A DNA stretch of 64,000 nucleotides from Denitrobaculum tricleocarpae (GTDB taxonomy: Bacteria > Pseudomonadota > Alphaproteobacteria > Kiloniellales > Kiloniellaceae): NCBI RefSeq assembly GCF_007004665.1, contig NZ_ML660052.1, positions 930,001 to 994,000 on the forward strand, in the 5' to 3' direction. A program made the position numbers and the translations under genes. The notes beneath the pieces were generated by a model that worked only from the letters and a program-made list of their open reading frames with translations, was not told the origin of the DNA and did no database searches. Of this stretch, positions 1 through 64,000 are shown one piece after another (within the stretch, counting starts at the first letter, position 1; each line of letters begins with the position of its first letter).

Positions 1-2
1 AG

Positions 3-515
3 GCCCCCAGGTTGCCCGACGAGGACAGCTCCGGCGGCTTCACCCGGGGCGGCTGGGCCGATCCTCACTGGGACGGTGTGATGGAACAGGTCGGAAAGTT
101 TGCCATGGCCGAGCCCTACGACCTGCTGCTCGGCCGCAAGACCTACGAGCTTTTCGCGCCGCATTTTTCGGGGGCCGGCGATACAAACCCCATGAACTCC
201 GCGCGGAAGTATGTCGCCACCTCGACCCTGAGCCAGCTTGATTGGAACAACTCCGTGGCTCTGTCCGGCGATGTCGCTCAAGATGTCAAGGCGCTCAAGA
301 GCCAGGATGGCCCTTTGCTCCAGGTTCATGGCAGCTGGCAACTGATTCAAACGCTCCTTGCCGAGCACCTGATCGATGAATTTCGGATCTGGAGCTTTCC
401 GGTTCTTGTCGGTCCGGGCAAGCGCCTCTTCGGCGAGGGCGCAATGCCGCGTGCGCTGAAACTCGTTAAATCGGACACCACGTCGAGCGGTGCAGTGATG
501 TCTATCTATCGATAG
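3..515 (+). CDS. Dihydrofolate reductase / RibD C-terminal family protein (5' end outside window)
   Basis: The reading frame is open to the left edge, so the N-terminus and true start are missing; the TTG at 12 is only the first possible start codon inside the window. The visible 170 residues match the RibD C-terminal/DHFR-like fold. There is a LLLGRKTYELF stretch typical of the nucleotide-binding region, then VATSTL, then a G-S-x-x-L-I-x-T-L helix and the C-terminal DEFRIWSFPVLVGPGKRLFG strand-turn that is a hallmark of this family. Family members are NAD(P)H-dependent reductases, mostly uncharacterised stand-alone paralogues of the riboflavin enzyme RibD. Substrate unknown. Its 3' end converges on, and slightly overlaps, a doubtful reverse-strand frame. 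Confidence 0.85.
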   Translation, partial: APRLPDEDSSGGFTRGGWADPHWDGVMEQVGKFAMAEPYDLLLGRKTYELFAPHFSGAGDTNPMNSARKYVATSTLSQLDWNNSVALSGDVAQDVKALKSQDGPLLQVHGSWQLIQTLLAEHLIDEFRIWSFPVLVGPGKRLFGEGAMPRALKLVKSDTTSSGAVMSIYR

Positions 516-777
516 GGCTAAGGTTGTCGCTTCGGCTTTGCCTGGCGGTGGGATCGATGACCCGCTTCGCTTCGATGACCTTGCGCTCACCCTCGATACC
601 AGCCGCCGAGTTATCAAATTCCATGCCGATGTGGCGGGACATAACTGCGTCGAGGCTGAGCAACCCCAGATGCGACGCGAATTTCAGGTTGAATTTCGCG
701 TTTCCATCGCTGAGTCCGCTGGGTGCGGGCCCGACGGTATCGCTCTCGGTCGTCGTTCTGTCTTTGTCTTCAATCAT
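502..777 (-). CDS. Doubtful 91-residue hypothetical protein
   Basis: This is a 91-codon reverse-strand frame whose ATG (777) overlaps the last codons of the upstream membrane protein (stop at 770-772), so it sits where a third cistron of the aldo/keto reductase operon would be. I recognise no domain; residues 30-52 (NLKFASHLGLLSLDAVMSRH) look protein-like, but the C-terminal third is basic and of low information. It overlaps the end of the RibD-like gene by 14 bases on the opposite strand. It could be a genuine small protein, a decayed remnant of a longer gene, or chance. The overlap-coupled start is the only positive argument. Confidence 0.25.
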   Translation of the reverse strand: MIEDKDRTTTESDTVGPAPSGLSDGNAKFNLKFASHLGLLSLDAVMSRHIGMEFDNSAAGIEGERKVIEAKRVIDPTARQSRSDNLSPIDR

Positions 778-1024
778 TGTTTCTCTCCATTTCTTCGAGG
801 GCCGGTGCGGCGGTTTGCTTTAGCCAGCCTTGCAGTTGCCCGGTGGCGAAGGGCAGGGCCACATAGACCAGCGCCGGAACCATGATGAGCGTCAGAGCCA
901 GTGTTCTGAGCGGCATCGCGACGCCGTTCAGAACGGGATCAAGGGCGGCCAGCAGAAGGGTGATCATCGGATAGACAATAACCCAGGTCAGCAGAGCCAT
1001 CTTGTGGCGATTCGGGGGTGTCAT
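770..1024 (-). CDS. Small integral membrane protein (like the C-terminal domain of COG3224 proteins)
   Basis: This 84-residue protein starts at ATG 1024, which overlaps the TGA of the aldo/keto reductase (ATGA), so the two are probably translationally coupled. After a short basic N-terminus (TPPNRHKM) there are two predicted membrane helices, about residues 10-28 and 36-58, and an amphipathic tail rich in E and K. The pattern R-x-K-M-A-L-L-T-W-x-x-x-Y-P followed by P-L-R-T-L-x-L-T resembles, from memory, the membrane tail fused to antibiotic-biosynthesis-monooxygenase domains in COG3224 proteins. Here it is a free-standing polypeptide. Function unknown; it may anchor or partner the neighbouring reductase. 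Confidence 0.7.
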   Translation of the reverse strand: MTPPNRHKMALLTWVIVYPMITLLLAALDPVLNGVAMPLRTLALTLIMVPALVYVALPFATGQLQGWLKQTAAPALEEMERNND

Positions 1025-1833
1025 GCCGCACCTCCGTCCTTGGCGGTGGATACCAGGTCCCAGGCGCGCCAGTTGTCGTCCAGATGGACGATCGACGTGG
1101 TGCCGGGAATGACGATGATGTTGGGGGAACGCGCCAGCAGCCACGCGAGCGCCTGCTTCGGATCCAGCTTCGCGCCGGGCTGCATGGGATTGGCCCCGAG
1201 CGGCCCGTAAGGGATAAAGGCGATGCCCTGTTCGGCCGTAAACTCGACCAGATCCTGCGCGCTTGTCTCGGCCATGTTGAAGCGGTTCTGGACACTGGCG
1301 ATCGGCGCGACGCTGAGCGCCCGCTCAAGATCCGCGCGCGTGACGTTGGAGAGACCGATATGGCGAATCCTGCCGTCCGCCTGCGCTTCGGCCAAAGCCC
1401 TGACCGAGGTCTCGATCGGTGTATCGGGATCCACGCGGTGAAGCTGAAAGAGGTCGATCCGGTCCCGGCGCAGGTTGATCAGCGCTTTGTCGATCTGGCG
1501 CAGCAGCGTACCGCGCGAGCCATCGACGAGAATCCTGCCGGGCTCGGGTTTGTCCACGCCGCCTTTGGTGGCGATCACGGCGTCACGGCCTCCCAGGGCT
1601 TCACCGACGATCCGGTCCGCCGTCTCCGGACCGTAGGCCCAGGCGCTATCGAAAAAAGTGACGCCGAGGTCATGAGCGCGGCGCAGCAGCGTCAGGCCCT
1701 GGTCCCATTGCGGGTAGGGACCGAAGTTCCCCGGCTGGCCGGTCAGGCGCATGGCACCGTACCCCAGGCGGTTCACCTCAAGGTTGCCGCCGATTTTGAA
1801 GCTCCGTGTGATGTTATCTCTTTGACTGGTCAT
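1021..1833 (-). CDS. Aldo/keto reductase
   Basis: A 270-residue NADPH-dependent aldo/keto reductase of TIM-barrel fold. The catalytic tetrad is complete: D62 and Y67 in FFDSAWAYG, K90 in IATKGG and H132 in FQLHRVD. The C-terminal nucleotide-binding segment (IIVIPGTTS) is present. The start at 1833 is chosen because AGGAGA lies about six bases upstream and the protein then begins with the usual short lead-in to the first strand; longer starts at 1860 and 1884 have weaker ribosome sites. It is divergent from a LysR-type gene 104 bases away, which is the likely regulator. The natural substrate cannot be read from sequence. Confidence 0.92.
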   Translation of the reverse strand: MTSQRDNITRSFKIGGNLEVNRLGYGAMRLTGQPGNFGPYPQWDQGLTLLRRAHDLGVTFFDSAWAYGPETADRIVGEALGGRDAVIATKGGVDKPEPGRILVDGSRGTLLRQIDKALINLRRDRIDLFQLHRVDPDTPIETSVRALAEAQADGRIRHIGLSNVTRADLERALSVAPIASVQNRFNMAETSAQDLVEFTAEQGIAFIPYGPLGANPMQPGAKLDPKQALAWLLARSPNIIVIPGTTSIVHLDDNWRAWDLVSTAKDGGAA

Positions 1834-1924
1834 TTCCGTCTCCTGGTGTTTGGTTTTCATTTCCTGAAAGACAAGATGAGACAAGATCTGCCATTCCTGT
1901 AGTCGACATAAAGGAGTAATTGTT

Positions 1925-1939
1925 ATACGTATTACGTAT
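1925..1939. promoter_or_regulatory. Perfect inverted repeat overlapping the LysR start codon
   Basis: ATACGTA-T-TACGTAT is a perfect 7-base inverted repeat with a one-base centre. It lies in the divergent intergenic region, and its last two bases belong to the ATG of the LysR gene. Placement suggests autorepression plus control of the aldo/keto reductase. Inference; the site is seen, the binding is not. Confidence 0.5.
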
Positions 1940-2846
1940 GAGTAAGCCTCTCGACCGTCTGACCCTTCTGGAGTCTTTCGTGCGGATCTCCGACCGTGGC
2001 TCGATCTCGGCGGCCGCGCGGGATCTCGGTTTGTCGCAGGCTTCCGCGAGCCGCCAGTTGAAGGAGCTCGAAACCCGCCTGGGAACCCAGCTCATCCGGC
2101 GCACCACCCATTCTCTCGCGCTGACCCAGTCCGGGCAGGCCTTGCTGCGCGACGCGCGGGAGCTTCTGGCCGGGTGGGAAAATCTCCAGGAGCGGCACAG
2201 CGAGGGCGATCAGGCCGTGCGCGGGCCGCTGAAGGTGGTCGCACCGGTCGCTCTGGGCCAGCTTCAGCTGGCGGACATCGCCCTGGATTTTCAGCTCCGC
2301 TATCCACAGATCTCGCTCACCTGGGAGCTGGAGGACCAGCCCATCCGCTTCGCCGAGGTCGGCTGCGACTGCTGGATCAAGGTCGGACCGGTTCCCGATG
2401 ACACCTTGATCGTGCGGGAGTTGGGCCGTGTCGAACGGATGCTCGTGGCGAGCCCCGGGCTCGTCGGCGCGCGGAGCTTCGCAAAACCCGATGAGGTCGC
2501 GGGCCTGCCTTTCGCGGCGCTGACCGCCTTCGAAGGGGCCCGCATCCCCCTGACCTCAAGCCGCGGCCGGCGTCATGAGCTGAAGCCCCGGGTGGCGATC
2601 GCCACCAACAATATCTTCGCCCTGCAGCGTGCCGCTCTCAAGGGCGTCGGCGTTGCGGTTCTGCCCCGCTGGTTCGTTCAAAAGGACCTGGACGAGGGGC
2701 GGCTGCTGGATCTTCTGCCGAAGTGGCGGGCCGCCAGGCTCACGATCAACGCGGCCTTCTTGCCTGCGCGGCGGCAACCGCAGCGGCTTTCGCTTTTCCT
2801 CGCGGCACTGGCCCGGGGCGTCGAAAGCATCCCCGGCATTGAGTGA
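1938..2846 (+). CDS. LysR-family transcriptional regulator
   Basis: A 302-residue LysR-type regulator. The winged helix-turn-helix occupies about residues 5-62 (SISAAARDLGLSQASASRQL is the recognition region), followed by the effector domain beginning near GPLKVVAPVALG. It ends with the FLAALARG helix common to the CrgA/DsdA-like subgroup. I chose ATG 1938 because the HTH then begins at the family's normal distance; AAAGGAG lies about 21 bases upstream, nearer an in-frame TTG at 1920, so the start is not certain. It is transcribed away from the aldo/keto reductase/membrane-protein pair, which it probably controls through the palindrome at 1925-1939. Effector unknown. Confidence 0.9.
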   Translation: MSKPLDRLTLLESFVRISDRGSISAAARDLGLSQASASRQLKELETRLGTQLIRRTTHSLALTQSGQALLRDARELLAGWENLQERHSEGDQAVRGPLKVVAPVALGQLQLADIALDFQLRYPQISLTWELEDQPIRFAEVGCDCWIKVGPVPDDTLIVRELGRVERMLVASPGLVGARSFAKPDEVAGLPFAALTAFEGARIPLTSSRGRRHELKPRVAIATNNIFALQRAALKGVGVAVLPRWFVQKDLDEGRLLDLLPKWRAARLTINAAFLPARRQPQRLSLFLAALARGVESIPGIE

Positions 2847-2955
2847 AGCGTCTCGTTGTTTCTAAAGATTCACGGTCTTTAAGCGCCTCTCGCGTCCTTG
2901 CGGAATCTGTCCCGTTGATAACCGATCACCCGCTCGCTGATCGGCGCCCCCGCGA

Positions 2956-3052
2956 TTTTTGAACCTGCCGCTCTTCTTTGCCGACTGATCGAAAGTAACC
3001 TGGTTTCCGGCTGGGGTTTCAGATCAGTTCTATGGAGAAGAAACCATGTCCG
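2956..3052 (+). promoter_or_regulatory. Conserved 97-base leader, copy 1 (family 1 genes)
   Basis: This segment matches 7159-7255 without gaps and with five differences that I can count; the last 55 bases before and through the start codon are identical. It contains TTTTTGAACC at its 5' end, CGACTGATC at 2982, and the ribosome site GGAGAAG six bases before ATG 3046. A diverged third copy begins at 4905. The TGAAC could be the -35 of an ECF-type promoter, but I see no convincing -10. Such conservation of non-coding sequence suggests a shared promoter or 5' UTR control element, or recent duplication with selection. Confidence 0.7.
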
Positions 3053-3813
3053 GAGCTATAGATTTTTCCGTTTCCGATCGAGATTTTCACCCCCCGCACC
3101 GATCAGTAAAACCAGGCGAATATCGCCGGGGGCTGCTGTCCGTCGGCGCTTTCGCCCTGGGTATGCTCGCCTCCGGCCCGGCCGCAGCCGACTGGGGGGC
3201 GGCCAGCATATCCGAACTGGATGCCGCCGTTATCGAGGTTGCCAGCGATGGTGAGACCTATACGACTGTCGAGGCCGGGTCTCCCGCCATTAAGGGACGG
3301 ATACGGATGTATCTCGACACCCATGACTTCGGCCGGGTGAGATCCTGGGCTTTTTGGCCGAGCATCCAGGCTGACGGCGCACATAAGAAGCAGTTTCCGG
3401 AACTCAAGGTTTCCAAGAGCTACTCCCTTGGCGACCGGCCGAAGAAGGTAAAGCGGGACCTGCCCTTTTCCATTTCCCGGCAAGCTTACAAGTCGTACGC
3501 GGTGGAGGCCTGCAATCAACTGGCGTCCCGGCTTCGTAACGACCTTGGCCGGACGAACGAGCAGATCTTCGAAGCGGACCATCTGCTGTCGGTGCAGGTC
3601 CGCGCCGAGATCACCTGGGACATGTCGGGGCTCGCCAATGAAATTCCGCCTGCCAAGGAGCAGGTCGACCCTGATAGTATCGGTAAGCCCAAGGTAAAGG
3701 ACGTCACGATCAACTGTATGAAGGTTCCGTCGCCGCCGATCGTGCCTGCGGTCACCGGGGTTGCCATGATCGTCAATGGCTACGATCCGGTCAATCGAGG
3801 CGGTCAATGCTAG
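3046..3813 (+). CDS. Family 1 exported protein, N-terminal part, ended by an in-frame amber codon
   Basis: 255 residues. A twin-arginine-type signal is visible: RR at 27-28, then GLLSVGAFALGM and an A-A-A cleavage site at 46-48. The remainder is the N-terminal domain shared with the proteins at 5071 and 7249 (SISELDAAVIEVASDGETYT, WALWPSIQA-like block, DRPKKVKRDLPFSI, a Cys-containing ACNQLASRLRN helix). The frame ends at TAG 3811-3813, exactly where both paralogues have CAG (Gln) inside the sequence K/Q-C-Q-M. Everything downstream continues in the same frame. It is most likely the 5' half of a 582-codon gene with one nonsense mutation, although readthrough or a split protein is possible. 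The ribosome site and leader are intact. Confidence 0.8.
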   Translation: MSGAIDFSVSDRDFHPPHRSVKPGEYRRGLLSVGAFALGMLASGPAAADWGAASISELDAAVIEVASDGETYTTVEAGSPAIKGRIRMYLDTHDFGRVRSWAFWPSIQADGAHKKQFPELKVSKSYSLGDRPKKVKRDLPFSISRQAYKSYAVEACNQLASRLRNDLGRTNEQIFEADHLLSVQVRAEITWDMSGLANEIPPAKEQVDPDSIGKPKVKDVTINCMKVPSPPIVPAVTGVAMIVNGYDPVNRGGQC

Positions 3814-4794
3814 ATGCGGCTGAAAGGCGCGATCTCCTCGAACGTTCCCAGTCTCGACGTGACCTTCCGCTACGTCGACGGCACGGGCAAGGAGAGTGAT
3901 CTGAAAACGGTCAACACCACCGCCGATCAAAGCGGCAATTTCGAGCACAGCTATCCCTTCAGTCCGGGCCACAAAACCGGCAAGGTCCGCATCGTCGGTG
4001 AGAATTTCAACTTCGCCTCGGACTGGAAAGACTACGACTTCCAGTGCGGCGAAAAACCCACCAAGGATTTCGCGACCCTCCTGCCGCCCGAAATCAAGTT
4101 TCTGGAAGTGGGCGTGATGGCGCCGCAATTCGAGAACCAGGGCTATATCTGTCCGCTAAAGGCGAAGATGGTCGGTGGTTACCGGGGCCGGGGTCCGTCT
4201 TCGGGCAAAGCCGTTCTGACCGCGAACGGACAGGTGCAAAAAATGACAACCTTCTCCATCGAAGAGGGCGAGACGAAGGTTATCGATGAAGAATTCAATC
4301 TTCCCTGGAGCCGGGTCGGCGGACCTTTCACCCAGTCCGTCAGGTATGTCTTCACCCTCTACAACGCCGAGGGCGCTGAGGTCGACCGCATAACAACGGG
4401 CGGCAGGTATTCCTGCGAGCAGATCGTCAATGCTGCGGTCTTGCAGCTCGAGCCCGACTTTACCATCCGCGCCCCGCGCAGGTTCGCCCGCAACGGCCAG
4501 ATCATTCTGGTGGGTGCCAAGCCGGATCAGGTCTTCGAGCTGGCCTTCCTGCGCAAGACCAAGCGCGGGTACAAAGCCTATAAGTCGCCGCAGTTGCCCA
4601 AGCAGATGACTGGTGGCAAGGCAAGCTTCAACCCGCGGGCGCTCGAAGCCGGTGACTGGCGTCTCAAGGTCTGCGAAGTCAAGCAGATGAAGCGCACCGC
4701 AGGGTCCCACAACTGCCAGCAGTCCGACTTCAAGCTGATGAAACGAAAGGCGCCCGGCCAGAAGAAAACCTCGGTCAGGGGTGGCCGGGAGTAG
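3814..4794 (+). CDS. Family 1 exported protein, C-terminal part after the amber codon
   Basis: 326 residues in the same frame as the preceding fragment, starting with the ATG that directly follows the TAG (TAGATG), so termination-reinitiation is physically possible. No signal peptide of its own. It holds the first Cys-bounded beta domain (DVTFRYVDGTGKES through WKDYDFQCG), a second domain (YICPLKAKMVGGYRGRG to YSCEQ), and the family C-terminal domain (RAPRRFARNGQI to a basic K/R tail). All domains align with the uninterrupted paralogues without frameshift or deletion, which argues that the nonsense change is recent. If translated alone it would stay in the cytoplasm. Followed by a strong hairpin. 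Confidence 0.75.
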   Translation: MRLKGAISSNVPSLDVTFRYVDGTGKESDLKTVNTTADQSGNFEHSYPFSPGHKTGKVRIVGENFNFASDWKDYDFQCGEKPTKDFATLLPPEIKFLEVGVMAPQFENQGYICPLKAKMVGGYRGRGPSSGKAVLTANGQVQKMTTFSIEEGETKVIDEEFNLPWSRVGGPFTQSVRYVFTLYNAEGAEVDRITTGGRYSCEQIVNAAVLQLEPDFTIRAPRRFARNGQIILVGAKPDQVFELAFLRKTKRGYKAYKSPQLPKQMTGGKASFNPRALEAGDWRLKVCEVKQMKRTAGSHNCQQSDFKLMKRKAPGQKKTSVRGGRE

Positions 4795-4838
4795 AAGCGC
4801 CAGAGGACGGCGCGGGTATCGGCCGGCAACACCAGGCT

Positions 4839-4880
4839 GCGTCCGGTCTCGCAATGAGACCGGGCGCTGTCTGTTTGTTT
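4839..4880 (+). terminator. Rho-independent terminator after the interrupted family 1 gene
   Basis: CCGGTCTC (4843-4850), loop GCAAT, GAGACCGG (4856-4863), extended by GCG/CGC and a G-T pair to about 12 base pairs, then a T-rich run (TGTCTGTTTGTTT). The same stem sequence recurs after the next family member (6964-6991). Confidence 0.75.
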
Positions 4881-4904
4881 CTGCCTTTACAAGCCGTTGC
4901 GCAG

Positions 4905-5070
4905 TTTTTGAACCTGATCTTCCTCTCCATCGACTGATCTACAGCTACTCCGGCATTAGCGCAGATTGTGTTCAATAAAACAGACGTGTTCGAAGGCAGA
5001 GCCAGAGAATGCGATTGAGTGCGATAGGCGTGGGCTGAGTTTCCATTTATTGAATCATGGAGAAGAAGCC
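4905..5070 (+). promoter_or_regulatory. Diverged leader, copy 3 (family 1 gene at 5071)
   Basis: It shares TTTTTGAACCTG and, at the same 26-base offset, CGACTGATC with the leaders at 2956 and 7159, and ends with CATGGAGAAGAAGCC before the GTG start, matching their CTATGGAGAAGAAACC. The middle differs and is 76 bases longer. The two conserved ends mark which parts matter: the TGAAC/CGACTGATC block and the ribosome site. Confidence 0.5.
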
Positions 5071-6921
5071 GTGTTAAACCAAAGTAATACTCAAAGTCAT
5101 TATCGCGATATTCGTCCTTCAATCCCTCCGGCCAGGCCAAGCGTCTTTCGCCGGTCGCTTTTGTCCGCTGGCGCCGTGGCTCTGGGCATGACCGTCTCCG
5201 GACAAGCCCTTGCCGACTCCGGTATCTCATACATATCGCAGTTGGATCTTGCCCTCATAGAGGTCGTCAGCGATGGCGAGAATTATACCTCGGTGCCGGG
5301 TTCGTCTCCGGCCATCAAAGGCAAGATGAAGATGTTCCTGAACGCGCATAAGTACGGCCGGGTCAAATCCTGGGCCTTATGGCCGAGTATCCAGGCGGAT
5401 GATACGCCGAAGAAACAGTACCAGAACTTCAAATACTCTAAGAGCTACCCGATCGGCGACAGGCCCAAGAAGGTGGAGCGGGAGCTTCCCTTCGCCATCT
5501 ACGTTCAGGCCTACAAGACTTACGCCAAAGACGCCTGCAATCAGATGGCGTCCCGCTTGCGCAATGAACAGGGTTACAGCAACGAGGAGATCTTTTCCGT
5601 CGACCGCGTGCTCTCCGTAAAGGTCCGTGCCGAGGTCAGCTGGGAAATGTCGGGCGCTGCCAACGACGACCCGCCTCCGGTACAGGTCGATGGGGGAACT
5701 CCCGGCGCGAATCCCCTGATCAAGCCGGTCTCGATCAACTGTAAGAAGGCGCCGCCGATTCCGCCGGCGGTCACCGGATCGGCCGTTGTCGTTCAGGGCT
5801 ATGACCCGATCAATTTTGCCGGCAAGTGCCAGATGAAGCTCAACGGCTCGATCATCTCAAACGTTCCTGGTGTCGACGTGACCTTCCGCTACGTTGATGG
5901 CACCGGCAAAGAGAGCGACCTGAAAAGCGTTACTACCAACGCCAATCGAAGCGCCACCTTCGAGCATAAATACCCTCTCGGTCCGGGACATAAAACCGGC
6001 AAGGTCCGCATCGTCGGGCAGAATTTCAATTTCACCTCGAACTGGAAAGACTACGACTTCGAGTGCGGTGCCGAACCGACCAACGATCTCCAGACGTTCC
6101 TGCCGCCGAAAGCGACGCTGCTGCAGGTCGGGGCCATGGCTCCGGAATTCCAATACAAGGGCCACATCTGTCCGGTAAAGGCAAAGATGATCGGCGGCTA
6201 CAAGGGCCGGGGAAAGGTCTCCGGTAAGGCTGTTCTGGCCGCCAAGGGGCAACCCAAGGTGATGAAGTCCTACAGCATCGAAGACAGTCAAACGAAGTAC
6301 ATCGATGGAGAGTTCGTCCTTCCCTGGCAAAGCGTTCAGGGCTCTCTCCAGCAGACCGTGAACTTTGAGCTGATCATCCTTAACGCGCAGGGCGCACAGG
6401 TCGACTACATGAAGAAGTCCGTCAATTTCGCCTGCACGAAAACTGCCGCCGTCGGCAAACTGGGTGTTGGCGGCGTAACCCCGCCGCCGACGCAACCCAC
6501 CGGCAAAACGGTGGCCACCCAGGCGAAGCAGAAGATCGTCATCCTGGCGCCGCGCAACCGCATCCGCAATGGCAAGATCCGGCTCTCGGGCGCCAAGCCG
6601 GATCAGGTCCACAGCCTTGTCTTCCTGCGCAAGACCAAGAACGGATATAAGCTGCACACCTCCGCGCAGTTGCCCCAGCAGATGACCGGTGCGAAAGGAA
6701 GTTTCAATCTGAATGCACTGAGCGGCGGCGACTGGCAACTGAGGGTCTGTCCGCCCGGCGGCAATGGTCAGTTCACCGGTCCCCAGCAGTGCAAGCATGC
6801 GAACTTTTATCTGCCGAAAAAGACAAAACCGCTCGGCAAGGTCAAGACCCCGGGCAAACCCGGACCTGGACCTGGTCCAAAGCCAAAGGTCTATAAGATC
6901 GTGCCAGGTGCCGGCAGCTAA
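5071..6921 (+). CDS. Family 1 exported multi-domain protein (intact copy, 616 aa)
   Basis: I place the start at GTG 5071: this puts GGAGAAG at the same spacing as in the two sister genes and places the twin-arginine motif (RRSLLSAGAVALG) at residues 27-28 and the A-L-A cleavage site at 46-48, identical to both. Upstream in-frame starts lack this match. Layout: signal 1-48; N-terminal domain about 49-240; Cys-bounded beta domain about 252-331 (GKCQMKLNG to YDFECG); second domain about 350-455 (HICPVKAKM to FACTK); Pro/Thr linker; C-terminal domain about 488-595; Gly/Pro/Lys-rich tail. No enzyme motif is visible. Probably periplasmic or surface-located and folded before export if Tat is used. 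I do not recognise the family. Confidence 0.85.
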   Translation: MLNQSNTQSHYRDIRPSIPPARPSVFRRSLLSAGAVALGMTVSGQALADSGISYISQLDLALIEVVSDGENYTSVPGSSPAIKGKMKMFLNAHKYGRVKSWALWPSIQADDTPKKQYQNFKYSKSYPIGDRPKKVERELPFAIYVQAYKTYAKDACNQMASRLRNEQGYSNEEIFSVDRVLSVKVRAEVSWEMSGAANDDPPPVQVDGGTPGANPLIKPVSINCKKAPPIPPAVTGSAVVVQGYDPINFAGKCQMKLNGSIISNVPGVDVTFRYVDGTGKESDLKSVTTNANRSATFEHKYPLGPGHKTGKVRIVGQNFNFTSNWKDYDFECGAEPTNDLQTFLPPKATLLQVGAMAPEFQYKGHICPVKAKMIGGYKGRGKVSGKAVLAAKGQPKVMKSYSIEDSQTKYIDGEFVLPWQSVQGSLQQTVNFELIILNAQGAQVDYMKKSVNFACTKTAAVGKLGVGGVTPPPTQPTGKTVATQAKQKIVILAPRNRIRNGKIRLSGAKPDQVHSLVFLRKTKNGYKLHTSAQLPQQMTGAKGSFNLNALSGGDWQLRVCPPGGNGQFTGPQQCKHANFYLPKKTKPLGKVKTPGKPGPGPGPKPKVYKIVPGAGS

Positions 6922-7248
6922 CTATCGCCAGCTCGGTATCGCCAGCTAACGCGCGGCATCCGTCCGGTCTCGGCTCCTATGACGAGACCGGGCGGGGCAG
7001 CGGGAGCGATGTAGAAATTTCGACGCGACCGGGCAGATGCCTCGATCACAAACCAGAGGGCCTGCGAATGGTATCCGCAGTTTCTTGGGGAATTTTCTTG
7101 CCGCAGATACCCTGCCTCACTTCACTCTCTGACAATTCTTCCAAAAAAGCTCCAAGGCTTTTTGAACCCACTGCGCTTCTTTGCCGACTGATCGACAGTA
7201 ACCTGGTTTCCGGCTGGGGTTTCAGATCAGTTCTATGGAGAAGAAACC
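6922..7248. other. 327-base spacer between family 1 genes
   Basis: It holds a short repeat (TATCGCCAGCT twice near 6923-6947), the hairpin at 6964-6991 and the leader copy beginning at 7159. I see no coding signal between 6992 and 7158. Confidence 0.6.
6964..6991 (+). terminator. Hairpin after the 5071 gene
   Basis: CCGGTCTCG (6964-6972) and CGAGACCGG (6983-6991) form a perfect 9-base stem with a 10-base loop. The stem is the same as in the terminator at 4843, but no T-run follows, so it may terminate poorly or act as an RNA-stabilising 3' structure. Confidence 0.5.
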
Positions 7249-7255
7249 ATGTCCA
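7159..7255 (+). promoter_or_regulatory. Conserved 97-base leader, copy 2 (family 1 genes)
   Basis: Ungapped near-identical match to 2956-3052 at an offset of 4203 bases, including the start codon. See copy 1 for content. The region just upstream (7068-7158) does not match, so the element has a sharp 5' boundary at TTTTTGAACC. Confidence 0.7.
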
Positions 7256-9447
7256 GACCTATTGATCCGCCGAGTCCCGGCGGAGATTTCCACACCCCAC
7301 ATCTCTCAGCGAAACCAATTGGCCTTCGCCGCGGACTGCTATCCGCCGGTATCCTTGCTCTGAGCGTGGCTGCCGCCGACCCGGCGGTTGCTGATTTTGG
7401 ATCAGCGAGCATAAAGGAGCTGGATCAAGCCACCATCGAAGTGGTCAGTGACGGTGAAAACTACACGCATGTTTTGTCATCGTCGCCCGCCATTACAGGC
7501 AGGATGACGATGTCCCTCGATGCCCTTAAGTATGGCCGGATCGTATCCTGGGCTCTTTGGCCCAGCATCAAGGCCGAGGCCGAGGCTGGGAACGGCATGC
7601 CGAAAGAGCAGTTCCAGGAACTTGGCGCCTCGAAGAGTTATCCGCTTGGCGACAGGCCGAAAAAGGTATCGCGGGATCTACCCTTTTCCATTCCGTGGCA
7701 GAAATATGCCCCTTACGCCAAACAGGCTTGTAATGAGCTGGCCTCGGAACTGCGCAGCTTCCAGGGCAAGAGCAATGAGGAGATCTTTGCGAGCGATCGT
7801 ACGATCTCCCTGAAGGTCCGTGCCGAGGTCACCTGGGAAATGTCGGGAAGTGGGGCCGAATACCCACGTCGTGGCCAGGTCTCCGGTCCCGCCGTAGAGA
7901 ATTCCGCGATCAAGCCGGTCGTGATCAACTGCAAGAAAACTCCAGCACCCCCGCCGCTGACGCCCGCAGTCACCGCGGCCGCAATGATTGTAAACGGCTA
8001 CGATCCGGTCAACTTTGCCGGCAAATGTCAGATGAGGCTGAAAGGCGCGATCTCCTCGAATGTTCCCAATCTCGATGTCACCTTTCGTTACGTCGATGGG
8101 GAGGGCAAACAGAGCGATCTGAAAAGCATCAATACGACTGCCGACCAAAGCGGCAGCTTCGAGCACAGCTATCCCCTCAGCCCCGGTCACAAGACCGGTA
8201 AGATCCGGATCGTCGGGGAGAACTTCAACTTCACTTCGAGCTGGAAAAACTACGACTTCGAGTGCGGCGCCGAGCCGACCAACGACCTCCTGACGCTCCT
8301 GCCGCCGAGGGTGAAGTTTCTGGAAGTTCTCCCGACCGCCAAGGAAGTCAGGGTCAGGGGCCATATGTGCCCGGCTGAAGCGAAGATGATCGGGTCTTAT
8401 GTCGGCCGGGGATCTACGGCCGGCAAGGCGGTTCTGAAGGTGGGCGGCTTTGCCAAGTCGCAGGAAGCCTTCGACGTGGAAGATGGCGATGTCGAATACA
8501 TCGACGATGAATACGATCTTCACTGGGCGACGGTGAAAGGAAGCCTCAGACAAAAGATCGAGTTCTCGCTGGTGCTCTACAATCATCTGGGCGGAGAAGT
8601 CGACCAGATGACAAAGAAGGTGACCTTCATCTGTCGGAAGCTGGAGTCTGTCGACAACTTCGCCTCGGTCGACCCCGAGCCCAAGACCGTCAGCCTGACG
8701 GTCGGGCCCGGAAGCGGAATGCTGCTGAAGAACGGTTACAGCTGTCCGGTGCGGGTTCTGCTGACCGGCAATGTGCAAAGCAATGAGCATCCGCTCTCCG
8801 GCAAGGTCGCTTTCTTTGCCAATGGTGAAGAGTTCAAGCAGGAAGCTTTGTCGCTGGGCGGTTATTCCGGCAGCGGTTTTGCCGCGCAGCATGATCTTGA
8901 CTGGAGCCCGAAAGCCGCGCCGGGGCAGACCGCCGGTAACCTGGCCGGGTCCGCGCCGACCAAACAGAAGATCGTCTACGCGATGAAGGTCTTCAATTCG
9001 CATGGCGCGGAGATCGGCAGGAAGCTGAAGACGAAGGAATTCTCCTGCGTCAAGCTGGCGAGCGTCGGCGCCATCCCGACCTCACCGCCGGGCAAGCCGG
9101 CCGGCCAGATGGCGGCTCAGCCTAAGTTCACTATTCTGGCGCCCCGCAACCGCGTCAGTAACGGCGAGATCCGCCTGTCGGGCGCCAAGTCGAACCAGCT
9201 ACATACCCTCGCGTTCCTGCGCAAGACCCAGAGCGGTTACAAGCTTCTCAACTCCCCACAGCTGCCCAAGCAGATGATGGGGAACACGGGAAGCTTCAAT
9301 CCCGATGCGCTGGGCGGCGGGACCTGGCGGCTGAAGGTTTGCCAGCTTCTCAATCCCGATCAGTGCAAACAGTCGGACTTCTATCTGAAGAAAAAGAAGA
9401 AGTCGCCCGGCATGCCCGAGGCCGCCGGGATCCGAAGCCGGCGCTGA
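7249..9447 (+). CDS. Family 1 exported multi-domain protein with an extra domain (732 aa)
   Basis: The largest family member. Twin-arginine signal with RR at 27-28 and A-V-A at 46-48; N-terminal domain about 49-245; Cys-bounded beta domain I about 258-338 (KCQMRLKGAI to YDFECG); domain II about 356-464 (HMCPAEAKMIGSY to FICRKL); domain III about 483-603 (YSCPVRVLLTGN to FSCVKL), which resembles domain II and is missing from both sister proteins; C-terminal domain about 624-720; then a Lys/Arg tail (KKKKKSP...RSRR). Each beta domain has one Cys near each end, fitting one disulphide per domain. The C-terminal block LRKTQSGYKL...SPQLPKQM is nearly invariant in all three proteins. Probable exported structural or adhesive protein; function unknown. 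Confidence 0.88.
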   Translation: MSRPIDPPSPGGDFHTPHLSAKPIGLRRGLLSAGILALSVAAADPAVADFGSASIKELDQATIEVVSDGENYTHVLSSSPAITGRMTMSLDALKYGRIVSWALWPSIKAEAEAGNGMPKEQFQELGASKSYPLGDRPKKVSRDLPFSIPWQKYAPYAKQACNELASELRSFQGKSNEEIFASDRTISLKVRAEVTWEMSGSGAEYPRRGQVSGPAVENSAIKPVVINCKKTPAPPPLTPAVTAAAMIVNGYDPVNFAGKCQMRLKGAISSNVPNLDVTFRYVDGEGKQSDLKSINTTADQSGSFEHSYPLSPGHKTGKIRIVGENFNFTSSWKNYDFECGAEPTNDLLTLLPPRVKFLEVLPTAKEVRVRGHMCPAEAKMIGSYVGRGSTAGKAVLKVGGFAKSQEAFDVEDGDVEYIDDEYDLHWATVKGSLRQKIEFSLVLYNHLGGEVDQMTKKVTFICRKLESVDNFASVDPEPKTVSLTVGPGSGMLLKNGYSCPVRVLLTGNVQSNEHPLSGKVAFFANGEEFKQEALSLGGYSGSGFAAQHDLDWSPKAAPGQTAGNLAGSAPTKQKIVYAMKVFNSHGAEIGRKLKTKEFSCVKLASVGAIPTSPPGKPAGQMAAQPKFTILAPRNRVSNGEIRLSGAKSNQLHTLAFLRKTQSGYKLLNSPQLPKQMMGNTGSFNPDALGGGTWRLKVCQLLNPDQCKQSDFYLKKKKKSPGMPEAAGIRSRR

Positions 9448-9453
9448 AAAACG

Positions 9454-9491
9454 GCCGGTCCGGTCTTGGGAATTCCTGAGGCCGGACCGGC
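9454..9491 (+). terminator. GC-rich hairpin after the 7249 gene
   Basis: GCCGGTCCGG (9454-9463) pairs perfectly with CCGGACCGGC (9482-9491) over an 18-base loop. There is no T-run after it; it separates the 732-residue gene from the small paralogue at 9565 and may only attenuate. Confidence 0.45.
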
Positions 9492-9564
9492 AGGCCAACG
9501 GAGCGTTCCTCGACTTCCCGAGGACATCGCGAAGAGATTCACCCGGATGGAAAGGAAACCTCTC

Positions 9565-10110
9565 ATGAAGAACATGATTTTAAAAACCGGCCTGGCCGCG
9601 CTGATGCTGTTGCTGCCGCTCGCGACGGCCCAGGCTTCGTCGCCCCTGCATCAGCCGGAGTTTCCGGCGCATCAGGGATCCTCTGCAGCCCATCCGACCG
9701 TGGAGGCGAACCTCGACGATGGGGCAGGGCAATGGCTGGAGGTCAGCAGACAGTCTCAAAGCCCGAGAAAAGGCCCGCTGTTCGGTCTGAAGTTGAAGGA
9801 GGTAAAACTCTACAGCGTTCCGGCAAGGCCGCAGTGCGGCAAACCCGTCAAGATGATTGCCGAGTTCTACACCAACAAGCCGGGCAAGATTGACTTCTTC
9901 TATATCCGCGGTGACGGCGAGAAACAGAAAGCCAGCGTAAAGACGGTTTCGGGCGCCAAGGGGATCATGAAAAGCTGGTCGAAAACCTACAAGTTCAACG
10001 CAACGGAAAACCGCAAGTACAGAATCCACGTCAAGGATCACAAGACGGCGACCAAATGGGTTGCGCTTAAGGTCAACTGTTCCACTGGCGGGACGGGCTT
10101 GAAAAACTGA
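9565..10110 (+). CDS. Small exported protein: stand-alone family 1 beta domain
   Basis: 181 residues from ATG 9565, chosen because AAGGAAA precedes it and a clean Sec-type signal peptide follows (MKNMILKTGLAALMLLLP, cleavage near AQA-SS). After a His/Pro/Ser-rich linker, the last 80 residues run from C-G-K-P-V-K-M to K-V-N-C. Their order of features (Cys, beta strands, DFFYIRGDGEKQ, a Tyr-x-Phe strand, K-Y-R-I-H-V, W-V-A-L-K-V-N-C) parallels domain I of the large proteins (Cys, DVTFRYVDGEGKQ, HSYPL, GKIRIVGEN, W-K-N-Y-D-F-E-C). I infer it is the same domain alone, exported by Sec rather than by an RR signal. It lies 117 bases after the 7249 gene. Confidence 0.8.
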   Translation: MKNMILKTGLAALMLLLPLATAQASSPLHQPEFPAHQGSSAAHPTVEANLDDGAGQWLEVSRQSQSPRKGPLFGLKLKEVKLYSVPARPQCGKPVKMIAEFYTNKPGKIDFFYIRGDGEKQKASVKTVSGAKGIMKSWSKTYKFNATENRKYRIHVKDHKTATKWVALKVNCSTGGTGLKN

Positions 10111-10718
10111 TAGTGACCATGAGGCGGAGCTGGACCCGGGAGCTTTGCGCCCGGCATATGAGGTCTTTCGAAAAGCAGTATGAGCATTGTGACGAGGATG
10201 CGCGATTGTGCCGACGTGCCAAACATCCACCTGCGGAACACTCGTCAGCATCGGTCGTTGGAACGCAGCAAATAAATCCGAGTTGATGCCTCTCATCGGT
10301 GCCAGGTCTTTGTCGATGTGATACCGATGGGGGGCACCCCGCTTCCAACTCCTGCCCATTCTTGACCGATAAACTGTAAGTCTGTAGTCCGCGGAGCAGA
10401 GTCGTTTTCCCACGGGGCTCGGAGGAGGAAATAGCCAGGAATTTCGTTCATACGGATGCAAGACGAGCTCGTTTTATTCCAAACGCTCAAAATGAACCAG
10501 TAGTGGTGATGCGCTTGTTGCGTGAAGTCAGCCCCTCGAGTCATATGAAGGAGGAGAGCGGGAACGCTGCCGGGTAAGCCTCTGAGAGATATCCGAAAAT
10601 TTTAAGAACCATCTTTGATTTGAATGAAAATTTATCTCGACTTTTCCATAGTTATAGATTCACCCATTCTTCACGCCTATGTCTTATCTACAACCGGTAG
10701 ATGTTTGGAGGGATGTGG
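10111..10718. other. 608-base intergenic region between the two exported families
   Basis: No frame here has protein-like composition on either strand. The last 100 bases are AT-rich and hold the family 2 leader element. No clear terminator is seen after 10110; no RNA gene recognised. Confidence 0.6.
10619..10712 (+). promoter_or_regulatory. Family 2 upstream element, copy A
   Basis: TTGAAT at 10619, then TTCACCC-ATTC-TTCACGC at 10659-10676 (two 7-base half sites with an 11-base period), then TTATCTACAACC, then GGAGGG at 10707 as ribosome site for ATG 10719. The TTCAC pair stands 60 bases before the start, against 61 and 62 in the copies at 17661 and 22547. An 11-base direct repeat is the spacing used by OmpR/PhoB-type response regulators; that reading is inference. 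Confidence 0.55.
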
Positions 10719-12416
10719 ATGCGTGGCTTGGCTTTTGCTGTTCTGATTGGGGTGGCGGCAGTATCCGGTGATGGCCCGAAAGCTGTCGCGGAGACAAGCT
10801 CCGAACGAATTGGTGACTATTGGGTTTGGCAGAAGGTCTTTCGGCATGCGGGCAGGACCAAGACCGAACCCGAGATGGTGAAGGCTTTCGCTCCGTTCTT
10901 CACGAAGGCGGAGATGGATGGTGTCCCGGGAATTTCCGAACAGGATCATGACTTAAGAGTACAGCAACAGTCGGTCCGACAGCGGACAAATTTTGTCACG
11001 CGCCACTGGTTTCCATATGACCTCAATTCAGATCTCGTGGTTACGCGCGAAGAGATTGACCTGGTTGCGCGCTCTCGCGCCTTCAAGAGCTTTGCCCAAA
11101 AGTCTCCCCTGGTCATGCCGACGCAGGAGCAGCTCTCTCAGATCCAGAGTGAGATAGCGGCAGAGATACTCAAGTACTTCAAGGGCGCGACGGATGAAAT
11201 CTCGATAAAGGACGCAAACGCCATGGGTGATCCAAATTCCCAGCCTGACTGGGCGGAGAGCCTGAAGCGGTCGTTTGTGCCGCTTGATCTGGACCTGGAC
11301 GGAGATGGGATGGTCTCGCGCGCCGAGTTTGATGCGTCCGTGCGAAGAGCCTTCGCCGATATCGATCGGGACGCCGATGGCGAAATCGACGACAAAGAAC
11401 TGACCGGCGCGCGCGAAAGGCTACATACCATGCAGATGGCCGGACGAAAAAAAGCGCAGAGACAGAAGAGTAGACCGATGTCGGGGCGACAGCTCGCAAA
11501 CTGCCGGCTGCCGGAGATTGCTCCGGAGCAGGAGTTCCTGTTTGTCAGCGCCGGCACAGGTACTGTTTTGACAAACGTCGTGTTGGACGATCAGGAAGAA
11601 ACGGCCCGCTACAAACATCTCACAATAGAACCCGGTCGGAAAAAGCTGGTTCTGGCATTGACCGGCAGCAGGGCTTTGATATGGCGGATTTCGGGTGCGA
11701 CCGAGCGTGTTGCGCATGTCATCGTCGGATCCCCACCGCGCTCGAAGCGCGATCCCGACAACGTCAAGGCCGCGGGCGTCATCGGTATCGAATCCGGGAA
11801 GGTGACCTTTGCGCAGGCGCCTTACTGCGTGCCTTATGTCGCCTCGGCCGAAAAAGCGCAAGAGAAGCAGCTCGCCGCCACACTCCTGCAGCTGGCGGGA
11901 CGGGAGCCCGGTCATAGCTCGTTTGACGCCGGTGCCGGAACACTGGCTCTGCCATCGATGCAGCTCGACAAAACGCAAGACACCGAGAACCTCTTGAATC
12001 TGCCGGATAACGGCGGCGCCGGCGCCCTCATGTGGGCCAGGTTTAAGGGGGAGAATCCCATGGGGGTCGTGGATGTCGATCCCGCGACCGTGGTCACGAA
12101 CGGGAATGCCGACCGCCGAGACCTTCTGCCCGGTGAAGCCGGCTTAGCCCAGCTTTTAGATCAAGGTGCGATCGAGCCTGCCGCCTACAACGTCAGTTAT
12201 CTTCTCGGGAACAGTCGGGTGACACGTGGAATGAAGCCCGGTTCTGCAGGGCCGGCATTCTTGTCCGACCGGGAGATCATATGGTTTCCGTCCCACTACC
12301 GGGTTCTGAAAAAATTTCGCATGCCCGCCGACCTCTGTGGCTTGGGCGGTCCGTACTTTGTCAAGACGCCTGGTGTGCCGGAACCGGACCGCGGCACCTG
12401 TCCGCAGGAACGATAG
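10719..12416 (+). CDS. Family 2 secreted EF-hand protein A (565 aa)
   Basis: ATG 10719 is preferred over the in-frame ATG at 10701 because GGAGGG lies six bases upstream and the protein then begins MRGLAFAVLIG, a signal peptide that matches paralogue B. EF-hand loops: residues 101-112 (DLNSDLVVTREE, position 6 is Leu instead of Gly), 192-203 (DLDGDGMVSRAE, canonical) and 216-227 (DRDADGEIDDKE, canonical). A charged helix follows, then a middle domain (VLALTGS, IWRISGATERVAHVIVGS, VTFAQAPYC) and a C-terminal domain (VDVDPATVV, LLPGEAGLAQLLDQGAIE). The C-terminus stops at TCPQER and lacks most of the Cys-rich end found in B, C and D. Likely periplasmic or extracellular calcium-binding protein; activity unknown. 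First gene of a two-gene unit with B. Confidence 0.88.
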   Translation: MRGLAFAVLIGVAAVSGDGPKAVAETSSERIGDYWVWQKVFRHAGRTKTEPEMVKAFAPFFTKAEMDGVPGISEQDHDLRVQQQSVRQRTNFVTRHWFPYDLNSDLVVTREEIDLVARSRAFKSFAQKSPLVMPTQEQLSQIQSEIAAEILKYFKGATDEISIKDANAMGDPNSQPDWAESLKRSFVPLDLDLDGDGMVSRAEFDASVRRAFADIDRDADGEIDDKELTGARERLHTMQMAGRKKAQRQKSRPMSGRQLANCRLPEIAPEQEFLFVSAGTGTVLTNVVLDDQEETARYKHLTIEPGRKKLVLALTGSRALIWRISGATERVAHVIVGSPPRSKRDPDNVKAAGVIGIESGKVTFAQAPYCVPYVASAEKAQEKQLAATLLQLAGREPGHSSFDAGAGTLALPSMQLDKTQDTENLLNLPDNGGAGALMWARFKGENPMGVVDVDPATVVTNGNADRRDLLPGEAGLAQLLDQGAIEPAAYNVSYLLGNSRVTRGMKPGSAGPAFLSDREIIWFPSHYRVLKKFRMPADLCGLGGPYFVKTPGVPEPDRGTCPQER

Positions 12417-12526
12417 TCATGAGAAACAAGCTTGACCGGCGGCAGCCCGGGCTCGCACTGCCGCAAGCGGCGCCGGAAGCGCGTTGGGAAAATGCGAGTG
12501 GATTTGCTGCTCTGAGGAGTTGGAAG

Positions 12527-14239
12527 ATGCGTGGTCTCGGGTTTGCGGTTCTGATTGCACTGACTTTGGTACCGGCAAGTGGGTCGAAGACCGTCGCGCA
12601 GACCGCTTCTGCGTCCAGCGGCGAAGAGCAGCTATGGCATATGGTTTATGAACAGCTCCGGCATGTGCAGAGTGAGACTGACATGGTCAAGGCGCTTGGA
12701 AATGTCTACAGGCGGTCCGAGGTTGACGGTGTCGAGGGTATTTCCGAGCAGGACTATAAACTGAGTGTAAATCTGGACGCCATTCAACAGCGTCAGAGTT
12801 TTCTGATGAAACACTGGTTGCCGTTTGACCTGAACTTCGATCTCGTGGTGACGCGTGCGGAGATTGAGCGGGTTGCACGTGCGCAAGCGCAGAAGAACTT
12901 CACGTCCAGGGGCGCCCGGATTACACCCACCGAACCGCAGCTCCTGGCGGCGCAGCGCGAGATCGTCGACCGGGTTATGACTCACTACAATTCCCGCGCC
13001 GAACGGATCACGATGGAGGATGCGAACGCTGCCGCAAATGCGCTCATCGCAGACAGCCAGCGGCAACGTCGCAATCAGCAGATGGTGCCGCTGGACCTGG
13101 ACCGGGATGGCGATCGGGTCGTCTCGCGTGCGGAGTTCGACGCCGCGGTTGTCCGTGCCTTCGCGACATTCGACCGGGACGGCGACGGTAAGATCGCCGG
13201 GGAGGAGCGCGCCCTTGCGCAGCGAGCCAGCAAGGACAAAAAGCGCCAAGAGGCCAACGAGCGGAGATTTCAGGCCAAACTCAGAGAATGCAGCCTGCCC
13301 CAGGTGCCTCGTGATGTCACCTTTATGGTTTTGAACACCCATTCGCGTCCCGGCGGCGCTTTGACGAATGTCGCATTGGGTGACAAAGAGAACGTGACGC
13401 ATGTCGAACAAATCCATATCGAACCGGGCCAGGGCGATATAGTGGTCGCGATTACGGATCATCCCGATACGGTCTGGCAGTTCTCCGGGGCGGTTGAGCG
13501 GATAGCGCAGGTTCTGATCGGCGGTGAGGCGTCCGGGGTAACGGGGCTGCCTGCCGAAAAGGTGATCTTTGCAAATGGCACCGATTGCCTGCCTTACTTC
13601 TCCTCCGAAGAATACCGCGCAAGAAAACAGGTCGACCGGACAATAGAACGCCTCACCGGACGCTCGCCTGACAGCGTGCTGGTCGCGGAGAGATTCGGCC
13701 GGCTCTCGCTGCCCTCGATGACGATCGAGGAGGTGCAAACCTACGCGGATCTTTTGCCCCTACCCGACAGTGGCCCCGGTGAGTCGCTGCGGCGTAAATT
13801 TGCGCGCTTCTTTCCGGGCGGCATCGTCGACATCGATCCGGCGGACATCGTCAGCAACGTCGCGGCTGAACGGCGCCGGGTTTTGCCGGGTCACGCCGGA
13901 TTGGCTCAGCTTCTCGATGAAGGTGCCCTGGAGGCAACGGCCTACGCTCTGACCTATCCGGTCGGGCCTCATTTCAACACCATTCTGGAAGATGGCAAGC
14001 ACATCCTTCCGAGCAATATCTCGGAAGACGATGTTCTCCGCTTTCCCGTCGCCTTCACCATCCGCAAGAAAATGCGCATGCCAGCGGGACACTGCAACGG
14101 CGTCTTTCCCAAGCTGACTCTGGCGAGCGGCGTTCCCCTGCCGGAGGTTGGAAGCTGCCATCCGAAGATCTACATCACCGATACGGGTAAGACCTTGAAG
14201 TGCAGCGGGACCGCCGTTCAGTGCCGCTACGATCATTAA
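12527..14239 (+). CDS. Family 2 secreted EF-hand protein B (570 aa)
   Basis: The start at ATG 12527 follows GAGGAG by eight bases and gives MRGLGFAVLIALTLVPASG, a signal peptide parallel to protein A; longer in-frame starts would run into the end of gene A. EF-hand loops lie at 101-112 (DLNFDLVVTRAE), 192-203 (DRDGDRVVSRAE, Gly6 replaced by Arg) and 216-227 (DRDGDGKIAGEE, canonical), the same positions as in A. The middle domain (VWQFSGAVERIAQVLIGG) and C-terminal domain (IVDIDPADIV, LPGHAGLAQLLDEGALE) are full length and end in a Cys-rich stretch (GSCHPKIYITDTGKTLKC). It lies 110 bases after gene A with no separate copy of the family leader, so the two are probably co-transcribed. Confidence 0.88.
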   Translation: MRGLGFAVLIALTLVPASGSKTVAQTASASSGEEQLWHMVYEQLRHVQSETDMVKALGNVYRRSEVDGVEGISEQDYKLSVNLDAIQQRQSFLMKHWLPFDLNFDLVVTRAEIERVARAQAQKNFTSRGARITPTEPQLLAAQREIVDRVMTHYNSRAERITMEDANAAANALIADSQRQRRNQQMVPLDLDRDGDRVVSRAEFDAAVVRAFATFDRDGDGKIAGEERALAQRASKDKKRQEANERRFQAKLRECSLPQVPRDVTFMVLNTHSRPGGALTNVALGDKENVTHVEQIHIEPGQGDIVVAITDHPDTVWQFSGAVERIAQVLIGGEASGVTGLPAEKVIFANGTDCLPYFSSEEYRARKQVDRTIERLTGRSPDSVLVAERFGRLSLPSMTIEEVQTYADLLPLPDSGPGESLRRKFARFFPGGIVDIDPADIVSNVAAERRRVLPGHAGLAQLLDEGALEATAYALTYPVGPHFNTILEDGKHILPSNISEDDVLRFPVAFTIRKKMRMPAGHCNGVFPKLTLASGVPLPEVGSCHPKIYITDTGKTLKCSGTAVQCRYDH

Positions 14240-14393
14240 GCTGATGACTGGGGAGAGGAAAGACACTGACCTGGCTTTGTTCATGGAATAGGAACAGCTA
14301 TGCGCCTTCCCGCGAACCTGGCCATTTACCGGGAGCTGCGACGCGGGCGAAATCTGACTTTGACTTGAATCGAGCCCGGTCGTTCACGATCCT

Positions 14394-14819
14394 TTAGACA
14401 GTTCGTGCGAGATGCCGGTACATGTAGATGCCCTCTGGCGAAGGCTTGAATCCGTGCCGCCGGTAAAATGCGTGAGCGTTCTTCGTTCCCAGGTACCACT
14501 GTGGTACAGCCAAGAGGTCAGGATGCTTCAAAAGCCCCGTGAGCAGGTGTGTTCCGTAACCCTTGCCCCTGAAACCATCGAACACAAAAAAATCCTTTAT
14601 GTGCGCACAGGTTGTCCGGTCTGAAACGGCACGGGCAAACGCGATTTGCGTATCGCCGGTCATGAGTGCTACGCAAGACGAATGTGCAAAAGATCCCATA
14701 ATCTGAGCCTTATCGAGCTTCAAACCCCAATAGGAAGACATAACGAAATCACAGACGCGCTCCAGGTCCATTTCGTCCGGAAGGTAGGTTATCTGTGCCT
14801 GATTTTCTTCTGTGTTCAT
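14394..14819 (-). CDS. GNAT-family N-acetyltransferase
   Basis: 141 residues. The acetyl-CoA pyrophosphate loop is R-G-K-G-Y-G-T at residues 84-90 after the beta-4 strand DFFVFDGF, and the C-terminal W-Y-L-G-T-K-N-A-H-A-F-Y-R-R-H-G-F is the conserved Asn/Tyr helix-strand of the family. It transfers acetyl groups from acetyl-CoA to an amine; the substrate cannot be told. Close relatives of this length (with YLPDEMDLERVCDFVMSSYW at the N-terminus) are single-domain, cytosolic and often unlinked to operons. Here it sits alone between EF-hand gene B (convergent) and a VOC gene. Confidence 0.9.
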   Translation of the reverse strand: MNTEENQAQITYLPDEMDLERVCDFVMSSYWGLKLDKAQIMGSFAHSSCVALMTGDTQIAFARAVSDRTTCAHIKDFFVFDGFRGKGYGTHLLTGLLKHPDLLAVPQWYLGTKNAHAFYRRHGFKPSPEGIYMYRHLARTV

Positions 14820-14967
14820 GATGCAATTCTACATGCCGGCTGAGCCGGAACAACCGGTAGCCTGGACGTGAAGTTGCCAATCCCGCTCTTGTTCAACGCG
14901 ATCAACTGGCCTGACGCCCGTGATCGAAGTGCCGGACCGAACTGGATTCAAGTAAGCGGGACCGGCT

Positions 14968-15402
14968 CTACCGCTGCTCCAGCTCGAGAACATTTCCCTC
15001 AGGGTCGCGCAGGTAGACGCAGAGAACAGGCGACTGCGGCGTCCCCAGATCGGTAACCTCGCCTAACGGCGCTCCGCCCGCCGCGAGGATTGCGGCGGAG
15101 GTGGCATGAATATCCTCGACTTCGAAACAGAGATGTCCGAGGCCCGGCTGATTGACCGCTGGAGTTGGACGGTCTTCGAAGTTCTCATACTGCAAGACTT
15201 CCAGAAATTGGTCGTCCGCACCGGGCAGGCTCAACCAGGCCGCATAAATTTTGGAGTTGGCGACGCCGTTGCCTTTTGAGACCTGCTCGCCCGACATCGT
15301 CCAGCGCTCGACTCTGTCCTCGCACTCGAAGACCGCTGTATAAAAATCCGCAAGCCGGTCCCGGTCGCGGGCGACCAGGCTGACGTGGCTGAACTTCATC
15401 AC
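14968..15402 (-). CDS. VOC (glyoxalase/bleomycin-resistance) family protein
   Basis: 144 residues with two beta-alpha-beta-beta-beta modules. N-terminal MMKFSHVSLVARDRDRLADFY carries the first metal-ligand His; the second half has GLGHLCFEVEDI and ends VYLRDPEGNVLELEQR, with the Glu ligand in LELEQR. Vicinal-oxygen-chelate proteins use a metal for isomerisation, ring opening, or fosfomycin/glutathione chemistry; the specific reaction is not decidable. It is divergent from the DMT transporter gene starting near 15596. Confidence 0.9.
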   Translation of the reverse strand: MMKFSHVSLVARDRDRLADFYTAVFECEDRVERWTMSGEQVSKGNGVANSKIYAAWLSLPGADDQFLEVLQYENFEDRPTPAVNQPGLGHLCFEVEDIHATSAAILAAGGAPLGEVTDLGTPQSPVLCVYLRDPEGNVLELEQR

Positions 15403-15595
15403 CTGCTCCTGCGGCGCCGGGAAAAACTGCCGGAGGATAGGGGCTCGTCAGGTCTCTGTGAAGACCTCTGTGCGTGTCGCATTGCCGCAACCGGCTTCGG
15501 AAAGCGAGGTTGCAAAAGCGTGGTGCGCGCGCTGGATTGAAGGTAGAAGTCGTTCGATATTTTTGGATCATTGGATCATTGGGAAGCCGAAACTG

Positions 15596-16486
15596 GTGAG
15601 CAGTATCACCTTCAGGGAAAAACAAAACAACGCTCTCGGCGTTTTCTTGATCTGCGTGACCATGCTGTTTTTTGCCGTTCAGGATGCGCTCTCCAAGCAT
15701 CTTGTAAGCCATCATAGCGTCTTTCTGATCACGGCCATCCGCTATTGGTTCATGGCTGCGCTGGCCGTGTTTCTGGCGAGCCGGCAGCCGGGCGGCCTTC
15801 GTCATACCATCCGCAGTTCCAGGTTGTCCCTTCAGCTTTTACGCGGCGTTCTGCTTGCGGCGGAAATCTGTCTGATCGTTACATCCTTCGTCTTGCTGGG
15901 CCTGATCGAAACCCACGCGATCTTTGCGGTTGCGCCCTTGCTGGTCGTGGCGTTTTCCGGCCCGCTGCTGGGCGAGAAAGTCGGCTGGCAGCGATGGCTC
16001 GCCATTGCCGCTGGTTTCGTCGGCGTGCTGGTCATCCTGCGACCCGGGTTCGGCGTTTTTTCACCTTACGGGCTGATTGCGGTGGCCGCCTGCCTCGTCT
16101 TTGCCGCTTACGTTCTGCTGACTCGCCTGGTGTCGCGCGACGACAGCTCGGCGACGTCGTTTTTCTGGACCAGTATCGTGGGTATGGTCGTTCTCACGCC
16201 GATCGGACTCTGGAACTGGCATCCCTTGAGCGGTCAGGAGGTCGTGGTTTTAACGTTACTCTGTATCGTTGCGGGAACGGCACACTATCTTTTCATCAGC
16301 GCCTATGCCGTGGCCGAGGCGAGTATCGTCCAACCCTTCTCATACCTGCAGCTCGTCTTCGTGACGATTTTGGCAGTGGTATTCTTCGGGGAGCAGCTTC
16401 AATTGCACACCGCGATCGGCGCGCTCGCGGTGGTCTCCTCCGGGCTCTTCGTGATTTCCCGCAAGCCCACCCGCAAGCCCAGGTAA
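15596..16486 (+). CDS. DMT superfamily (EamA) transporter
   Basis: 296 residues from GTG 15596, which gives SSITFREKQNNALGVFLICVTMLFFAVQDALSKHL, the usual short N-terminus leading into helix 1; a start at 15458 would add 46 residues of non-membrane sequence and is less likely, though the ribosome site at 15596 is weak. Two EamA repeats of about five membrane helices each are visible (repeat 1 ends at VGVLVILRPG, repeat 2 at GLFVISRKP). RPGF after helix 5 is typical of the RhaT/YdcZ-like subgroup. It sits in the inner membrane; members export metabolites or amino acids, substrate unknown. Confidence 0.85.
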   Translation: MSSITFREKQNNALGVFLICVTMLFFAVQDALSKHLVSHHSVFLITAIRYWFMAALAVFLASRQPGGLRHTIRSSRLSLQLLRGVLLAAEICLIVTSFVLLGLIETHAIFAVAPLLVVAFSGPLLGEKVGWQRWLAIAAGFVGVLVILRPGFGVFSPYGLIAVAACLVFAAYVLLTRLVSRDDSSATSFFWTSIVGMVVLTPIGLWNWHPLSGQEVVVLTLLCIVAGTAHYLFISAYAVAEASIVQPFSYLQLVFVTILAVVFFGEQLQLHTAIGALAVVSSGLFVISRKPTRKPR

Positions 16487-16602
16487 AGTCTTGGCCTCGA
16501 ATATCCGGATGGAGACCCCTGAGCCGACCCGGCGGCACTGTCGCGCTTGACCCCGCGGCAAGGGCTGTGTTGCCATGACGGCAAAGATAGGAGGCAGCGA
16601 CA

Positions 16603-17454
16603 ATGTCAAAAAACACAAAAAATCACGCTGAGCCCAAGTCAAAGAACCCGGAGGCCGGGGAGGTGAAAAAGGTCTCGAATGCCGCTTACGAAAAAGAACT
16701 GGGCCGGCAGCAAATCGAACTGGTCAAACTGCAGGAATGGGTGAGACACACCGGTCATCGTGTGGCCATCGTTTTCGAGGGCCGCGACGCGGCGGGTAAA
16801 GGCGGCACCATCAAGCGTATCACCGAAGCCTTGAACCCGCGCATCTGTCAGGTCGTGGCCTTGCCGGCGCCGACCGAACGGGAGAAAACCCAGTGGTATT
16901 TCCAACGCTATGTCCCGCACCTGCCGGCCGCCGGCGAGATCGTCATCTTCGATCGCTCCTGGTACAACCGTGCCGGTGTTGAGCACGTCATGGGCTTTTG
17001 TTCTGCCGAAGAATACAAGGAATTCATGCGCAGCTGTCCCGAGTTCGAACGCATGCTGGTGCGCGCGGGCATTCAGTTGATCAAGTACTGGTTTTCGGTC
17101 AGTGACGAAGAGCAGGAACGCCGTTTTCAAAAGCGGCTGACGGATCCGACGAAGCGCTGGAAGCTGAGCCCGATGGATTTGGAAAGCCGGAAACGCTGGG
17201 TCGACTATTCAAAGGCCAAGGACACCATGTTCGCCCATACCGACATCAAACAGGCGCCGTGGTACGTGGTGGCTTCCGACGTCAAGAAGCATGCCCGCCT
17301 CAACTGCATCAGTCACCTGCTCTCCATGATTCCATACGAGGACGTCATGCCCGAAGAGATTGAGCTGGAAGAACGGCCTGAGCAAGCCGGCTACGTACGG
17401 CCGCCAATGGACGACCAGACCTTTGTTCCGGAGATCCATCATCAGTTTGTTTAG
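16603..17454 (+). CDS. ppk2: Polyphosphate kinase 2
   Basis: 283 residues, the size of class I PPK2. It transfers phosphate between polyphosphate and nucleoside di- or triphosphates. Walker A is G-R-D-A-A-G-K-G-G at 60-68, Walker B is F-D-R-S-W-Y-N-R at 116-123, and the lid region holds RRFQKRLTDPTKRWKLSPMD. Residues 1-30 are a polar, Lys-rich extension. AGGAGG lies ten bases before ATG 16603. A free-standing gene between the DMT transporter and EF-hand gene C. Class I enzymes usually favour NTP or NDP synthesis from polyphosphate, but direction and nucleotide preference cannot be fixed from sequence. Confidence 0.95.
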   Translation: MSKNTKNHAEPKSKNPEAGEVKKVSNAAYEKELGRQQIELVKLQEWVRHTGHRVAIVFEGRDAAGKGGTIKRITEALNPRICQVVALPAPTEREKTQWYFQRYVPHLPAAGEIVIFDRSWYNRAGVEHVMGFCSAEEYKEFMRSCPEFERMLVRAGIQLIKYWFSVSDEEQERRFQKRLTDPTKRWKLSPMDLESRKRWVDYSKAKDTMFAHTDIKQAPWYVVASDVKKHARLNCISHLLSMIPYEDVMPEEIELEERPEQAGYVRPPMDDQTFVPEIHHQFV

Positions 17455-17628
17455 CGCGCGGTCTGACAAGCCTGGTCAAAAGGCAAAGCTTAGAAGCAAA
17501 GCGGGTAGGTCTTACCGACTGAACACGGTTGCTCAGGTGCACGCAAAAGAAGACCTGTCCCTGTGCGCCGAATGAGAGTTCTGCGACTACACTTTTTCGA
17601 GGCAGCCTGCATTTCAGACCAATTTCCC

Positions 17629-17717
17629 TTGAATCTATCTGTAATTTTCGGATCTCAAAATTCACACAATCTTCATTGCCGCACTTTAAGCACAACCCTG
17701 GGAAGCAATCCGGAGGG
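17629..17717 (+). promoter_or_regulatory. Family 2 upstream element, copy C
   Basis: TTGAAT at 17629, TTCACAC-AATC-TTCATTG at 17661-17678, then CACAACC and GGAGGG at 17712. CTTGAAT through the TTCAC pair aligns closely with the copy at 22513-22564, and AGCAATCCGGAGG is identical in both. Confidence 0.6.
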
Positions 17718-17721
17718 AAAA

Positions 17722-19500
17722 ATGCGCAAGTGCTTATTTGGGATTCTGACTGCTGTTGCCTTGATACCGGCAAATCCTACGCTTGCGGAGGATGACTTCC
17801 GCCCCATGGTCAGTGGGGAAGACTGGCTTTGGCAAAGGATATTTGCGCGCACGAAGCAGGAACCGGTCCGAAGCGCGATCCTCAAGCATATGGATGCAGT
17901 ATACCGTAAGTATGAGCAGGATGGCGTGGATGGCATTTCACAAGAGGACTATGACCTGGGTCTTCAACTGGCTCGCGTAAAATACCGTAACGACTTCTTG
18001 AATAGACATTGGTTGCCTTACGATCTTGACGGTGATCAAATCGTGACGCATCAAGAAGTAGAGGCCGTTAGCCGCAATAGGGTGCTTAAAAACTTCTCCG
18101 TGGAGGGTGTTCGCATTCTGCCTACTTCTGAGCAACTTGCGGAATTAGAGCGCGAAGCTGTTGCAGATACTCTGAAAAATCTAGGTGAGATCGGCGACGG
18201 AATTGACTTCTCTGAGGCGGTAATGCTCGCTGCCAGAATGGAGGAGAAGACAGGTGTACACCGGGGTGTCTTGGGTGCAATCCGCTCGTTCATGTCGCTT
18301 GATCGGGATGATGACTTGCGTGTCTCACGTGCCGAGTTCGATGCGGCTGTTCTGGAGGCTTTCGCCAGGATCGACAGCAATGGAGATGGACTCGTTGACG
18401 CTGACGAGTTCGCAGTTGCAGAGAGAGAAAGGCGGGCGTTCAAGGCGTCGTATGATAAAGAACTCAAGGCCAGGAGAGCCGCGCGGGGGGTCCAGTACAC
18501 ACTCAGAAACTGTAAGCTGCCAAAGGTGTCACCGGAACATATCTTCGCTCTTGTGAGTGCCAGATACTCAAATGCCGTCGCAAATATAGTGCTCGGTGAT
18601 CATGAGGATGCGGCGCTCGTTGAACAGATCGTTGTCGAACCAGGGCAGGCAAAACTGGTTCTGGCCTTGACCGGTTCTGCCAGTACGATTTGGCGTATTT
18701 CGGGTGCTGTAGACCGCGTCGAGCACATTATTGTTGGATCCGGCGTGCGGCAGCAGACGGAAACGAATGCGCTTGATTTTGAAGCCGTCGTGACGTCCGG
18801 TGTGACGGGAGTCGAAGCGAACAAGGTGACATTTGCGCAATCCCCTAGCTGCTTGCCGTTTCTTTCAAAGCCGGAAGACCGCGAGAGAAAAAAAGTCGAC
18901 GCTACACTCAAGCGCTTGACGGGCAGTGCGTTGGATCACGTGTCGGTGGTCATGCAGAAGAACACCGTTTTTGTGCCCTCCTTGACGACTGAGCGAAATG
19001 CGCCTTTGGATGACAGGTTGATGTTGCCGAGCACTGGCCCTGGTGAAACGCTTCGGCAAAGATTTATGAGCCGGTACCGATCGGGCATTATAGACATCGA
19101 TCCGGCAAGGGTCGTTGCAAATGGTAAAGCTCGCAGCCTTGACGTTCTTCCCAGTTATGCGGGACTTGCTCAGCTTTTGGATCAAGGCGCCTTGGAGGCC
19201 GTAAGCTATTCTCTTTCCTACTGGGTTGGAGAACGACGTTATACGATTGAAGAGGGGGGTGCGGAAGCGGTGCCGGATGACGTTCCTGCCGATAAAGTGA
19301 GCCGCTTCCCAAGCAAGTTTCTGATCAAACAGAAAATAGAAATGCCCGCCAGCCTTTGTGATGACATGGTCCCTAGGTTTTCCTTAGCACGTGGCGTGCC
19401 TCTGCCCACATTTCTGGGTTGTCACCCCAGGATCATGATCGAGGAAACAGGAGAGACCTTGATCTGTAAAAACGTCTTTCGGCTTCAGTGCCGCCCATGA
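17722..19500 (+). CDS. Family 2 secreted EF-hand protein C (592 aa)
   Basis: ATG 17722 follows GGAGGG by four bases and begins MRKCLFGILTAVALIPANPTLA, a signal peptide almost the same as in protein D. EF-hand loops: 101-112 (DLDGDQIVTHQE), 194-205 (DRDDDLRVSRAE) and 218-229 (DSNGDGLVDADE, canonical). The coiled, Arg/Lys/Glu-rich helix around 230-255 precedes the middle domain (LVLALTGSASTIWRISGAVDRVEHIIVGS) and the C-terminal domain (IIDIDPARVV, LPSYAGLAQLLDQGALEAVSYSL), ending with CHPRIMIEETGETLICK. Third-position usage is visibly more A/T-rich than in neighbours. Single-gene unit with its own leader. Probable exported Ca-binding protein; no enzymatic motif recognised. Confidence 0.88.
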   Translation: MRKCLFGILTAVALIPANPTLAEDDFRPMVSGEDWLWQRIFARTKQEPVRSAILKHMDAVYRKYEQDGVDGISQEDYDLGLQLARVKYRNDFLNRHWLPYDLDGDQIVTHQEVEAVSRNRVLKNFSVEGVRILPTSEQLAELEREAVADTLKNLGEIGDGIDFSEAVMLAARMEEKTGVHRGVLGAIRSFMSLDRDDDLRVSRAEFDAAVLEAFARIDSNGDGLVDADEFAVAERERRAFKASYDKELKARRAARGVQYTLRNCKLPKVSPEHIFALVSARYSNAVANIVLGDHEDAALVEQIVVEPGQAKLVLALTGSASTIWRISGAVDRVEHIIVGSGVRQQTETNALDFEAVVTSGVTGVEANKVTFAQSPSCLPFLSKPEDRERKKVDATLKRLTGSALDHVSVVMQKNTVFVPSLTTERNAPLDDRLMLPSTGPGETLRQRFMSRYRSGIIDIDPARVVANGKARSLDVLPSYAGLAQLLDQGALEAVSYSLSYWVGERRYTIEEGGAEAVPDDVPADKVSRFPSKFLIKQKIEMPASLCDDMVPRFSLARGVPLPTFLGCHPRIMIEETGETLICKNVFRLQCRP

Positions 19501-19651
19501 GACGAACTGGCATTTATGTGAACTCAGAACAACGGTCAGCAGAATAAGGGTTAGGTCTTGGTTCGTGCGTATGTAATGTCACCGAACTGGACAGGGTTTG
19601 CGAAAATCAAAATATGACCCTGCATTCACAGGCTCCTTAAGCAGACCTTGG

Positions 19652-20296
19652 TCACACCACAAACCCCATGTCTTTCATGAGCCGTTTTCTGGTGTTCTCG
19701 CTCGGCGACCCGTCCTCGTTCCAATGCGGCCCGGGAATCAATTTCTCGATGCAACTGCGATGGGGATGGATCGACAGGGTGCCGCCCCCTTGCATCGTGT
19801 ATTCGAAGTTGATGCCGTCCCGTTCGATGACCGGCCCGGAACAAAGATAGCAATGGCCCAGAAAGTCGTCCGGTATCTCCGGCTGTTCTTCCCTTGCCGG
19901 CGCTTTGGTGGGCGCTGACGGGGTGAGGCGCAGAAGCAGGTTCTCCAGTTCCGCTTGCCATTCGGCATCGTCTTCTTCCGACCAGAGTTCGGCCAGCTCC
20001 GACGTTTCGCGGACCCGCTGAACGATCGCTTTGGCGCTGTCCAGCAGATTGTCGGGAACTTCTTCCTTGCTGAAATCCGGCCCATCGGGCAGGTCGGCTG
20101 GCGGACGCCCGATGGCCACCGCGAGCAGATCACAGGCCGCCAGTGCGGTCGACGCTTCGTCTGCGTCCAGTTCGTCGGTATTTTTTCCGAATTTTACAAG
20201 GGTCTCGCACAGTGCCGCGAAGTCTTTGAGTTCGTCCGCAAAATCCAACGCCGTGTCGTTGCCAAAACTACCCGCGGCCCAGGTTCCCATCTCCAT
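19652..20296 (-). CDS. DUF4259 protein with a C-terminal Cys/His module
   Basis: 214 residues. M-G-T-W-A-A-G-S-F-G-N-D-T-A-L-D-F at the N-terminus is the signature of DUF4259, followed by an acidic all-helical domain to about residue 128. After a Pro/Ala linker (SAPTKAPAREEQPEIP) comes a second module with C149-Y-L-C152, H177-x-H179 and C182, a pattern that could bind zinc. DUF4259 proteins are mostly single domain and uncharacterised, so the extension is unusual as far as I know. It is cytosolic, highly acidic in the first half and stands alone on the reverse strand between EF-hand gene C and a membrane protein gene. Confidence 0.8.
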   Translation of the reverse strand: MEMGTWAAGSFGNDTALDFADELKDFAALCETLVKFGKNTDELDADEASTALAACDLLAVAIGRPPADLPDGPDFSKEEVPDNLLDSAKAIVQRVRETSELAELWSEEDDAEWQAELENLLLRLTPSAPTKAPAREEQPEIPDDFLGHCYLCSGPVIERDGINFEYTMQGGGTLSIHPHRSCIEKLIPGPHWNEDGSPSENTRKRLMKDMGFVV

Positions 20297-20543
20297 CTCC
20301 CGTATCTTTTGCCCGATACTGGAGAGGCGGCATTAAGGAATTGCGAAGATGAATGTGACGGAAGACTGTGGGGATTTGGTCTGACGAGGTGGCTCGCTCC
20401 TGCCTTCTGCTGCTCTTGCCGATAGTATAAGACTAAGCTCTTCTTCTGGGAAAACTGGGCGATCTCGATTTGGTTCCGGAGAGGTGTCTGTTCAAGCAGA
20501 ATATGCGGGTCTATCAATTCCACGTGAGAAAGCCGGAAGATCT

Positions 20544-21395
20544 ATGTTTACGCTCTGGTTGTTCTATGCGCTTCCGATTTTCTTGGGTGCTTTGATAATA
20601 GCGGTCTTTGTGCGTCGGCGCATTCGGTATTCAACTGCTAAAGTTTACTGCGCCGCAGTCGTCTCGGGTCTCTTCATTGCACCGATGCCGGTCGGCACCT
20701 TTTTTGGCATGGTGCCGAACGGGGTTTTGTTTTTCAGTGATCCCGGAGGCTATATTCAATACCTCACGAGGGCTTGGCCTTGGTTCTTAGTTTCGGTGCC
20801 GACAAGCACTGTCATATTTGCATTCTGTCTCGAAATAGTTTTGTCGACTCGCCAGTCGGAACATAGAAAATCCTATCAACCGCTCAAGCGCTTACTCGTT
20901 GGCGGCGTGGGTGTTTTGCTCATTGCTGGGCCACTCACTGTCTTTTGGCCAAAGGATCGTTCATGTCACAACGTGTTGCGTGACGGACTTACCTCGATCA
21001 GTCCAAAGGTAACCATCGACCTTGACCTGCCGATCGAAAACTGGCCTGACCTGGAAGCATTTTATCAAGGCTTTGCCGAAAGACATGAGCTTTCGATCCA
21101 AAAGGGGCGCAGTGAAAGCACGGACTCGGTCAAGTTGCTGTCACTCAACATGTGTCGAGAGCCCGGGGCTACTATCGCCACTGATGAGCAGCGTTGGAAG
21201 CACAACGATTTCAAGCATCAAATGCCTGGCTACGGTGTTGGAGTTCGTGTTTATCAAAACGAAGAACATGCCGATTGGGTGAGTCTGGCCCGAACCTTGA
21301 TTGCCGAGTTGAGACAGACTTGGCCAGACCGGGTTCATGTGTCGGTAAAAGAAGGCGATTCCACACAGCTCCTTCCGCAAACGATGGATGACTGA
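20544..21395 (+). CDS. Hypothetical membrane protein with a C-terminal soluble domain
   Basis: 283 residues from ATG 20544 (GGAAGA just upstream; an in-frame GTG at 20484 would add 20 residues before the first helix). Four membrane segments, roughly residues 2-22, 33-55, 75-98 and 114-134, are followed by WPKDRSCHN and a soluble region of about 140 residues that is mixed alpha/beta and without recognisable motif (two further Cys). The soluble part would be periplasmic or cytosolic depending on topology. No family recognised. Codon usage is less GC-rich than average here. Transcribed toward the hutI-like remnant. Confidence 0.65.
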   Translation: MFTLWLFYALPIFLGALIIAVFVRRRIRYSTAKVYCAAVVSGLFIAPMPVGTFFGMVPNGVLFFSDPGGYIQYLTRAWPWFLVSVPTSTVIFAFCLEIVLSTRQSEHRKSYQPLKRLLVGGVGVLLIAGPLTVFWPKDRSCHNVLRDGLTSISPKVTIDLDLPIENWPDLEAFYQGFAERHELSIQKGRSESTDSVKLLSLNMCREPGATIATDEQRWKHNDFKHQMPGYGVGVRVYQNEEHADWVSLARTLIAELRQTWPDRVHVSVKEGDSTQLLPQTMDD

Positions 21396-21418
21396 AACGG
21401 CCTCAGTGCAGTGTTTTA

Positions 21419-21530
21419 TCGTCTCAACCTCGCATCCCGCCTGTCCTTCACCGCGCTCACCAGCGGACTGAGGCCGACCCGATAGGCGATTCCGGTCACG
21501 ACTCCACAGAGGTCCCCGCAGACCTCTTTT
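21419..21530 (-). pseudogene. Remnant of a hutI 3' end
   Basis: Read leftward, this encodes GDLCGVV-x-GIAYRVGLSPLVSAVKDRRDARL, which aligns with the C-terminus of the intact imidazolonepropionase at 24424 (ADLCIWD...[21 protein letters not shown]). The DNA agrees too: CTGTCCTTCACCGCGCTCAC here against CCGTCCTTCACGGACGTCAC there. The upstream 370 residues of the enzyme are absent. The remnant and the intact gene lie in the same orientation about 3 kb apart and bracket zinT and EF-hand gene D, so a duplication or insertion event is likely. Confidence 0.65.
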
Positions 21531-21577
21531 TGCCGCTTGCCGGAGCCTGGAAAATCAGATATCAGGATTATTAACGT

Positions 21578-21591
21578 AACGTTATAACGTT
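21578..21591. promoter_or_regulatory. Zur-box-like palindrome upstream of zinT
   Basis: AACGTTATAACGTT is a perfect 14-base palindrome 45 bases before the zinT start. The G-T-T-A-T-A-A-C core is the centre of known Zur operators, so zinc-dependent repression is expected; inference from motif and gene identity together. Confidence 0.65.
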
Positions 21592-21636
21592 TTATATTTC
21601 CAAGCTTATCTCGACAATCAGCAGAGGTCTCATCGC

Positions 21637-22314
21637 ATGCGGACAGCACTCACCAAGCCTATCTGCGCCCTGGCTGCGGGCGCGGTTTTTCTTTTCGCCC
21701 TGCAGGCCCAGCCGCAGAGCAGCGAAAAAGCCGACAAAGCCTCAAGCCACAACCACAGTCATGCCGAAAAGCACAGCTCCGACGATATCTACAAAGGCAT
21801 ATTTAAAGACAGTCAGATCGAGAGCCGGACACTGTCCGACTGGGCGGGTGATTGGCAGTCCGTCTTCCCTTATCTGCAGGACGGAACCCTGGACCCGGTC
21901 ATGGAGCATAAGGCAGCGCATGGCAAAAAAACCGCGCAGGAGTATCATGCCTATTACATGACCGGCTACCAGACCGAGGTCGACCGGATCGTGATCAAGG
22001 ACGACAGCGTCACTTTCTCCGAAAAGGAGGGCAGCGTCGCAGGCAAATACCTCAGCGACGGCTATGAGATCCTGACCTACAAATCCGGTAACCGCGGCGT
22101 CCGCTACATCTTCAAAAAAGCCGGCGGTGACGAGGGCGCGCCGGACTTCATCCAGTTCAGCGATCATCGCATCGCGCCCGAGGCCGCCGATCATTACCAT
22201 CTCTATTGGGGTGACGACCGGGCCGCGCTTCTGAAAGAGGTGACCAACTGGCCCACCTACTATCCCTCCGCGCTGAGCGGCGAGGAGATTGTAAAGGAGA
22301 TGACGGCCCACTGA
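21637..22314 (+). CDS. zinT: ZinT periplasmic zinc/cadmium-binding protein
   Basis: 225 residues: signal peptide about 1-24, a His-rich linker (SSHNHSHAEKHSS) and the ZinT lipocalin-like domain. Family marks are D-W-x-G-x-W-Q-S-V-F-P-Y, the Y-Y-x-T-G-Y-x-T-E-V-D segment, G-V-R-Y-I-F, Q-F-S-D-H and H-Y-H-L-Y-W-G, which carry the metal-ligand His residues. ZinT captures zinc in the periplasm and hands it to ZnuA under starvation. No znuABC genes lie nearby. A Zur-like palindrome precedes the gene. ATG 21637 follows AGCAGAGG at a reasonable distance. Alternative name YodA. Confidence 0.93.
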   Translation: MRTALTKPICALAAGAVFLFALQAQPQSSEKADKASSHNHSHAEKHSSDDIYKGIFKDSQIESRTLSDWAGDWQSVFPYLQDGTLDPVMEHKAAHGKKTAQEYHAYYMTGYQTEVDRIVIKDDSVTFSEKEGSVAGKYLSDGYEILTYKSGNRGVRYIFKKAGGDEGAPDFIQFSDHRIAPEAADHYHLYWGDDRAALLKEVTNWPTYYPSALSGEEIVKEMTAH

Positions 22315-22335
22315 CCCAAGACCTGTTGAGCTGTC

Positions 22336-22376
22336 GCCGATGGGTTTGATCGCGATGTGCGTTCAGACCCATTGGC
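22336..22376 (+). terminator. Possible hairpin after zinT
   Basis: GCCGATGGGT (22336-22345) can pair with ACCCATTGGC (22367-22376), ten pairs with one G-T, over a 21-base loop; no T-run follows. Weak candidate. Confidence 0.3.
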
Positions 22377-22513
22377 GCGCCTGAGGTTGAGCAGGGGCTC
22401 AAAGCGATCGCTTGAGAGAATGGTCAATTACGGTAAGCGACGCCTTTGCGGTGGGCTTGGGTTGGGAGTCTTAGATGACGTCTATTCCGGCCAATATTTT
22501 AGCATAATGCCTC

Positions 22514-22602
22514 TTGAATGCATGGCTGTTTTTTTCAGATGTCAAATTCACACAATCTTCACCGCTGCAGTTTATCTACAACCTCAGGAAGCAATCCGGA
22601 GG
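22514..22602 (+). promoter_or_regulatory. Family 2 upstream element, copy D
   Basis: TTGAAT at 22514, TTCACAC-AATC-TTCACCG at 22547-22564 (perfect TTCAC half sites at 11-base period), TTTATCTACAACC, then AGCAATCCGGAGG before ATG 22609. It shares the TTATCTACAACC block with copy A and the rest with copy C. Confidence 0.6.
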
Positions 22603-22608
22603 TTGAAA

Positions 22609-24372
22609 ATGCGCAAGTGCTTGTTTGGGATTCTGACCGCCGCCGCCATGACTCCAACAAGTTCTGTGACGGCCGAAAAGTCTTCTCCCCTCGGGGTGAG
22701 CGGTGCCGATTGGGTTTGGCAAAGTGTTTATCGCCAAGTCAGGCGAGCACCGACCAAGGAGGCTCTCCTGGATGCCATGGATAACCTTTTCCGGCACTCC
22801 GAGGTTGATGGTGTGGAGGGCATTTCCGAGCAAGACTATAATCTCAGTACGCGCCTGCATTCGGCAAGACATCGCGGACTTTATCTGTCTGGTCACTGGT
22901 TCCCCTACGACCTTGATGGCGATTTGGTTGTAACCCGAGACGAGATTGAACAGGTCGCGCGCTACAAAGCTCTCAAAAGTTTTGCGGTGGACGGTGTCCC
23001 AATCACGCCGACACCTGAGCAACTTGCGAAGGTGCAGAAGAAAATATCCGAAACGATTTTGCTCAGGCTTGGTCAGGATGCCGAACGGTTCACCATGCAA
23101 GATGCAATAGCCGCATCTGCCGAGTATGAGGAACGTAAGGGTAATCAACCAAGCAAATCCGATTTTGTACCTCTGAGTCTCGATCGCGATGGCGACGCGA
23201 GAGTGTCGCGCGAAGAATTCGGTGCCGCTGTTCTCGTGGCTTTCGGACAACTCGATTCAAACGGCGATGATGTTATCGATAAGGATGAAATTGCAGTTGC
23301 CGCTGCAAAAGTTAAGCAGGCAAATGCGGAAATGATGAAGAGGCGCTCCGAGCAACGAGCTGAAGAGACATACCGCGCACAACTCCAAGCCTGTAGCTTG
23401 CCGAGAGTTACCTCGGATGAAACGCTTATTCTAATAAGCACTAACACTCATACTGGCCGCGCGCTGGCAAACATAGCGCTTGATGACGGTGAGGAAACGC
23501 TTGTTGTGGCGCAAGTCAAGATTGAGCCAGGCAAAGAAAAACTTGCTGTTGCGGTAACGGGTTTGCGCGGCACCGTCTGGAGGTTTTCAGGTGCTGTCGA
23601 TCGGCTCTCTCATGTAATCGTCGGATCGCCATTTTCGATTGGAAAACGAGAAGAACGCGTGAAGATTGCGAGCGGTGTAACCGGAGTTCCTGATGAAAAA
23701 ATCACATTTGCGCAAGAGCCCGAGTGTTTGCCCTACTTCACAAACCTTGACGAGCCTCGTTCAAAAAGATCTGTGCGGGCATTAACGGCGCTGACGGAAC
23801 GCGCCCCGGACCATGTTGTATCAAATGCCACAGTCGGCACGATCTCCTTGCCGTCTCTGAGGATCGATAATGATGCGCCCTTCGCTAATGCCATCCCACT
23901 GACCAGTGAGGGTCCCGGTGCGCCGTTACTTCGTAAGTTCAAGAAGACCTTTCCCGGCGGAGTCGTGAATATTGATCCTGCGGCTGTCGTCACGACGGGG
24001 CATGCGGAGCGCCGCGAGACACTCCCAAGAAACGCAGGTTTTGCGCAGCTGCTCGATCAAGGGGTCCTGAAAGCCACCGGATACGATCTGACTTTTCAAC
24101 TCGGCAACACATTCATTACGGTTCAGGAAAGCGATCCAAATCGCAAGCCGCCAGAAGACATGCCCAAGGATAGAATCGAGCGTTTTCCGAGCGCCTTTAC
24201 TATTCTGAAGAAAACACGCCTACCCGTCGGAAACTGCCATCAATTCGCACCGAAGCTTACGCTCGCGAAAGGTGCACCTCTACCCGATTTTGGTGCTTGC
24301 TATCCTGCTATCAAGATCGAAGATTCTGGTGAAACACTCTGCAAGTTGCACCGAGGCAAGTGCCCAAAGTGA
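22609..24372 (+). CDS. Family 2 secreted EF-hand protein D (587 aa)
   Basis: ATG 22609 follows CCGGAGG and gives MRKCLFGILTAAAMTP, a signal peptide like that of protein C. EF-hand loops: 101-112 (DLDGDLVVTRDE), 192-203 (DRDGDARVSREE) and 216-227 (DSNGDDVIDKDE), all with the acidic 1-3-5-12 ligands but with Gly6 missing. A long Lys/Glu/Arg helix follows, then the middle domain (LAVAVTGLRGTVWRFSGAVDRLSHVIVGS) and the C-terminal domain (VVNIDPAAVV, LPRNAGFAQLLDQGVLKATGYDL), ending GACYPAIKIEDSGETLC. Codon usage is more A/T-rich than in the flanking hut genes. It lies between the hutI remnant and intact hutI. Function unknown; exported Ca-binding likely. Confidence 0.88.
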   Translation: MRKCLFGILTAAAMTPTSSVTAEKSSPLGVSGADWVWQSVYRQVRRAPTKEALLDAMDNLFRHSEVDGVEGISEQDYNLSTRLHSARHRGLYLSGHWFPYDLDGDLVVTRDEIEQVARYKALKSFAVDGVPITPTPEQLAKVQKKISETILLRLGQDAERFTMQDAIAASAEYEERKGNQPSKSDFVPLSLDRDGDARVSREEFGAAVLVAFGQLDSNGDDVIDKDEIAVAAAKVKQANAEMMKRRSEQRAEETYRAQLQACSLPRVTSDETLILISTNTHTGRALANIALDDGEETLVVAQVKIEPGKEKLAVAVTGLRGTVWRFSGAVDRLSHVIVGSPFSIGKREERVKIASGVTGVPDEKITFAQEPECLPYFTNLDEPRSKRSVRALTALTERAPDHVVSNATVGTISLPSLRIDNDAPFANAIPLTSEGPGAPLLRKFKKTFPGGVVNIDPAAVVTTGHAERRETLPRNAGFAQLLDQGVLKATGYDLTFQLGNTFITVQESDPNRKPPEDMPKDRIERFPSAFTILKKTRLPVGNCHQFAPKLTLAKGAPLPDFGACYPAIKIEDSGETLCKLHRGKCPK

Positions 24373-24423
24373 GTAGCGAGCTCATCGCGCGACGACGGTG
24401 GAACAGTGCCACAGATCTGTGTG

Positions 24424-25650
24424 TCAGGAACTGCAACATTCCACATCGCGCCCGTCCTTCACGGACGTCACCAGCGGATTGAACCCGATCCTATAGGCCA
24501 GTTCCGCCGGGGACTCGATGTCCCAGATGCAAAGATCCGCAACCTTACCGACCTCTAGTGTCCCCCGGCTCTCCCGCAACCCCAGCGCCTGTGCGCCGTG
24601 GCGGGTCACACCGAGCAGAGCCTCTTCCGGCGTCATACGGAAAAGAGTACAGGCCATGTTGAGCATCAGCAGCAGCGAGGTCGCGGGGGAGGAGCCGGGG
24701 TTGCTGTCGGTGGCGAGCGCGATGGGGACGCCGGCGTTGCGGAAAGCTTCGAGCGGCGGCTGCTTGGTTTCGCGCAGGAAGTAGAAGGCGCCGGGCAGCA
24801 GGACGGCGACGGTCCCGGCCTCCGCCATGGCTTGCGCGCCGGCCTCCGAAGTGTATTCCAGATGATCCGCCGAGAGCGCGCCGAACTCGGCGGCGAGCTT
24901 CGCACCCTCGAGGTCCGAGAGCTGGTCCGCGTGCAGCTTGACCGGCAGGCCGTTGTCGCGCGCCGCCTGGAAGACCCGCTTGGTCTGCTCATATGAGAAA
25001 CCGATGGTCTCGCAGAAGGCATCGACCACATCCGCCAGGCCCGAGCTCGCGACCTCCGGCATCATCGCGCAGACCGCGTCGATGTAGCCGTCGCTGTCGC
25101 CCTCGAACTCCGGCGGCAGAGCATGAGCGCCCAGGAAAGTGGTGGAGACGGTGACCGGCAGGTCCTTGCCCAGACTGCGCGCGACGCGCAGTTGCTTCAG
25201 TTCGGTTTCCAGGTTCAGGCCGTAGCCGGATTTGATCTCGAGCGTGGTCACGCCTTCGGCCAGCAGACTCTTCAGACGGGGCAGGGCACCCGCGCGCAGT
25301 TCCTCCTCGCTGGCTTCGCGGGTGGCCTTGACCGTGTTGCGGATGCCGCCGCCCGCGCGGGCAATCTCCTCGTAGCTCGCGCCCTCCAGGCGCAGCTCGA
25401 ACTCCCGCGCCCGGTTGCCGCCGTAAACCAGATGGGTGTGGCAGTCGATCAGTCCCGGCGTGATCCAGCGGCCTTCCAGGTCGATGACTTCCCGCGCAAG
25501 CGCGGCGGGCCTGTCCGGCAGTTCTGCCAGCGGACCCACCCAGGCGATCCTGCCATCCGCACTGGCGATGGCTCCCTTCTCGACCGCACCGTAGGCGGCG
25601 CCTTCCGTCATGGTGGCCAATCGGGCGTTGATCCAGAGCCGGTCCCACAT
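24424..25650 (-). CDS. hutI: Imidazolonepropionase
   Basis: 408 residues from ATG 25650, which has AAGGAAG upstream; a longer frame adds 40 unlikely residues. It opens the imidazolone ring to formimidoyl-glutamate in histidine degradation. Amidohydrolase features: H71-T-H73 in [10 protein letters not shown] for zinc, Y/R substrate residues in [18 protein letters not shown], and A-T-D-S-N-P-G for the last metal ligand. It is divergent from hutF with a HutC-type operator between them. hutH, hutU and the regulator are not in the window. Ends 51 bases from EF-hand gene D, convergently. Confidence 0.96.
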
Positions 25651-25700
25651 GATTTTCTTCCTTGCCGTCACGCAGCGGTTCGTTTCGTCTTTTGATTTCA

Positions 25701-25714
25701 GTTGTATATACAAC
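25701..25714. promoter_or_regulatory. HutC-type operator
   Basis: GTTGTATATACAAC is a perfect 14-base palindrome in the hutI-hutF divergent region. Its TTGTATATACAA core matches known HutC (GntR-family) operators in other proteobacteria, so urocanate-relieved repression of both genes is expected. Confidence 0.75.
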
Positions 25715-25853
25715 TTTGCAGTCGCGGTGTCTCGCTGATTGTGCCATTCTCTGCGGGCGGGTTTCCCCATAAATCTGAATTGCGGTAAATTGCCTTTCAG
25801 GTTCGCGATACGACGGCGAGATCTTTCCTTTTCATCTGGTGCTTCCCATCACA

Positions 25854-27257
25854 ATGACCTCAGCTCCCCTTTCAGACGCGACCTCGGTCTTTGCGCCCAC
25901 GGCTTTGCTGCCGGACGGCTGGGCCAATCATGTCCTCTTCGACCTCTCCGGCGAGGGCGACATCGACGGCGTGCATCGCGGCGTCATGGAGGCGGCGATC
26001 CCGGCGGGGACCCATCGCTGCAAAGGTCCGGTGATCCCGGGTATGCCGAACCTGCACAGCCATGCCTTTCAGCGCGCCATGGCGGGTCTCGCCGAACGCA
26101 GCGGGCCGAGCGACGATTCCTTCTGGACCTGGCGGCAGGTCATGTACGACTTCGTCGGACGCCTGACTCCGGAACAGGCCCAGGCCATTGCCGCCCAGCT
26201 CTATGTGGAGATGCTCAAGGCGGGCTATACGGCGGTGGGAGAGTTCCACTACCTGCATCACGGGCCGGACGGCCAGCCATACGACGACCTGGCGGAGATG
26301 TCGCGCCGGGTCATGGCTGCGGCCCGGCACACGGGGATCGGGATTACCCAGCTGCCGGTGCTCTACGGTTATGGCGGCTTCGGCGCTCAGGCGGCGGGCG
26401 AGGGGCAGCGGCGCTTTCTCAATGACCCGGAGCGCTTCCTGAAGCTGCTGGAGATCCTGTTCCAGGATGCGGCCGGCGACCCGCAGGCCCAGATCGGCTT
26501 CGCGCCCCATTCCCTGCGCGCCGTGACGCCGGAAACCCTGACGGCTGTTCTTGCGGGCGTGAAGGGCTTCGACTCCCATGCGCCGATCCACATCCACATC
26601 GCCGAACAGCTCAAGGAGGTCGAGGACTGCCTGGCCTGGTCGGGCCGCCGCCCGATCGACTGGCTCTTCGACAACTTCACGGTCGACTGCCACTGGTGCC
26701 TGATCCACGCGACCCATATGACCGCGCAGGAAACCGCGCGGCTGGCGGACTCCGGCGCGGTGGCCGGGCTCTGTCCCACCACCGAGGCCAATCTGGGCGA
26801 CGGCCTCTTTCCCGCGGTCGATTACTTCGCCCAGGACGGCGCCTGGGGCATCGGTTCGGACAGCCACATCTCCATCAGCCCGGTCGAGGAACTGCGCTGG
26901 CTCGAGTACGGCCAGCGCCTGATCCACCGGGGCCGCAACCTGCTGGGTCCGCCGGGCGAGGGGCATTCGGTCGGCGCGGCGCTCTACGGCGACGCGCTCT
27001 TCGGCGGCGCGCAGGCCCTGGGCCGCAGGATCGGACACCTGGACAGCGGGTCCCGCGCGGACCTTGTGGTTCTGGATCCCGATCTGCCCTGCCTGCTCGG
27101 CAAGGAAGGCGATCTGCTGCTGGACGCGGCGGTCTTCGCCGGCAATCTCAACCCCGTCCGCGATGTTATGGTCGGCGGCCACTGGGTGGTGCAGGATGGC
27201 CGCCACCGGGACGAAGAGGCTGTCGTGCAGGGTTTCCGTGCGGCGCTTGGACTCTGA
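25854..27257 (+). CDS. hutF: Formimidoylglutamate deiminase
   Basis: 467 residues from ATG 25854. It converts N-formimidoyl-L-glutamate to N-formyl-L-glutamate and ammonia, the five-step histidine pathway branch used by pseudomonads and many alphaproteobacteria. Amidohydrolase marks: PNLHSHAFQRAMAG with the H-x-H metal site, FHYLHHGPDG, HIHIAEQ, WCLIHATHM, CPTTEANLGDG and GSDSHISISPVEELRWLEYGQRL. The C-terminus has the usual VVLDP...VRDVMVGGHWVVQDGRH beta sandwich end. Divergent partner of hutI, sharing the operator at 25701. Length is normal for the family. Confidence 0.96.
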   Translation: MTSAPLSDATSVFAPTALLPDGWANHVLFDLSGEGDIDGVHRGVMEAAIPAGTHRCKGPVIPGMPNLHSHAFQRAMAGLAERSGPSDDSFWTWRQVMYDFVGRLTPEQAQAIAAQLYVEMLKAGYTAVGEFHYLHHGPDGQPYDDLAEMSRRVMAAARHTGIGITQLPVLYGYGGFGAQAAGEGQRRFLNDPERFLKLLEILFQDAAGDPQAQIGFAPHSLRAVTPETLTAVLAGVKGFDSHAPIHIHIAEQLKEVEDCLAWSGRRPIDWLFDNFTVDCHWCLIHATHMTAQETARLADSGAVAGLCPTTEANLGDGLFPAVDYFAQDGAWGIGSDSHISISPVEELRWLEYGQRLIHRGRNLLGPPGEGHSVGAALYGDALFGGAQALGRRIGHLDSGSRADLVVLDPDLPCLLGKEGDLLLDAAVFAGNLNPVRDVMVGGHWVVQDGRHRDEEAVVQGFRAALGL

Positions 27258-27399
27258 ACAGGCCTCTCTTCAGACGATCCAGGGTCAAGACCCATAGACT
27301 GACGAAAAGCGTCGGATGACGGCAATGAGCCGATCTTGACCGACACATCGCATTTAAGCGCTGAGCGGTCGGGGAATAACGTAGCATATTCCGCTTGAT

Positions 27400-27423
27400 A
27401 TAGTAAAACGATCGTTTTACTAT
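27400..27423. promoter_or_regulatory. Perfect 24-base palindrome, TetR-type operator
   Basis: Two perfect 12-base arms (ATAGTAAAACGA and TCGTTTTACTAT) with no spacer, ending seven bases before the TetR start codon. The AAAACGATCGTTTT core is of the kind bound by TetR-family repressors of YcdC/AcrR-like type. Autoregulation of the TetR/quinone reductase pair is strongly suggested. Confidence 0.8.
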
Positions 27424-27429
27424 GTGGTA

Positions 27430-27951
27430 ATGGACATCGAACAACGAATCATTTCTGCGGCTGAATTCAGCTTTGATCATAACGGTTTCACTGCCTCAGG
27501 AATGGACAAACTTACCGCCGCTGCGAACGTGTCAAGCAGAACGCTTTACAAACGCCTGGGAAATAAAAACAACCTGATGGCAGCGGTGTTGGCTCACCGG
27601 CGTCAACGGTTTTTCTCCGCCCTGGATGGCGCAAGCATTGACGAGATTTTTGCCCAATTGGCCAGTTGGTCCGAGTCGGAGGGGGCGCGAGGCTGTCTGT
27701 TCCTGCGCGCTCTGAGCGATGCGGGCACCTCCATCGACGAGGTTGCGGCCGAGGTGACAGTGTACCGCAAGGAACTGCATCTCTTGATCACGCGTCTGGT
27801 GCGGTCGGAAACCGGAGACGGCAACGCGGTGGAAGCCATGCTGGTGCTGTTCGAGGGTGCGGTCGCCGCTGCAAGCTATCGCGGAGTTGGTGCCATCCAT
27901 GTGGCACGAACCGCCGCAGCAGTTCTCTTGAACGAATCGAGCGAACGGTAA
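27430..27951 (+). CDS. TetR/AcrR-family repressor
   Basis: 173 residues from ATG 27430 (an in-frame GTG at 27424 is alternative). The helix-turn-helix is residues about 22-45 (GMDKLTAAANVSSRTLYKRLGNKNNLM); the remaining helices form the ligand/dimer domain (GCLFLRALSDAG, EAMLVLFEGAVAAASYRG). Similar regulators control quinone or electrophile-responsive genes. The next gene, a flavodoxin-fold quinone reductase, begins 13 bases downstream, so the pair forms an operon behind the 24-base palindrome. The inducer is unknown; quinones or electrophiles would be a natural guess. Confidence 0.93.
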   Translation: MDIEQRIISAAEFSFDHNGFTASGMDKLTAAANVSSRTLYKRLGNKNNLMAAVLAHRRQRFFSALDGASIDEIFAQLASWSESEGARGCLFLRALSDAGTSIDEVAAEVTVYRKELHLLITRLVRSETGDGNAVEAMLVLFEGAVAAASYRGVGAIHVARTAAAVLLNESSER

Positions 27952-27964
27952 GGGAACTGATCTG

Positions 27965-28627
27965 ATGCGTCTGCTGACGGTTTTCGCCCACCCCTTCCAG
28001 ACAAAGTATCCGTCCGCAGTCATGAACGCGTTCCACACTCCTCTAGTTGAGGCTGGGTATGACGTTGATATTCTCGACCTCCATCAGGAAGGGTTCGATC
28101 CCCGCTTTACCGAAGATGATCATGCGCATTTCTGGGGCGGCCCAGTTCCGCCAGAGATAGCAGCCGCCCATCAGCGCGTGAACGCGGCCGACCGACTCGC
28201 CTTCGTCTTTCCCGTCTATTGGTGGGGCATGCCGGCGCTGATGAAGGGGTGGATAGAACGGGTGTTCACGCAAGGATGGGCCTACAAGTTCGGTGACGGT
28301 GTGGAGGATCGGGGCAAGGGCGCGAAGTCGTCGTTGCTCGGCAACAAACCTACCGTACTCATTGGGATCGCGGGGTCGAAGCAGCCCACCTACGAGAAGT
28401 ACGGATACGATGTAGCGATGCGTACACAGATCGACGTGGGCACCTTTGCCTACTGCGGGATTGCAGATGTGGAAAGTCATCTGATCTTTGATGTTGAAGG
28501 TGACCACAATGCTGACAAGCGTGATGCAGGTTTGAGCCAGGTACGCGAAGTTGCGACCGCGTTCATAGCGCCGAAACGCGTGCCGCGGGATGCCAAGGCT
28601 GAACATCTGCATCGCACGGTCGCGTGA
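27965..28627 (+). CDS. NAD(P)H:quinone oxidoreductase (flavodoxin-like fold)
   Basis: 220 residues. Begins MRLLTVFAHPFQTKYPSAVM, the flavin-phosphate loop region of the NQO1/KefF/MdaB group, then LDLHQEGFDPRF, and VFPVYWWGMPALMKGWIERVFTQGWAY, the diagnostic W-W-x-x-P-A-x-x-K-G-W-x-D/E-R-V-F motif. GIAGSKQPTYEKYGY is the third loop. Such enzymes carry FMN or FAD and reduce quinones by two electrons in the cytosol, limiting redox cycling. It follows the TetR gene by 13 bases and is presumably its target. Confidence 0.93.
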   Translation: MRLLTVFAHPFQTKYPSAVMNAFHTPLVEAGYDVDILDLHQEGFDPRFTEDDHAHFWGGPVPPEIAAAHQRVNAADRLAFVFPVYWWGMPALMKGWIERVFTQGWAYKFGDGVEDRGKGAKSSLLGNKPTVLIGIAGSKQPTYEKYGYDVAMRTQIDVGTFAYCGIADVESHLIFDVEGDHNADKRDAGLSQVREVATAFIAPKRVPRDAKAEHLHRTVA

Positions 28628-28854
28628 CGCGTTCCTCTTCCAAATGCCGGCAGTTCAGCGTACGAGGCATAGCGGCTTGGGCAAGTTCGTGTATAAAACC
28701 TAAGTGACGACCTCTCTTACAGGTTGCTACAAAGCTCACCCTTTAAGGCAAAGATGGATCGGCAACTCCATCCCGCACAGCCGACCTTGGCGGAGTGAGA
28801 GTTAATGGATCCTGACCTTAGTTGTGTTTTTTTACGCTGCTTGGCGCGGAAGGG

Positions 28855-29778
28855 TTAGTCGACAGATTCCGTTTCCGGACTGGAGACCCACAAGCACAAA
28901 CCCGCCCCCAGTCTCCTGATCTCTTCTTCGGCCCAGCGGCATCGCGCAGGGAGTTTGCGTCCCGCCCGCGTGATCAGCCACAGCGCCTGTCGATGGGGCA
29001 CCGTAAGGTCCACGATGGACAGATCCTCTGCGCGCGGGAAGGTCAGTATGCCGCTGCGGGGCAGGATCGTGTAGCCGACCCCGGCGGCGACCGAGGCGGG
29101 GATCTGGTTGATCTGATTGACAAAGCCACGCCGGCGGAGGGACCCGGCACCCTCGAACGCGGGATAATTGCCGGGCATCAACTGTTCCGCATAGGCCTGT
29201 CCGTCGGGATGATCGATGAAACCGAGCCGCTCCAGATCCATCCATCCGGGTGTGCCGGGCCCGGCAGCTGACGGCGTGATTAAACAGAGCTCTTCTTCTC
29301 CGATCTTTTGGGCCAGAAGTCTCTTCTGCTCGGGATCACTGTTGACCACGCCCAGATCGAGCGTCCCCTCCGCCACGGCCTCGATCACGCTCCGTTCCGG
29401 GGCCGCCTGCAGCGTCAGGCAAAGATCCGGGTGCTGGGCGAGGTAGGGGAGCAGCGCCGGGTAAAGCAGATTTGCGAAGCTTCCCGAAGCCGCGATGCCA
29501 ACGGTCCCCGAATGAGGATCGTCACGGCCCAGAGTTTCGAGCAGGCGGGCCTCTTCCTCCCGGCGGCGCAGTCCGAACACGCGCAGATCCTCACCTGCGT
29601 CGGTCAGCAGAAAGCCCTTGCCGATACGTTGGAGCAGCGGCGCGCCGATCTGCTCCTCCAGCTTTCTGATCTGCTGCGAGACCCCGGGCTGGGTCATGTT
29701 CAGCCGCTTTGCCGTCTTCGTGAAACTCTCTTCCTCGGTGAGGGTGATGAAGCTTTCCAGCCAGTTGGCATTGATCAT
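28855..29778 (-). CDS. LysR-family transcriptional regulator
   Basis: 307 residues. The N-terminal HTH is at about 3-60 (SFTKTAKRLNMTQPGVSQQIRKLEEQIGAPLLQR). The effector domain runs from GTVGIAASGSFANLLYPALLP with a typical hinge. It is divergent from a VOC gene starting 103 bases away and most likely controls it; an A/T-rich inverted repeat lies between them. The recognition helix (QPGVSQQI) is standard. Effector unknown. Confidence 0.93.
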   Translation of the reverse strand: MINANWLESFITLTEEESFTKTAKRLNMTQPGVSQQIRKLEEQIGAPLLQRIGKGFLLTDAGEDLRVFGLRRREEEARLLETLGRDDPHSGTVGIAASGSFANLLYPALLPYLAQHPDLCLTLQAAPERSVIEAVAEGTLDLGVVNSDPEQKRLLAQKIGEEELCLITPSAAGPGTPGWMDLERLGFIDHPDGQAYAEQLMPGNYPAFEGAGSLRRRGFVNQINQIPASVAAGVGYTILPRSGILTFPRAEDLSIVDLTVPHRQALWLITRAGRKLPARCRWAEEEIRRLGAGLCLWVSSPETESVD

Positions 29779-29792
29779 GGGAAGGTAAAATT

Positions 29793-29813
29793 ATGTTATG
29801 GATATTATAACAT
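29793..29813. promoter_or_regulatory. Inverted repeat between LysR and VOC genes
   Basis: ATGTTAT and ATAACAT are perfect 7-base arms around a 7-base spacer (GGATATT), 14 bases from the LysR start. The overall T-N11-A symmetry fits a LysR site. Confidence 0.55.
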
Positions 29814-29881
29814 ATGATAATTTTTCATTTTGAAAAGCTTTGCCTAAATCTGGTGGGTCACTGCAACGAAAGGAGTGAAAA

Positions 29882-30382
29882 ATGTTGCCGCAGCCCAGGA
29901 GCTTTTCCCACATAGGCCTCTCGGTTCCCGACCTCGACGCCGCCGTGAAATTCTATTCGGAGGTGTTGGGACTCTACGTCATCATGCCGCCGACCGAAGT
30001 CGTTGAAGATGACAGCGCCGTCGGCGTCATGTGCACGGATGTGCTGGGGGCGGGATGGGAGTCGCTGCGCATCGCCCATCTCTCGACAGCGGACCGTATC
30101 GGCATAGAGATATTCGAATTCACGGGCAACCGGACGCCCGAGAACAATCTGGATTACAAGAGCACCGGCCTCTTCCACTTCTGTATTCAGGATCCTGACG
30201 TCGAGGGTCTGGTCGAACGGATCGTCGCCAATGGCGGCAAACAGCGGATGCCCATACGGGAGTACTTTCCCGGAGAGAAGCCCTACCGCATGGTCTATGT
30301 CGAAGATCCCTTCGGGATTGTCTTCGAGATTTACAGTCACGGCTATGAGCTGACCTACTCCGCCGGCGCTTATCAGGCTTAA
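29882..30382 (+). CDS. VOC (glyoxalase-like) family protein
   Basis: 166 residues. Metal-ligand positions are clear: H10 in SHIGLSVPDLDAAVKFY, H99 in GLFHFCIQD and E149 in FGIVFEIYSHG. Two VOC modules with VYVEDPFGIVFEI near the end. AAAGGAG stands a few bases before ATG 29882. The gene is divergent from a LysR regulator, the common arrangement for inducible degradation or detoxification lyases. Reaction undetermined; a methylmalonyl-CoA epimerase or dioxygenase-like role cannot be excluded. Confidence 0.92.
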   Translation: MLPQPRSFSHIGLSVPDLDAAVKFYSEVLGLYVIMPPTEVVEDDSAVGVMCTDVLGAGWESLRIAHLSTADRIGIEIFEFTGNRTPENNLDYKSTGLFHFCIQDPDVEGLVERIVANGGKQRMPIREYFPGEKPYRMVYVEDPFGIVFEIYSHGYELTYSAGAYQA

Positions 30383-30463
30383 GGAGAGGCGATCCCCTGT
30401 TCCCCAGTGGAAAGGGGCCGACTTAGAAGAGGGGGTGGCCTTTGCCGTGGCAGCCTGATGCGG

Positions 30464-31063
30464 TCACTCCACGATGATCACCTGTCCGGTCACCACGCCC
30501 TCGACACTTTTGGCGTAGGCGCGTCCGACGCGGGCGGAAGGCACCCGCTCGTGGCCGGGAAAGAAGCTGCCGTAGCGTTCTTCGGAGACCTCCAGAAGAC
30601 CCGGGCTGACCACGTTGATCCGCAGGCCGCGTGGCAACTCGACCGCCGCCCCGACCACAAAGCCGCCGAGCGCGCCGTTCGCCGTCGCGGCGCCGGTGCC
30701 CATCCGGATCGGATCGCGGTCGAGAACCCCACTCGTCAGGGTAAAGGATCCGCCATCGCTCACGTAGTCCAGGCCCCTCAGCACCAGATTGACCTGCCCC
30801 ATGACCTTGTTGGTCAGACCAAGCATGAACTGCTCATGGGTGAAGTCGCTTAAGGGGCCGAAATGCACCTCGCCGGTGGTCGAGACGACCGCATCGACCT
30901 TGCCCACCTTGCGGTACATGGCCTCGATCGAGGCCGGATCTGCGATATCGACCTGAATGTCGCCGCTGCTGCGCCCCACCCTGATGATCTCGTGCCGGGC
31001 GGACAATTCGCCGCAGGCCGCACGGCCGATATCGCCCTCGGCGCCAACTGCAATGATTTTCAA
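30464..31063 (-). CDS. Short-chain dehydrogenase family protein (lacking the YxxxK motif)
   Basis: 199 residues, short for an SDR. The Rossmann start is MKIIAVGAEGDIGRAACGEL with R30/S-type loop (VGRSSGD) favouring NADP. The usual Y-x-x-x-K catalytic pair is absent; its place is taken by ATANGALGGFVVGAAVEL. SGVLDRDPIRMGTG and LRINVVSPGLLEVS are hallmarks of a conserved 200-residue SDR subgroup found widely in proteobacteria, all annotated only as short chain dehydrogenase. Function unknown; probably an atypical oxidoreductase or a nucleotide-sensing protein. Confidence 0.9.
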   Translation of the reverse strand: MKIIAVGAEGDIGRAACGELSARHEIIRVGRSSGDIQVDIADPASIEAMYRKVGKVDAVVSTTGEVHFGPLSDFTHEQFMLGLTNKVMGQVNLVLRGLDYVSDGGSFTLTSGVLDRDPIRMGTGAATANGALGGFVVGAAVELPRGLRINVVSPGLLEVSEERYGSFFPGHERVPSARVGRAYAKSVEGVVTGQVIIVE

Positions 31064-31547
31064 GCTGTTATCTCCTTTTCAGAGGTGGACGAGGCGCTGG
31101 CGCCTGTCCGTCTGGCACCGGGTCTGCCAAGGCTATCATCTTGAAGTTACAGCGAAAAGCATCACCTGTGAGCAGGCGGTTAGACGAAAACCCGCCGATA
31201 TGCTATAAAAGCGCAATGTTTGGTGGTTATCCTGCTTCCCGCAGGCGTTTTTGAGCAAAGCCGGAGGCGACGATGTTTAAAGGACCGCAGCCCTGGGGCG
31301 TCTAGCCCAAACTAACCAAAGCATGGCGTTTAAAGCGTGTGGCGTTCTATTGAGTAAGCTTATTCGAGAGCCGATCCGAGGCGGCGTTTGCGAAGCACAA
31401 CGCGTTCGGATGGGATTGAGAATGCAGCTCGACGCGATATGCGTCCAGCCCAAACTAACCAAAAGCACGGCCTTTGACCCGAGTCGGGCCGCTTTGTGTT
31501 CAGCCCAAGCTAAGCAGGCTTTGGCGCTTCATCTCCCCGTTTCCGCC
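31064..31547. other. 484-base intergenic region with short repeats
   Basis: No convincing gene. The 17-base string AGCCCAAACTAACCAAA occurs at 31304-31320 and 31447-31463, and a shorter variant (AGCCCAAGCTAAGC) at 31502-31515. A small hairpin (CCTGC/GCAGG) followed by CGTTTTTG lies near 31230-31252. A small RNA or decayed element is possible, but nothing is recognised. Confidence 0.5.
31304..31463. repeat. Pair of 17-base direct repeats
   Basis: Exact copies of AGCCCAAACTAACCAAA separated by 126 bases, each followed by A-GCA-x-GGC. A third partial copy is at 31502. Too few and too unevenly spaced for CRISPR. Confidence 0.5.
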
Positions 31548-32108
31548 TCAATCCCGTAAATGATCGAAGTGCGCCTCGAACTGGCCCCGGGCCAGGCTGG
31601 CCAGCGCCGTGGCCTCCAGCATCTTTTCGATCAGATTTTCCATGGTGGCCCGCTTGCCCGCGGGGGTCATGGTCTTGAAGCTTTCGCGCTCGAAACCATC
31701 CATCTGGGCGTAGACCGATTCCAGGCAGTTGTAGAATTTCACCGTATGTCCCAGAAGCGCAGAGGGCAGCACGTGAAGCTCGCCCTTCAGGTCCTCGAAA
31801 AACCGCATGTTGCGGGCATAGACCATATGCACCGTGCGCCGGTCATCCTCCGCCAGGGCCCGCATCAGGGCTGCCGTCGAGGGGGATTTCTCCACCGCCT
31901 TGATCAGTTCCTCCTTGTTATGGCCGATCTCGGTGTAAAGCGCGTTGATCAGGCGCCGCTTGCTGTCGCGCTTGACCTTGGCGGTCACCCAGACGTCGTA
32001 AACCTTGCTGGCGGTGAAGACCGCCAGGGTCGCGACGCCGGCCACGACGGCACCCAGCACACGCGGGTCGGTGGTGACGAGGGCGAGTTCGCTGTTCAGG
32101 TCTGACAT
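31548..32108 (-). CDS. Hypothetical membrane-anchored protein
   Basis: 186 residues from ATG 32108; a TTG at 32144 would add 12 residues, and neither has a clear ribosome site. One membrane helix near residues 14-34 (VLGAVVAGVATLAVFTASKVYDVWV) is followed by a basic stretch (KVKRDSKRRL) and a helical cytosolic domain (INALYTEIGHNKEELIKAVEKS..., FFEDLKGELHVLP). This is an N-in/out single-pass architecture seen in many uncharacterised proteins of this length. No known domain recognised. It lies 82 bases downstream of an MFS gene on the same strand. Confidence 0.7.
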   Translation of the reverse strand: MSDLNSELALVTTDPRVLGAVVAGVATLAVFTASKVYDVWVTAKVKRDSKRRLINALYTEIGHNKEELIKAVEKSPSTAALMRALAEDDRRTVHMVYARNMRFFEDLKGELHVLPSALLGHTVKFYNCLESVYAQMDGFERESFKTMTPAGKRATMENLIEKMLEATALASLARGQFEAHFDHLRD

Positions 32109-32190
32109 GACGGGCCGCAAACTGTTGGAGTCGGAGTGGCTCAAATTGCGGGCGAGTGTAACGGCCTTCTCAAGATCAAACGACAGTTAA

Positions 32191-33405
32191 TCACTGTCGG
32201 GTCACCTCAATCTGGAGCGCGCCATAACTTCGCACGGCGCGCAGTTGGCTGAACAAAGCCGCGGCCAGTGAACATCCGAATGCCAGCACAACGAACAGAA
32301 TACCGGCGCCCGGAGATGCCGCGCCCACGATGGCTCCGCCGGCCAGCGCGCCGAGGGGTCGCACACCGTAGATGGCGGTCTGAATCACCGCGTTGACCCG
32401 GCCGAGCATCTGCGCCGGGGTGACCAACTGGCGGATGGAGTTCTGCACGATCAGCCACATGGAGGGCCCGAAGCCGAGCAGAAAGAAGCTGGCGTAAATG
32501 GCCTCGACGGGGCCGTTCGGAGGAATGGCCAGCAAGGCAAGGATGGCCAGAACGGAGCTGCCCGGACCGAAAAGCAGGATGATGTTGGGCGAAATCCGGT
32601 GTGAAAAACGGCTCGATAACCAGGACCCGATAATGGCTGCGCCGCCGAAGGCCGAGAGGGCAATTCCGAAAACGCCGGGATCCGCACGGTAGTGGTCCAG
32701 GATCAGGGGGACCATGGCCACCAATAGGGCGGCGAAGGCCAGGTTCCAAAAGATCGCGCAGGCGGCAATCGGGCGCAGCAGAGGGTGCCGGACCACAAGC
32801 GCGCCGCCCTCCAGGACCATCTTTAACAGCTTTTCCCTTTTTTGCGGCGCTTCCGGCAACCTGGGAAGCTTCAGCGTCACGGCGAGTGCGCCGAACGCAC
32901 AGAGGGCGGCGCCCCCGAAGACCAGCCGGGCGGCTTCCCCGTCGACGAGAAGACCGATGGCAAGTGGCACGGCGAAGGAGGCGACGGCGCGCGGAATCTC
33001 AATCCGCGCATTGGCCGGTGCCAGGTTTTCCGCTTTCACGACCTTCGGGATGATCGACAGGGCGACCAGCACGAAGAGCACGATACCGCAGCCGGACAGG
33101 AGGATCGTGATCGCGAAGAGAGGGAGGTTCGCCAGGGTGACACTGACTGTGACCCCGAGAAAGCCTGTCAGCGAAATCGCCGTAGCTGCGATCGCGACGG
33201 ATCGCGGCTGCAGCCGGTCGACGATGATGCCGGAGGGGATCGACCCCAAGAGGTGGGCCATCGCCTGACAGGCGACCAGCACGCCGATGGTTTCGGGCGA
33301 GGCCTGAAAGACCAGGGCGGCGACCAGCGGAACGGCGACCAGCGCAATCTGGTCGGCAATATGCAGGCCATACGCGGCCTGCGTTAAGCGGTCGATGACG
33401 TTCAT
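32191..33405 (-). CDS. MFS transporter (EntS-like)
   Basis: 404 residues, twelve predicted helices in two halves. The loop 2-3 motif is I-I-V-D-R-L-Q-P-R-S (variant of G-x-x-x-D-R-x-x-R-R), and the second half begins near LLRPIAACAIFWNLAFAALL with a matching G-S-W-L-S-S-R-F loop and Q-x-x-x-P-A-x-x-L-G-R-V-N. This arrangement fits MFS_3/EntS-type exporters that pump small molecules such as siderophores or drugs. Inner membrane. Stand-alone; the upstream neighbour is a desaturase on the same strand, 121 bases away. Substrate unknown. Confidence 0.9.
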   Translation of the reverse strand: MNVIDRLTQAAYGLHIADQIALVAVPLVAALVFQASPETIGVLVACQAMAHLLGSIPSGIIVDRLQPRSVAIAATAISLTGFLGVTVSVTLANLPLFAITILLSGCGIVLFVLVALSIIPKVVKAENLAPANARIEIPRAVASFAVPLAIGLLVDGEAARLVFGGAALCAFGALAVTLKLPRLPEAPQKREKLLKMVLEGGALVVRHPLLRPIAACAIFWNLAFAALLVAMVPLILDHYRADPGVFGIALSAFGGAAIIGSWLSSRFSHRISPNIILLFGPGSSVLAILALLAIPPNGPVEAIYASFFLLGFGPSMWLIVQNSIRQLVTPAQMLGRVNAVIQTAIYGVRPLGALAGGAIVGAASPGAGILFVVLAFGCSLAAALFSQLRAVRSYGALQIEVTRQ

Positions 33406-33526
33406 GAGCCGGTTCCCCTGCGAAGCGGCTCAGACGTTAACCGGCGGCTCTATTGACCCGCTATCCGATTGTTGCGGTCGAACTCGATTTAAAGAGAGAG
33501 ATGAAGAAGGCGGCGGCGCAGATCTG

Positions 33527-34480
33527 TCAGCGATGCCCGGCGGCCTCGTCTCCCCGCCCCGAGAAACTCCGCAATAGTTTCAAATGAAACTTTCCATAGC
33601 CCTGTTCCGTGACCTTCAGGTGCGGCGCGGTCAGCGCGTGGAACTGGGCCAGCTTGTGAAAGGGAACGGCGGGGAGGGCGTGATGCTCCGCGTGGTAGGG
33701 CATGTTCCAGGCCAGAAAGCGCACCAGTGCCGAGGTGAAGGTCGTGCGGCTGTTGGCCAGCATGTCGGTGACCTGCGGGCAGCCCGTGTGTTCGGCCAGC
33801 AGATAGGCGCGCAGGAAGGGCTGCCCAACGAGGGCGGGCAGCAGCCAGACCCAGATGAGGACATCGGACTGAAGAGCCAGGGAAAGCACGGCCAACCCAG
33901 CGTACAGCGCGAGGAACAGACGGGCTTCGCGCGTGATCTTGGCGGTGCCCTTGGGCGGCACGAAGGCGTCGCGATTGCGGCCCGCCGCGTTGATCACCAG
34001 AGTCCGCAGATGCGACGCCCAGACCGGTAGGCCGGAGAGATACTGCAGATATGCGCCGAGACTGTCCGGCTTTGGCTTCGCCAGTTCCGGATCGTGTGCC
34101 GGGTCGTTGGTATAGCGGTGGTGCGCGAAATGGAAGCTGCGGAACCAGTCCGGCGGCAGGAGCAGCAGGAACCCGCTGACGGTCGCGACCAGCTTGTTCA
34201 GGGCGGGACTCTTGAAAGCGGTCTTGTGGATCGTCTCGTGCAGCGCGGTGAAGAGAAAGACGATCAGAATGCCTTGGAGCGGGATCAGCAGGGACCAGAA
34301 AGGCACTTCCAGCAGGATCAGACCACCCAAAATGAGGATCGCACCCCAATGCAACACCAACTGGCGCAGGCCCGGCAGGTCCGAGCGGGCAATGAGCTCT
34401 TTTAGCTGTGCCGGACTCAAATCGGCGATCAGGCTCTTGTGATCCTGTTGTTGCATCATCTTCATCGATTGCTGTGGCAT
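33527..34480 (-). CDS. Membrane fatty acid desaturase
   Basis: 317 residues with the three His boxes of di-iron desaturases: H81-E-T-I-H85, H117-F-A-H-H121 and H263-A-E-H-H267. Hydrophobic blocks at about 40-80, 95-112, 180-220 place it in the inner membrane. It lacks any fused reductase or cytochrome b5 domain, so electrons must come from a separate ferredoxin. L-L-A-E-H-T-G-C-P before the third box resembles a subgroup of uncharacterised bacterial desaturases. Acyl or carotenoid-like substrates are both conceivable. The N-terminus (MPQQSMKMMQQQ) is Met/Gln-rich, so ATG 34463 or 34456 might also serve as start. Confidence 0.92.
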   Translation of the reverse strand: MPQQSMKMMQQQDHKSLIADLSPAQLKELIARSDLPGLRQLVLHWGAILILGGLILLEVPFWSLLIPLQGILIVFLFTALHETIHKTAFKSPALNKLVATVSGFLLLLPPDWFRSFHFAHHRYTNDPAHDPELAKPKPDSLGAYLQYLSGLPVWASHLRTLVINAAGRNRDAFVPPKGTAKITREARLFLALYAGLAVLSLALQSDVLIWVWLLPALVGQPFLRAYLLAEHTGCPQVTDMLANSRTTFTSALVRFLAWNMPYHAEHHALPAVPFHKLAQFHALTAPHLKVTEQGYGKFHLKLLRSFSGRGDEAAGHR

Positions 34481-34620
34481 TTGTATGTCATAACGAAAAG
34501 GAGTCTAGCACGGCGGGGCCCGTTTTGCAGGCGATGTTATAGGGAGTTCAGTGGAGAAAAACTCTGCCCAAGCCAGTGCCGTCAAATGGGGATAACCGAA
34601 GAACAAAGCGCCGCATCCGG

Positions 34621-35697
34621 TTAAGGCGTTGCTTCCTCCGCCGCGACCAGAGCGCCTTCGAGAAAGCCGCCCTGACGGGATGCGGCTTCCGTCGCGCAGA
34701 AGACCAGCTGTCCGTCCCAGATCTTCTGCGCCGCAGGGGGTAAACCATAACGGGGGTGACTGGTGAGCGGGGCGAGGTCATCCGCCGTGGCGGTCAGAGG
34801 ATCCTCGACCCAGTCCTTTAAAAACAGTGCCTTAGGCTGTGCTGCCTCCGGTCCGAACAGCCGCTCGAACTGGGCGGTTGCGGCGGAGCGCAGAGCTTCC
34901 GGATCGATGCTCCGGCGCTGCTCGGCGGGAATGCCCAGAAAGCCGAAGAGCGCACCGGGCCCTTCCGGCGGCGAAGCGTCGTGGATCTCCATGGCCGGTC
35001 CCACATGGCTGAAAGCATGGCCCGAGAGGCCTTGCGTCCGCCAGAACGGCCGATCGTAAACGGCGACCACCTTGGCATGCCCCGCCATCCAGGTCGGGAT
35101 TGCGATCAGGGCTTCGCGCAGGTTCTGGGGGAGTGCAGGGATAAGTTTTATGGACCGCAGAGCCACGCGCGGCGGCAGCGCGAGCAGAACCCGTTCTGCC
35201 TCGATGACCTGGGTTTCGCCAGCCGTTTGCAGGGAAACCTCAAGCTTTATGCCGTTTTTGGTGATTCCCGTGACCCGGCTCGAGCGCCGGAGACGCTCTG
35301 GCGGCAGGCGCCCGGTGAGCGCGTCGATCACGCGGGCCATACCTCCCGCGACCCTGAGGCTGACCGGGGTCATGCCGGGGTTTCTGAAAGTCTCCACCCC
35401 GCGCTGCGGATCTTCGTACCGCGAGGCGCCGCTGCTGAATTGTTGAAAGCTCTCGACACCCAGTTCCCGGAGCAACCGGGCCATGCGCGGCTGGTCCGGC
35501 CAGTACCAGGTCGGGCCCAGATCGAACGCCCAGGGGACATTGGATCCGTCATGGCTTTCAGGCGCCTCGGAGAGAATGCGGCCACCCATGCGATCGCGGC
35601 CCTCGACCAGCAGAAAATCCTGCTTTTGCTGAAGCAGTCGCGTGGCGGCGTAAAGGCCACTCAGACCGCCGCCGACAATCAGGGTTTCCGTCTTCAT
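34621..35697 (-). CDS. FAD-dependent amine oxidase family protein
   Basis: 358 residues. N-terminal FAD-binding fold: TLIVGGGLSGLYAATRLLQ (G-G-G-x-S-G) and E-G-R-D-R-M-G-G-R-I, the G-G-R-I/x-x motif of the flavin monoamine oxidase group. The C-terminal half has FSHVGPAMEIHDA and ends with WDGQLVFCATEAASRQGGFLEGALVAAEEA, the second FAD-contact region. It oxidises amines or related compounds in cytosol or periplasm; no signal peptide is seen. It is short relative to typical 430-450-residue members, so part of the substrate domain is reduced. Neighbouring desaturase gene starts 140 bases downstream. Confidence 0.92.
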   Translation of the reverse strand: MKTETLIVGGGLSGLYAATRLLQQKQDFLLVEGRDRMGGRILSEAPESHDGSNVPWAFDLGPTWYWPDQPRMARLLRELGVESFQQFSSGASRYEDPQRGVETFRNPGMTPVSLRVAGGMARVIDALTGRLPPERLRRSSRVTGITKNGIKLEVSLQTAGETQVIEAERVLLALPPRVALRSIKLIPALPQNLREALIAIPTWMAGHAKVVAVYDRPFWRTQGLSGHAFSHVGPAMEIHDASPPEGPGALFGFLGIPAEQRRSIDPEALRSAATAQFERLFGPEAAQPKALFLKDWVEDPLTATADDLAPLTSHPRYGLPPAAQKIWDGQLVFCATEAASRQGGFLEGALVAAEEATP

Positions 35698-36055
35698 TCT
35701 CGCTCATCGCCCATTCTGCCGCTTGTCTTCAAGCCAGGGGAGGATGCAGCCATCATAACTCTGATGCTAACTCGGCTGCTTCCTGCATCCCGTTCTCCGG
35801 TTGTCGCAACTGGCTCCATACTTATATCTATCTACTAATTGATAGATATGCGACTCAAATTGGATTGGAAGGGTATATCTGTCAAGCGATATCGCGGCCA
35901 GGGCGGGTGACAACCAAGCCTTTTCCGGGGGATAAAATCCCGCAAGCAACTGATCTGTATATCAGACCGGAATGTTCCGGGTTGCGTATACAGTTCTTCC
36001 TGCTGTGCGGGATTTCCGGAAGACCCTGTTGCCGCCGCGCTGTAAGGGCGGGGGA
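35698..36055. other. 358-base intergenic region with two inverted repeats
   Basis: ATATCTATC (35824-35832) and GATAGATAT (35841-35849) are perfect arms around eight bases; this may be an operator upstream of the amine oxidase. CCGGAA-TG-TTCCGG (35967-35980) lies between CTGTAT and ATACAG outer arms, just 3' of the class V aminotransferase. No coding signal. Confidence 0.55.
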
Positions 36056-37300
36056 TTACTTTCCGATTGCCGCGAGGCATTCCAGGGTGCGATCGATCTC
36101 GGCTTCGGTGTTGTAGTGGGCGATCCCGATTCTGACGATCCCTTCGTCCTCCGGAATGCCGAGCTGACGGACCACCTCAAGGGCGTAGTTATGACCATCC
36201 CAGATAAAGATGTTGTTGTCGCTCAGGGTCTTGGAGACGAGGGAAGGTTTATGGCCGTTATAGCTGAAGGAAACGGTCGGCACGCGGTGATCGATCCGGT
36301 TCAGATTGGTGATGCCGTGAATGGTGACTTCGGGGAGCGCCTGGAGCCCTTCGATCAACTGGATGGCCAGCGGCCTTTCGTAGGCGTGTGCGGCTTCGAA
36401 GGCGGCAAGGATTTTTTCCCGCCGGGAGCCACTGGACCCGGTCTGGCTTCCGAGCCAGGCGAAGTAGTCCACGCTTGCCGTGAGGCCGGCCAGCAGCTCG
36501 ATCTGCGGCGTGCCGGTCTCGAACTTTCCCATCAAGTCATCGCCGACGCAGCGGCATTTGTAGGCCGGAAGCCCGCGAAGAACCTCCGGGCGGCCCCAGA
36601 CAATGCCGATGTGCGGACCAAAGAACTTGTAAGCGGAGCAGGCGAGAAAGTCGCAACCGATATCCTGAACGTCGATCGCCCGGTGCGGCGCCAACTGTAC
36701 GGCATCGATGTAGACCAGCGCGCCTGCCTCTTTGGCCAATGCGGTTAAGGCCTTCACATCGTTGATAGATCCGGTCAGATTGCTGGCATAATTGAAGGCG
36801 ATCAGGCGGGTGCGCTCGCTGAGATTGGCGGCCAGCGTTTCCGGCTCGACCTGCCAGGTTTCAGTATCGAAGGGCAGCCACTTGACCACCAGTCCCAGAT
36901 CCTCGGCGATGGTCAGCCAGGGCGCGACGTTGCCTTCGTGGTCCATCCGGGTCAGCAGGATCTCGTCACCGGGCTTGAAGTCGCGGCAGATGCTGCGGGC
37001 CAGATGAAAGGTGATGCTGGTCATGTTCGCGCCGATGATGATCTCGTCCGCCGAGGCGGCGCCCAGGAAGTCCGCCATGGCGCGGTGGGCCTCTTCGACC
37101 ACTTCGGCGGCGGCGAGGGTGGTCGGGAAGTAGCCGCCGAGGTTGGCATTGCTGTTGATCAGGCAGTGAGCCACGGCGTCTGCCACGCTCTGTGCAACCT
37201 GCGTTCCCGCGGGATTATCAAGGTAAATTCTAGCGCGGTTATTGTCCTCAATTGACAGGGCGGGAAAGGCCTCGCGCACGCGCTCGATGGGAAAAGACAT
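36056..37300 (-). CDS. Class V aminotransferase (cysteine desulfurase-like)
   Basis: 414 residues, PLP-dependent fold type I. K225 in CSAYKFFGPHIG forms the Schiff base, D199 in YIDAVQLAPH contacts the pyridine N, and H121 in MDHEGNVAPW stacks on the cofactor. It belongs to the cysteine desulfurase-like subgroup (TIGR01976-like), which lacks the conserved active Cys loop of IscS/SufS, so desulfurase activity is uncertain. The N-terminus FPIERVREAFPAL and the long FNYASNLTGSIND segment are standard. Single gene, no iron-sulphur cluster genes around. Substrate unknown. Confidence 0.92.
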   Translation of the reverse strand: MSFPIERVREAFPALSIEDNNRARIYLDNPAGTQVAQSVADAVAHCLINSNANLGGYFPTTLAAAEVVEEAHRAMADFLGAASADEIIIGANMTSITFHLARSICRDFKPGDEILLTRMDHEGNVAPWLTIAEDLGLVVKWLPFDTETWQVEPETLAANLSERTRLIAFNYASNLTGSINDVKALTALAKEAGALVYIDAVQLAPHRAIDVQDIGCDFLACSAYKFFGPHIGIVWGRPEVLRGLPAYKCRCVGDDLMGKFETGTPQIELLAGLTASVDYFAWLGSQTGSSGSRREKILAAFEAAHAYERPLAIQLIEGLQALPEVTIHGITNLNRIDHRVPTVSFSYNGHKPSLVSKTLSDNNIFIWDGHNYALEVVRQLGIPEDEGIVRIGIAHYNTEAEIDRTLECLAAIGK

Positions 37301-37668
37301 AAACGATCGGTCCTTATCGGATCCCGAAAAGCGGGATCGCCTCTAAAGGTAGTGTGACATAGATAGACGACAACCGTCATCCGGGAACATCATCCTAAGG
37401 GATGACACGATAAACAGGGGTGGCGGAACGCTCTTGCGCCTGTCACGTTTAACTGCATTCTTGAGGTCATCCGAGAGCGTTAAATTTCTTAAAAACGCTG
37501 CCTTGGATTTCCGGCCGAAAAAAATCTTTCCGATTGAACGTGACACGAGCTCAACGCGGCGGGAGAACGCGACATGCCCGGCGTTTCCAGCGTCGCTCCA
37601 GCGCTGTTGTTCCACAAGATAGGAAGTCTACGTATTTTTTCCAGGGGCGCTTCAGGGGCTGCTGTGAT
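37301..37668. other. 368-base intergenic region, nothing recognised
   Basis: No convincing coding frame, RNA or strong repeat; A/T-rich patches near 37470-37520. Presumably holds the promoter of the aminotransferase and the 3' end of the LuxR unit. Confidence 0.5.
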
Positions 37669-38535
37669 TCAGAGCGAATCCCGCAGTTCGTGAACCGAAG
37701 ACATGAAGAGCGCGAAGAGCTCGGCCTGAGACGAAATCTCAAGCTTCGCATAGGCATTGCGCCGATGTGATTTCACTGTGGGCAGGGCCACGCCCAGATT
37801 CAGCGCGACCGATGTCGAGGAGTGTCCCAGGAGTACCAACCGGATCACCTGACGTTCCCGTTCGCTCAGCACATCCTGCCCGAAGTTCATAAAAAGACGT
37901 TCGAGCAGTGGTGCTTCCAGTTCGGGTGCCAGGAGGTGTGATGCGACCTCCCAGTGTTTCCGGATCAGGGCGTGAAGAAAGGAGAAGACGCCTCTGAGCT
38001 CCGTGACGTTCCCCGCCGTAAAGCCGCCGCCCGCTTCCTTTTTGGAGAGGGAGACTTCGACCAGGGTTGAGGGATCGATCGGCATGACGAGCAGCAGCTC
38101 CTGCATGCCGGACGGCCAGTCCTCGGTCAGAAACCCGATTTCTTCGTAGCTGTCCACACGCAGCCGAAAATCCTGTTGCCGGTTTTCAAGGTCGCAGGGG
38201 GCAGGCATGAAATTCTTCATGAAGTAAACGCCCGGTTCCACACCCTTGCGCAGGGCCTGATAGAATGGGTTCAGGACATAGGTGTTCTTGAGATAGTTGT
38301 TCAGTCCCTTGCGGTGGCGTGCGGCGGTGATGCTGTCGTGCAGCCGCGCAGGAGCCGCGTCCTTGCGATACAGAAAAACGATCAGGAATTCGAAGTGGAG
38401 AATGTCCCCCAGGGCGCTCGATAAAAGCGCGAAAAAATCGTCACGTCCGATCGCTGAGACCAGCTCGTCGGCACGGTCTCGGATCAGTTTCGGGCTGCTG
38501 GCACCACGCGGTTTCGTAGAGTTACCCTGCGGCAT
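37669..38535 (-). CDS. LuxR-family (GerE-type) regulator
   Basis: 288 residues. The C-terminal HTH is at about 218-275 (VLSERERQVIRLVLLGHSSTSVALNLGVALPTVKSHRRNAYAKL), a standard LuxR/GerE domain. The N-terminal 200 residues are not a clear autoinducer-binding or receiver domain; SAIGRDDFFALLSSALGDILHFEFLIVFLY and AARHRKGLNNYLKNTYVLNPFY resemble a family of alphaproteobacterial regulators with an unassigned sensory half. It stands alone upstream of the aminotransferase remnant (211 bases), so its targets are not evident. Confidence 0.9.
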   Translation of the reverse strand: MPQGNSTKPRGASSPKLIRDRADELVSAIGRDDFFALLSSALGDILHFEFLIVFLYRKDAAPARLHDSITAARHRKGLNNYLKNTYVLNPFYQALRKGVEPGVYFMKNFMPAPCDLENRQQDFRLRVDSYEEIGFLTEDWPSGMQELLLVMPIDPSTLVEVSLSKKEAGGGFTAGNVTELRGVFSFLHALIRKHWEVASHLLAPELEAPLLERLFMNFGQDVLSERERQVIRLVLLGHSSTSVALNLGVALPTVKSHRRNAYAKLEISSQAELFALFMSSVHELRDSL

Positions 38536-38748
38536 AGGAAGACTTTTTTTGCAATCCCCGACGCGATGCTTTCAGAATCCGTTCGCGGCGCAGTCGGGTG
38601 AAGGTTGAGAGTAAATTTCCATATAATTCAATTAGCTGCGGTCCGAAACAGCAGTTAGGACCGGATCTCTTCTGCAATCGCAAACGACGAAAGAAATTTT
38701 CGCGCAAAGAGTTTACACGAAATCGGCCGGGCTTTAACCCTTGTCTCT

Positions 38749-39126
38749 TCAATCCCCCAAGGCTGGAGCGAACGCCCCCAGTGCCGCTTCGAGGTCTCTC
38801 AGCGGCAGATATCCGAAGCCGATGCGCAAGATGCGTTGATCTTCCCCAAACCAGCGGCCGTCTGATATCTGAAGGTCGTACTGAGCCTGGCTGTCGTAAA
38901 ATCGCTCCACCGCGGCACCCTGCGTCATCAGCGGCTTCTCGCCATCGATGCCGCAACGTGCCCCGATGAGCGCGCGGAGCTCGGGATCGCGACGCGAGGC
39001 GCCGTATTCCAGCGGCATGGCGAGAAAGCTGTCGAGCTCTTGCGGGCCGATCAGGTCGCGTGGGTCGAGATTTTCTCCGGTGCCGCCGGCCAGGTCGTGC
39101 CGGCGGTGAAGATCCGGCAGCGACAT
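38749..39126 (-). pseudogene. Internally deleted class I/II aminotransferase
   Basis: 125 codons from ATG 39126. The first 75 residues (PRDLIGPQELDSFLAMPLEYGASRRDPELRALIGARCGIDGEKPLMTQGAA) look like the N-terminal region of a PLP aminotransferase, where the peptide normally leads into the cofactor-binding domain. The last 50 (ERFYDSQAQYDLQISDGRWFGEDQRILRIGFGYLPLRDLEAALGAFAPAL) look like its C-terminal domain. About 200 residues including the PLP Lys are missing, so it cannot be an active enzyme. Frame is preserved across the junction, suggesting a clean deletion. Could alternatively be a small protein that adopted both ends. Confidence 0.65.
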
Positions 39127-39256
39127 GATGCCGTTTTCCGGAAAACGGCTCTTCGAACTTTTACCGTCGGGCATAAAAGTCTGTCTGTGGGGATGGAAAC
39201 ACAAGACACGGAAGGTAGTTGGCTCCACCGGGCCCTGTCATGCGGGAATTTGGCGC

Positions 39257-40321
39257 CTATGCCATTAGTGACAGTGCGAGGCCGAAAAGCCACCCGCAGA
39301 GGATGGCGCTCAGCACCGCCATAACCACATAGAAGAGAAATACGGGCAAGCGAACCAGCGCGAAGACCGGGATCGCGGCCCAGGCGCTGGTGATGCCGCC
39401 GGCGATCAGGAAGGCCATGGCCGGGCCCTGTCCCATGCCGCTGTCGATCAGTGCACGGATCAGCGGCAGGGCGGCATATCCGTCCAGGTAAATCGGCGCA
39501 CCCACAACCGCAGCCGCCGGGACCGACCACCAGTCGTCGCCGCTCGCGAAGCGGCCGACAAAATCAGGCGGAAGAAAGAGCTGCAGGGCGTATTCCGCGA
39601 TAAAGGCGGCAAAGAGCCAGGTGATCATCAGGCGGCCGTTGCCCAGGCAGGACGTCAGGAAGGTTTTGCGTCGTGCCGCCGAGTGCCAGAAACGCCAGTA
39701 GAGGTCTTGATGAGTTGCTTCACTGCATCCGCTCGCCGTACCGCAGCTCTTGCCAAGACTTTGGGAGAGCGAAGCCTTTGCCGGATGCCTGAAGCGGCCC
39801 GCGGCGATGATGACCGCGGTCACGCTACCGCCAAAGAGACCAATCACGAAGGCCGAGAGGGTTTTGCCAATTGCGAAGGAACTGCCCAGGGTACCTGCGG
39901 TAATCGCCAGCATCCCCGGGTCGGTGATCGGAGAAGAAAGCCAGAACGCCATAATAGGGGCGAGCGGGACACCGCCCGCCAGCAGTCCCGCGACCAGAGG
40001 CAGAACCGATACGCCACAGACCGGGGTCAGGGCGCCGATCAGCGCGGCCAAAAGGATCATCCGAACCGGGCGGCCCCGGAAAGCGGCCGCGATCAGCGCC
40101 ATGCTGCCGCTGGCGTGTACGCCCGCCGTCAGAAACAGACCCAGCGCGATCATGGGCAGGATCAGGATAAGGTTCTTCAGCGCAAAGACCGTGGCTGCCC
40201 AGGCATGTCCCGGCCAGAGCAGGGCTGCCGTCACGACGGCTAGGAGAAATCCAAGCTTTACCAGGCTTTTTAGGGGCGGAAAACCGCGTTCCGCCGCGCG
40301 TTTTGGGAGGTCCAGACTCAT
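39257..40321 (-). CDS. YraQ/ArsP-type (DUF318) permease
   Basis: 354 residues from ATG 40321 (AGGAAAG eight bases upstream). About eight membrane helices; two halves each carry the family pattern: ALTPVCGVSVLPLVAGLLAGGVPLAPIMAFWLSSPITDP in the first and GAPIYLDGYAALPLIRALIDSGMGQGPAMAFLIAGG in the second. DUF318 permeases include ArsP, an exporter of trivalent organoarsenicals, and unassigned YraQ proteins. A cytosolic loop with C-G-T-A-S-G-C near residue 218 might hold metal or arsenical. Divergent LysR gene 99 bases away. Confidence 0.9.
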   Translation of the reverse strand: MSLDLPKRAAERGFPPLKSLVKLGFLLAVVTAALLWPGHAWAATVFALKNLILILPMIALGLFLTAGVHASGSMALIAAAFRGRPVRMILLAALIGALTPVCGVSVLPLVAGLLAGGVPLAPIMAFWLSSPITDPGMLAITAGTLGSSFAIGKTLSAFVIGLFGGSVTAVIIAAGRFRHPAKASLSQSLGKSCGTASGCSEATHQDLYWRFWHSAARRKTFLTSCLGNGRLMITWLFAAFIAEYALQLFLPPDFVGRFASGDDWWSVPAAAVVGAPIYLDGYAALPLIRALIDSGMGQGPAMAFLIAGGITSAWAAIPVFALVRLPVFLFYVVMAVLSAILCGWLFGLALSLMA

Positions 40322-40402
40322 GCGAGGGCTTTCCTGCTTTTGAGAGATCCGTTGCATTTTCAGAGCAGGAGGATCGCGTAGGGCTAGAAATCGCACAAAC
40401 GA

Positions 40403-40413
40403 ATAGTTACTAT
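40403..40413. promoter_or_regulatory. Short palindrome between permease and LysR genes
   Basis: ATAGT-T-ACTAT, 5-base arms and an 11-base span (T-N11-A size), eight bases before the LysR start. It is a modest LysR-site candidate. Confidence 0.35.
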
Positions 40414-40420
40414 ATTAGGT

Positions 40421-41305
40421 ATGAATAAAAACGATCGATCTATCGCCACGCTCGACAGCGAGCTTTTGCGCAGTTTCATCGTCGTGGCACGCCGTGGGAA
40501 TGTGACCCGTGCGGCGCGCGCGCTTCACAAAACACAGTCTGCACTAAGCGTTCAAATCAAACAGCTGGAGGAGCGGCTCCGGGTCACGCTTTTCGCCCGG
40601 GAAGCGCGCGGCGTTACCCTAACCGAGGCAGGGGAGACTTTGCTGCAATCCGCCGAACCGATCGTCCGTCAACTCGATCAGGTCGCGGCGTCTTTTGCGC
40701 AGACTCCCGTGACTGGTGTCGTACGGGTCGGCATTCCGGACGAATACGGTACGAGTATTCTGCCGGACGTTCTCGCAGCCTTTGCCGCCCGCCACCCGCA
40801 GGTTCAGGTTTCCGTGCGCTGCGGCTTCAGCGTCGATTTCGATACCATGGTGGATCGGGGAGAGCTCGACCTTGCGGTCACCACCAGTGATCATCTGCCT
40901 GTTGCGGTCAAGGCCAGGGTTCTGTTGGAAGAAGAAACGCTTTGGGTTTGCCGCAAAGGCTTCCCGTTCTCCTCAGGCCAAACGGTACCACTTGCGCTGT
41001 TTGAGCGGAGCTGTTGGTGGCGCGATGTGGCGGTGTCGGCGCTGCAATCGGCCGGGCGTCCCTACAGGATCGCTTATTCAAGCGACAGTGTTGCCGGGGT
41101 CAAGGCGGCCATCGCTTCGGGTCTGGCAGCCGGCATGATCGCGCGCAGTACACTCGAACCCGGAATGCAGATCCTTAAGCCGGAAGACGGCTTTCCCGAA
41201 CTGCCGGTCTCGCACCTTCTGCTGCTGCGTGGCGAAGGAACCGATACAGTCGCGGTAGAGGCCATGTCCGAGGCAATTGTCTCGGCCTTCACGGACGACA
41301 GTTAG
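40421..41305 (+). CDS. LysR-family transcriptional regulator
   Basis: 294 residues. HTH about 13-70 (NVTRAARALHKTQSALSVQIKQLEERLRVTLFARE). Effector domain from VTGVVRVGIPDEYGTSILPD. Ends ending in SHLLLLRGEGTDTVAVEAM with a typical C-terminal helix. Divergent from the YraQ permease, its probable target. ATG 40421 follows a poor ribosome site (AGGTATG). Effector might be the exported compound; inference. Confidence 0.92.
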   Translation: MNKNDRSIATLDSELLRSFIVVARRGNVTRAARALHKTQSALSVQIKQLEERLRVTLFAREARGVTLTEAGETLLQSAEPIVRQLDQVAASFAQTPVTGVVRVGIPDEYGTSILPDVLAAFAARHPQVQVSVRCGFSVDFDTMVDRGELDLAVTTSDHLPVAVKARVLLEEETLWVCRKGFPFSSGQTVPLALFERSCWWRDVAVSALQSAGRPYRIAYSSDSVAGVKAAIASGLAAGMIARSTLEPGMQILKPEDGFPELPVSHLLLLRGEGTDTVAVEAMSEAIVSAFTDDS

Positions 41306-41337
41306 ATTTTAGCCCGGTTAGGTGTTTGCTCAGGGGG

Positions 41338-41949
41338 TTACCAAAGCGTCTTTTGCGCGCGCGCGTCCCAGGCCTGGTCGTAGTCTTCGCCGCCAACGCG
41401 GCTTTCGGTCATGGAAGCCAGGATTTGACCGGGCGTCGGAAGAGATTTTTTATCCACGTGGTGTTCCGGATTCCAGAGTTTGGAACGCACGATGGCCCGG
41501 GCGCATTGGAAGTAAAGTTCGTCGATTTTCATCACGATCACCGAGCGCGGCGGCTTCTCCTTGACGGCGAAGGAAGCCAGGAGTTCAGGATCGGTATCAA
41601 GATGCGCACGGCCGTTCACCCGGATGCAGTTGCCGTGACCCGGGATCAGGAACAGCAGCGCCGCGCGTGGATCCCGAACGATGTTGCGCAGGGAGTCGAC
41701 CCGGTTGTTGCCGCGCCGGTCAGGCATCATCAGCGTCTTTGAATCGTGAACCCTCACGAACCCGGCCAGGTCACCGCGTGGCGAGCAGTCCAGCCCCTCG
41801 GGGCCGCTGGTGGCGAGCGCCGCAAAGGGCGCGGCCTCGATAAAGCGCCGGTATTCCGGTGTGATCTTCTGTGCAACCTTGACCAGGGAGGCTTCGCCCG
41901 GCTGGCCATAGATGGCTTCCAGTTCCTCGACAGATGAGATGATCGACAT
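41338..41949 (-). CDS. Pyridoxamine 5'-phosphate oxidase-related flavoprotein
   Basis: 203 residues of split-barrel FMN-binding fold. LATSGPEGLDCSPRGDLAGFVRVHDSKTLMMPDRRGNNRVDSLRNIVRDPRAALLFLIPG matches the MSMEG_1061-type PPOX subgroup, where D-R-R-G-N-N-R-x-D-S contacts the phosphate of FMN. The substrate is unknown; members are often oxidoreductases of small organic molecules. The gene converges on the LysR gene, 32 bases between stops. A Trp at the C-terminus (AQKTLW) is typical for the subgroup. Confidence 0.93.
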   Translation of the reverse strand: MSIISSVEELEAIYGQPGEASLVKVAQKITPEYRRFIEAAPFAALATSGPEGLDCSPRGDLAGFVRVHDSKTLMMPDRRGNNRVDSLRNIVRDPRAALLFLIPGHGNCIRVNGRAHLDTDPELLASFAVKEKPPRSVIVMKIDELYFQCARAIVRSKLWNPEHHVDKKSLPTPGQILASMTESRVGGEDYDQAWDARAQKTLW

Positions 41950-42045
41950 GCAGGGGCTCTGGTTCGTTGAAAAGATGAGGAACAGTCTGACACAGCCGCA
42001 GCGGGCTCACCACTTCCCTTGAAGCAGCACTGCCATGCAGTCCGC

Positions 42046-42996
42046 TTACGCGCGGCTCTTTTCCCGCTCGCGTTTTGCAATGTCCTTCTGGCGGTCGAAG
42101 TCGGCACGCAGGTCGCGGATCTGCTGATCCGAGAGGCGTTCAATGTTGTAAAAGTCCTGCTTCCAGTCTGGATCGTCACTCCACCGGAGGGGCGACTGGA
42201 CCGTTGTGCGCGGGCCGGGCGCTGCCGCCAGGGTCTGCAGCGCAAGCCCCAGCGTAAAAGCCTGTGAGGCCTCGTCGTTCGGCTTACCTGCGGCGTTACC
42301 CAGGGGAAAGTCGCTGAAGAGCAGGCGGGGCACGCCGACATGCTCCACGATGTCTTTGGCGCAGGCCATCACGACGGTTGGAATGCCGTTGGCCTCGAGG
42401 TGCCGCGCGGTCAGCGAGACGGTCTGATGGCAGACCGGGCAGTTCGGCACCAGAACGACCGCATCGGCGCCTTCCTCCGTGATCCGCTCCAGAATTTCCG
42501 GGGCGTCCTGGGTCAGGGTCGTCTTCTGGCTGCGGTTGGTCGGCACGCCGAGCAGGCTCCGCGTCAGGCCGCTGATTTCACCTTTTGCCGCACATTGCTT
42601 CATCTGCGCGAGCGGACACCAGCTTCGCATATCCTCCGCCGTCGTATGCTGCCGGTCATAGCTGATGTGAGAGATCCGCAAGTCGGGTTCGCTGTCGCTT
42701 GACAAAGTATATACGCGATGGAATTTGGCCGCGCCGTTGTAAGCTGCGCCCGGGCCCTGATCGCCTTTGTCAGGCTGGTAGGGCGCCGCGGTCGTCACCA
42801 GCGCCAGACGGCAGTCCGCGAGGGGTTTCGTCAAAGGTGTAAAGGGCACGCTGCTGTAGTGTGCCCAGACGTAGGGTTTGCCGTAGCCCAGGGCCTGATA
42901 ATAACTGCGGATGCGCGCGAGGTAGGGGATCGGGATATCCTGCTGCGCGGCGAAGCTCAGGTGCTCGTCAGTGGATGTTTCGGGGCTGTCAGGCAT
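42046..42996 (-). CDS. Glycine/sarcosine/betaine reductase selenoprotein B-like protein
   Basis: 316 residues from ATG 42996, with only a weak ribosome site. It resembles the GrdB family: AKFHRVYTLSSDSEPDLRISHISYD, EITEEGADAVVLVPNCPVCHQT, and the C-terminal IVEHVGVPRLLFSDFPLGNAAGKPND are recognisable landmarks. The C-P-V-C motif in VVLVPNCPVCHQT stands where selenoprotein B proteins use a redox Cys/Sec pair; no UGA is needed here. It is probably an oxidoreductase of thiol/thioether chemistry, not a glycine reductase, because the other Grd subunits and a selenocysteine system are absent. Function unknown. Confidence 0.85.
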   Translation of the reverse strand: MPDSPETSTDEHLSFAAQQDIPIPYLARIRSYYQALGYGKPYVWAHYSSVPFTPLTKPLADCRLALVTTAAPYQPDKGDQGPGAAYNGAAKFHRVYTLSSDSEPDLRISHISYDRQHTTAEDMRSWCPLAQMKQCAAKGEISGLTRSLLGVPTNRSQKTTLTQDAPEILERITEEGADAVVLVPNCPVCHQTVSLTARHLEANGIPTVVMACAKDIVEHVGVPRLLFSDFPLGNAAGKPNDEASQAFTLGLALQTLAAAPGPRTTVQSPLRWSDDPDWKQDFYNIERLSDQQIRDLRADFDRQKDIAKREREKSRA

Positions 42997-43230
42997 TACA
43001 AGATCGGTTCCCGCGGTAATCGTCTGCATAGACAGGAGGAGCACCAACCCTCGACCCGCCAGGCTGTCAGGACAACAAAAATTTCAAGGAAGGTCAAAAA
43101 AAGCCCCCCGCGCGGTTTCCCGCGAACGATTACCCGCCGTTGTCGTTTTTTCAACGAATGTCGGTCAGACTCGCAGGGATCGTGTCCTGTTCGACCCCTT
43201 AAGATACCTGTCCGGAAAGGGACTGAGAAC

Positions 43231-43782
43231 GTGAGAAGTCTAAAGCTCGTGTTGTTTGCCGCAGCCATGGCCCTGTCACCTGCAGGCACCCAGGCCCTGG
43301 AAGCCTCTGCGCATCGGGAGGTAGTTTCCAAGGCCTTCGACAACTTCGAAGCAATTATGTTCGCGCCCTTGAAAGTCGATCAACGCACGCCAGTCGCCGG
43401 AGTGAGAGCCATCTGTCAGTCTGTGCAGGAGAGCCTTAACCAGTTGGTCGCCAACGCCGAGAGACGAGAGTCTCTGGAACTGCCCGATACACTTGAGGAG
43501 GCGCAGGCGTTGAACAACTTTCTCGCAACCCGCTTTCGGGCCCTGCAAACGCGGATGACGCAGTCGAGCGACCGGATCCAGGCTTCCGGCAAAATCATCG
43601 AGACTCACTGTCCTGAACTGAGTGTTCAGCAAAACCTGGCGCAAACCGCCATGCAGATCGCTCTCGCACAGTATACGCCTGAAGGCTGGTGCCGCGCCAT
43701 GTCGCAGAAGCCTGAAGCAGATTGGAGCGCGCAGGACAACACATACTTCATGAGGTTCTGCAAGACCGGGAATTCGAACTGA
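43231..43782 (+). CDS. Small secreted hypothetical protein
   Basis: 183 residues from GTG 43231 with GGAAAGGGA upstream; the same frame extends further left but as non-protein-like sequence. Signal peptide about 1-21 (RSLKLVLFAAAMALSPAGTQA). The mature part is mostly helical, with Gln/Glu/Leu-rich segments (LEEAQALNNFLATRFRALQTRMTQSSDRIQ) that could form a coiled coil and four Cys. No domain recognised. Gene is single, transcribed toward a glycosyltransferase gene on the opposite strand. Confidence 0.75.
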   Translation: MRSLKLVLFAAAMALSPAGTQALEASAHREVVSKAFDNFEAIMFAPLKVDQRTPVAGVRAICQSVQESLNQLVANAERRESLELPDTLEEAQALNNFLATRFRALQTRMTQSSDRIQASGKIIETHCPELSVQQNLAQTAMQIALAQYTPEGWCRAMSQKPEADWSAQDNTYFMRFCKTGNSN

Positions 43783-43881
43783 GGCTTTGGGGCTATCCAT
43801 CTCTTCGTCGCGAGAGCCTGGGGACAATCATAGCCCAAGCCGAAGGTCTGAGGTGACCATCAGGCTTTAGAGCCTCGCTGG

Positions 43882-45138
43882 TCACGCAAGACTCCGCTCT
43901 ATCACCTCCGCGGCGCCTTTGGCGCCCTGTTCGGCGCGGATTGTCTCGCCCAACGCTTCAGCGCGGTCGATTACCGACGGATTGTGCGCCTCTTCCAGCG
44001 CTCTTGCCAGGTTCTCCGCGGTCAGGCGTTTTTGCGGAACGGGGGCCGGGCCTACGCCAAGCACTTGCACACGGTGACCCCAATAAGGCTGATCGACGCC
44101 CAGTGGGCAGAGAACGCTGGGACGGCCCCAGCGCAGGCCTTCGTGCGTGGTGCCCGCGCCGCCGTGATGCACCACCGCGGAACAGCGGGGGAAGAGCCAG
44201 GAGTGAGGCGCCCGTTCAAGCACGTGGATGTCACGGCTCTCGCCAAGGTCTCCCAGACCGCCCCAACCCGTGGCCAGGATGCCGCGTCGGCCGCAAAGCT
44301 CAAGGGCGCCGGTCACCGCCTGAGTGGTGCGTTCGACGTCGCTCGACGGCATGCTGCCGAAGCCGATGTAGACAGGTGGCGGTCCCAAATCCAGAAAGCG
44401 CGTAAGATCTTCCGGGGCTGCCCAGTCCTGTTCGGCTGAGCTGAACCAGTAACCGGTGATTTCCTCGCGGGCATCCCAGTCGGCGGGCCTGGGCTGAATG
44501 TTGCGGCTGTAGCCGTGCAGGCGCGGCAGTATCCGCCCGGCCGGGTCGTAACCGGCAAAGAAGTCGCGGGGGTAGGGTGTCGAGAGGCCGAGAGTCTGCT
44601 CGCGCCAGCGTTTTTGAAAGCCCGCCTGACTCCAATAGGTCAACCAGCCGAAGGCTCTGTGGCTCAGTTGGTTTGCGAAGTCTCCAAGCTTCATGCCCGG
44701 TAGGAGAAATTGCGGGAATTCGCGGGTTTCAACGAATCCCGGCTGCAGGGTCGTGGGGATCGCCGGGATCCGCAGGGCTTCGGCGATATGCTGCGCCGCC
44801 CCGCTTTTGGGGTGATAGATCAGTAAATCAGGTTTGGCCTCGCGCGCCACTTCCCAGGTCTCGTCGAGCAACCTGCGCATCAGTGGCCTGAATTGGCGCC
44901 AGGCACGGATCTTGGCCGTGAAGCCGGCGAGTGCCTCCTGAATTTCCGGCGATTCGAGCAAGGCCCGGATGTCGATCGAGAGCGGCGCGGGCGTGAGCCC
45001 GGCCGTTTCGATCATCTCATCGAAATCTCGCGAACAGGAAAGCGTGACCTCGTGTCCGCGGTCCAGGAGCGCCCGACCAAGGGCCAGGTATGGCTGAACG
45101 TCGCCGCGCGAGCCCATGGTAAAAATCAAAATCTTCAT
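43882..45138 (-). CDS. GT1-family glycosyltransferase (sterol-glucosyltransferase-like)
   Basis: 418 residues, GT-B fold. N-terminal MKILIFTMGSRGDVQPYLALGRALLDRGHEVTL is the MurG/UGT-type entry. The C-terminal domain has YIGFGSMPSSDVER, LERAPHSWLFPRCSAVVHHGGAGTTHEGLRWGRPSVLCPLGVDQPYWGHRV, a textbook nucleotide-sugar-binding motif of the sterol 3-beta-glucosyltransferase/UGT group. Acceptor could be a sterol, lipid, polyketide or macrolide-like compound. Cytosolic or membrane associated. Alone on its strand, between a convergent small secreted protein and a racemase-like gene. Confidence 0.95.
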   Translation of the reverse strand: MKILIFTMGSRGDVQPYLALGRALLDRGHEVTLSCSRDFDEMIETAGLTPAPLSIDIRALLESPEIQEALAGFTAKIRAWRQFRPLMRRLLDETWEVAREAKPDLLIYHPKSGAAQHIAEALRIPAIPTTLQPGFVETREFPQFLLPGMKLGDFANQLSHRAFGWLTYWSQAGFQKRWREQTLGLSTPYPRDFFAGYDPAGRILPRLHGYSRNIQPRPADWDAREEITGYWFSSAEQDWAAPEDLTRFLDLGPPPVYIGFGSMPSSDVERTTQAVTGALELCGRRGILATGWGGLGDLGESRDIHVLERAPHSWLFPRCSAVVHHGGAGTTHEGLRWGRPSVLCPLGVDQPYWGHRVQVLGVGPAPVPQKRLTAENLARALEEAHNPSVIDRAEALGETIRAEQGAKGAAEVIERSLA

Positions 45139-45211
45139 CCGGCCACTTTAAGTGCCGTCGTGGCGATGGCCAAAGCTAAGATTGTGATCCGTGAACTATC
45201 TGGTTTGCGAA

Positions 45212-45934
45212 CTACAGGCCTTGCGGAAAAACGCGTGGCGCCAGGGCGGACTGGAACCAAAGAATGTAGCTGTAGATACTGTAGACCGGCAGACCGGTCG
45301 CGGCGCGCACATCCGCGGCGAAGGGCACCATGTTGGTGCATTCCAGAACAATCGCACCTACATCCGGATTCGCTTCCTTGAGGTCACGGGCGGCATCGAT
45401 CAGATCCAGGCGGCTGGCTTCGATATCCAGTTCCTCCTCGTCATCGAGGATGACCCGGCTGAACTCGCGCAGGCCGTCGGTCCCGCCCACCGGCGTATCG
45501 AGCGGTACGCGCGCCGCCTGCAGGTGCTCTTCCGATAGGCTCTTGCGGGAGATGGTCAGAATGCCGCAGCGCTTGCCCGGTGGCAGCAGGCGGTTGACAG
45601 CCTCGACCTGCATGAGAGAAGAGGTCGCCACGGGCACACCGCAAGCCTCGGCAAGCTGGTCCTGAAAGAGCGAGAGGAAACCGCAGTTGGTGGTGATGCC
45701 GTCGGCCCCCTGCGCGACCAGAGCCTTTGCGTCGGTCAGGAAAGTATCGAGCAAACCTTCCGCCCGGTTCCGTACCACCCGGTCCGGCGAAGCGCCGCTG
45801 ACCACCTTGTAATGGACTGGGAAGGGCCAGGTCAGGGCGTTACACATATCTCCCTGAATACGGGGAAACCGGGTTTCCAGCATCAGGATTCCCACGCTGG
45901 CGCCGTACAGACTTTTTCCGCCTTTGACTTTCAT
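45212..45934 (-). CDS. Aspartate/glutamate (hydantoin) racemase-family protein
   Basis: 240 residues from ATG 45934. The start is chosen for MKVKGGKSLYGASVGILML leading into the first strand. Cys residues in GADGITTNCGFLS and in AIVLECTNMVPFA correspond to the two catalytic Cys of the Asp/Glu/hydantoin racemase superfamily, and FTRPRIQGDMCNALTWPFPVHY-like residues are subgroup specific. Probably racemises an amino acid or related acid. It lies 46 bases downstream of the GntR gene on the same strand, so the two are likely co-transcribed and belong to the island that continues to the right. Confidence 0.9.
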   Translation of the reverse strand: MKVKGGKSLYGASVGILMLETRFPRIQGDMCNALTWPFPVHYKVVSGASPDRVVRNRAEGLLDTFLTDAKALVAQGADGITTNCGFLSLFQDQLAEACGVPVATSSLMQVEAVNRLLPPGKRCGILTISRKSLSEEHLQAARVPLDTPVGGTDGLREFSRVILDDEEELDIEASRLDLIDAARDLKEANPDVGAIVLECTNMVPFAADVRAATGLPVYSIYSYILWFQSALAPRVFPQGL

Positions 45935-45980
45935 ATCCGTCTTACGCTTCTCGCGTCTTTGGGCTTTGCCCTGCTCTGAA

Positions 45981-46703
45981 CTAACCTTCTGTGCCTGCAG
46001 CAAGTGGACTTCCTGCCAGTGGACCCTGCACGTCGGGCAGGTAGAGGGCCGAATAGCCCGCGCGGGCATAGGCGATGATCTGGTCCAGGCGTTTTTCGAT
46101 ATGGCCGCGCAGAATGCGGCGGCAGGCCTCGGCATCGCGCGCGGCCAGCCGGGTCAACAGCTGCCGGTGTTCGCCGCGCGTGACCGAGATTCGCTGTTCC
46201 ATATCGAACCAGCGGACAAAACGGATCCGGGCGTTGATGTTGCGCAAGCGTTTTACCAGCTCGTTGTTGCCTGACAGGCCGACCAGGGTTTCGTGAAAGT
46301 GCTCGTCGTAAGCGACCAGTTCCTTTGCGCTTTTGCCTTCATAATTCTGGCCGTTGGTCCTGAGGTCTTCATGCAGGGCTTCGATATCCTCGTCACTGGC
46401 ACGTTCGCAGGCGAGGGTGATCGCAGCCTCTTCCAGGATCACGCGAAGCTCGTAGAGATTAAAGATCTGCTGCGGATCCAGGGCCCGGCAAAAGAATCCC
46501 TTCCCGGGCTGAAAGACCAGAAGCTCCTCAGCCACCAGACGGTTAAGGGCCTCTCGGACCGGTGTGCGGCTGGCACCGAGCGACTTCGCCAGGGTGCCTT
46601 CATTGATTCGTTCATCCGGTTTGATAGCGTAGCTCGCGGCCAGTTCCCTGACCGCATCGTAAATACGATCGACGCTTGCCGGGTTCATGGTTTCACCAGG
46701 CAT
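45981..46703 (-). CDS. GntR-family (FadR-type) transcriptional regulator
   Basis: 240 residues from ATG 46703, preceded by GGGAGGAG; a start at 46733 would add ten residues before the HTH. HTH at about 8-70 (YAIKPDERINEGTLAKSLGASRTPVREALNRLVAEELLVF). C-terminal FCD domain with ILEEAAITLACERASDEDIEALHEDL, HFHETLVGLSGNNELVKRL and HIEKRLDQIIAYARAGYSAL, carrying the metal-ligand His/Asp pattern. It is divergent from the ThDP enzyme gene with a perfect 14-base palindrome between. Expected to repress the rightward operon until a substrate or intermediate binds. Confidence 0.93.
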   Translation of the reverse strand: MPGETMNPASVDRIYDAVRELAASYAIKPDERINEGTLAKSLGASRTPVREALNRLVAEELLVFQPGKGFFCRALDPQQIFNLYELRVILEEAAITLACERASDEDIEALHEDLRTNGQNYEGKSAKELVAYDEHFHETLVGLSGNNELVKRLRNINARIRFVRWFDMEQRISVTRGEHRQLLTRLAARDAEACRRILRGHIEKRLDQIIAYARAGYSALYLPDVQGPLAGSPLAAGTEG

Positions 46704-46843
46704 TTGTGCTCCTCCCGTCCGCTTCCTCAGCACGGGTTTGCGGGCCTGCAGCTAACGTATTGCCTCAAACCTGAAGCCACTTTCCGACAGCTGCCGGAAA
46801 GTTATGGCACCTGCTTGACTCTCGTGCAATGCAAATCATACAG

Positions 46844-46857
46844 TTCTGTATACAGAA
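46844..46857. promoter_or_regulatory. GntR/FadR-type palindromic operator
   Basis: TTCTGTATACAGAA is a perfect 14-base palindrome in the divergent region between the GntR gene (start 46703) and the ThDP enzyme gene (start 46937). TGTATACA cores are usual for FCD-type GntR proteins. Confidence 0.65.
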
Positions 46858-46936
46858 AAATATGCAGGGATGCGCGCAGGCGGAGTCTCTGTGTTCCGAG
46901 GACTTAAGGCGTCCTCCAACTCGACGGGTGAATGGA

Positions 46937-48634
46937 ATGACCGCAGGTGGAAATGAGCTGACCGGTGCCGAGGCGATGGTGCGGATGCTGCAGGCTCATG
47001 GCGTCAAACACATCTTCGGGCTCTGCGGCGATACGACCCTGCCGCTCTACGACGCGCTCTTCCGTCTCGATCACGGGATTGAGCACATTCTCACGCGTGA
47101 TGAACGCCATGCTGCTTATATGGCCGACGCCTACGCGCGGGTGTCGGGCAGGGTGGGAGTATGTGAGGGGCCCAGCGGCGGCGGCGCGACCTATATCCTG
47201 CCGGGACTGGTTGAGGCCAACGAATCCTCCGTGCCGATCCTGGGGATCACGACCGACGTCTCCGTCTCGGCGCGGGGGCGATACCCTTTGACCGAGTTGG
47301 ACCAGAACAGCCTCTTTCGTCCACTCACCAAATGGAACACGGTGATCGATCAGGCCGAACGTCTGCCCGCCATGGTGCGGTCCGCCTTTCGGGCCATGAC
47401 AACGGGCCGGCCGGGTGCTGCACATATCGGGCTGCCGTTCGACGTACAGAAAGCCGCGGTGTCGGAGAGCGAGATCTGGGCACAGCCGGAACTGGGCAGT
47501 TATCCGGCCTGGCGGGCCGGTCCTGCGCTTCAGGCTGTCGAGCGGATGGTCGAGGCGCTGCTGTCGGCTAAAAACCCCATGGTCATCTGCGGTGGCGGGA
47601 TTGTGATCTCCGGGGCGGAGAGCGAACTGCAGAGCTTCGCCGAGGCCCTGAACATGATCGTGGCCACGACCATCAGCGGGCAGGGGAGTTTGGCCGACAG
47701 CCATCCGCTCTGCCTCGGTGTTGTGGGCAGCAATGGCGGCGTTCCTGAGACCCGGGAGGTGATAGAGGAAGCCGATCTGGTCCTCTTCATCGGCTGCCGC
47801 GCCGGTTCGGTCACCACCGAGCGCTGGCGTTGTCCCAAACCCGGCCAGCGGATTCTGCATATCGATGTCGATCCCATGGTGATTTCGGCCAACTACGAGA
47901 CCGAGGTCGCCTTGAACGGGGATGCGCAACTTGCCCTCCGCATGGCCAATGAGGTTCTGGCGCAATCGGGCGAAAAGCGTGATTTCGGCGGCACCGCACG
48001 GATTGCCAAAGCCAAGAAGATCAAGTTTGCCGACTTCGAAGAACGGGCCGCCAGCAATGATTCGCCGATCCGGCCCGAGCGGGTGGTATCGACACTGGGC
48101 CGCTTGCTGGACGACGACGCGATCGTGGTGGCGGATCCCGGGACACCCTGTCCGTTCTTCTCGGCCTTTTACCGGAACGGCAAGGCCGGACGGCAATTCA
48201 TCACCAACCGCGCCCATGGTGCTTTGGGCTACTCGGCCGCAGCCGTGCTCGGCGCATACTATGGGCGGCCCGGTGCCAAATGCGTCTCGGTGATGGGGGA
48301 TGGCAGTTTCGGCTTTACGGTCGGCGAGTACGAAACCGTGATGCGCAAGAACCTGCCGGTCACCTATGTGGTCTTCTCCAATTCGGTCTTCGGCTGGATC
48401 AAGGCGGGGCAAAAGAGCGGCTTCGGCGAGCGCTATTACTCGGTCGATTTCTCCCGCAGCGATCACGCCGGCATCGCCGCGGCCTATGGATTGAAAACCT
48501 GGCGGGTCGAAGACCCCGCGGATCTGGAAGGTGCGATAAAGGCTGCACTTGAGGCGGACGGCCCAACCCTCGTCGACGTGATTGCACAGCCGCTGCAGGA
48601 CGCGAATGCTCCTGTCAGTGAGTGGGTTGCATGA
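46937..48634 (+). CDS. Thiamine-diphosphate-dependent enzyme (acetolactate synthase-like)
   Basis: 565 residues from ATG 46937 (the ribosome site is weak and in-frame GTG 46928 is an alternative). N-terminal domain: LTGAEAMVRMLQAHGVKHIFGLCGDTTLPLYDAL, with the catalytic Glu in DERHAAYMADAYARVSG. The C-terminal ThDP motif is G-D-G-S-F-G-F-T-V-G-E-Y-E-T followed by V-F-S-N-S. It lacks an obvious FAD role but has the central domain (NPMVICGGGIVISGAESELQ). Members include acetolactate synthase, benzoylformate decarboxylase and oxalyl-CoA decarboxylase; the active-site pattern is not enough to choose. First gene of the rightward island. Followed by an ATGA-coupled enolase-superfamily gene. Confidence 0.92.
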   Translation: MTAGGNELTGAEAMVRMLQAHGVKHIFGLCGDTTLPLYDALFRLDHGIEHILTRDERHAAYMADAYARVSGRVGVCEGPSGGGATYILPGLVEANESSVPILGITTDVSVSARGRYPLTELDQNSLFRPLTKWNTVIDQAERLPAMVRSAFRAMTTGRPGAAHIGLPFDVQKAAVSESEIWAQPELGSYPAWRAGPALQAVERMVEALLSAKNPMVICGGGIVISGAESELQSFAEALNMIVATTISGQGSLADSHPLCLGVVGSNGGVPETREVIEEADLVLFIGCRAGSVTTERWRCPKPGQRILHIDVDPMVISANYETEVALNGDAQLALRMANEVLAQSGEKRDFGGTARIAKAKKIKFADFEERAASNDSPIRPERVVSTLGRLLDDDAIVVADPGTPCPFFSAFYRNGKAGRQFITNRAHGALGYSAAAVLGAYYGRPGAKCVSVMGDGSFGFTVGEYETVMRKNLPVTYVVFSNSVFGWIKAGQKSGFGERYYSVDFSRSDHAGIAAAYGLKTWRVEDPADLEGAIKAALEADGPTLVDVIAQPLQDANAPVSEWVA

Positions 48635-49797
48635 GCGAAACGGGGGGCAGGAGCATGACGCACCATAGCATGACGCATCAGAAGGACAGCATCGAACGCA
48701 TGACTGTTTGGCATGCGGCGTTGCCGGTGCGCTCGGCGCGTGATCACGGCAGCGGCCTAGTGGCCGATAAAGTCGATGTCGTGGTGATCCGTCTGGAGAC
48801 CGCAAGCGGGGTCTTTGGTTTCGGGGAAGCCTCGCCCTGGGCGGTTTTTACCGGCACCGCCGAAGCGACTGCGGCAGCCCTGGACCGCTACATCAGGCCC
48901 GTGGTCCTGGGGGCGGATCCGGCGGACATCCCTCTGATCATGGCTGATGCGAACCGGGCGATCGCCGGCCACACGGAAGCCAAGGCGGCTCTGGAAACGG
49001 CGCTGCTGGATTGCCGTGGCCGTGCCATGGGCCTGCCGGTTTGGGCGTTGCTCGGCGGCCGGTACCGCAAAGAGATTCCATTGTCGATCTCACTGGCCAA
49101 CCCGGACTTCGATGCCGACATGGACCTGCTGGACGAAGCCTGGGCAGGAGGCATACGCATGATCAAGCTCAAGACCGGCGTTCAGAGCCATGCTTTCGAC
49201 ATCGAGCGGCTGGAGCGCTTGCGAAAGGCCTATCCCGAACTCAACATCCGGGTCGACTACAATCAGGGCCTGCAGCCCTTCGGCGCGCTGCGCAGGCTCA
49301 AGGATGTCGAGCAGTTTAAGGTCACCTTCATCGAGCAACCGGTGCCTGGCTGGAATCATGAGGCCATGGCCAGGTTCACTGCCGCACTGGAGACCCCGAT
49401 TCTTGCCGACGAAACCGTTTTCTCCCCCGGGGACGCCCATAAAGCGGTGAAAGGACGGCTCTGCGATGCGATCTCGGTGAAGATCATGAAAACCGGCGGC
49501 CTGCGCCGGGGGATGGAGGTCGCGGCGATCGCCGAATCCGCCGGCATGCCTGCCTACGGCGGCGATATGTTCGAGAGCGGGCTCGCGCACCTCGCGGGAA
49601 CCCATATGATTGCCGCCACGCCCAATATTTCGCTCGGCTGCGAGTTTTATCAGGCCCGCTGGTATCTGGAAGAAGACATCCTGCGCGAAGCCTTTCCCTG
49701 CGATAACGGCAAGGTTGCAGTCCCGGAGGGACCGGGTCTCGGATTTGATGTGGATCTGGAAAAACTTGCTCACTACGCCGCGGATACAAGACAGTAA
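48631..49797 (+). CDS. Mandelate racemase/muconate-lactonizing enzyme family (enolase superfamily)
   Basis: 388 residues from ATG 48631, overlapping the stop of the ThDP gene (ATGA). Barrel motifs: I-K-L-K-T-G (the Lys pair), VDYNQG (metal Asp), FIEQPV (metal Glu) and ADETVFS (metal Asp), then SVKIMKTGGLRRGMEVAAIAESAGM with the second-side Lys. These residues fit the muconate-lactonizing/dipeptide-epimerase subgroup. It probably abstracts a proton alpha to a carboxylate, performing racemisation, dehydration or cycloisomerisation. Acting with the ThDP enzyme and the DadA-like oxidase, it may handle an amino-acid-like or hydroxy-acid substrate. Exact reaction unknown. Confidence 0.92.
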   Translation: MSETGGRSMTHHSMTHQKDSIERMTVWHAALPVRSARDHGSGLVADKVDVVVIRLETASGVFGFGEASPWAVFTGTAEATAAALDRYIRPVVLGADPADIPLIMADANRAIAGHTEAKAALETALLDCRGRAMGLPVWALLGGRYRKEIPLSISLANPDFDADMDLLDEAWAGGIRMIKLKTGVQSHAFDIERLERLRKAYPELNIRVDYNQGLQPFGALRRLKDVEQFKVTFIEQPVPGWNHEAMARFTAALETPILADETVFSPGDAHKAVKGRLCDAISVKIMKTGGLRRGMEVAAIAESAGMPAYGGDMFESGLAHLAGTHMIAATPNISLGCEFYQARWYLEEDILREAFPCDNGKVAVPEGPGLGFDVDLEKLAHYAADTRQ

Positions 49798-49903
49798 GGC
49801 TTGCGCTCCACGAGTGCCGCGTTCAAGCTCAATGGTTGGTGCGATCCTACGAGAAAAATTCCGGGTTGGGGGAGATGCAAGACGTGAGGGGACGTGACGC
49901 AGG

Positions 49904-51175
49904 ATGAGCGGAGCTTCGACACATAGCGCTGCCGCCGCCAGGAAGGTGGCCGTTATCGGAGCTGGAATCATCGGTGTGTCGACGGCTGTCTGGCTGCAGC
50001 GCAGTGGATGCGAGGTCACTCTGATCGACCGGCTTGGCCCGGGCGAAGGCACGTCCTACGGCAACGGGGGAATCCTGGCGTCCTGTTCCGTCGTGCCGGT
50101 CACGGTGCCCGGCTTGCTCCGCAAGGTGCCTTCTATGCTGATGGACCCGAACTCGCCGCTGTTTCTGCGCTGGTCTTACCTGCCGAAACTCCTTCCCTTT
50201 CTGCGGCACTATCTCTCTCACTGCTCGGCGGAGGAGACCACACGCATCGCATCGGCACTGAGCGCCGTCATCGGCGACAGTCTGGAACAGCATCAGGCTT
50301 TGGCGAAGGGAACGGGTGCAGAAAAGTGGCTCGTTCCATCCGACTATCTCTTCCTCTATGACGACCGCAGCAAATTCGAGGCCGATAGCTTCGGCTGGGG
50401 ACTGCGCAAGGCGAACGGTTTTTCCTGGCAGGAACTGGATGCCGATGCCTTCAAGGCATATGATCCGGTCTTTTCCCAAGATCTGAAATTTGCGGCCTGC
50501 CTCTCCGGCCATGGCCGTATCGCCGATCCGGGACGCTATGTTAAAGACCTGGCTGACTGGGTCGTGAAGAATGGCGGCCGCAGCGTCAAGGCGGACGTGA
50601 CGGACTTTCGGAAAGAAGACGGCGCCGTGAGCGGAGTCGTAACGGATCAGGGTGTGATCGAATGCGATTCAGCCGTGGTCACCGCCGGTGTCTGGTCGGG
50701 TCCCCTGACAAAGAAACTCGGAATGAACGTTCCGCTGGAGAGCGAGCGGGGCTATCACGTCGAGCTGATCGAACCCAGTGTCATGCCGCGCTCGCCGGTG
50801 ATGGTCGCATCGGGAAAATATGTTGTCACGCCCATGGACGGCCGTCTGCGGGTTGCGGGTCTGGTGGAGTTCGGCGGCCTTGATGCGCCGGCCAGCCGCA
50901 GACCTATCGAATTGCTGCTTGAGAATATCTCGAAAGCGATACCAAACTTGACCTGGAAGGAAACCCGGGAATGGATGGGCCATCGGCCCGCCGTATCGGA
51001 TTCCATTCCGGTTATAGGCGAGGCCCCGGGTCTCAAGTCGGTCTTTATGGGATTTGGTCATCACCATATCGGCCTGACCGGGGGGCCGAAAACCGGGCGC
51101 GTTCTCGCCGGATTGATTTCCGGCGATCGCCCGAATATTGATCTTTCGGCCTACGCGCCGGCGAGATTTGCGTGA
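49904..51175 (+). CDS. FAD-dependent oxidoreductase (D-amino-acid dehydrogenase-like)
   Basis: 423 residues. The FAD motif VAVIGAGIIGVSTAVWLQ is near residues 15-32. TSYGNGGILASCSVVPV and SERGYHVELIEP are DadA/DAO family blocks; the C-terminus FMGFGHHHIGLTGGPKTGRVLAGLISG closes the FAD site. DadA-type enzymes oxidise D-amino acids and pass electrons to the respiratory chain. It begins 106 bases after the enolase-superfamily gene, with dctP 43 bases downstream. In the island it most likely oxidises the imported compound or the product of the racemase-type enzymes. Confidence 0.93.
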   Translation: MSGASTHSAAAARKVAVIGAGIIGVSTAVWLQRSGCEVTLIDRLGPGEGTSYGNGGILASCSVVPVTVPGLLRKVPSMLMDPNSPLFLRWSYLPKLLPFLRHYLSHCSAEETTRIASALSAVIGDSLEQHQALAKGTGAEKWLVPSDYLFLYDDRSKFEADSFGWGLRKANGFSWQELDADAFKAYDPVFSQDLKFAACLSGHGRIADPGRYVKDLADWVVKNGGRSVKADVTDFRKEDGAVSGVVTDQGVIECDSAVVTAGVWSGPLTKKLGMNVPLESERGYHVELIEPSVMPRSPVMVASGKYVVTPMDGRLRVAGLVEFGGLDAPASRRPIELLLENISKAIPNLTWKETREWMGHRPAVSDSIPVIGEAPGLKSVFMGFGHHHIGLTGGPKTGRVLAGLISGDRPNIDLSAYAPARFA

Positions 51176-51218
51176 TTGCGGCTGACGTGAGAGCCGCCAA
51201 TAACAGGGAGAAAAGACC

Positions 51219-52202
51219 ATGAAGCTTATGAAATCACTTATGGCGTCGGCGGCGGGAATCGGCCTGGCCGCTTCCGTCACGGCCAATGCCGCTGCCGAGA
51301 CCTGGGACATGCCGATGGCCTATTCGGCCACCAATTTCCACTCGGTGACCGGTGCGGAATTTGGCAAGTGCGTGACCAAAGGCACCGGTGGCGAGCTGGA
51401 AATCGTCACGCACCCTTCGGGCTCGCTGTTCAAGGGGAATGACATCAAGCGTGCGGTTCAGACCGGACAGGCGCCGATCGGCGAACGTATTCTCTCGGCC
51501 CACCAGAACGAAAATCCGGTCTTCGGTGTCGATTCGATTCCCTTCCTGGCAACCTCCTTCGAGGCTTCGGAGAAGCTTTGGGAAGCGGCCCGGCCGGAAC
51601 TCGAGAAAATCCTGGAAGAGCAGAATCTGAAACTCCTTTACGCTGTTCCCTGGCCGCCGCAGGGCCTTTACTTCAAGAAGGAAGTGAATGCCGTTGCGGA
51701 TATGAAGGGTGTTAAGTTCCGGTCTTACAATACCGCAACCGCGCGTCTGGCCGAACTGGCCGGAATGCTTCCGGTCCAGGTTGAGGCGGCCGAGATTTCA
51801 CAGGCCTTCGCGACAGGTGTGGCCGAATCCATGATCTCGTCCGGCGCGACCGGCTATGACCGGAAAGTCTGGGAGCATCTGACGCACTTTTACGAGGTCG
51901 ATGCCTGGCTGCCGCGCAACCACGTCTTCGTCAACAAAGACTCCTGGGATGGTCTGGACGATGCGACCAAGAACGTGATTCTGGCCTGTGCAGATATGGC
52001 GGCGTACGCCGGTCTCTGGCGCTCGATCCAGTATACGGATTTCACGTTGAAGGGCTTGCGGGACGGCGGAATGTCCGTGGCACCTGCGGGCGACGGTCTG
52101 AAGGGCGAATTGCAGGGCTTCGGTGAGACCATGACCAACGAGTGGCTCGAGAAAGCCGGTGCGCAGGGCAAGGCGATCGTCGACGCTTTCAAAGCCAACT
52201 AA
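51219..52202 (+). CDS. dctP: TRAP transporter solute-binding protein (DctP family)
   Basis: 327 residues with a signal peptide (about 1-26, cleavage at AAA-ET). DctP-type fold: LEIVTHPSGSLFKGNDIKRAVQTGQAPIGERIL, FGVDSIPFL, and the strand VKFRSYNTATARLAELAGMLPVQVEAAEISQAFATGVAESM, where the Arg (KFR) pairs with a substrate carboxylate. GGGAGA precedes ATG 51219. It binds a carboxylate-bearing solute in the periplasm for the adjacent DctQ and DctM. The class of ligand (organic acid or amino acid) agrees with the catabolic genes upstream. Confidence 0.94.
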   Translation: MKLMKSLMASAAGIGLAASVTANAAAETWDMPMAYSATNFHSVTGAEFGKCVTKGTGGELEIVTHPSGSLFKGNDIKRAVQTGQAPIGERILSAHQNENPVFGVDSIPFLATSFEASEKLWEAARPELEKILEEQNLKLLYAVPWPPQGLYFKKEVNAVADMKGVKFRSYNTATARLAELAGMLPVQVEAAEISQAFATGVAESMISSGATGYDRKVWEHLTHFYEVDAWLPRNHVFVNKDSWDGLDDATKNVILACADMAAYAGLWRSIQYTDFTLKGLRDGGMSVAPAGDGLKGELQGFGETMTNEWLEKAGAQGKAIVDAFKAN

Positions 52203-52313
52203 ACGCTTTGACATGGAGGGGCTTCAACGCCTCTCCATTTCTTAACCTGCGCTGCGCGGGCCGGACATGGACCCGCGCCGCAGGATATTTCCGGAAAAAA
52301 CAGGGGGAAGTCG

Positions 52314-52841
52314 ATGCAGGCTGCCGGATCGGTCGTCCGCCGAACGCTGGACAGACTCTATTTCGGATCAGGGGTGATTGCCGCCCTGTTCCTGATCGCC
52401 ATTTTGTCGCTGGTCGTATTGCAGATGCTGGCGCGCTGGACCGGGAATGTTTTCCCCGGAGCTGCGGATTACGCCGGTTACTGTATGGCCGCCGCGTCGT
52501 TCTTTGCCTTTGCTCACGCGCTTAATCGCGGCGCACACATCCGGGTCAGTCTCATCCTTCAGTTCGCCGGACGCTATCGGCGCCTGATCGAGATCTGGTG
52601 TTTTGCCATCGGCACCGGACTTGGCTGGTACCTGGCCTACTACGCATGGAAAGGCGCCTATTGGTCTTGGAAGCTGCATGACATCAGTCAGGGGCAGGAT
52701 GCCACGCCGATCTGGATTCCCCAGATCGCCATGGTGGTGGGGGCCATCCTCTTTGCTATCGCGCTGACCGACCACCTCGTCAATCTGATTCTCTTCGGCG
52801 AACACCGCATCGATGCGGAAGTCGTTGAAGACCACGAATAG
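52314..52841 (+). CDS. dctQ: TRAP transporter small permease (DctQ family)
   Basis: 175 residues, four membrane helices (about 19-40, 56-75, 96-118 and 140-160). AAASFFAFAHALNRGAHIRVSLILQF is the conserved H-I-R-V core of DctQ proteins. GGGGGAAG lies before ATG 52314, 111 bases after dctP, and the gene ends nine bases before dctM. It pairs with DctM in the inner membrane. Confidence 0.93.
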   Translation: MQAAGSVVRRTLDRLYFGSGVIAALFLIAILSLVVLQMLARWTGNVFPGAADYAGYCMAAASFFAFAHALNRGAHIRVSLILQFAGRYRRLIEIWCFAIGTGLGWYLAYYAWKGAYWSWKLHDISQGQDATPIWIPQIAMVVGAILFAIALTDHLVNLILFGEHRIDAEVVEDHE

Positions 52842-52850
52842 GGGGCGGTC

Positions 52851-54167
52851 ATGGAACAGCTCGAACTGATCGCCATTTTCCTCTTCATTCTCTTCCTGCT
52901 GCTGGGCACCGGTGTCTGGGTCGGACTCGCTCTGCTGGGCGTCGCCTTTGTCGGCATGGAGCTCTTCACCTCGCGCCCAGTCGGCGATGCCATGATCACG
53001 ACCATCTGGTCGGCGTCGTCCTCCTGGACTCTGACGGCGCTGCCGCTCTTCATCTGGATGGGCGAGATCCTCTTCCGAACGCGCCTCTCGCAGGACATGT
53101 TCAAGGGATTGACCCCCTGGATGGCGGGTTTGCCCGGTGGTTTGATCCACACCAACATCGTTGGCTGCACAGTCTTCGCGGCGGTGTCCGGTTCCTCCGC
53201 GGCGACCCTGACGACGGTCGGCAAGATGTCCATTCCGGAGCTGCGCAAGCGCAATTATCCGGAGCATATGATCATCGGAACCCTGGCCGGGGCGGCGACG
53301 CTGGGACTGATGATCCCGCCGTCACTGACCCTGATCGTGTACGGTGTGACCATCAACGAATCGATTTCCAAGCTCTTCATTGCGGGTGTGCTGCCGGGTC
53401 TGGTGCTGGCCGGAATGTTCATGACTTATGTGGCGGTCTATTCGAAGGTCTCGTCGAAGTACAATCCGGATCCGGAGCCCAAGACGAACTTTTTCGAAAA
53501 GATCGGCAACTCGCGCTTTCTGATCCCCGTGATCTGCCTGATCGCGGTGGTGATCGGCTCCATGTATCTCGGCTTTGCGACCGCGACCGAGGCAGCGGCC
53601 TTCGGCGTGATCGGTGCCCTGGTGCTTGCGGCGGGTCAGAAATCTCTGAACTGGTCGACCTTCACGGAAAGCCTGATGGGCGCAACCCGGACATCGGCCA
53701 TGATTGCGCTGATTCTGGCCGGCGCCGCCTTTCTGTCGCTGGCGATGGGCTTCACCGGTTTGCCGCGTGCCTTGGCAGAGTGGATCGCCGGCATGGAACT
53801 CACCCGCTTCGAACTGCTGATGGCGCTCCTGGTATTCTACATCATCCTGGGATGCTTCCTGGACGGAATCTCATCGGTGGTTCTGACCATGGCGGTGGTG
53901 GAACCCATGATCCGCCAGGCCGGGATCGATGTGATCTGGTTCGGGATCTTCATCGTTGTCGTCGTGGAAATGGCGCAGATCACACCGCCGATCGGCTTCA
54001 ATCTTTTTGTGCTGCAGGGCATGACCCGGCATGAGATGAGTTACATCGCGAAAGCCGCAATCCCCATGTTCTTCATCATGGTTGTGATGGTCTTCGTGCT
54101 GATCTTCGTGCCCGAGCTGGCGACCTATTTGCCTGAGAACATGAACACGCGTCCGGGCAGCGGTTAG
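52851..54167 (+). CDS. dctM: TRAP transporter large permease (DctM family)
   Basis: 438 residues, about eleven to twelve membrane segments. Family marks are SWTLTALPLFIWMGEILFRTRLSQDMFKGLTPWMAGLPGGLIHTNIVGCTVFAAVSGSSAATLTTVGKMSIPELRKRNYP, FLDGISSVVLTMAVVEPMI and AQITPPIGFNLFVLQGMT. It imports the DctP-bound solute using a sodium or proton gradient. Last gene of the island; the next gene is on the opposite strand. Confidence 0.95.
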   Translation: MEQLELIAIFLFILFLLLGTGVWVGLALLGVAFVGMELFTSRPVGDAMITTIWSASSSWTLTALPLFIWMGEILFRTRLSQDMFKGLTPWMAGLPGGLIHTNIVGCTVFAAVSGSSAATLTTVGKMSIPELRKRNYPEHMIIGTLAGAATLGLMIPPSLTLIVYGVTINESISKLFIAGVLPGLVLAGMFMTYVAVYSKVSSKYNPDPEPKTNFFEKIGNSRFLIPVICLIAVVIGSMYLGFATATEAAAFGVIGALVLAAGQKSLNWSTFTESLMGATRTSAMIALILAGAAFLSLAMGFTGLPRALAEWIAGMELTRFELLMALLVFYIILGCFLDGISSVVLTMAVVEPMIRQAGIDVIWFGIFIVVVVEMAQITPPIGFNLFVLQGMTRHEMSYIAKAAIPMFFIMVVMVFVLIFVPELATYLPENMNTRPGSG

Positions 54168-54199
54168 CGCTTGATCCTTCTCAATGCGCAGGTGTCGCT

Positions 54200-54808
54200 T
54201 TACGGTCTGGCCGAGACCATGCTGAGGGCCCTGCAGCTTCTCGGCGTGGTCTCGCGTCGTTGCTGTCCCGGATTGTTCTGGGTTTCATAAATGATCGAGA
54301 CCAAAAGCATGTCGGGCATATTGCGATCCTGCGCCATGGGCAGGATCAGCCGTGCGAGGCAGTCTTCATCGCCATCTTCGTAGTCGGCGCATTCCCGGAT
54401 AAAAACCGGTTGGCGAAAGCGGTACGGGAGTTCGTACACGCAGTTCAAATAAGCCGCGATGCCGGGTGTTTTCTGTTCGTCGACCAAGCGCCCTTCCAGG
54501 CGCCCGCCGGCGTAGGCCGGGAGTTTCGTTCCGATCAGGCGGTAACGGAACTGCGGTCCAGGCTCGATAATGTCGATCAGCCCGACGTAAGGCAAGGCAT
54601 GAGGAACCGCCAGCGGATCAAAATCCGACCGTGCGGGCAGATGGCCTTCGCCGCGGATTACATCCCAGTATTCCAGAAGATCACGCTGCACATCAAAGGT
54701 CAGTCGTGCGGCCAGTTCGGTGAGAGAGATCTCGCTTCGCAGATCCAGATCATCTGCGGGCTTACGCAACATTGAAGCGGTCTCGGACAACAACCAGTCA
54801 ATCGCCAT
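54200..54808 (-). CDS. PAS-type (PAS_5/DUF1491-like) hypothetical protein
   Basis: 202 residues from ATG 54808 (GGGAGGGG just upstream). LLEYWDVIRGEGHLPARSDFDPLAVPHALPYVGLIDIIEPGPQFRYRLIGTKLPAYAGGRLEGR is the conserved block of the PAS_5 family (Pfam PF07310), common in alphaproteobacteria and of unknown function. Residues 1-55 are helical (MLRKPADDLDLRSEISLTELAARL). It may sense small ligands, but no output domain is present. Converges with the TRAP operon, 32 bases between stops. Confidence 0.88.
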   Translation of the reverse strand: MAIDWLLSETASMLRKPADDLDLRSEISLTELAARLTFDVQRDLLEYWDVIRGEGHLPARSDFDPLAVPHALPYVGLIDIIEPGPQFRYRLIGTKLPAYAGGRLEGRLVDEQKTPGIAAYLNCVYELPYRFRQPVFIRECADYEDGDEDCLARLILPMAQDRNMPDMLLVSIIYETQNNPGQQRRETTPRSCRALSMVSARP

Positions 54809-55039
54809 GCGTTCCCCTCCCACGAGAGATGAGACGGAAAATACATCCAAAAGTCGCATTTGTAAAGCTGCGTTTCCTCTCGGCGATTTTGAGCCGATCC
54901 CTGGACTGTTACGCAGCCTTTGATTTTGCTGGTAGTTTTCTGCCCGGCCAGGGAAAGATACGCTGTCTTGCTAGCGGCTTGAGCGGCTTGGTATCATCGC
55001 GGCAACGAGCGAAAACGCGTGGTCTGAGAGGGGGGATTT

Positions 55040-56689
55040 GTGCAGCAAAAGGCGACAGGACGTGACATCAAGGATATCGGCGAATTCGATTACGTGATTG
55101 TCGGTGCAGGCAGCGCCGGCTGCGTGCTTGCCAACCGCCTTTCGGCCGACCCCGACGTCTCCGTGCTCTTGCTCGAAGCAGGCGGCAAGGATGATTATCT
55201 CTGGATTCATATCCCGGTCGGCTATCTTTACTGCATGGGCAATCCGCGCACCGACTGGTGTTTTCAGACCGAGGAAGAGCCGGGCCTGAACGGGCGTTCC
55301 CTGGCCTATCCGCGCGGTAAGGTGCTGGGTGGCTGCTCCTCAATTAACGGCATGATCTATATGCGCGGCCAGGCGCGAGATTACGACCAGTGGCGTCAGC
55401 TTGGCAATGTCGGCTGGAGCTGGGACGATGTTCTGCCGGTCTTCAAGCGCTCGGAAGATCAGGCAGGGGGCGCAGACGACCTGCACGGCAACGGCGGCGA
55501 ATGGCGGGTCGAGCAGCAGCGTCTGTCCTGGGAGATTCTGGACGCCTTTCAGGAGGCGGCGGCCCAGGCGGGGATTCCCAAGACCGATGACTTCAATCGC
55601 GGCAACAACGAGGGTTGCGGTTACTTCCAGGTCAACCAGCGCAAGGGCGTGCGCTGGAATACCGCGAAAGCCTTTTTGCGTCCGGCGATGCAGCGGCCGA
55701 ACCTCACCGTTCTGACCCACGCCCAGGCCAAGCGCGTGACTCTGACAGGCCGACGCGCGACGGGCGTGGAATTCTGGCACAAGGATGTCCTGAGCAAGGT
55801 ATCCGCGCGGGGCGAGGTGATCCTGGCCACCGGTGCGGTCGGCTCACCGCAGATCCTGCAGCTTTCCGGCATCGGCCCCGGGGAGGTCCTGCAGAGGTTC
55901 GGCATCGAAGCGAAACATGAACTGGCAGGGGTTGGCGAGAACCTGCAGGATCATCTGCAGGTGCGTACGGTCTTCAAGGTCAAGAACGTCAAGACTCTGA
56001 ACGAGCGGGCCAACTCTCTCGTCGGTAAGGTGGGGATGGGGCTGGAGTATATGCTCTTCAAGACCGGTCCGCTCACCATGGCGCCCAGTCAGCTGGGCGG
56101 TTTCGTCAAGTCGGACGACAGCCGCGAGACCCCGAACCTGGAGTACCATGTGCAGCCTTTGAGCCTGGAGAAATTCGGTGAGCCGCTGCATCCCTTTCCG
56201 GCCTTCACCGCCAGCGTCTGCAATCTGCGCCCGGAAAGCCGCGGCTCCATCCATATCAAATCACCGGACCCCCGGGTGCAGCCGGCCATTCGCCCGAACT
56301 ATCTCTCGGCCCCTGCGGACCGGAAGGTCGCAGCCCAGGCGATCCTGTTGACCCGGGAGATTTGCCGGCAGCCTGCGCTCGCGCCTTATGAACCCGAAGA
56401 ATTCAAACCTGGGCCGCATATTGCCGATGAAGAGGCCTTGGCGATCGCGGCTGGCGATATCGCGACGACCATCTTCCATCCCGTAGGCACCTGCAAGATG
56501 GGGCATGATCCCATGGCAGTCGTCGATGACCGGCTCCGGGTGCACGGCATCGAGGGGCTGCGGGTGGTCGATGCCTCGATCATGCCGACCATCACCAGCG
56601 GCAACACCAATTCGCCGGTGATTATGATCGCGGAAAAAGCATCGGAGATGATCCGGGAAGACCGGCGCATGGGAGCGGCGGTCGCTTAG
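55040..56689 (+). CDS. GMC-family FAD oxidoreductase (choline dehydrogenase-like)
   Basis: 549 residues from GTG 55040 (GGGGGA upstream). FAD motif [35 protein letters not shown] signature 1 ([34 protein letters not shown]), signature 2 ([16 protein letters not shown]), and the C-terminal [39 protein letters not shown] with the catalytic His. It oxidises an alcohol to an aldehyde; choline, glucose and long-chain alcohols are candidate substrates in this group. No betaine-aldehyde dehydrogenase or betI nearby, so betaine synthesis is not supported. Confidence 0.94.
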
Positions 56690-56708
56690 CCTCTTTCTGA
56701 GGGGAGAA

Positions 56709-56740
56709 CCTCTCTCTCAAGGATGTCCCCGAGAGAGAGG
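56709..56740. terminator. Bidirectional hairpin between GMC and GST genes
   Basis: CCTCTCTCTC (56709-56718) pairs perfectly with GAGAGAGAGG (56731-56740), 12-base loop, in the 64-base gap between convergent stop codons. No T-run. Confidence 0.6.
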
Positions 56741-56753
56741 TGCAGAAATCGGC

Positions 56754-57362
56754 TTAGGCCAAACCTTCGGCTTTCAGGGCTTCCTGAACCTTGGTCCGCC
56801 CGGCGACGCGTTCGAAGAACGCGCTGAGCTTTGGATAGTCTGAAAGATCGATGTCCTTATGCTTGGCCCAGGAGGTCACGACGAAAAGATAGACATCGGC
56901 AACCGAGAAGCGTTTGCCCAAGAGGTAATCGCGGCCGTCGGCAAAGAGGCTCTCGAGGTACTCCAGCTTTCTGCCGATATTGCTTTTCGCGGCGGTCTGC
57001 TCGGCCTCGCTGGACGAGGGTGAGAAGAGCGGCCCGAAGGCTTTGTGGTACTCCGTGGCCACATAGTTCAGGTGTTCCTGCATACGGGCGCGTTCCAGAG
57101 TTCCGGCGGACGGTGCGAGTCCGCTCTCAGTCTTCTGGTCGGCGATGTACTGCACGATGGCGGCGCCTTCGGTCAGCACTTCGCCATTGTCCAGGGCCAA
57201 AGCGGGCACGTAGCCTTTGGGATTGATCCGGGTGAAGTCCGCGCCGCTCGCGGTTTTCTTCTGCGCCAGGTCGACTGCCTCGATCTCGAAGTCCAGGCCG
57301 GCTTCGCGCAGGACGATGTGTGGGGAGAGGGAGCAGGCGCCGCTTGTGTAGTAGAGTTTCAT
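56754..57362 (-). CDS. gstA: Glutathione S-transferase (beta class)
   Basis: 202 residues. C10 in YTSGACSLSPHIVLREAG is the catalytic Cys of beta-class GSTs; NPKGYVPALALDNGEVLTEGAAIVQYIAD is the glutathione-binding (cis-Pro, ESxA-like) motif. The C-terminal domain carries SVADVYLFVVTSWAKH. It conjugates or reduces with glutathione in the cytosol. It follows the nitronate monooxygenase gene by 26 bases on the same strand, so the pair is probably an operon for detoxification of nitro or electrophilic compounds. Confidence 0.94.
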   Translation of the reverse strand: MKLYYTSGACSLSPHIVLREAGLDFEIEAVDLAQKKTASGADFTRINPKGYVPALALDNGEVLTEGAAIVQYIADQKTESGLAPSAGTLERARMQEHLNYVATEYHKAFGPLFSPSSSEAEQTAAKSNIGRKLEYLESLFADGRDYLLGKRFSVADVYLFVVTSWAKHKDIDLSDYPKLSAFFERVAGRTKVQEALKAEGLA

Positions 57363-57388
57363 TTCGGGGATCTCCTTATCGTTGGGTT

Positions 57389-58450
57389 TTAGCTAAGGTC
57401 CTGAAGCAGGGCGTCCATCAGGTCCGGGACGTTTCGGTGTTTGAGGTTCGGCGCGATCTGTCCGCTGTAGAGCGTGATGAGGTCGCTGCGATTTGCCGCC
57501 ACGGCGGCAGCCTTGATCCTGGAGACGAACCAGCCCTGTACCGGGAAAGGCGGAAGCTCTGCCGCGCGCGGAAGCAGCTCGTCGTAGAGGCGGTTGGGGA
57601 TGACGCGCGCGAGGCGGCCAGTGAAGGAACGTGACAGCGCGGTTTCCAGGATTGCGTCGCCATGCAGCAGAGCCCGGTGCGCATCGGTCGTGCCTGATTC
57701 ATCGCAAGCCAGAAAAGCCGTGCCGATCTGGGCAGCCTGGGCGCCGAGCGTCAGGGCGGCGTGCACACCGCGGCCGTCGACGATGCCGCCTGCCGCGATC
57801 ACGGCGACTTTGACCCGGCGCTCGATGATCTGCGTGAGGGCAAGCGTTCCAAAGAGGGACTCTTCCGCCGGCGCCAGAAAGGAGGGGCGGTGCCCGCCGG
57901 CCTCGAAGCCGGTCGCGACAATGAGGTCGACACCCGCGGCTTCCAGAGCCTCGGCTTCGGCGATGGTCGTCGCGGCCCCCGCGGTGACGATGCCGCGCTG
58001 TTTACACTCTGCCAAGACCTTGGCAGAAGGCACACCGAAGACAAAAGAAAAGACCGGCGGGCGCGCTTCGAGCAGCGCTTCGGCCTGCTCTTCGAAACGG
58101 TAGTGGTAGAGTTCGGGGGGCTCGGGCTTCTCCAGCCCCAGCTCTTCGAAGTAGGGTTCGAAAATCGGGAAGTAACGGTCGAATTCTTCCTGGCTGAGAT
58201 GCAGGCCGCCCGGGTCGTGATCCGAGACCCAGAGGTTCAGGGCGAAGGGCGCGGAGGTGGCCGCGCCGATCTCCTTTCGAAGCACGCCGATCTCTTCCGG
58301 CGCAACAATGTGGGCGCCGAAAGAGCCCAGGCCGCCCCGGTTTGACACGGCTGAAACCAGCCCGACGGTCGAGATGCCGCCGCCGAAAGGGCCTTGAATG
58401 ATGGGATAGTCAATGCCGAGACGGCGCACGGCTTCTGTCTGAGAGGGCAT
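57389..58450 (-). CDS. Nitronate monooxygenase (2-nitropropane dioxygenase family)
   Basis: 353 residues, FMN-dependent TIM barrel. PIIQGPFGGGISTVGLVSAVSNRGGLGSFGAH is the N-terminal P-site, GVDLIVATGFEAGGHRPSF holds the GG(x)HxG-type loop with the catalytic His, and VAVIAAGGIVDGRGVHAALTLGAQAAQIGTAFLACDES binds FMN phosphate. It oxidises nitronates, nitro-propionate-like toxins, to aldehydes and nitrite. HxlR gene is divergent upstream, 255 bases away, and the GST gene follows. An imperfect inverted repeat (AGGTAAC/GTTATCT, 58512-58530) in the divergent region may be a control site. Confidence 0.93.
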   Translation of the reverse strand: MPSQTEAVRRLGIDYPIIQGPFGGGISTVGLVSAVSNRGGLGSFGAHIVAPEEIGVLRKEIGAATSAPFALNLWVSDHDPGGLHLSQEEFDRYFPIFEPYFEELGLEKPEPPELYHYRFEEQAEALLEARPPVFSFVFGVPSAKVLAECKQRGIVTAGAATTIAEAEALEAAGVDLIVATGFEAGGHRPSFLAPAEESLFGTLALTQIIERRVKVAVIAAGGIVDGRGVHAALTLGAQAAQIGTAFLACDESGTTDAHRALLHGDAILETALSRSFTGRLARVIPNRLYDELLPRAAELPPFPVQGWFVSRIKAAAVAANRSDLITLYSGQIAPNLKHRNVPDLMDALLQDLS

Positions 58451-58705
58451 CTTCGCATTCCCTGATTAAACACTGATGCTTATTAGGGAAATTGAGTATC
58501 TCTTGTAAACCAGGTAACTTTTGGTTATCTCATTATGTGGTTTCCGATCGGTAACCGGATTGAAGACGCCGGACTGGTGGAGCGCCCCTGATAAGCCGTC
58601 GGGGTTGGACGATGACTGCGCGTTTTGACGTCCTGCGGTAGCGGTGTTCGTCAACAGGGCGGGACTTCGGACATGAGACTGCAGCGTTAACTTTGAGGTT
58701 GAGAA

Positions 58706-59059
58706 ATGGCTCTGCGTGTCAGAAAGAATAAAGCGCCGCCGGCGCCTGAAGGCTGTCCTCTGACAGAGTGCATGTCGGTGCTCGGCGGTGCCTGGACGCC
58801 GAATATCATCTGGAATCTCTGCGGCGGGCCAAGGCGTTTCAGCGAACTCAGGCTCGATATACCCGGCGTTTCGGCCAAGGTGCTGACGGCGCGCCTGCGG
58901 GCGCTCGAAGCCAGCGGCGTGATCAGCCGCGAAGTGAAACCGACTTCGCCGCCCTCCGTCGAATACGCCCTGACCGATCTCGGACAAGAACTGGTTCCGG
59001 CCATCGATGCCATCGTCCGGGTCGGCCACAAACTCAAGACCAAAGAGCGGGCCGGATAG
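58706..59059 (+). CDS. HxlR-family winged-helix regulator
   Basis: 117 residues. GCPLTECMSVLGGAWTPNIIWNLCGGPRRFSELRLDIPGVSAKVLTARLRALEASGVISREV is the canonical HxlR/MarR-like winged helix, with the N-terminal Cys (GCPL) that often senses electrophiles or formaldehyde and C22 nearby. It is divergent from the nitronate monooxygenase/GST operon, making redox or electrophile control of that operon plausible. It converges on the amidohydrolase gene, six bases between stops. Confidence 0.93.
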   Translation: MALRVRKNKAPPAPEGCPLTECMSVLGGAWTPNIIWNLCGGPRRFSELRLDIPGVSAKVLTARLRALEASGVISREVKPTSPPSVEYALTDLGQELVPAIDAIVRVGHKLKTKERAG

Positions 59060-59065
59060 AAACGA

Positions 59066-59887
59066 TTATAAGCGGTAAAACCGCCGGGCGTTTTCGCCGA
59101 AGACCCCGGCACGTTCGCTCTCGCTCAATTCGGCCAGGTAACTCTGCGCCAGGTCGAACCAGCCCCGATAGTCTCCCGCGAGCCGGAGCACCGGCCAGTC
59201 ACTGCCCCAGACCAGACGTTCCGGTCCGAAGCAAGCCAGAAGGTGCTCGACATAGGGCCGGACGCTGTCCGCGGTCCAGTCAGGGCCGGCCTCCGTGAGT
59301 AGGCCGGAGAGCTTGCAGTGGACCGGGCCGCTGTCGGCGATGGCTTTCATGTCTTCTGCCCAGCCGTCAATGACGCCCTGGGCGATCAGAGGCTTGGCCC
59401 CGTGATCCACAATCACGCGCAGATCGGGATAGCGCGCAAGCAGTGTTCGGAGTCGCTTAAGGTGTTGCGGCAGCACCAGAGCATCGAAACAGAGGTCCAG
59501 TTCGATGACGGCACGGAAAGCCGCATCCAGTTCCGGTTTCAGCATCCAGTCCGGGTCGGAAATGTCCTGGATCATGGGCCTGACCGATTTGAGCCAGGGG
59601 GATTTGCCGAGCCCGGCAAGGTCCTTGGCTGCGGTGGGTGATTCGAAGTCTATCCAGCCGACCACGCCAGCGATCTCAGGCGTAGACTCCGCGATCTCCA
59701 GAAGGAACCCGGTCTCCGCAATGGTTGGCGCCGCCTGGACCAAAACCGCTTGCTCAACACCTGTGGCCTGCAGACGCTGGCGCAGATCGGCGGCTTCGAA
59801 ATCCCGGTAAATGACGTCCAGGTCCGATGTCAGCCAGCCGTAATCGCCGCGCGCCAAACGCCAAAGGTGTACATGGGCGTCGATCAT
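59066..59887 (-). CDS. Amidohydrolase (L-fuconolactonase-like)
   Basis: 273 residues of the amidohydrolase_2 (COG3618) type. H5-V-H7-L-W at the N-terminus and W-G-S-D-W-P-V near the C-terminus supply the metal/catalytic residues; IVDHGAKP holds a further His. These proteins hydrolyse sugar lactones such as L-fuconolactone or L-rhamnonolactone in the cytosol. Being last in an operon with a sugar ABC transporter and a D-threo-aldose-type aldo/keto reductase, a lactonase role for a 6-deoxysugar or similar sugar is the best inference. Starts nine bases after the upstream gene's end. Confidence 0.92.
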   Translation of the reverse strand: MIDAHVHLWRLARGDYGWLTSDLDVIYRDFEAADLRQRLQATGVEQAVLVQAAPTIAETGFLLEIAESTPEIAGVVGWIDFESPTAAKDLAGLGKSPWLKSVRPMIQDISDPDWMLKPELDAAFRAVIELDLCFDALVLPQHLKRLRTLLARYPDLRVIVDHGAKPLIAQGVIDGWAEDMKAIADSGPVHCKLSGLLTEAGPDWTADSVRPYVEHLLACFGPERLVWGSDWPVLRLAGDYRGWFDLAQSYLAELSESERAGVFGENARRFYRL

Positions 59888-59896
59888 GGTCTTTCC

Positions 59897-60916
59897 TCAA
59901 GGCGTTGGGGCACCGGGGTGCAACAGCTGTTCGGATTTGAGGTCGGCCCAGAATGCGCTCTGGATCTTGGCCTCCAGTGTCGCGATGTTGCGTGTGACTT
60001 CGTCCGGCGACATGGCGCCGGGGATGACCGAGACGACGGCCGGATGGGCGAGGGGAAACTGCAGGGCGGCACTGGCCATGGAGACGCCATGCGCGTCGCA
60101 GACCCGGCCGATCGCTGCGACGCGGGCCATGATGTCGGGTGGCGCGGGATGGTAGTTGTAGATCGCGCCTTCGACGGCGCCGGTCGCCAGGATGCCGCTG
60201 TTGTAAGGACCGCCCAAAACGATCCCGATGTTTCGCTTTTCGCAGATCGGCAGGAAGCTGTTCAGGGCCTCCTGTTCCAGCAAGGTGTAACGGCCCGCCA
60301 AAAGGAAGCAGTCGAAGTCGCCCAGTTCGGTCAGGCGCTGGCAAACTTCCCACTCGTTCACGCCCGCACCGATGGCGGCAATATCGCCGGAGGCCTTTAG
60401 GGCTTCCATCGCCTTATAACCACCCGCCATGACTTCCTCGATCCGCTGGTCCGAGGCTTCCTTGCTGCCATGGGTCCAGATATCGACGTCGTGGATGTAG
60501 AGGATATCGACGGAGTCGACTCCCATGCGTTTGAGACTGTCTTCATAAGACCGCATGACGCCGTCATAGGAGTAATCGTAGACCGGCCTGACATGGGGCA
60601 CGTCAACAAATATGCCGGCGTCCTCTTCGCCCGGTGCGCAGGGTTCCAGGGTGCGGCCGATCTTGGTCGAAAGCTGATAGCTTTCCCGCGGCATTGGCCT
60701 GAGTGCCTCGCCGAAACGCGTTTCGCTCAGACCGTGACCGTAGAGCGGCGCGGTGTCGAAGTAGGTCACGCCTGCATCGATGGCCGCGCGCAGAGTGGCT
60801 TGAGCTTCCTCCTCGCTGAGCGCCCGGTGCATGTTGCCCAGGGGCGCACCGCCAAACCCCATCTCGGAGAGTTTGAGGGATGTCGTGCTGGAGGTCTTGA
60901 GGTCGTGGAACTGCAT
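59897..60916 (-). CDS. Aldo/keto reductase (D-threo-aldose 1-dehydrogenase-like)
   Basis: 339 residues from ATG 60916 with GGGAGA upstream. Tetrad residues are in YFDTAPLYGHGLSE (Asp, Tyr), LSTKIGRTLEP (Lys) and LYIHDVD (His). GGAPLGNMHRALSEEEAQATLRAAIDAGVTYFDTAPLYG and MRSYEDSLKRMGVDSVDILYIHDVD match the pyridoxal 4-dehydrogenase/L-fucose dehydrogenase (D-threo-aldose 1-dehydrogenase) subgroup. It would oxidise the pyranose to a lactone with NAD(P)+, which the next gene's enzyme would open. It lies 18 bases downstream of the ABC ATPase gene. Confidence 0.92.
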   Translation of the reverse strand: MQFHDLKTSSTTSLKLSEMGFGGAPLGNMHRALSEEEAQATLRAAIDAGVTYFDTAPLYGHGLSETRFGEALRPMPRESYQLSTKIGRTLEPCAPGEEDAGIFVDVPHVRPVYDYSYDGVMRSYEDSLKRMGVDSVDILYIHDVDIWTHGSKEASDQRIEEVMAGGYKAMEALKASGDIAAIGAGVNEWEVCQRLTELGDFDCFLLAGRYTLLEQEALNSFLPICEKRNIGIVLGGPYNSGILATGAVEGAIYNYHPAPPDIMARVAAIGRVCDAHGVSMASAALQFPLAHPAVVSVIPGAMSPDEVTRNIATLEAKIQSAFWADLKSEQLLHPGAPTP

Positions 60917-60933
60917 GACTTGGATCTCCCCAC

Positions 60934-61995
60934 TCAAGTGTTGTTGGGACGAAGCCGGGTGCCGCTCCCGGCGTCGAAAAAGAAGATCTGCTCGTTCGCC
61001 AGGGCGATCCCAACCGCCGTGCCGATCTTCTCGTCGTAGTCCTTGTCCATCTTCACGATCACAAGGCTTTCGCCGACCTGACAGGTCACCAGTGTTTCGT
61101 TGCCGGTTAATTCGATGGCGTAGGTGGTGCCCTTGAATTCGCCTGCGCCGGCCTCGACGACGCGCAGATCTTCTGCGCGGACACCCGCCACCACCTTGCC
61201 GTGATCGCTGAAGCCCGGGCAACTCAATGCGGCGCCCTCCGCGCGAAAGCTTCCACCCGCGATCTTACCCTCGATAAAGTTCATGGGCGGAGAACCGATA
61301 AAGCCTGCCACGAAAAGGTTTGCCGGGTCATTATAGATTTCCCGCGGCGGGGCCAGTTGCTGCAGTTCGCCGGCCTTCATGATCGCGACCCGGTGGGCCA
61401 GGGTCATGGCTTCGATCTGGTCGTGGGTGACATAGATGGTCGTGACCCCGAGTTCGTTCTGCAGATGTTTAAGCTCCGTGCGCATATGTCCGCGCAGCTT
61501 GGCATCCAGGTTCGACAGCGGCTCGTCCATCAGGAAGAGGCTGGGGCGGCGGATCATGGCGCGGGCGAGCGCGACGCGCTGGCGCTGACCGCCGGAGAGC
61601 TGCCTCGGGTAGCGGTCGAGATAGTCGAGCAGATCGACCTTGCCCGCCACTTCACGGATGGCCCGGGCGCGTTCCTCCTTGTCGACCTTGCGCAGATAGA
61701 GCGGATAGCCGATGTTGTCTTCCACGGTCATGTGCGGATAGAGCGCGTAGCTCTGAAACACCATGGCAATGTCACGGTACTTCGGCAGTACGTCCGTGAC
61801 GTCCTGATCGCCGAGGTAAATGCGGCCTGCCGAGGCGGTCTCCAGCCCCGCAATCATACGCAGCGCAGTTGTCTTGCCGCAGCCGGACGGGCCCAGCAGG
61901 ACCAGAAACTCACCGTCGCCCACGTCAAGGTCGAGACCCTTGACCACTTCGATGGCGCCGAAGGATTTACGAATATCTCGAAGGGAAACCTGCAT
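60934..61995 (-). CDS. ugpC: Sugar ABC transporter ATP-binding protein (UgpC/MsmK family)
   Basis: 353 residues. Walker A GPSGCGKTT, signature LSGGQRQRVALARAMI, Walker B LFLMDEPLSNLD and the H-loop THD are all intact. The C-terminal TOBE/regulatory domain (VVAGVRAEDLRVVEAGAGEFKG) is that of MalK/UgpC-type carbohydrate ATPases. It powers the two permeases encoded just upstream. The symbol marks the family only, not glycerol-3-phosphate as the substrate. Confidence 0.95.
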   Translation of the reverse strand: MQVSLRDIRKSFGAIEVVKGLDLDVGDGEFLVLLGPSGCGKTTALRMIAGLETASAGRIYLGDQDVTDVLPKYRDIAMVFQSYALYPHMTVEDNIGYPLYLRKVDKEERARAIREVAGKVDLLDYLDRYPRQLSGGQRQRVALARAMIRRPSLFLMDEPLSNLDAKLRGHMRTELKHLQNELGVTTIYVTHDQIEAMTLAHRVAIMKAGELQQLAPPREIYNDPANLFVAGFIGSPPMNFIEGKIAGGSFRAEGAALSCPGFSDHGKVVAGVRAEDLRVVEAGAGEFKGTTYAIELTGNETLVTCQVGESLVIVKMDKDYDEKIGTAVGIALANEQIFFFDAGSGTRLRPNNT

Positions 61996-62001
61996 CGAAA
62001 A

Positions 62002-63105
62002 CTATCCCTTTACCGCACCGATGAGCAGGCCGCGGGTGATGAAGCGTTGGAGGAGACCGGTCATCGCGATAACCGGCAGAATCATGATCACGATCAGAAC
62101 CGACATGTACCACCACTGCGGACCGCGCGTGGCGTTCTGGGCCGCGACCAGCAAAGGCATGGTCTGCGCATCGGCAGTCGAGAGGAAGAGGGCGAGCAGA
62201 TACTCGTTCCAGGAGAGGATCAGCACCAGAAGGAAGGTCGCCGCCAGCCCCGGTTTCGCCAGGGGCATGACGATGGTCAGGAAGATCCGGAAGCGCGAGG
62301 CGCCGTCCAGCTCGGCGCTTTCTTCCAGATCGACCGGAATGGTCGCGAAGAAGTCACGCATCAGCCAGACCACGATCGGCAGGTTGACCGCCATGTAGAC
62401 GATGATCAGGGCAAAGTGGGTGTCGAGCAGACCGACCTGTTGAAACATGACGTAGATCGGCAGCACGGCGACCACCGGCGGCAGGATCCGCTGCGAGATG
62501 ATCCAGAAGAGAATGTCGTTGTTGCCCAGGGACCGCTTGAAGCGTTTGGCCAGCGTGAGCAGGAACAACACGAAGAGCGCAGCGCCGACCGCCACGCCGA
62601 TCTGCCAGGGGATGCCGGCTGCAATGGTAGAAATGACCACCGCCGCGAGGATCAGGATGAAGGCGAAGATCGACATGATCTTCGGGCGGTAGGTGATGCG
62701 CGTGAGCGCGTAAGCCGCCATGGAACCGAAGAGCACCGCAAGCACCGTGCTGGCGAAGGCGATAATCAGTGAATTCAGGTAAGGCCGGAAGGTGTCGTTG
62801 CCCAGATCGAAAAAGATGTAACTCCAGGCATGGCTGGAAGGCTCGAAATCAATGAAGGGCAGATAGACCGGACCGTCCGAAACGTGGATCGGCAGCTTGA
62901 AGGAAGTCACCAGCAGCCAGTAGAGCGGGAAAAGCACCACGAAAGACCAGAAGATCAGGATCGTGTAGGTCAGCACCAGCCGAGCCGGTGAAAGCGACTT
63001 GATATCCTTGGGTTCGAAAATCCGCTGGAACAGCGTGCGCTGGAGTTTCGAGGGCAGGGCTTTCGAGGGAAGGGCCGGGGAAGATGATGTGGAGTCTGCG
63101 GTCAT
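62002..63105 (-). CDS. Carbohydrate ABC transporter permease (MalG type) with an inserted segment
   Basis: 367 residues, long compared with the usual 270-300. The EAA loop is E-E-S-A-E-L-D-G-A-S-R-F-R-I-F-L-T-I-V-M-P-L-A-K-P (cytoplasmic contact with the ATPase). Between helices around residues 140 and 200 is an extra hydrophobic block (IFAFILILAAVVISTIAAGI, VGAALFVLFLLTLA) not normally found in MalG, followed by RFKRSLGNNDILFWIISQRILPP. N-terminal 1-40 is polar and Ser/Lys-rich. ATG 63105 overlaps the stop of the upstream permease (ATGA). Imports a sugar or polyol. Confidence 0.93.
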   Translation of the reverse strand: MTADSTSSSPALPSKALPSKLQRTLFQRIFEPKDIKSLSPARLVLTYTILIFWSFVVLFPLYWLLVTSFKLPIHVSDGPVYLPFIDFEPSSHAWSYIFFDLGNDTFRPYLNSLIIAFASTVLAVLFGSMAAYALTRITYRPKIMSIFAFILILAAVVISTIAAGIPWQIGVAVGAALFVLFLLTLAKRFKRSLGNNDILFWIISQRILPPVVAVLPIYVMFQQVGLLDTHFALIIVYMAVNLPIVVWLMRDFFATIPVDLEESAELDGASRFRIFLTIVMPLAKPGLAATFLLVLILSWNEYLLALFLSTADAQTMPLLVAAQNATRGPQWWYMSVLIVIMILPVIAMTGLLQRFITRGLLIGAVKG

Positions 63106-64000
63106 GTGCCGGCCTCCCTGGTTTTCTGGGCGATGAAGTTAAAGAAGGACACGCAGGTCACGACCGTGACGAAGAGCAGCATGTAGCCGACCGCCGAGGA
63201 GCCGCCGAGGTCCTGGGTCCGCCAGGCGATGAAGGCATGCAGGGTCATGGATTCCGTTGCGATGCCCGGGCCGCCGTTGGTCAGGATGTTCGGCAGATCA
63301 ACGATCTTGAAGGCCTCGATCAGGCGGATCAGCACGACCGTCGCCACGACCGGCGCGATGGCCGGCCAGGAAATGTCCCGGAAGATCTGCCAGCCGCCGG
63401 CGCCATCCATCTTGGCGGCCTCGACCTGCTCGCCCGGCTGGTTCTCCAGCGCGGCCAACAGCACAATGAACATGAAGGGTATCCACTGCCAGGAGTCCCC
63501 GATCAGGACCACCCAGCGCGCGGACCAGGCGTCGGCGGCCCAGGCAAAATCGCCATAACCCAGCCATTGCCAGAGAGGAGCGAAGGGGCCTTTGGAAACA
63601 TCTGCCAGCATGCGGAAGGCATAGGCGATGCCGACCGGCGTCACCATCAATGGGATGAAAAAGATCAGGCGGAAAAAATTCCGGCCCTGAATGCGCTGCG
63701 CACAGAGAAGCGCCAGACCCAGACCAATCGCCAGCTGGATCGAGACGCCGGCGAAAACATAGAACAGCGTGACCACTAGGCTGCCGGGAAAGCCCTTCCC
63801 GTTGAGCACGGCCATACAGAGCAGAACCAACCCGGTCAGGACCGTGGCGGTGATTACGCGCCCGATGAAGCCAAAGACTCCCGCTTTCCCGCTGCGCAGG
63901 GTGCGCCAGAGCCAGAGGCCGAACCCGGCTACGATCAGCGCAAGGAAACACCATTCGAATAGTGTGATCCGGCCGAAGGTTCCGAGGAAATGATACTGCT
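63102..64000 (-). CDS. Sugar ABC transporter permease (MalF type), 5' end outside window
   Basis: The frame is open to the right edge (last readable residues upstream are ...QYHFLGTFGRITLFEWCF), so the start lies beyond 64000. Helices and the EAA loop (E-A-A-K-M-D-G-A-G-G-W-Q-I-F-R-D-I-S-W-P) mark it as the MalF/UgpA-type partner. TNGGPGIATESMTLHAFIAWRTQDLGGSSAVGYML is conserved in the family. The substrate-binding protein should be encoded just outside the window. Confidence 0.93.
   Translation of the reverse strand, partial: QYHFLGTFGRITLFEWCFLALIVAGFGLWLWRTLRSGKAGVFGFIGRVITATVLTGLVLLCMAVLNGKGFPGSLVVTLFYVFAGVSIQLAIGLGLALLCAQRIQGRNFFRLIFFIPLMVTPVGIAYAFRMLADVSKGPFAPLWQWLGYGDFAWAADAWSARWVVLIGDSWQWIPFMFIVLLAALENQPGEQVEAAKMDGAGGWQIFRDISWPAIAPVVATVVLIRLIEAFKIVDLPNILTNGGPGIATESMTLHAFIAWRTQDLGGSSAVGYMLLFVTVVTCVSFFNFIAQKTREAGT

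Follow-up and report, generated by a model that had tools for sequence, protein, structure and literature searches.

Genes and upstream elements of the locus

The window is a 64,000-nucleotide stretch of the Denitrobaculum tricleocarpae genome (contig NZ_ML660052.1, positions 930,001 to 994,000), in which two gene families, hereafter RR and EF, lie within 21 kb (Table 1). The original prediction of three multi-domain RR proteins, one single-domain protein and four EF-hand proteins was confirmed, with RR1 broken by a TAG codon. Separate upstream elements for the two families, also claimed there, were confirmed as well. The RR genes are preceded by TTTTTGAACC-N16-CGACTGATC, and a different block, of which TTCACNCANTCTTCA is part, stands ahead of EF1, EF3 and EF4.

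Table 1. Coordinates of the RR and EF genes and of their upstream elements in the window.
Feature	Position	Strand	Description
Promoter-like element of RR1	2956..2990	+	TTTTTGAACC-N16-CGACTGATC, ECF-type layout
RR1	3046..4794	+	multi-domain with RR signal; in-frame TAG 3811-3813; open pieces 3046-3813 and 3814-4794
Promoter-like element of RR2	4905..4939	+	TTTTTGAACC-N16-CGACTGATC
RR2	5071..6921	+	RR signal, N-domain, Ig1, Ig2, C-domain, C-terminal tail with PG motif
Promoter-like element of RR3	7159..7193	+	TTTTTGAACC-N16-CGACTGATC
RR3	7249..9447	+	RR2 layout with additional Ig2-like repeat (Ig3), without tail
RRs	9562..10110	+	small, single-domain, signal-like start; about 115 bases downstream of RR3
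EF upstream block, copy 1	10658..10695	+	before EF1
EF1	10701..12416	+	signal-like start, three EF-hand loops and C-terminal domain; alternative start 10719
EF2	12419..14239	+	same family, immediately after EF1; alternative start 12527
EF upstream block, copy 2	17658..17716	+	before EF3
EF3	17722..19500	+	EF-hand protein, signal-like start
EF upstream block, copy 3	22544..22602	+	before EF4; 83% identity to copy 2
EF4	22609..24372	+	EF-hand protein, signal-like start

RR2 and RR3 share 58% identity. Judged by dN/dS between the window genes and the colinear congener G002, the intact RR genes of the window are under purifying selection (RR2, 0.10; RR3, 0.24; RRs, 0.21). The two pieces of RR1 are still constrained (0.28 and 0.16), and a counterpart without the interruption is present in one congener. 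RRs, possibly co-transcribed with RR3, had been described as a relative of the larger proteins. The gene exists as predicted; its relation to the first Ig-like domain is weak (hhalign probability 24%, E 8e-4, 75 columns, for a single set of domain borders drawn by eye).

The RR family

As originally predicted, neither family could be assigned to a known one. Pfam and NCBIfam gave no name for the window RR proteins, and names for the EF proteins were limited to the EF-hand loops. No PDB sequence relatives of either family were found at E up to 1. Seven window proteins (the broken RR1 was left out) were compared with PADLOC and PHROGs; none had a hit at E 0.01 or below, and a phage or defence origin was rejected on this basis. 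Plasmid carriage was also rejected, as tblastn (E up to 1e-5) placed neither RR3 nor EF4 on any of the 72,556 plasmids of one collection; likewise, neither family was confirmed in the viral contigs of the collection searched. Among the papers listed by a literature search, none deals with these proteins, judging by titles and the beginnings of abstracts, which is not a claim that they are absent from print.

An RR profile matched 56 ORFs, one of which, without the N-domain, is the second half of a gene split at a locus border. Counts of the tail and of the twin arginine refer to 55 members (three N-domain ORFs shorter than 400 aa left out, three window proteins added). Gene counts in this family do not represent independent events, since genomes G012 and G020 are near relatives. 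Twin arginines precede a hydrophobic stretch in all three window RR proteins and in 34 of the 55 members (with a hydrophobic residue at +2 in 25); they were not found in 21. The predicted RR signal is thus a property of the window proteins and not of the whole family. Both families are predicted to be exported, as judged from signal-like N-termini by eye and, for RR, with a hydrophobicity scan as well. Disulfides would be expected in the Cys-bounded RR domains. A conserved C-terminal PG tail, present in 26/55 members against 1.3 in shuffled sequences, probably docks RR proteins to a partner.

Proteins with CARDB domains are exported Ig-like modules. Ten RR relatives sharing the N-domain were scanned for CARDB (PF07705). 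Three that match the RR profile at E 3e-50 or better (L115, L110 and L076) carry a C-terminal CARDB above the Pfam cut-off, two (L075 and L116) fall just under it, and five have none; the window RR proteins gave no CARDB match at E up to 1. Of the structure checks proposed earlier, the prediction of single proteins was run for both families. For RR3, it gave a string of beta-sandwich, tandem Ig-like domains (pTM 0.34). The best Foldseek match was 6xi3, a tetra-tandem adhesin repeat (E 2e-10); those ranked behind it were mostly A2M/C3/C4/C5 chains. TM-scores over the RR3 query were at most 0.16 in the 50 matches listed. The EF model was too poor to use (mean pLDDT 58.5), and its best Foldseek likeness, to endoglin/betaglycan orphan regions (E 5e-3), was set aside.

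The CARDB domains of relatives and the tandem Ig-like model make a role in the envelope, in adhesion or in a matrix, close to the original prediction, plausible for RR proteins, which may lie at the surface; a joint RR and EF system was not supported. The RR proteins could alternatively be Tat-exported periplasmic binders of substrates or cofactors, their array serving dosage amplification. The twin-arginine counts given above speak for this reading, as does the fact that Pfam and NCBIfam recognised no anchor or outer-membrane domain in the window proteins. However, the 21 members without twin arginine and the CARDB domains of relatives argue against it. Moreover, the divergence of RR2 from RR3, the identity to RR3 of most members from other genera (about 29-44%) and the variable number of domains are untypical of dosage amplification. 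We therefore consider this alternative rather unlikely.

The EF family and its relation to the RR array

EF1 starts about 590 bases downstream of the RR array. The EF proteins are about 570-610 aa long, with a conserved C-terminal domain of about 300 residues that has no Pfam name. EF2-EF4 are 37-39% identical to EF1. Each of the four contains three canonical 12-residue EF loops and would be expected to bind Ca; Pfam EF-hand models (PF00036/PF13405) score above cut-off in EF1, EF3 and EF4, and below it in EF2. The C-terminal domain is shared with a few other, distant alphaproteobacterial genomes. One of these (G023) has three copies, and the single copy scanned has no EF-hand. In the 6.4 Mb genome, exact matches to the TTCACNCANTCTTCA-type block number three, all at EF1, EF3 and EF4; one mismatch raises this to seven, against two for the reversed pattern. 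The block is absent before EF2, which directly follows EF1. Third-position G+C is 0.55 in EF3 and 0.52 in EF4, compared to 0.73-0.75 in the RR genes; EF1 (0.67) and EF2 (0.69) are near their surroundings.

Among 61 genomes of the order, RR was found in 16 (E up to 0.001) and the EF domain in four (E up to 1e-6), with both in two; 14 of the 16 RR-bearing genomes thus have no EF, and two of the four EF-bearing genomes no RR. Class-level searches used two draws of 385 genomes each, whose sameness is not assumed. RR and EF stand side by side in no other genome examined. They are on different contigs of a draft assembly in G019, and about 247 kb apart in G396, where the RR match is weak. G002 (82-92% DNA identity) has the RR array, and EF genes are missing from its syntenic region and from all three congeners (G001-G003). 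The GNAT, VOC, PPK2, DUF4259 and zinT genes keep the same order in a congener without EF genes, where the DMT gene had no match. From this distribution, the EF genes were probably acquired recently by this species; alternatively, they may have been lost from G001-G003.

The claim that both families form one cluster was consequently abandoned: G002 has the array without EF, the upstream elements differ, and the co-occurrence check found the families mostly apart in the genomes searched, the outcome that the original prediction had named as speaking against itself. A single Ca-responsive surface system, in which EF proteins, binding Ca extracellularly, would regulate RR adhesins or bridge them so that co-location is functional, would fit the apparent export of both families, their spacing within 21 kb and the short distance from array to EF1. 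It would also fit Caulobacter, where a periplasmic EF-hand protein is reported to be linked to an ECF sigma factor (PMC13171946). This system is rejected as quite improbable because co-occurrence and synteny disagree with it, and the RR element is found at none of the four EF genes.

A promoter-like element upstream of RR genes

The scan for the element covered 56 RR-family genes (two N-domain ORFs shorter than 400 aa left out, one at a locus border kept), each from 250 bases before to 200 bases past its earliest possible start. The loose pattern GAAC-N16-18-CGAC was found in 47 genes from four genera (1.36 expected) and was absent from 9; the strict pattern was found in 40 (0.13 expected). 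The consensus is TTGAACC-N16-CGACNNA. Positions outside the scan pattern are also fixed: among 45 distinct sites, GAAC is preceded by T in 100%, and the third base past CGAC is A in 97%. Most sites are 30-100 bases upstream of the called start, and some lie inside a start called too early. In four genomes, TTGAACC-N16-CGAC was counted 24, 32, 26 and 35 times, the reversed pattern 1, 1, 3 and 4 times. Several further sites stand ahead of unrelated genes encoding signal-like starts. The extended element is also found, both in the window genome and in one congener, about 735 bases upstream of a PEP-CTERM/exosortase-associated acyltransferase gene.

The element has the sequence features of an ECF-sigma promoter, namely two short conserved boxes close to the start, separated by a variable spacer of about 16 bases. 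This layout points to a putative regulon of envelope proteins. That it is a functionless relic of recent gene duplication, as the longer upstream similarity between array members in the window might suggest, is highly improbable given boxes at constant spacing around 16 bases that are near random across genera, and their occurrence ahead of unrelated genes.

A cognate sigma factor was sought in 17 sigma loci of the window genome (match plus about 1.5 kb on either side). The strict element was on neither strand in 16; in the other it occurs a single time, antisense to the sigma gene. Eight loci had an assigned frame, and none of them carries the loose element within 400 bases upstream, so that self-regulation yielded no candidate among them. 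On contig C16, a sigma gene adjoins an RR paralogue. It was rejected as RR regulator, as the RR element is not upstream of it and it is probably an ECF41-type neighbour.

Proposed account

The DNA itself shows both families with their domain make-up, the RR array, a promoter-like element conserved family-wide, the lack of co-occurrence and three congeners without EF. From these, we propose as moderately probable a stress-induced envelope or surface RR family and an unrelated, probably acquired EF-hand family that are neighbours by chance. RR would be a lineage-typical, Cys-bounded modular Ig-like family, in a tandem array of species-dependent size, with its own ECF-layout promoter at most array genes. 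An envelope or stress signal would free an ECF sigma factor, which would transcribe the RR array together with other envelope genes. The RR proteins would then be exported and form disulfides as they fold; in the periplasm or at the surface, they would serve as binding, adhesive or matrix-type proteins. About half of them would probably dock to a partner through the short conserved C-terminal tail. The EF genes would have been gained beside the array and duplicated locally with their own upstream block, giving Ca-responsive envelope proteins independent of the array.

A more specific version, which we regard as unlikely, is an ECF-type regulon of Kiloniellaceae/Pelagibius coupling a variable exported Ig-like array with a new PG tail to an exosortase-associated signal acyltransferase, as a stress- or density-controlled coat. 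If true, this would be a surface coat different from PEP-CTERM sorting. The docking tail in this version is a hydrophobic strand plus PGxGN.

In the account that we favour, a guessed gene cluster is replaced by a testable two-box promoter that would define an envelope regulon in a little-studied marine lineage. Two items without annotation also emerge from it, the modular exported RR family and the domain fused to EF-hands in the EF proteins. Direct tests are possible for the sigma factor, for what the C-terminal tail means and for the acyltransferase link.

Comparison with known systems

RR proteins share a string of beta-sandwiches with the tandem Ig-like extender domains of large bacterial adhesins and the MG domains of alpha-2-macroglobulin and complement; with the low TM-scores, and Ig-like folds being generic, this is a likeness of fold only. 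The C-domain of the window RR proteins differs from the CARDB domain (hhalign of the two, 0.3%). PEP-CTERM/exosortase substrates have a C-terminal PEP motif, a transmembrane segment and a basic end, whereas no hydrophobic segment was seen by eye in the C-terminal 45 residues listed for RR proteins.

The RR element resembles ECF promoters such as that of Shewanella RpoE (GAACTT-16/17-TCCAAA) in joining a GAAC-type -35 box to a short -10 box across roughly 16 bases, and its -35 box is comparable to that of Bacillus subtilis SigW (ATTGAAACCTTT). However, its -10 box, CGACNNA, was not found in the ECF promoter descriptions compared.

A proline at EF loop position 2 is a feature of lanmodulin. The similarity of EF1-EF4 to lanmodulin (NF053806) is weak, with a best score of 24 bits against an equivalog cut-off of 135, and their loops have no proline at this position. 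Other exported bacterial EF-hand proteins include Pseudomonas EfhP and rhizobial calsymin. The Caulobacter CaBP (PMC13171946) has a Sec signal and three EF-hands; a signal and three EF-hand loops are thus common to CaBP and EF1-EF4. CaBP is 133 aa long, in contrast to the much longer window proteins with their large C-terminal domain.

Gene content and distribution

The 2956-24372 stretch, in a host genome of 6.4 Mb, holds two gene families. Both lie on the forward strand, confirming the original prediction with corrections. The RR family comprises multi-domain Ig-like proteins with a signal-like start, and the EF family comprises EF-hand proteins. Among the relatives found, the nearest named ones were two uncultured Kiloniellaceae records and Pelagibius litoralis DSM 21314. 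EF-hands aside, no Pfam or NCBIfam family reached the cut-off in either family, and PHROGs and PADLOC searches with the seven unbroken proteins (RR2, RR3, RRs and EF1-EF4) gave no match. The two families are uncharacterised.

Genes of the two families in the window
Gene	Position	Strand	Description
RR1	3046-4794	+	RR family, TAG interruption at 3811-3813
RR2	5071-6921	+	RR family
RR3	7249-9447	+	RR family
RRs	9562-10110	+	Small protein, placed with RR family
EF1	10701-12416	+	EF family
EF2	12419-14239	+	EF family
EF3	17722-19500	+	EF family
EF4	22609-24372	+	EF family

The RR family was detected (E up to 0.001) in 16 of 143 genomes picked as relatives; all 16 belong to the same order and 15 to the window's own family. 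RR genes often form tandem arrays, with six in Pelagibius litoralis, five in genome G004, four in the colinear congener G002 and two in another congener, G003. In a draw of 385 genomes from the class, the six carriers were the window genome, one genome of the same family, G322, G376, G320 and G396, the last two with weak matches. The EF C-terminal domain profile (E up to 1e-6) matched 4 of 61 genomes of the order and 5 of 385 in the class draw, the window genome included each time.

The two families had been predicted to form one cluster. In the order, RR was found in 16 of the 61 genomes and EF in 4. Two carried both: the window genome and G019, a draft in which the genes sit on separate contigs and may or may not be close together. 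The class draws likewise gave two genomes with both, the window genome and G396, in which some 247 kb separate the EF gene from a weak RR match. Among the genomes sampled, RR and EF genes were seen side by side in the window genome alone. As far as these samples reach, the families occur independently in most carriers, the outcome named beforehand as refuting the prediction, and the single cluster was rejected.

RR genes and proteins

Against G002, dN/dS was 0.10 for RR2, 0.24 for RR3, 0.21 for RRs, and 0.28 and 0.16 for the RR1 pieces; the neighbours zinT and PPK2 both gave 0.10. This comparison indicates purifying selection on the RR genes. In RR1, an ATG immediately after the in-frame TAG opens the second piece, and G002 holds an intact counterpart. 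Since both pieces appear constrained, the break is either recent or a sequence error; RR1 may be a pseudogene or misread.

RR proteins begin with a signal, followed by an N-domain, Ig1, a second Ig-like domain that may be repeated, and a C-domain. Ig2 and Ig3 aligned with 99.7% probability (hhalign, E 4e-27), and no significant similarity of Ig1 to either was detected by hhalign. The AlphaFold model of RR3 (mean pLDDT 77.5, pTM 0.34) suggests well-formed beads in an uncertain arrangement. Foldseek ranked an adhesin extender repeat and chains of alpha-2-macroglobulin/complement highest for this model, at low TM-scores. Some distant members retaining the N-domain end in a CARDB domain; in ten scanned, it exceeded the Pfam cut-off three times and narrowly missed it twice. 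The last 15 residues of 26 of 55 members contain a hydrophobic stretch and, behind it, PG or PN and 2-5 residues, versus 1.3 expected after shuffling of the last 60 residues; within the window, RR2 alone has this tail (6874-6918). A Pro-rich stretch often precedes it. Twin arginines precede the hydrophobic signal stretch in only 34 of 55 members, so that family-wide Tat export is not established.

A probable ECF-type promoter upstream of RR genes

The predicted conserved element upstream of RR genes is present, and proved to be a pair of boxes, TTTTTGAACC and CGACTGATC, with 16 bases between them. The spacer varies among the genes they precede, which are the window's three RR genes together with four in G002 and two in G003. 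The strict pattern GAACC-N16-CGAC was found at 40 of 56 RR-family genes (0.13 expected by Markov resampling), and the loose pattern GAAC-N16-18-CGAC at 47 (1.36 expected). The consensus of 45 distinct sites was TTGAACC-N16-CGACNNA; at positions left free in the scan, the T before GAAC was conserved at 100%, the preceding T at 84%, the C after GAAC at 86% and the final A at 97%. TTGAACC-N16-CGAC had 24, 32, 26 and 35 sites in four genomes; reversed, the pattern had 1, 1, 3 and 4. Judged by its sequence, the element has the layout of an ECF-sigma promoter; comparison promoters came from excerpts of PMC4336711 (Shewanella RpoE) and PMC8103513 (SigW and E. coli RpoE). This promoter is the finding worth following.

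No cognate sigma factor was identified among 17 sigma loci. Sixteen of them lack the strict pattern on both strands, and in the remaining one it runs opposite to the sigma gene; the loose pattern was absent within 400 bases upstream at the eight loci with an assigned sigma frame. One sigma gene (L081:7837-9185), which we take to be of ECF41 type, adjoins an RR paralogue on contig C16 and sits behind a gene that, read by eye, resembles carboxymuconolactone decarboxylase.

Sites also stand before genes other than RR: one for a trypsin-like protein (PF00089, E 1e-6), one for a TPR protein that opens with a signal-like sequence, one for a protein resembling lipoproteins, and others for further small proteins whose starts also look like signals. 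By rough gene calls, at least 4 of the 24 sites in the window genome are intragenic and presumably chance matches; for some of the rest, no target is obvious nearby. Outside RR genes, the exact extended element had one occurrence in each of the window genome and G002 (12 genomes searched; L149:1583-3068 and L158), both times about 735 bases upstream of an acyltransferase gene. The window genome's enzyme is a PEP-CTERM/exosortase-associated acyltransferase (TIGR03694, E 1e-68); that of G002 is likened to it by its nearly identical first residues. The intervening stretch contains no clear gene, and its 92% identity between the two species is no higher than in the window neighbourhood, so this conservation is no evidence for a long transcript.

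A further family with a signal-like start (YGGI...TPMSVNCSQPVGGG) lies under the same element (L171:1518-2447, L180:2243-4346), with a tandem duplicate in G003; its L171 member had no Pfam or NCBIfam match. A globin gene (PF00042, L154:1930-2379) lies about 570 bases behind a site, and a protein resembling globins (L180:1559-2014) about 35 bases behind another. Both could point to a regulon for nitrosative or oxidative stress.

The EF genes

Each of EF1-EF4 opens with a signal-like sequence and carries three canonical EF loops and a C-terminal domain of about 300 residues. EF-hands accompany this domain in G046, G019, G396, G150 and G302. In G023 three genes in tandem carry it, and no EF-hand appeared in the copy that was scanned; G332 matches it weakly, with a single EF loop that scores under the cut-off.

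DNA identity between the window and G002 was 82-92% in the aligned blocks, which cover the window as far as 10128, then 14275-15400, 16526-17557, 19661-20350 and 21433-22376, and the part from 24433 on. The EF genes all fall in the gaps 10128-14275, 17557-19661 and 22376-24433, in which G002 has different sequence of 366, about 3,200 and about 1,070 bases, respectively; further gaps hold the DMT gene and the gene at 20484-21395. The 3' end of hutI has a second copy, about 80% identical, upstream of zinT (21433-21494 and 24433-24498), likewise in G002, which points to a duplication or insertion long ago.

No EF gene was found in the three congeners searched, and these genes were possibly lost there instead of gained here. 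Other G002 ORFs (L067:9310-12276 and L067:16025-16948) fill the places of EF3 and EF4, so both spots appear labile in both species. Third-position G+C was 0.55 in EF3 and 0.52 in EF4, versus 0.73-0.75 in RR genes; EF1 (0.67) and EF2 (0.69) do not stand out. The RR element was found at none of the four EF genes, and the separate EF block, containing TTCACNCANTCTTCA, matched exactly at EF1, EF3 and EF4 only, genome-wide. The pattern fits an acquired unit that spread locally.

Proposed mechanism and comparison with known systems

Most likely, an envelope signal would release an ECF sigma factor, and transcription of the RR array and other envelope genes would follow. The Ig-like RR proteins, once exported, would have a binding or matrix role in the periplasm or at the surface; we infer export and every step past the promoter. 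EF proteins would form a separate set of exported Ca-binding proteins. In Caulobacter, the exported EF-hand protein CaBP is tied to the ECF sigma factor SigV, according to the excerpted text of PMC13171946. EF1-EF4 differ from CaBP in size and in their C-terminal domain, which CaBP lacks as described in that excerpt, and the sigV promoter quoted there differs from the RR element.
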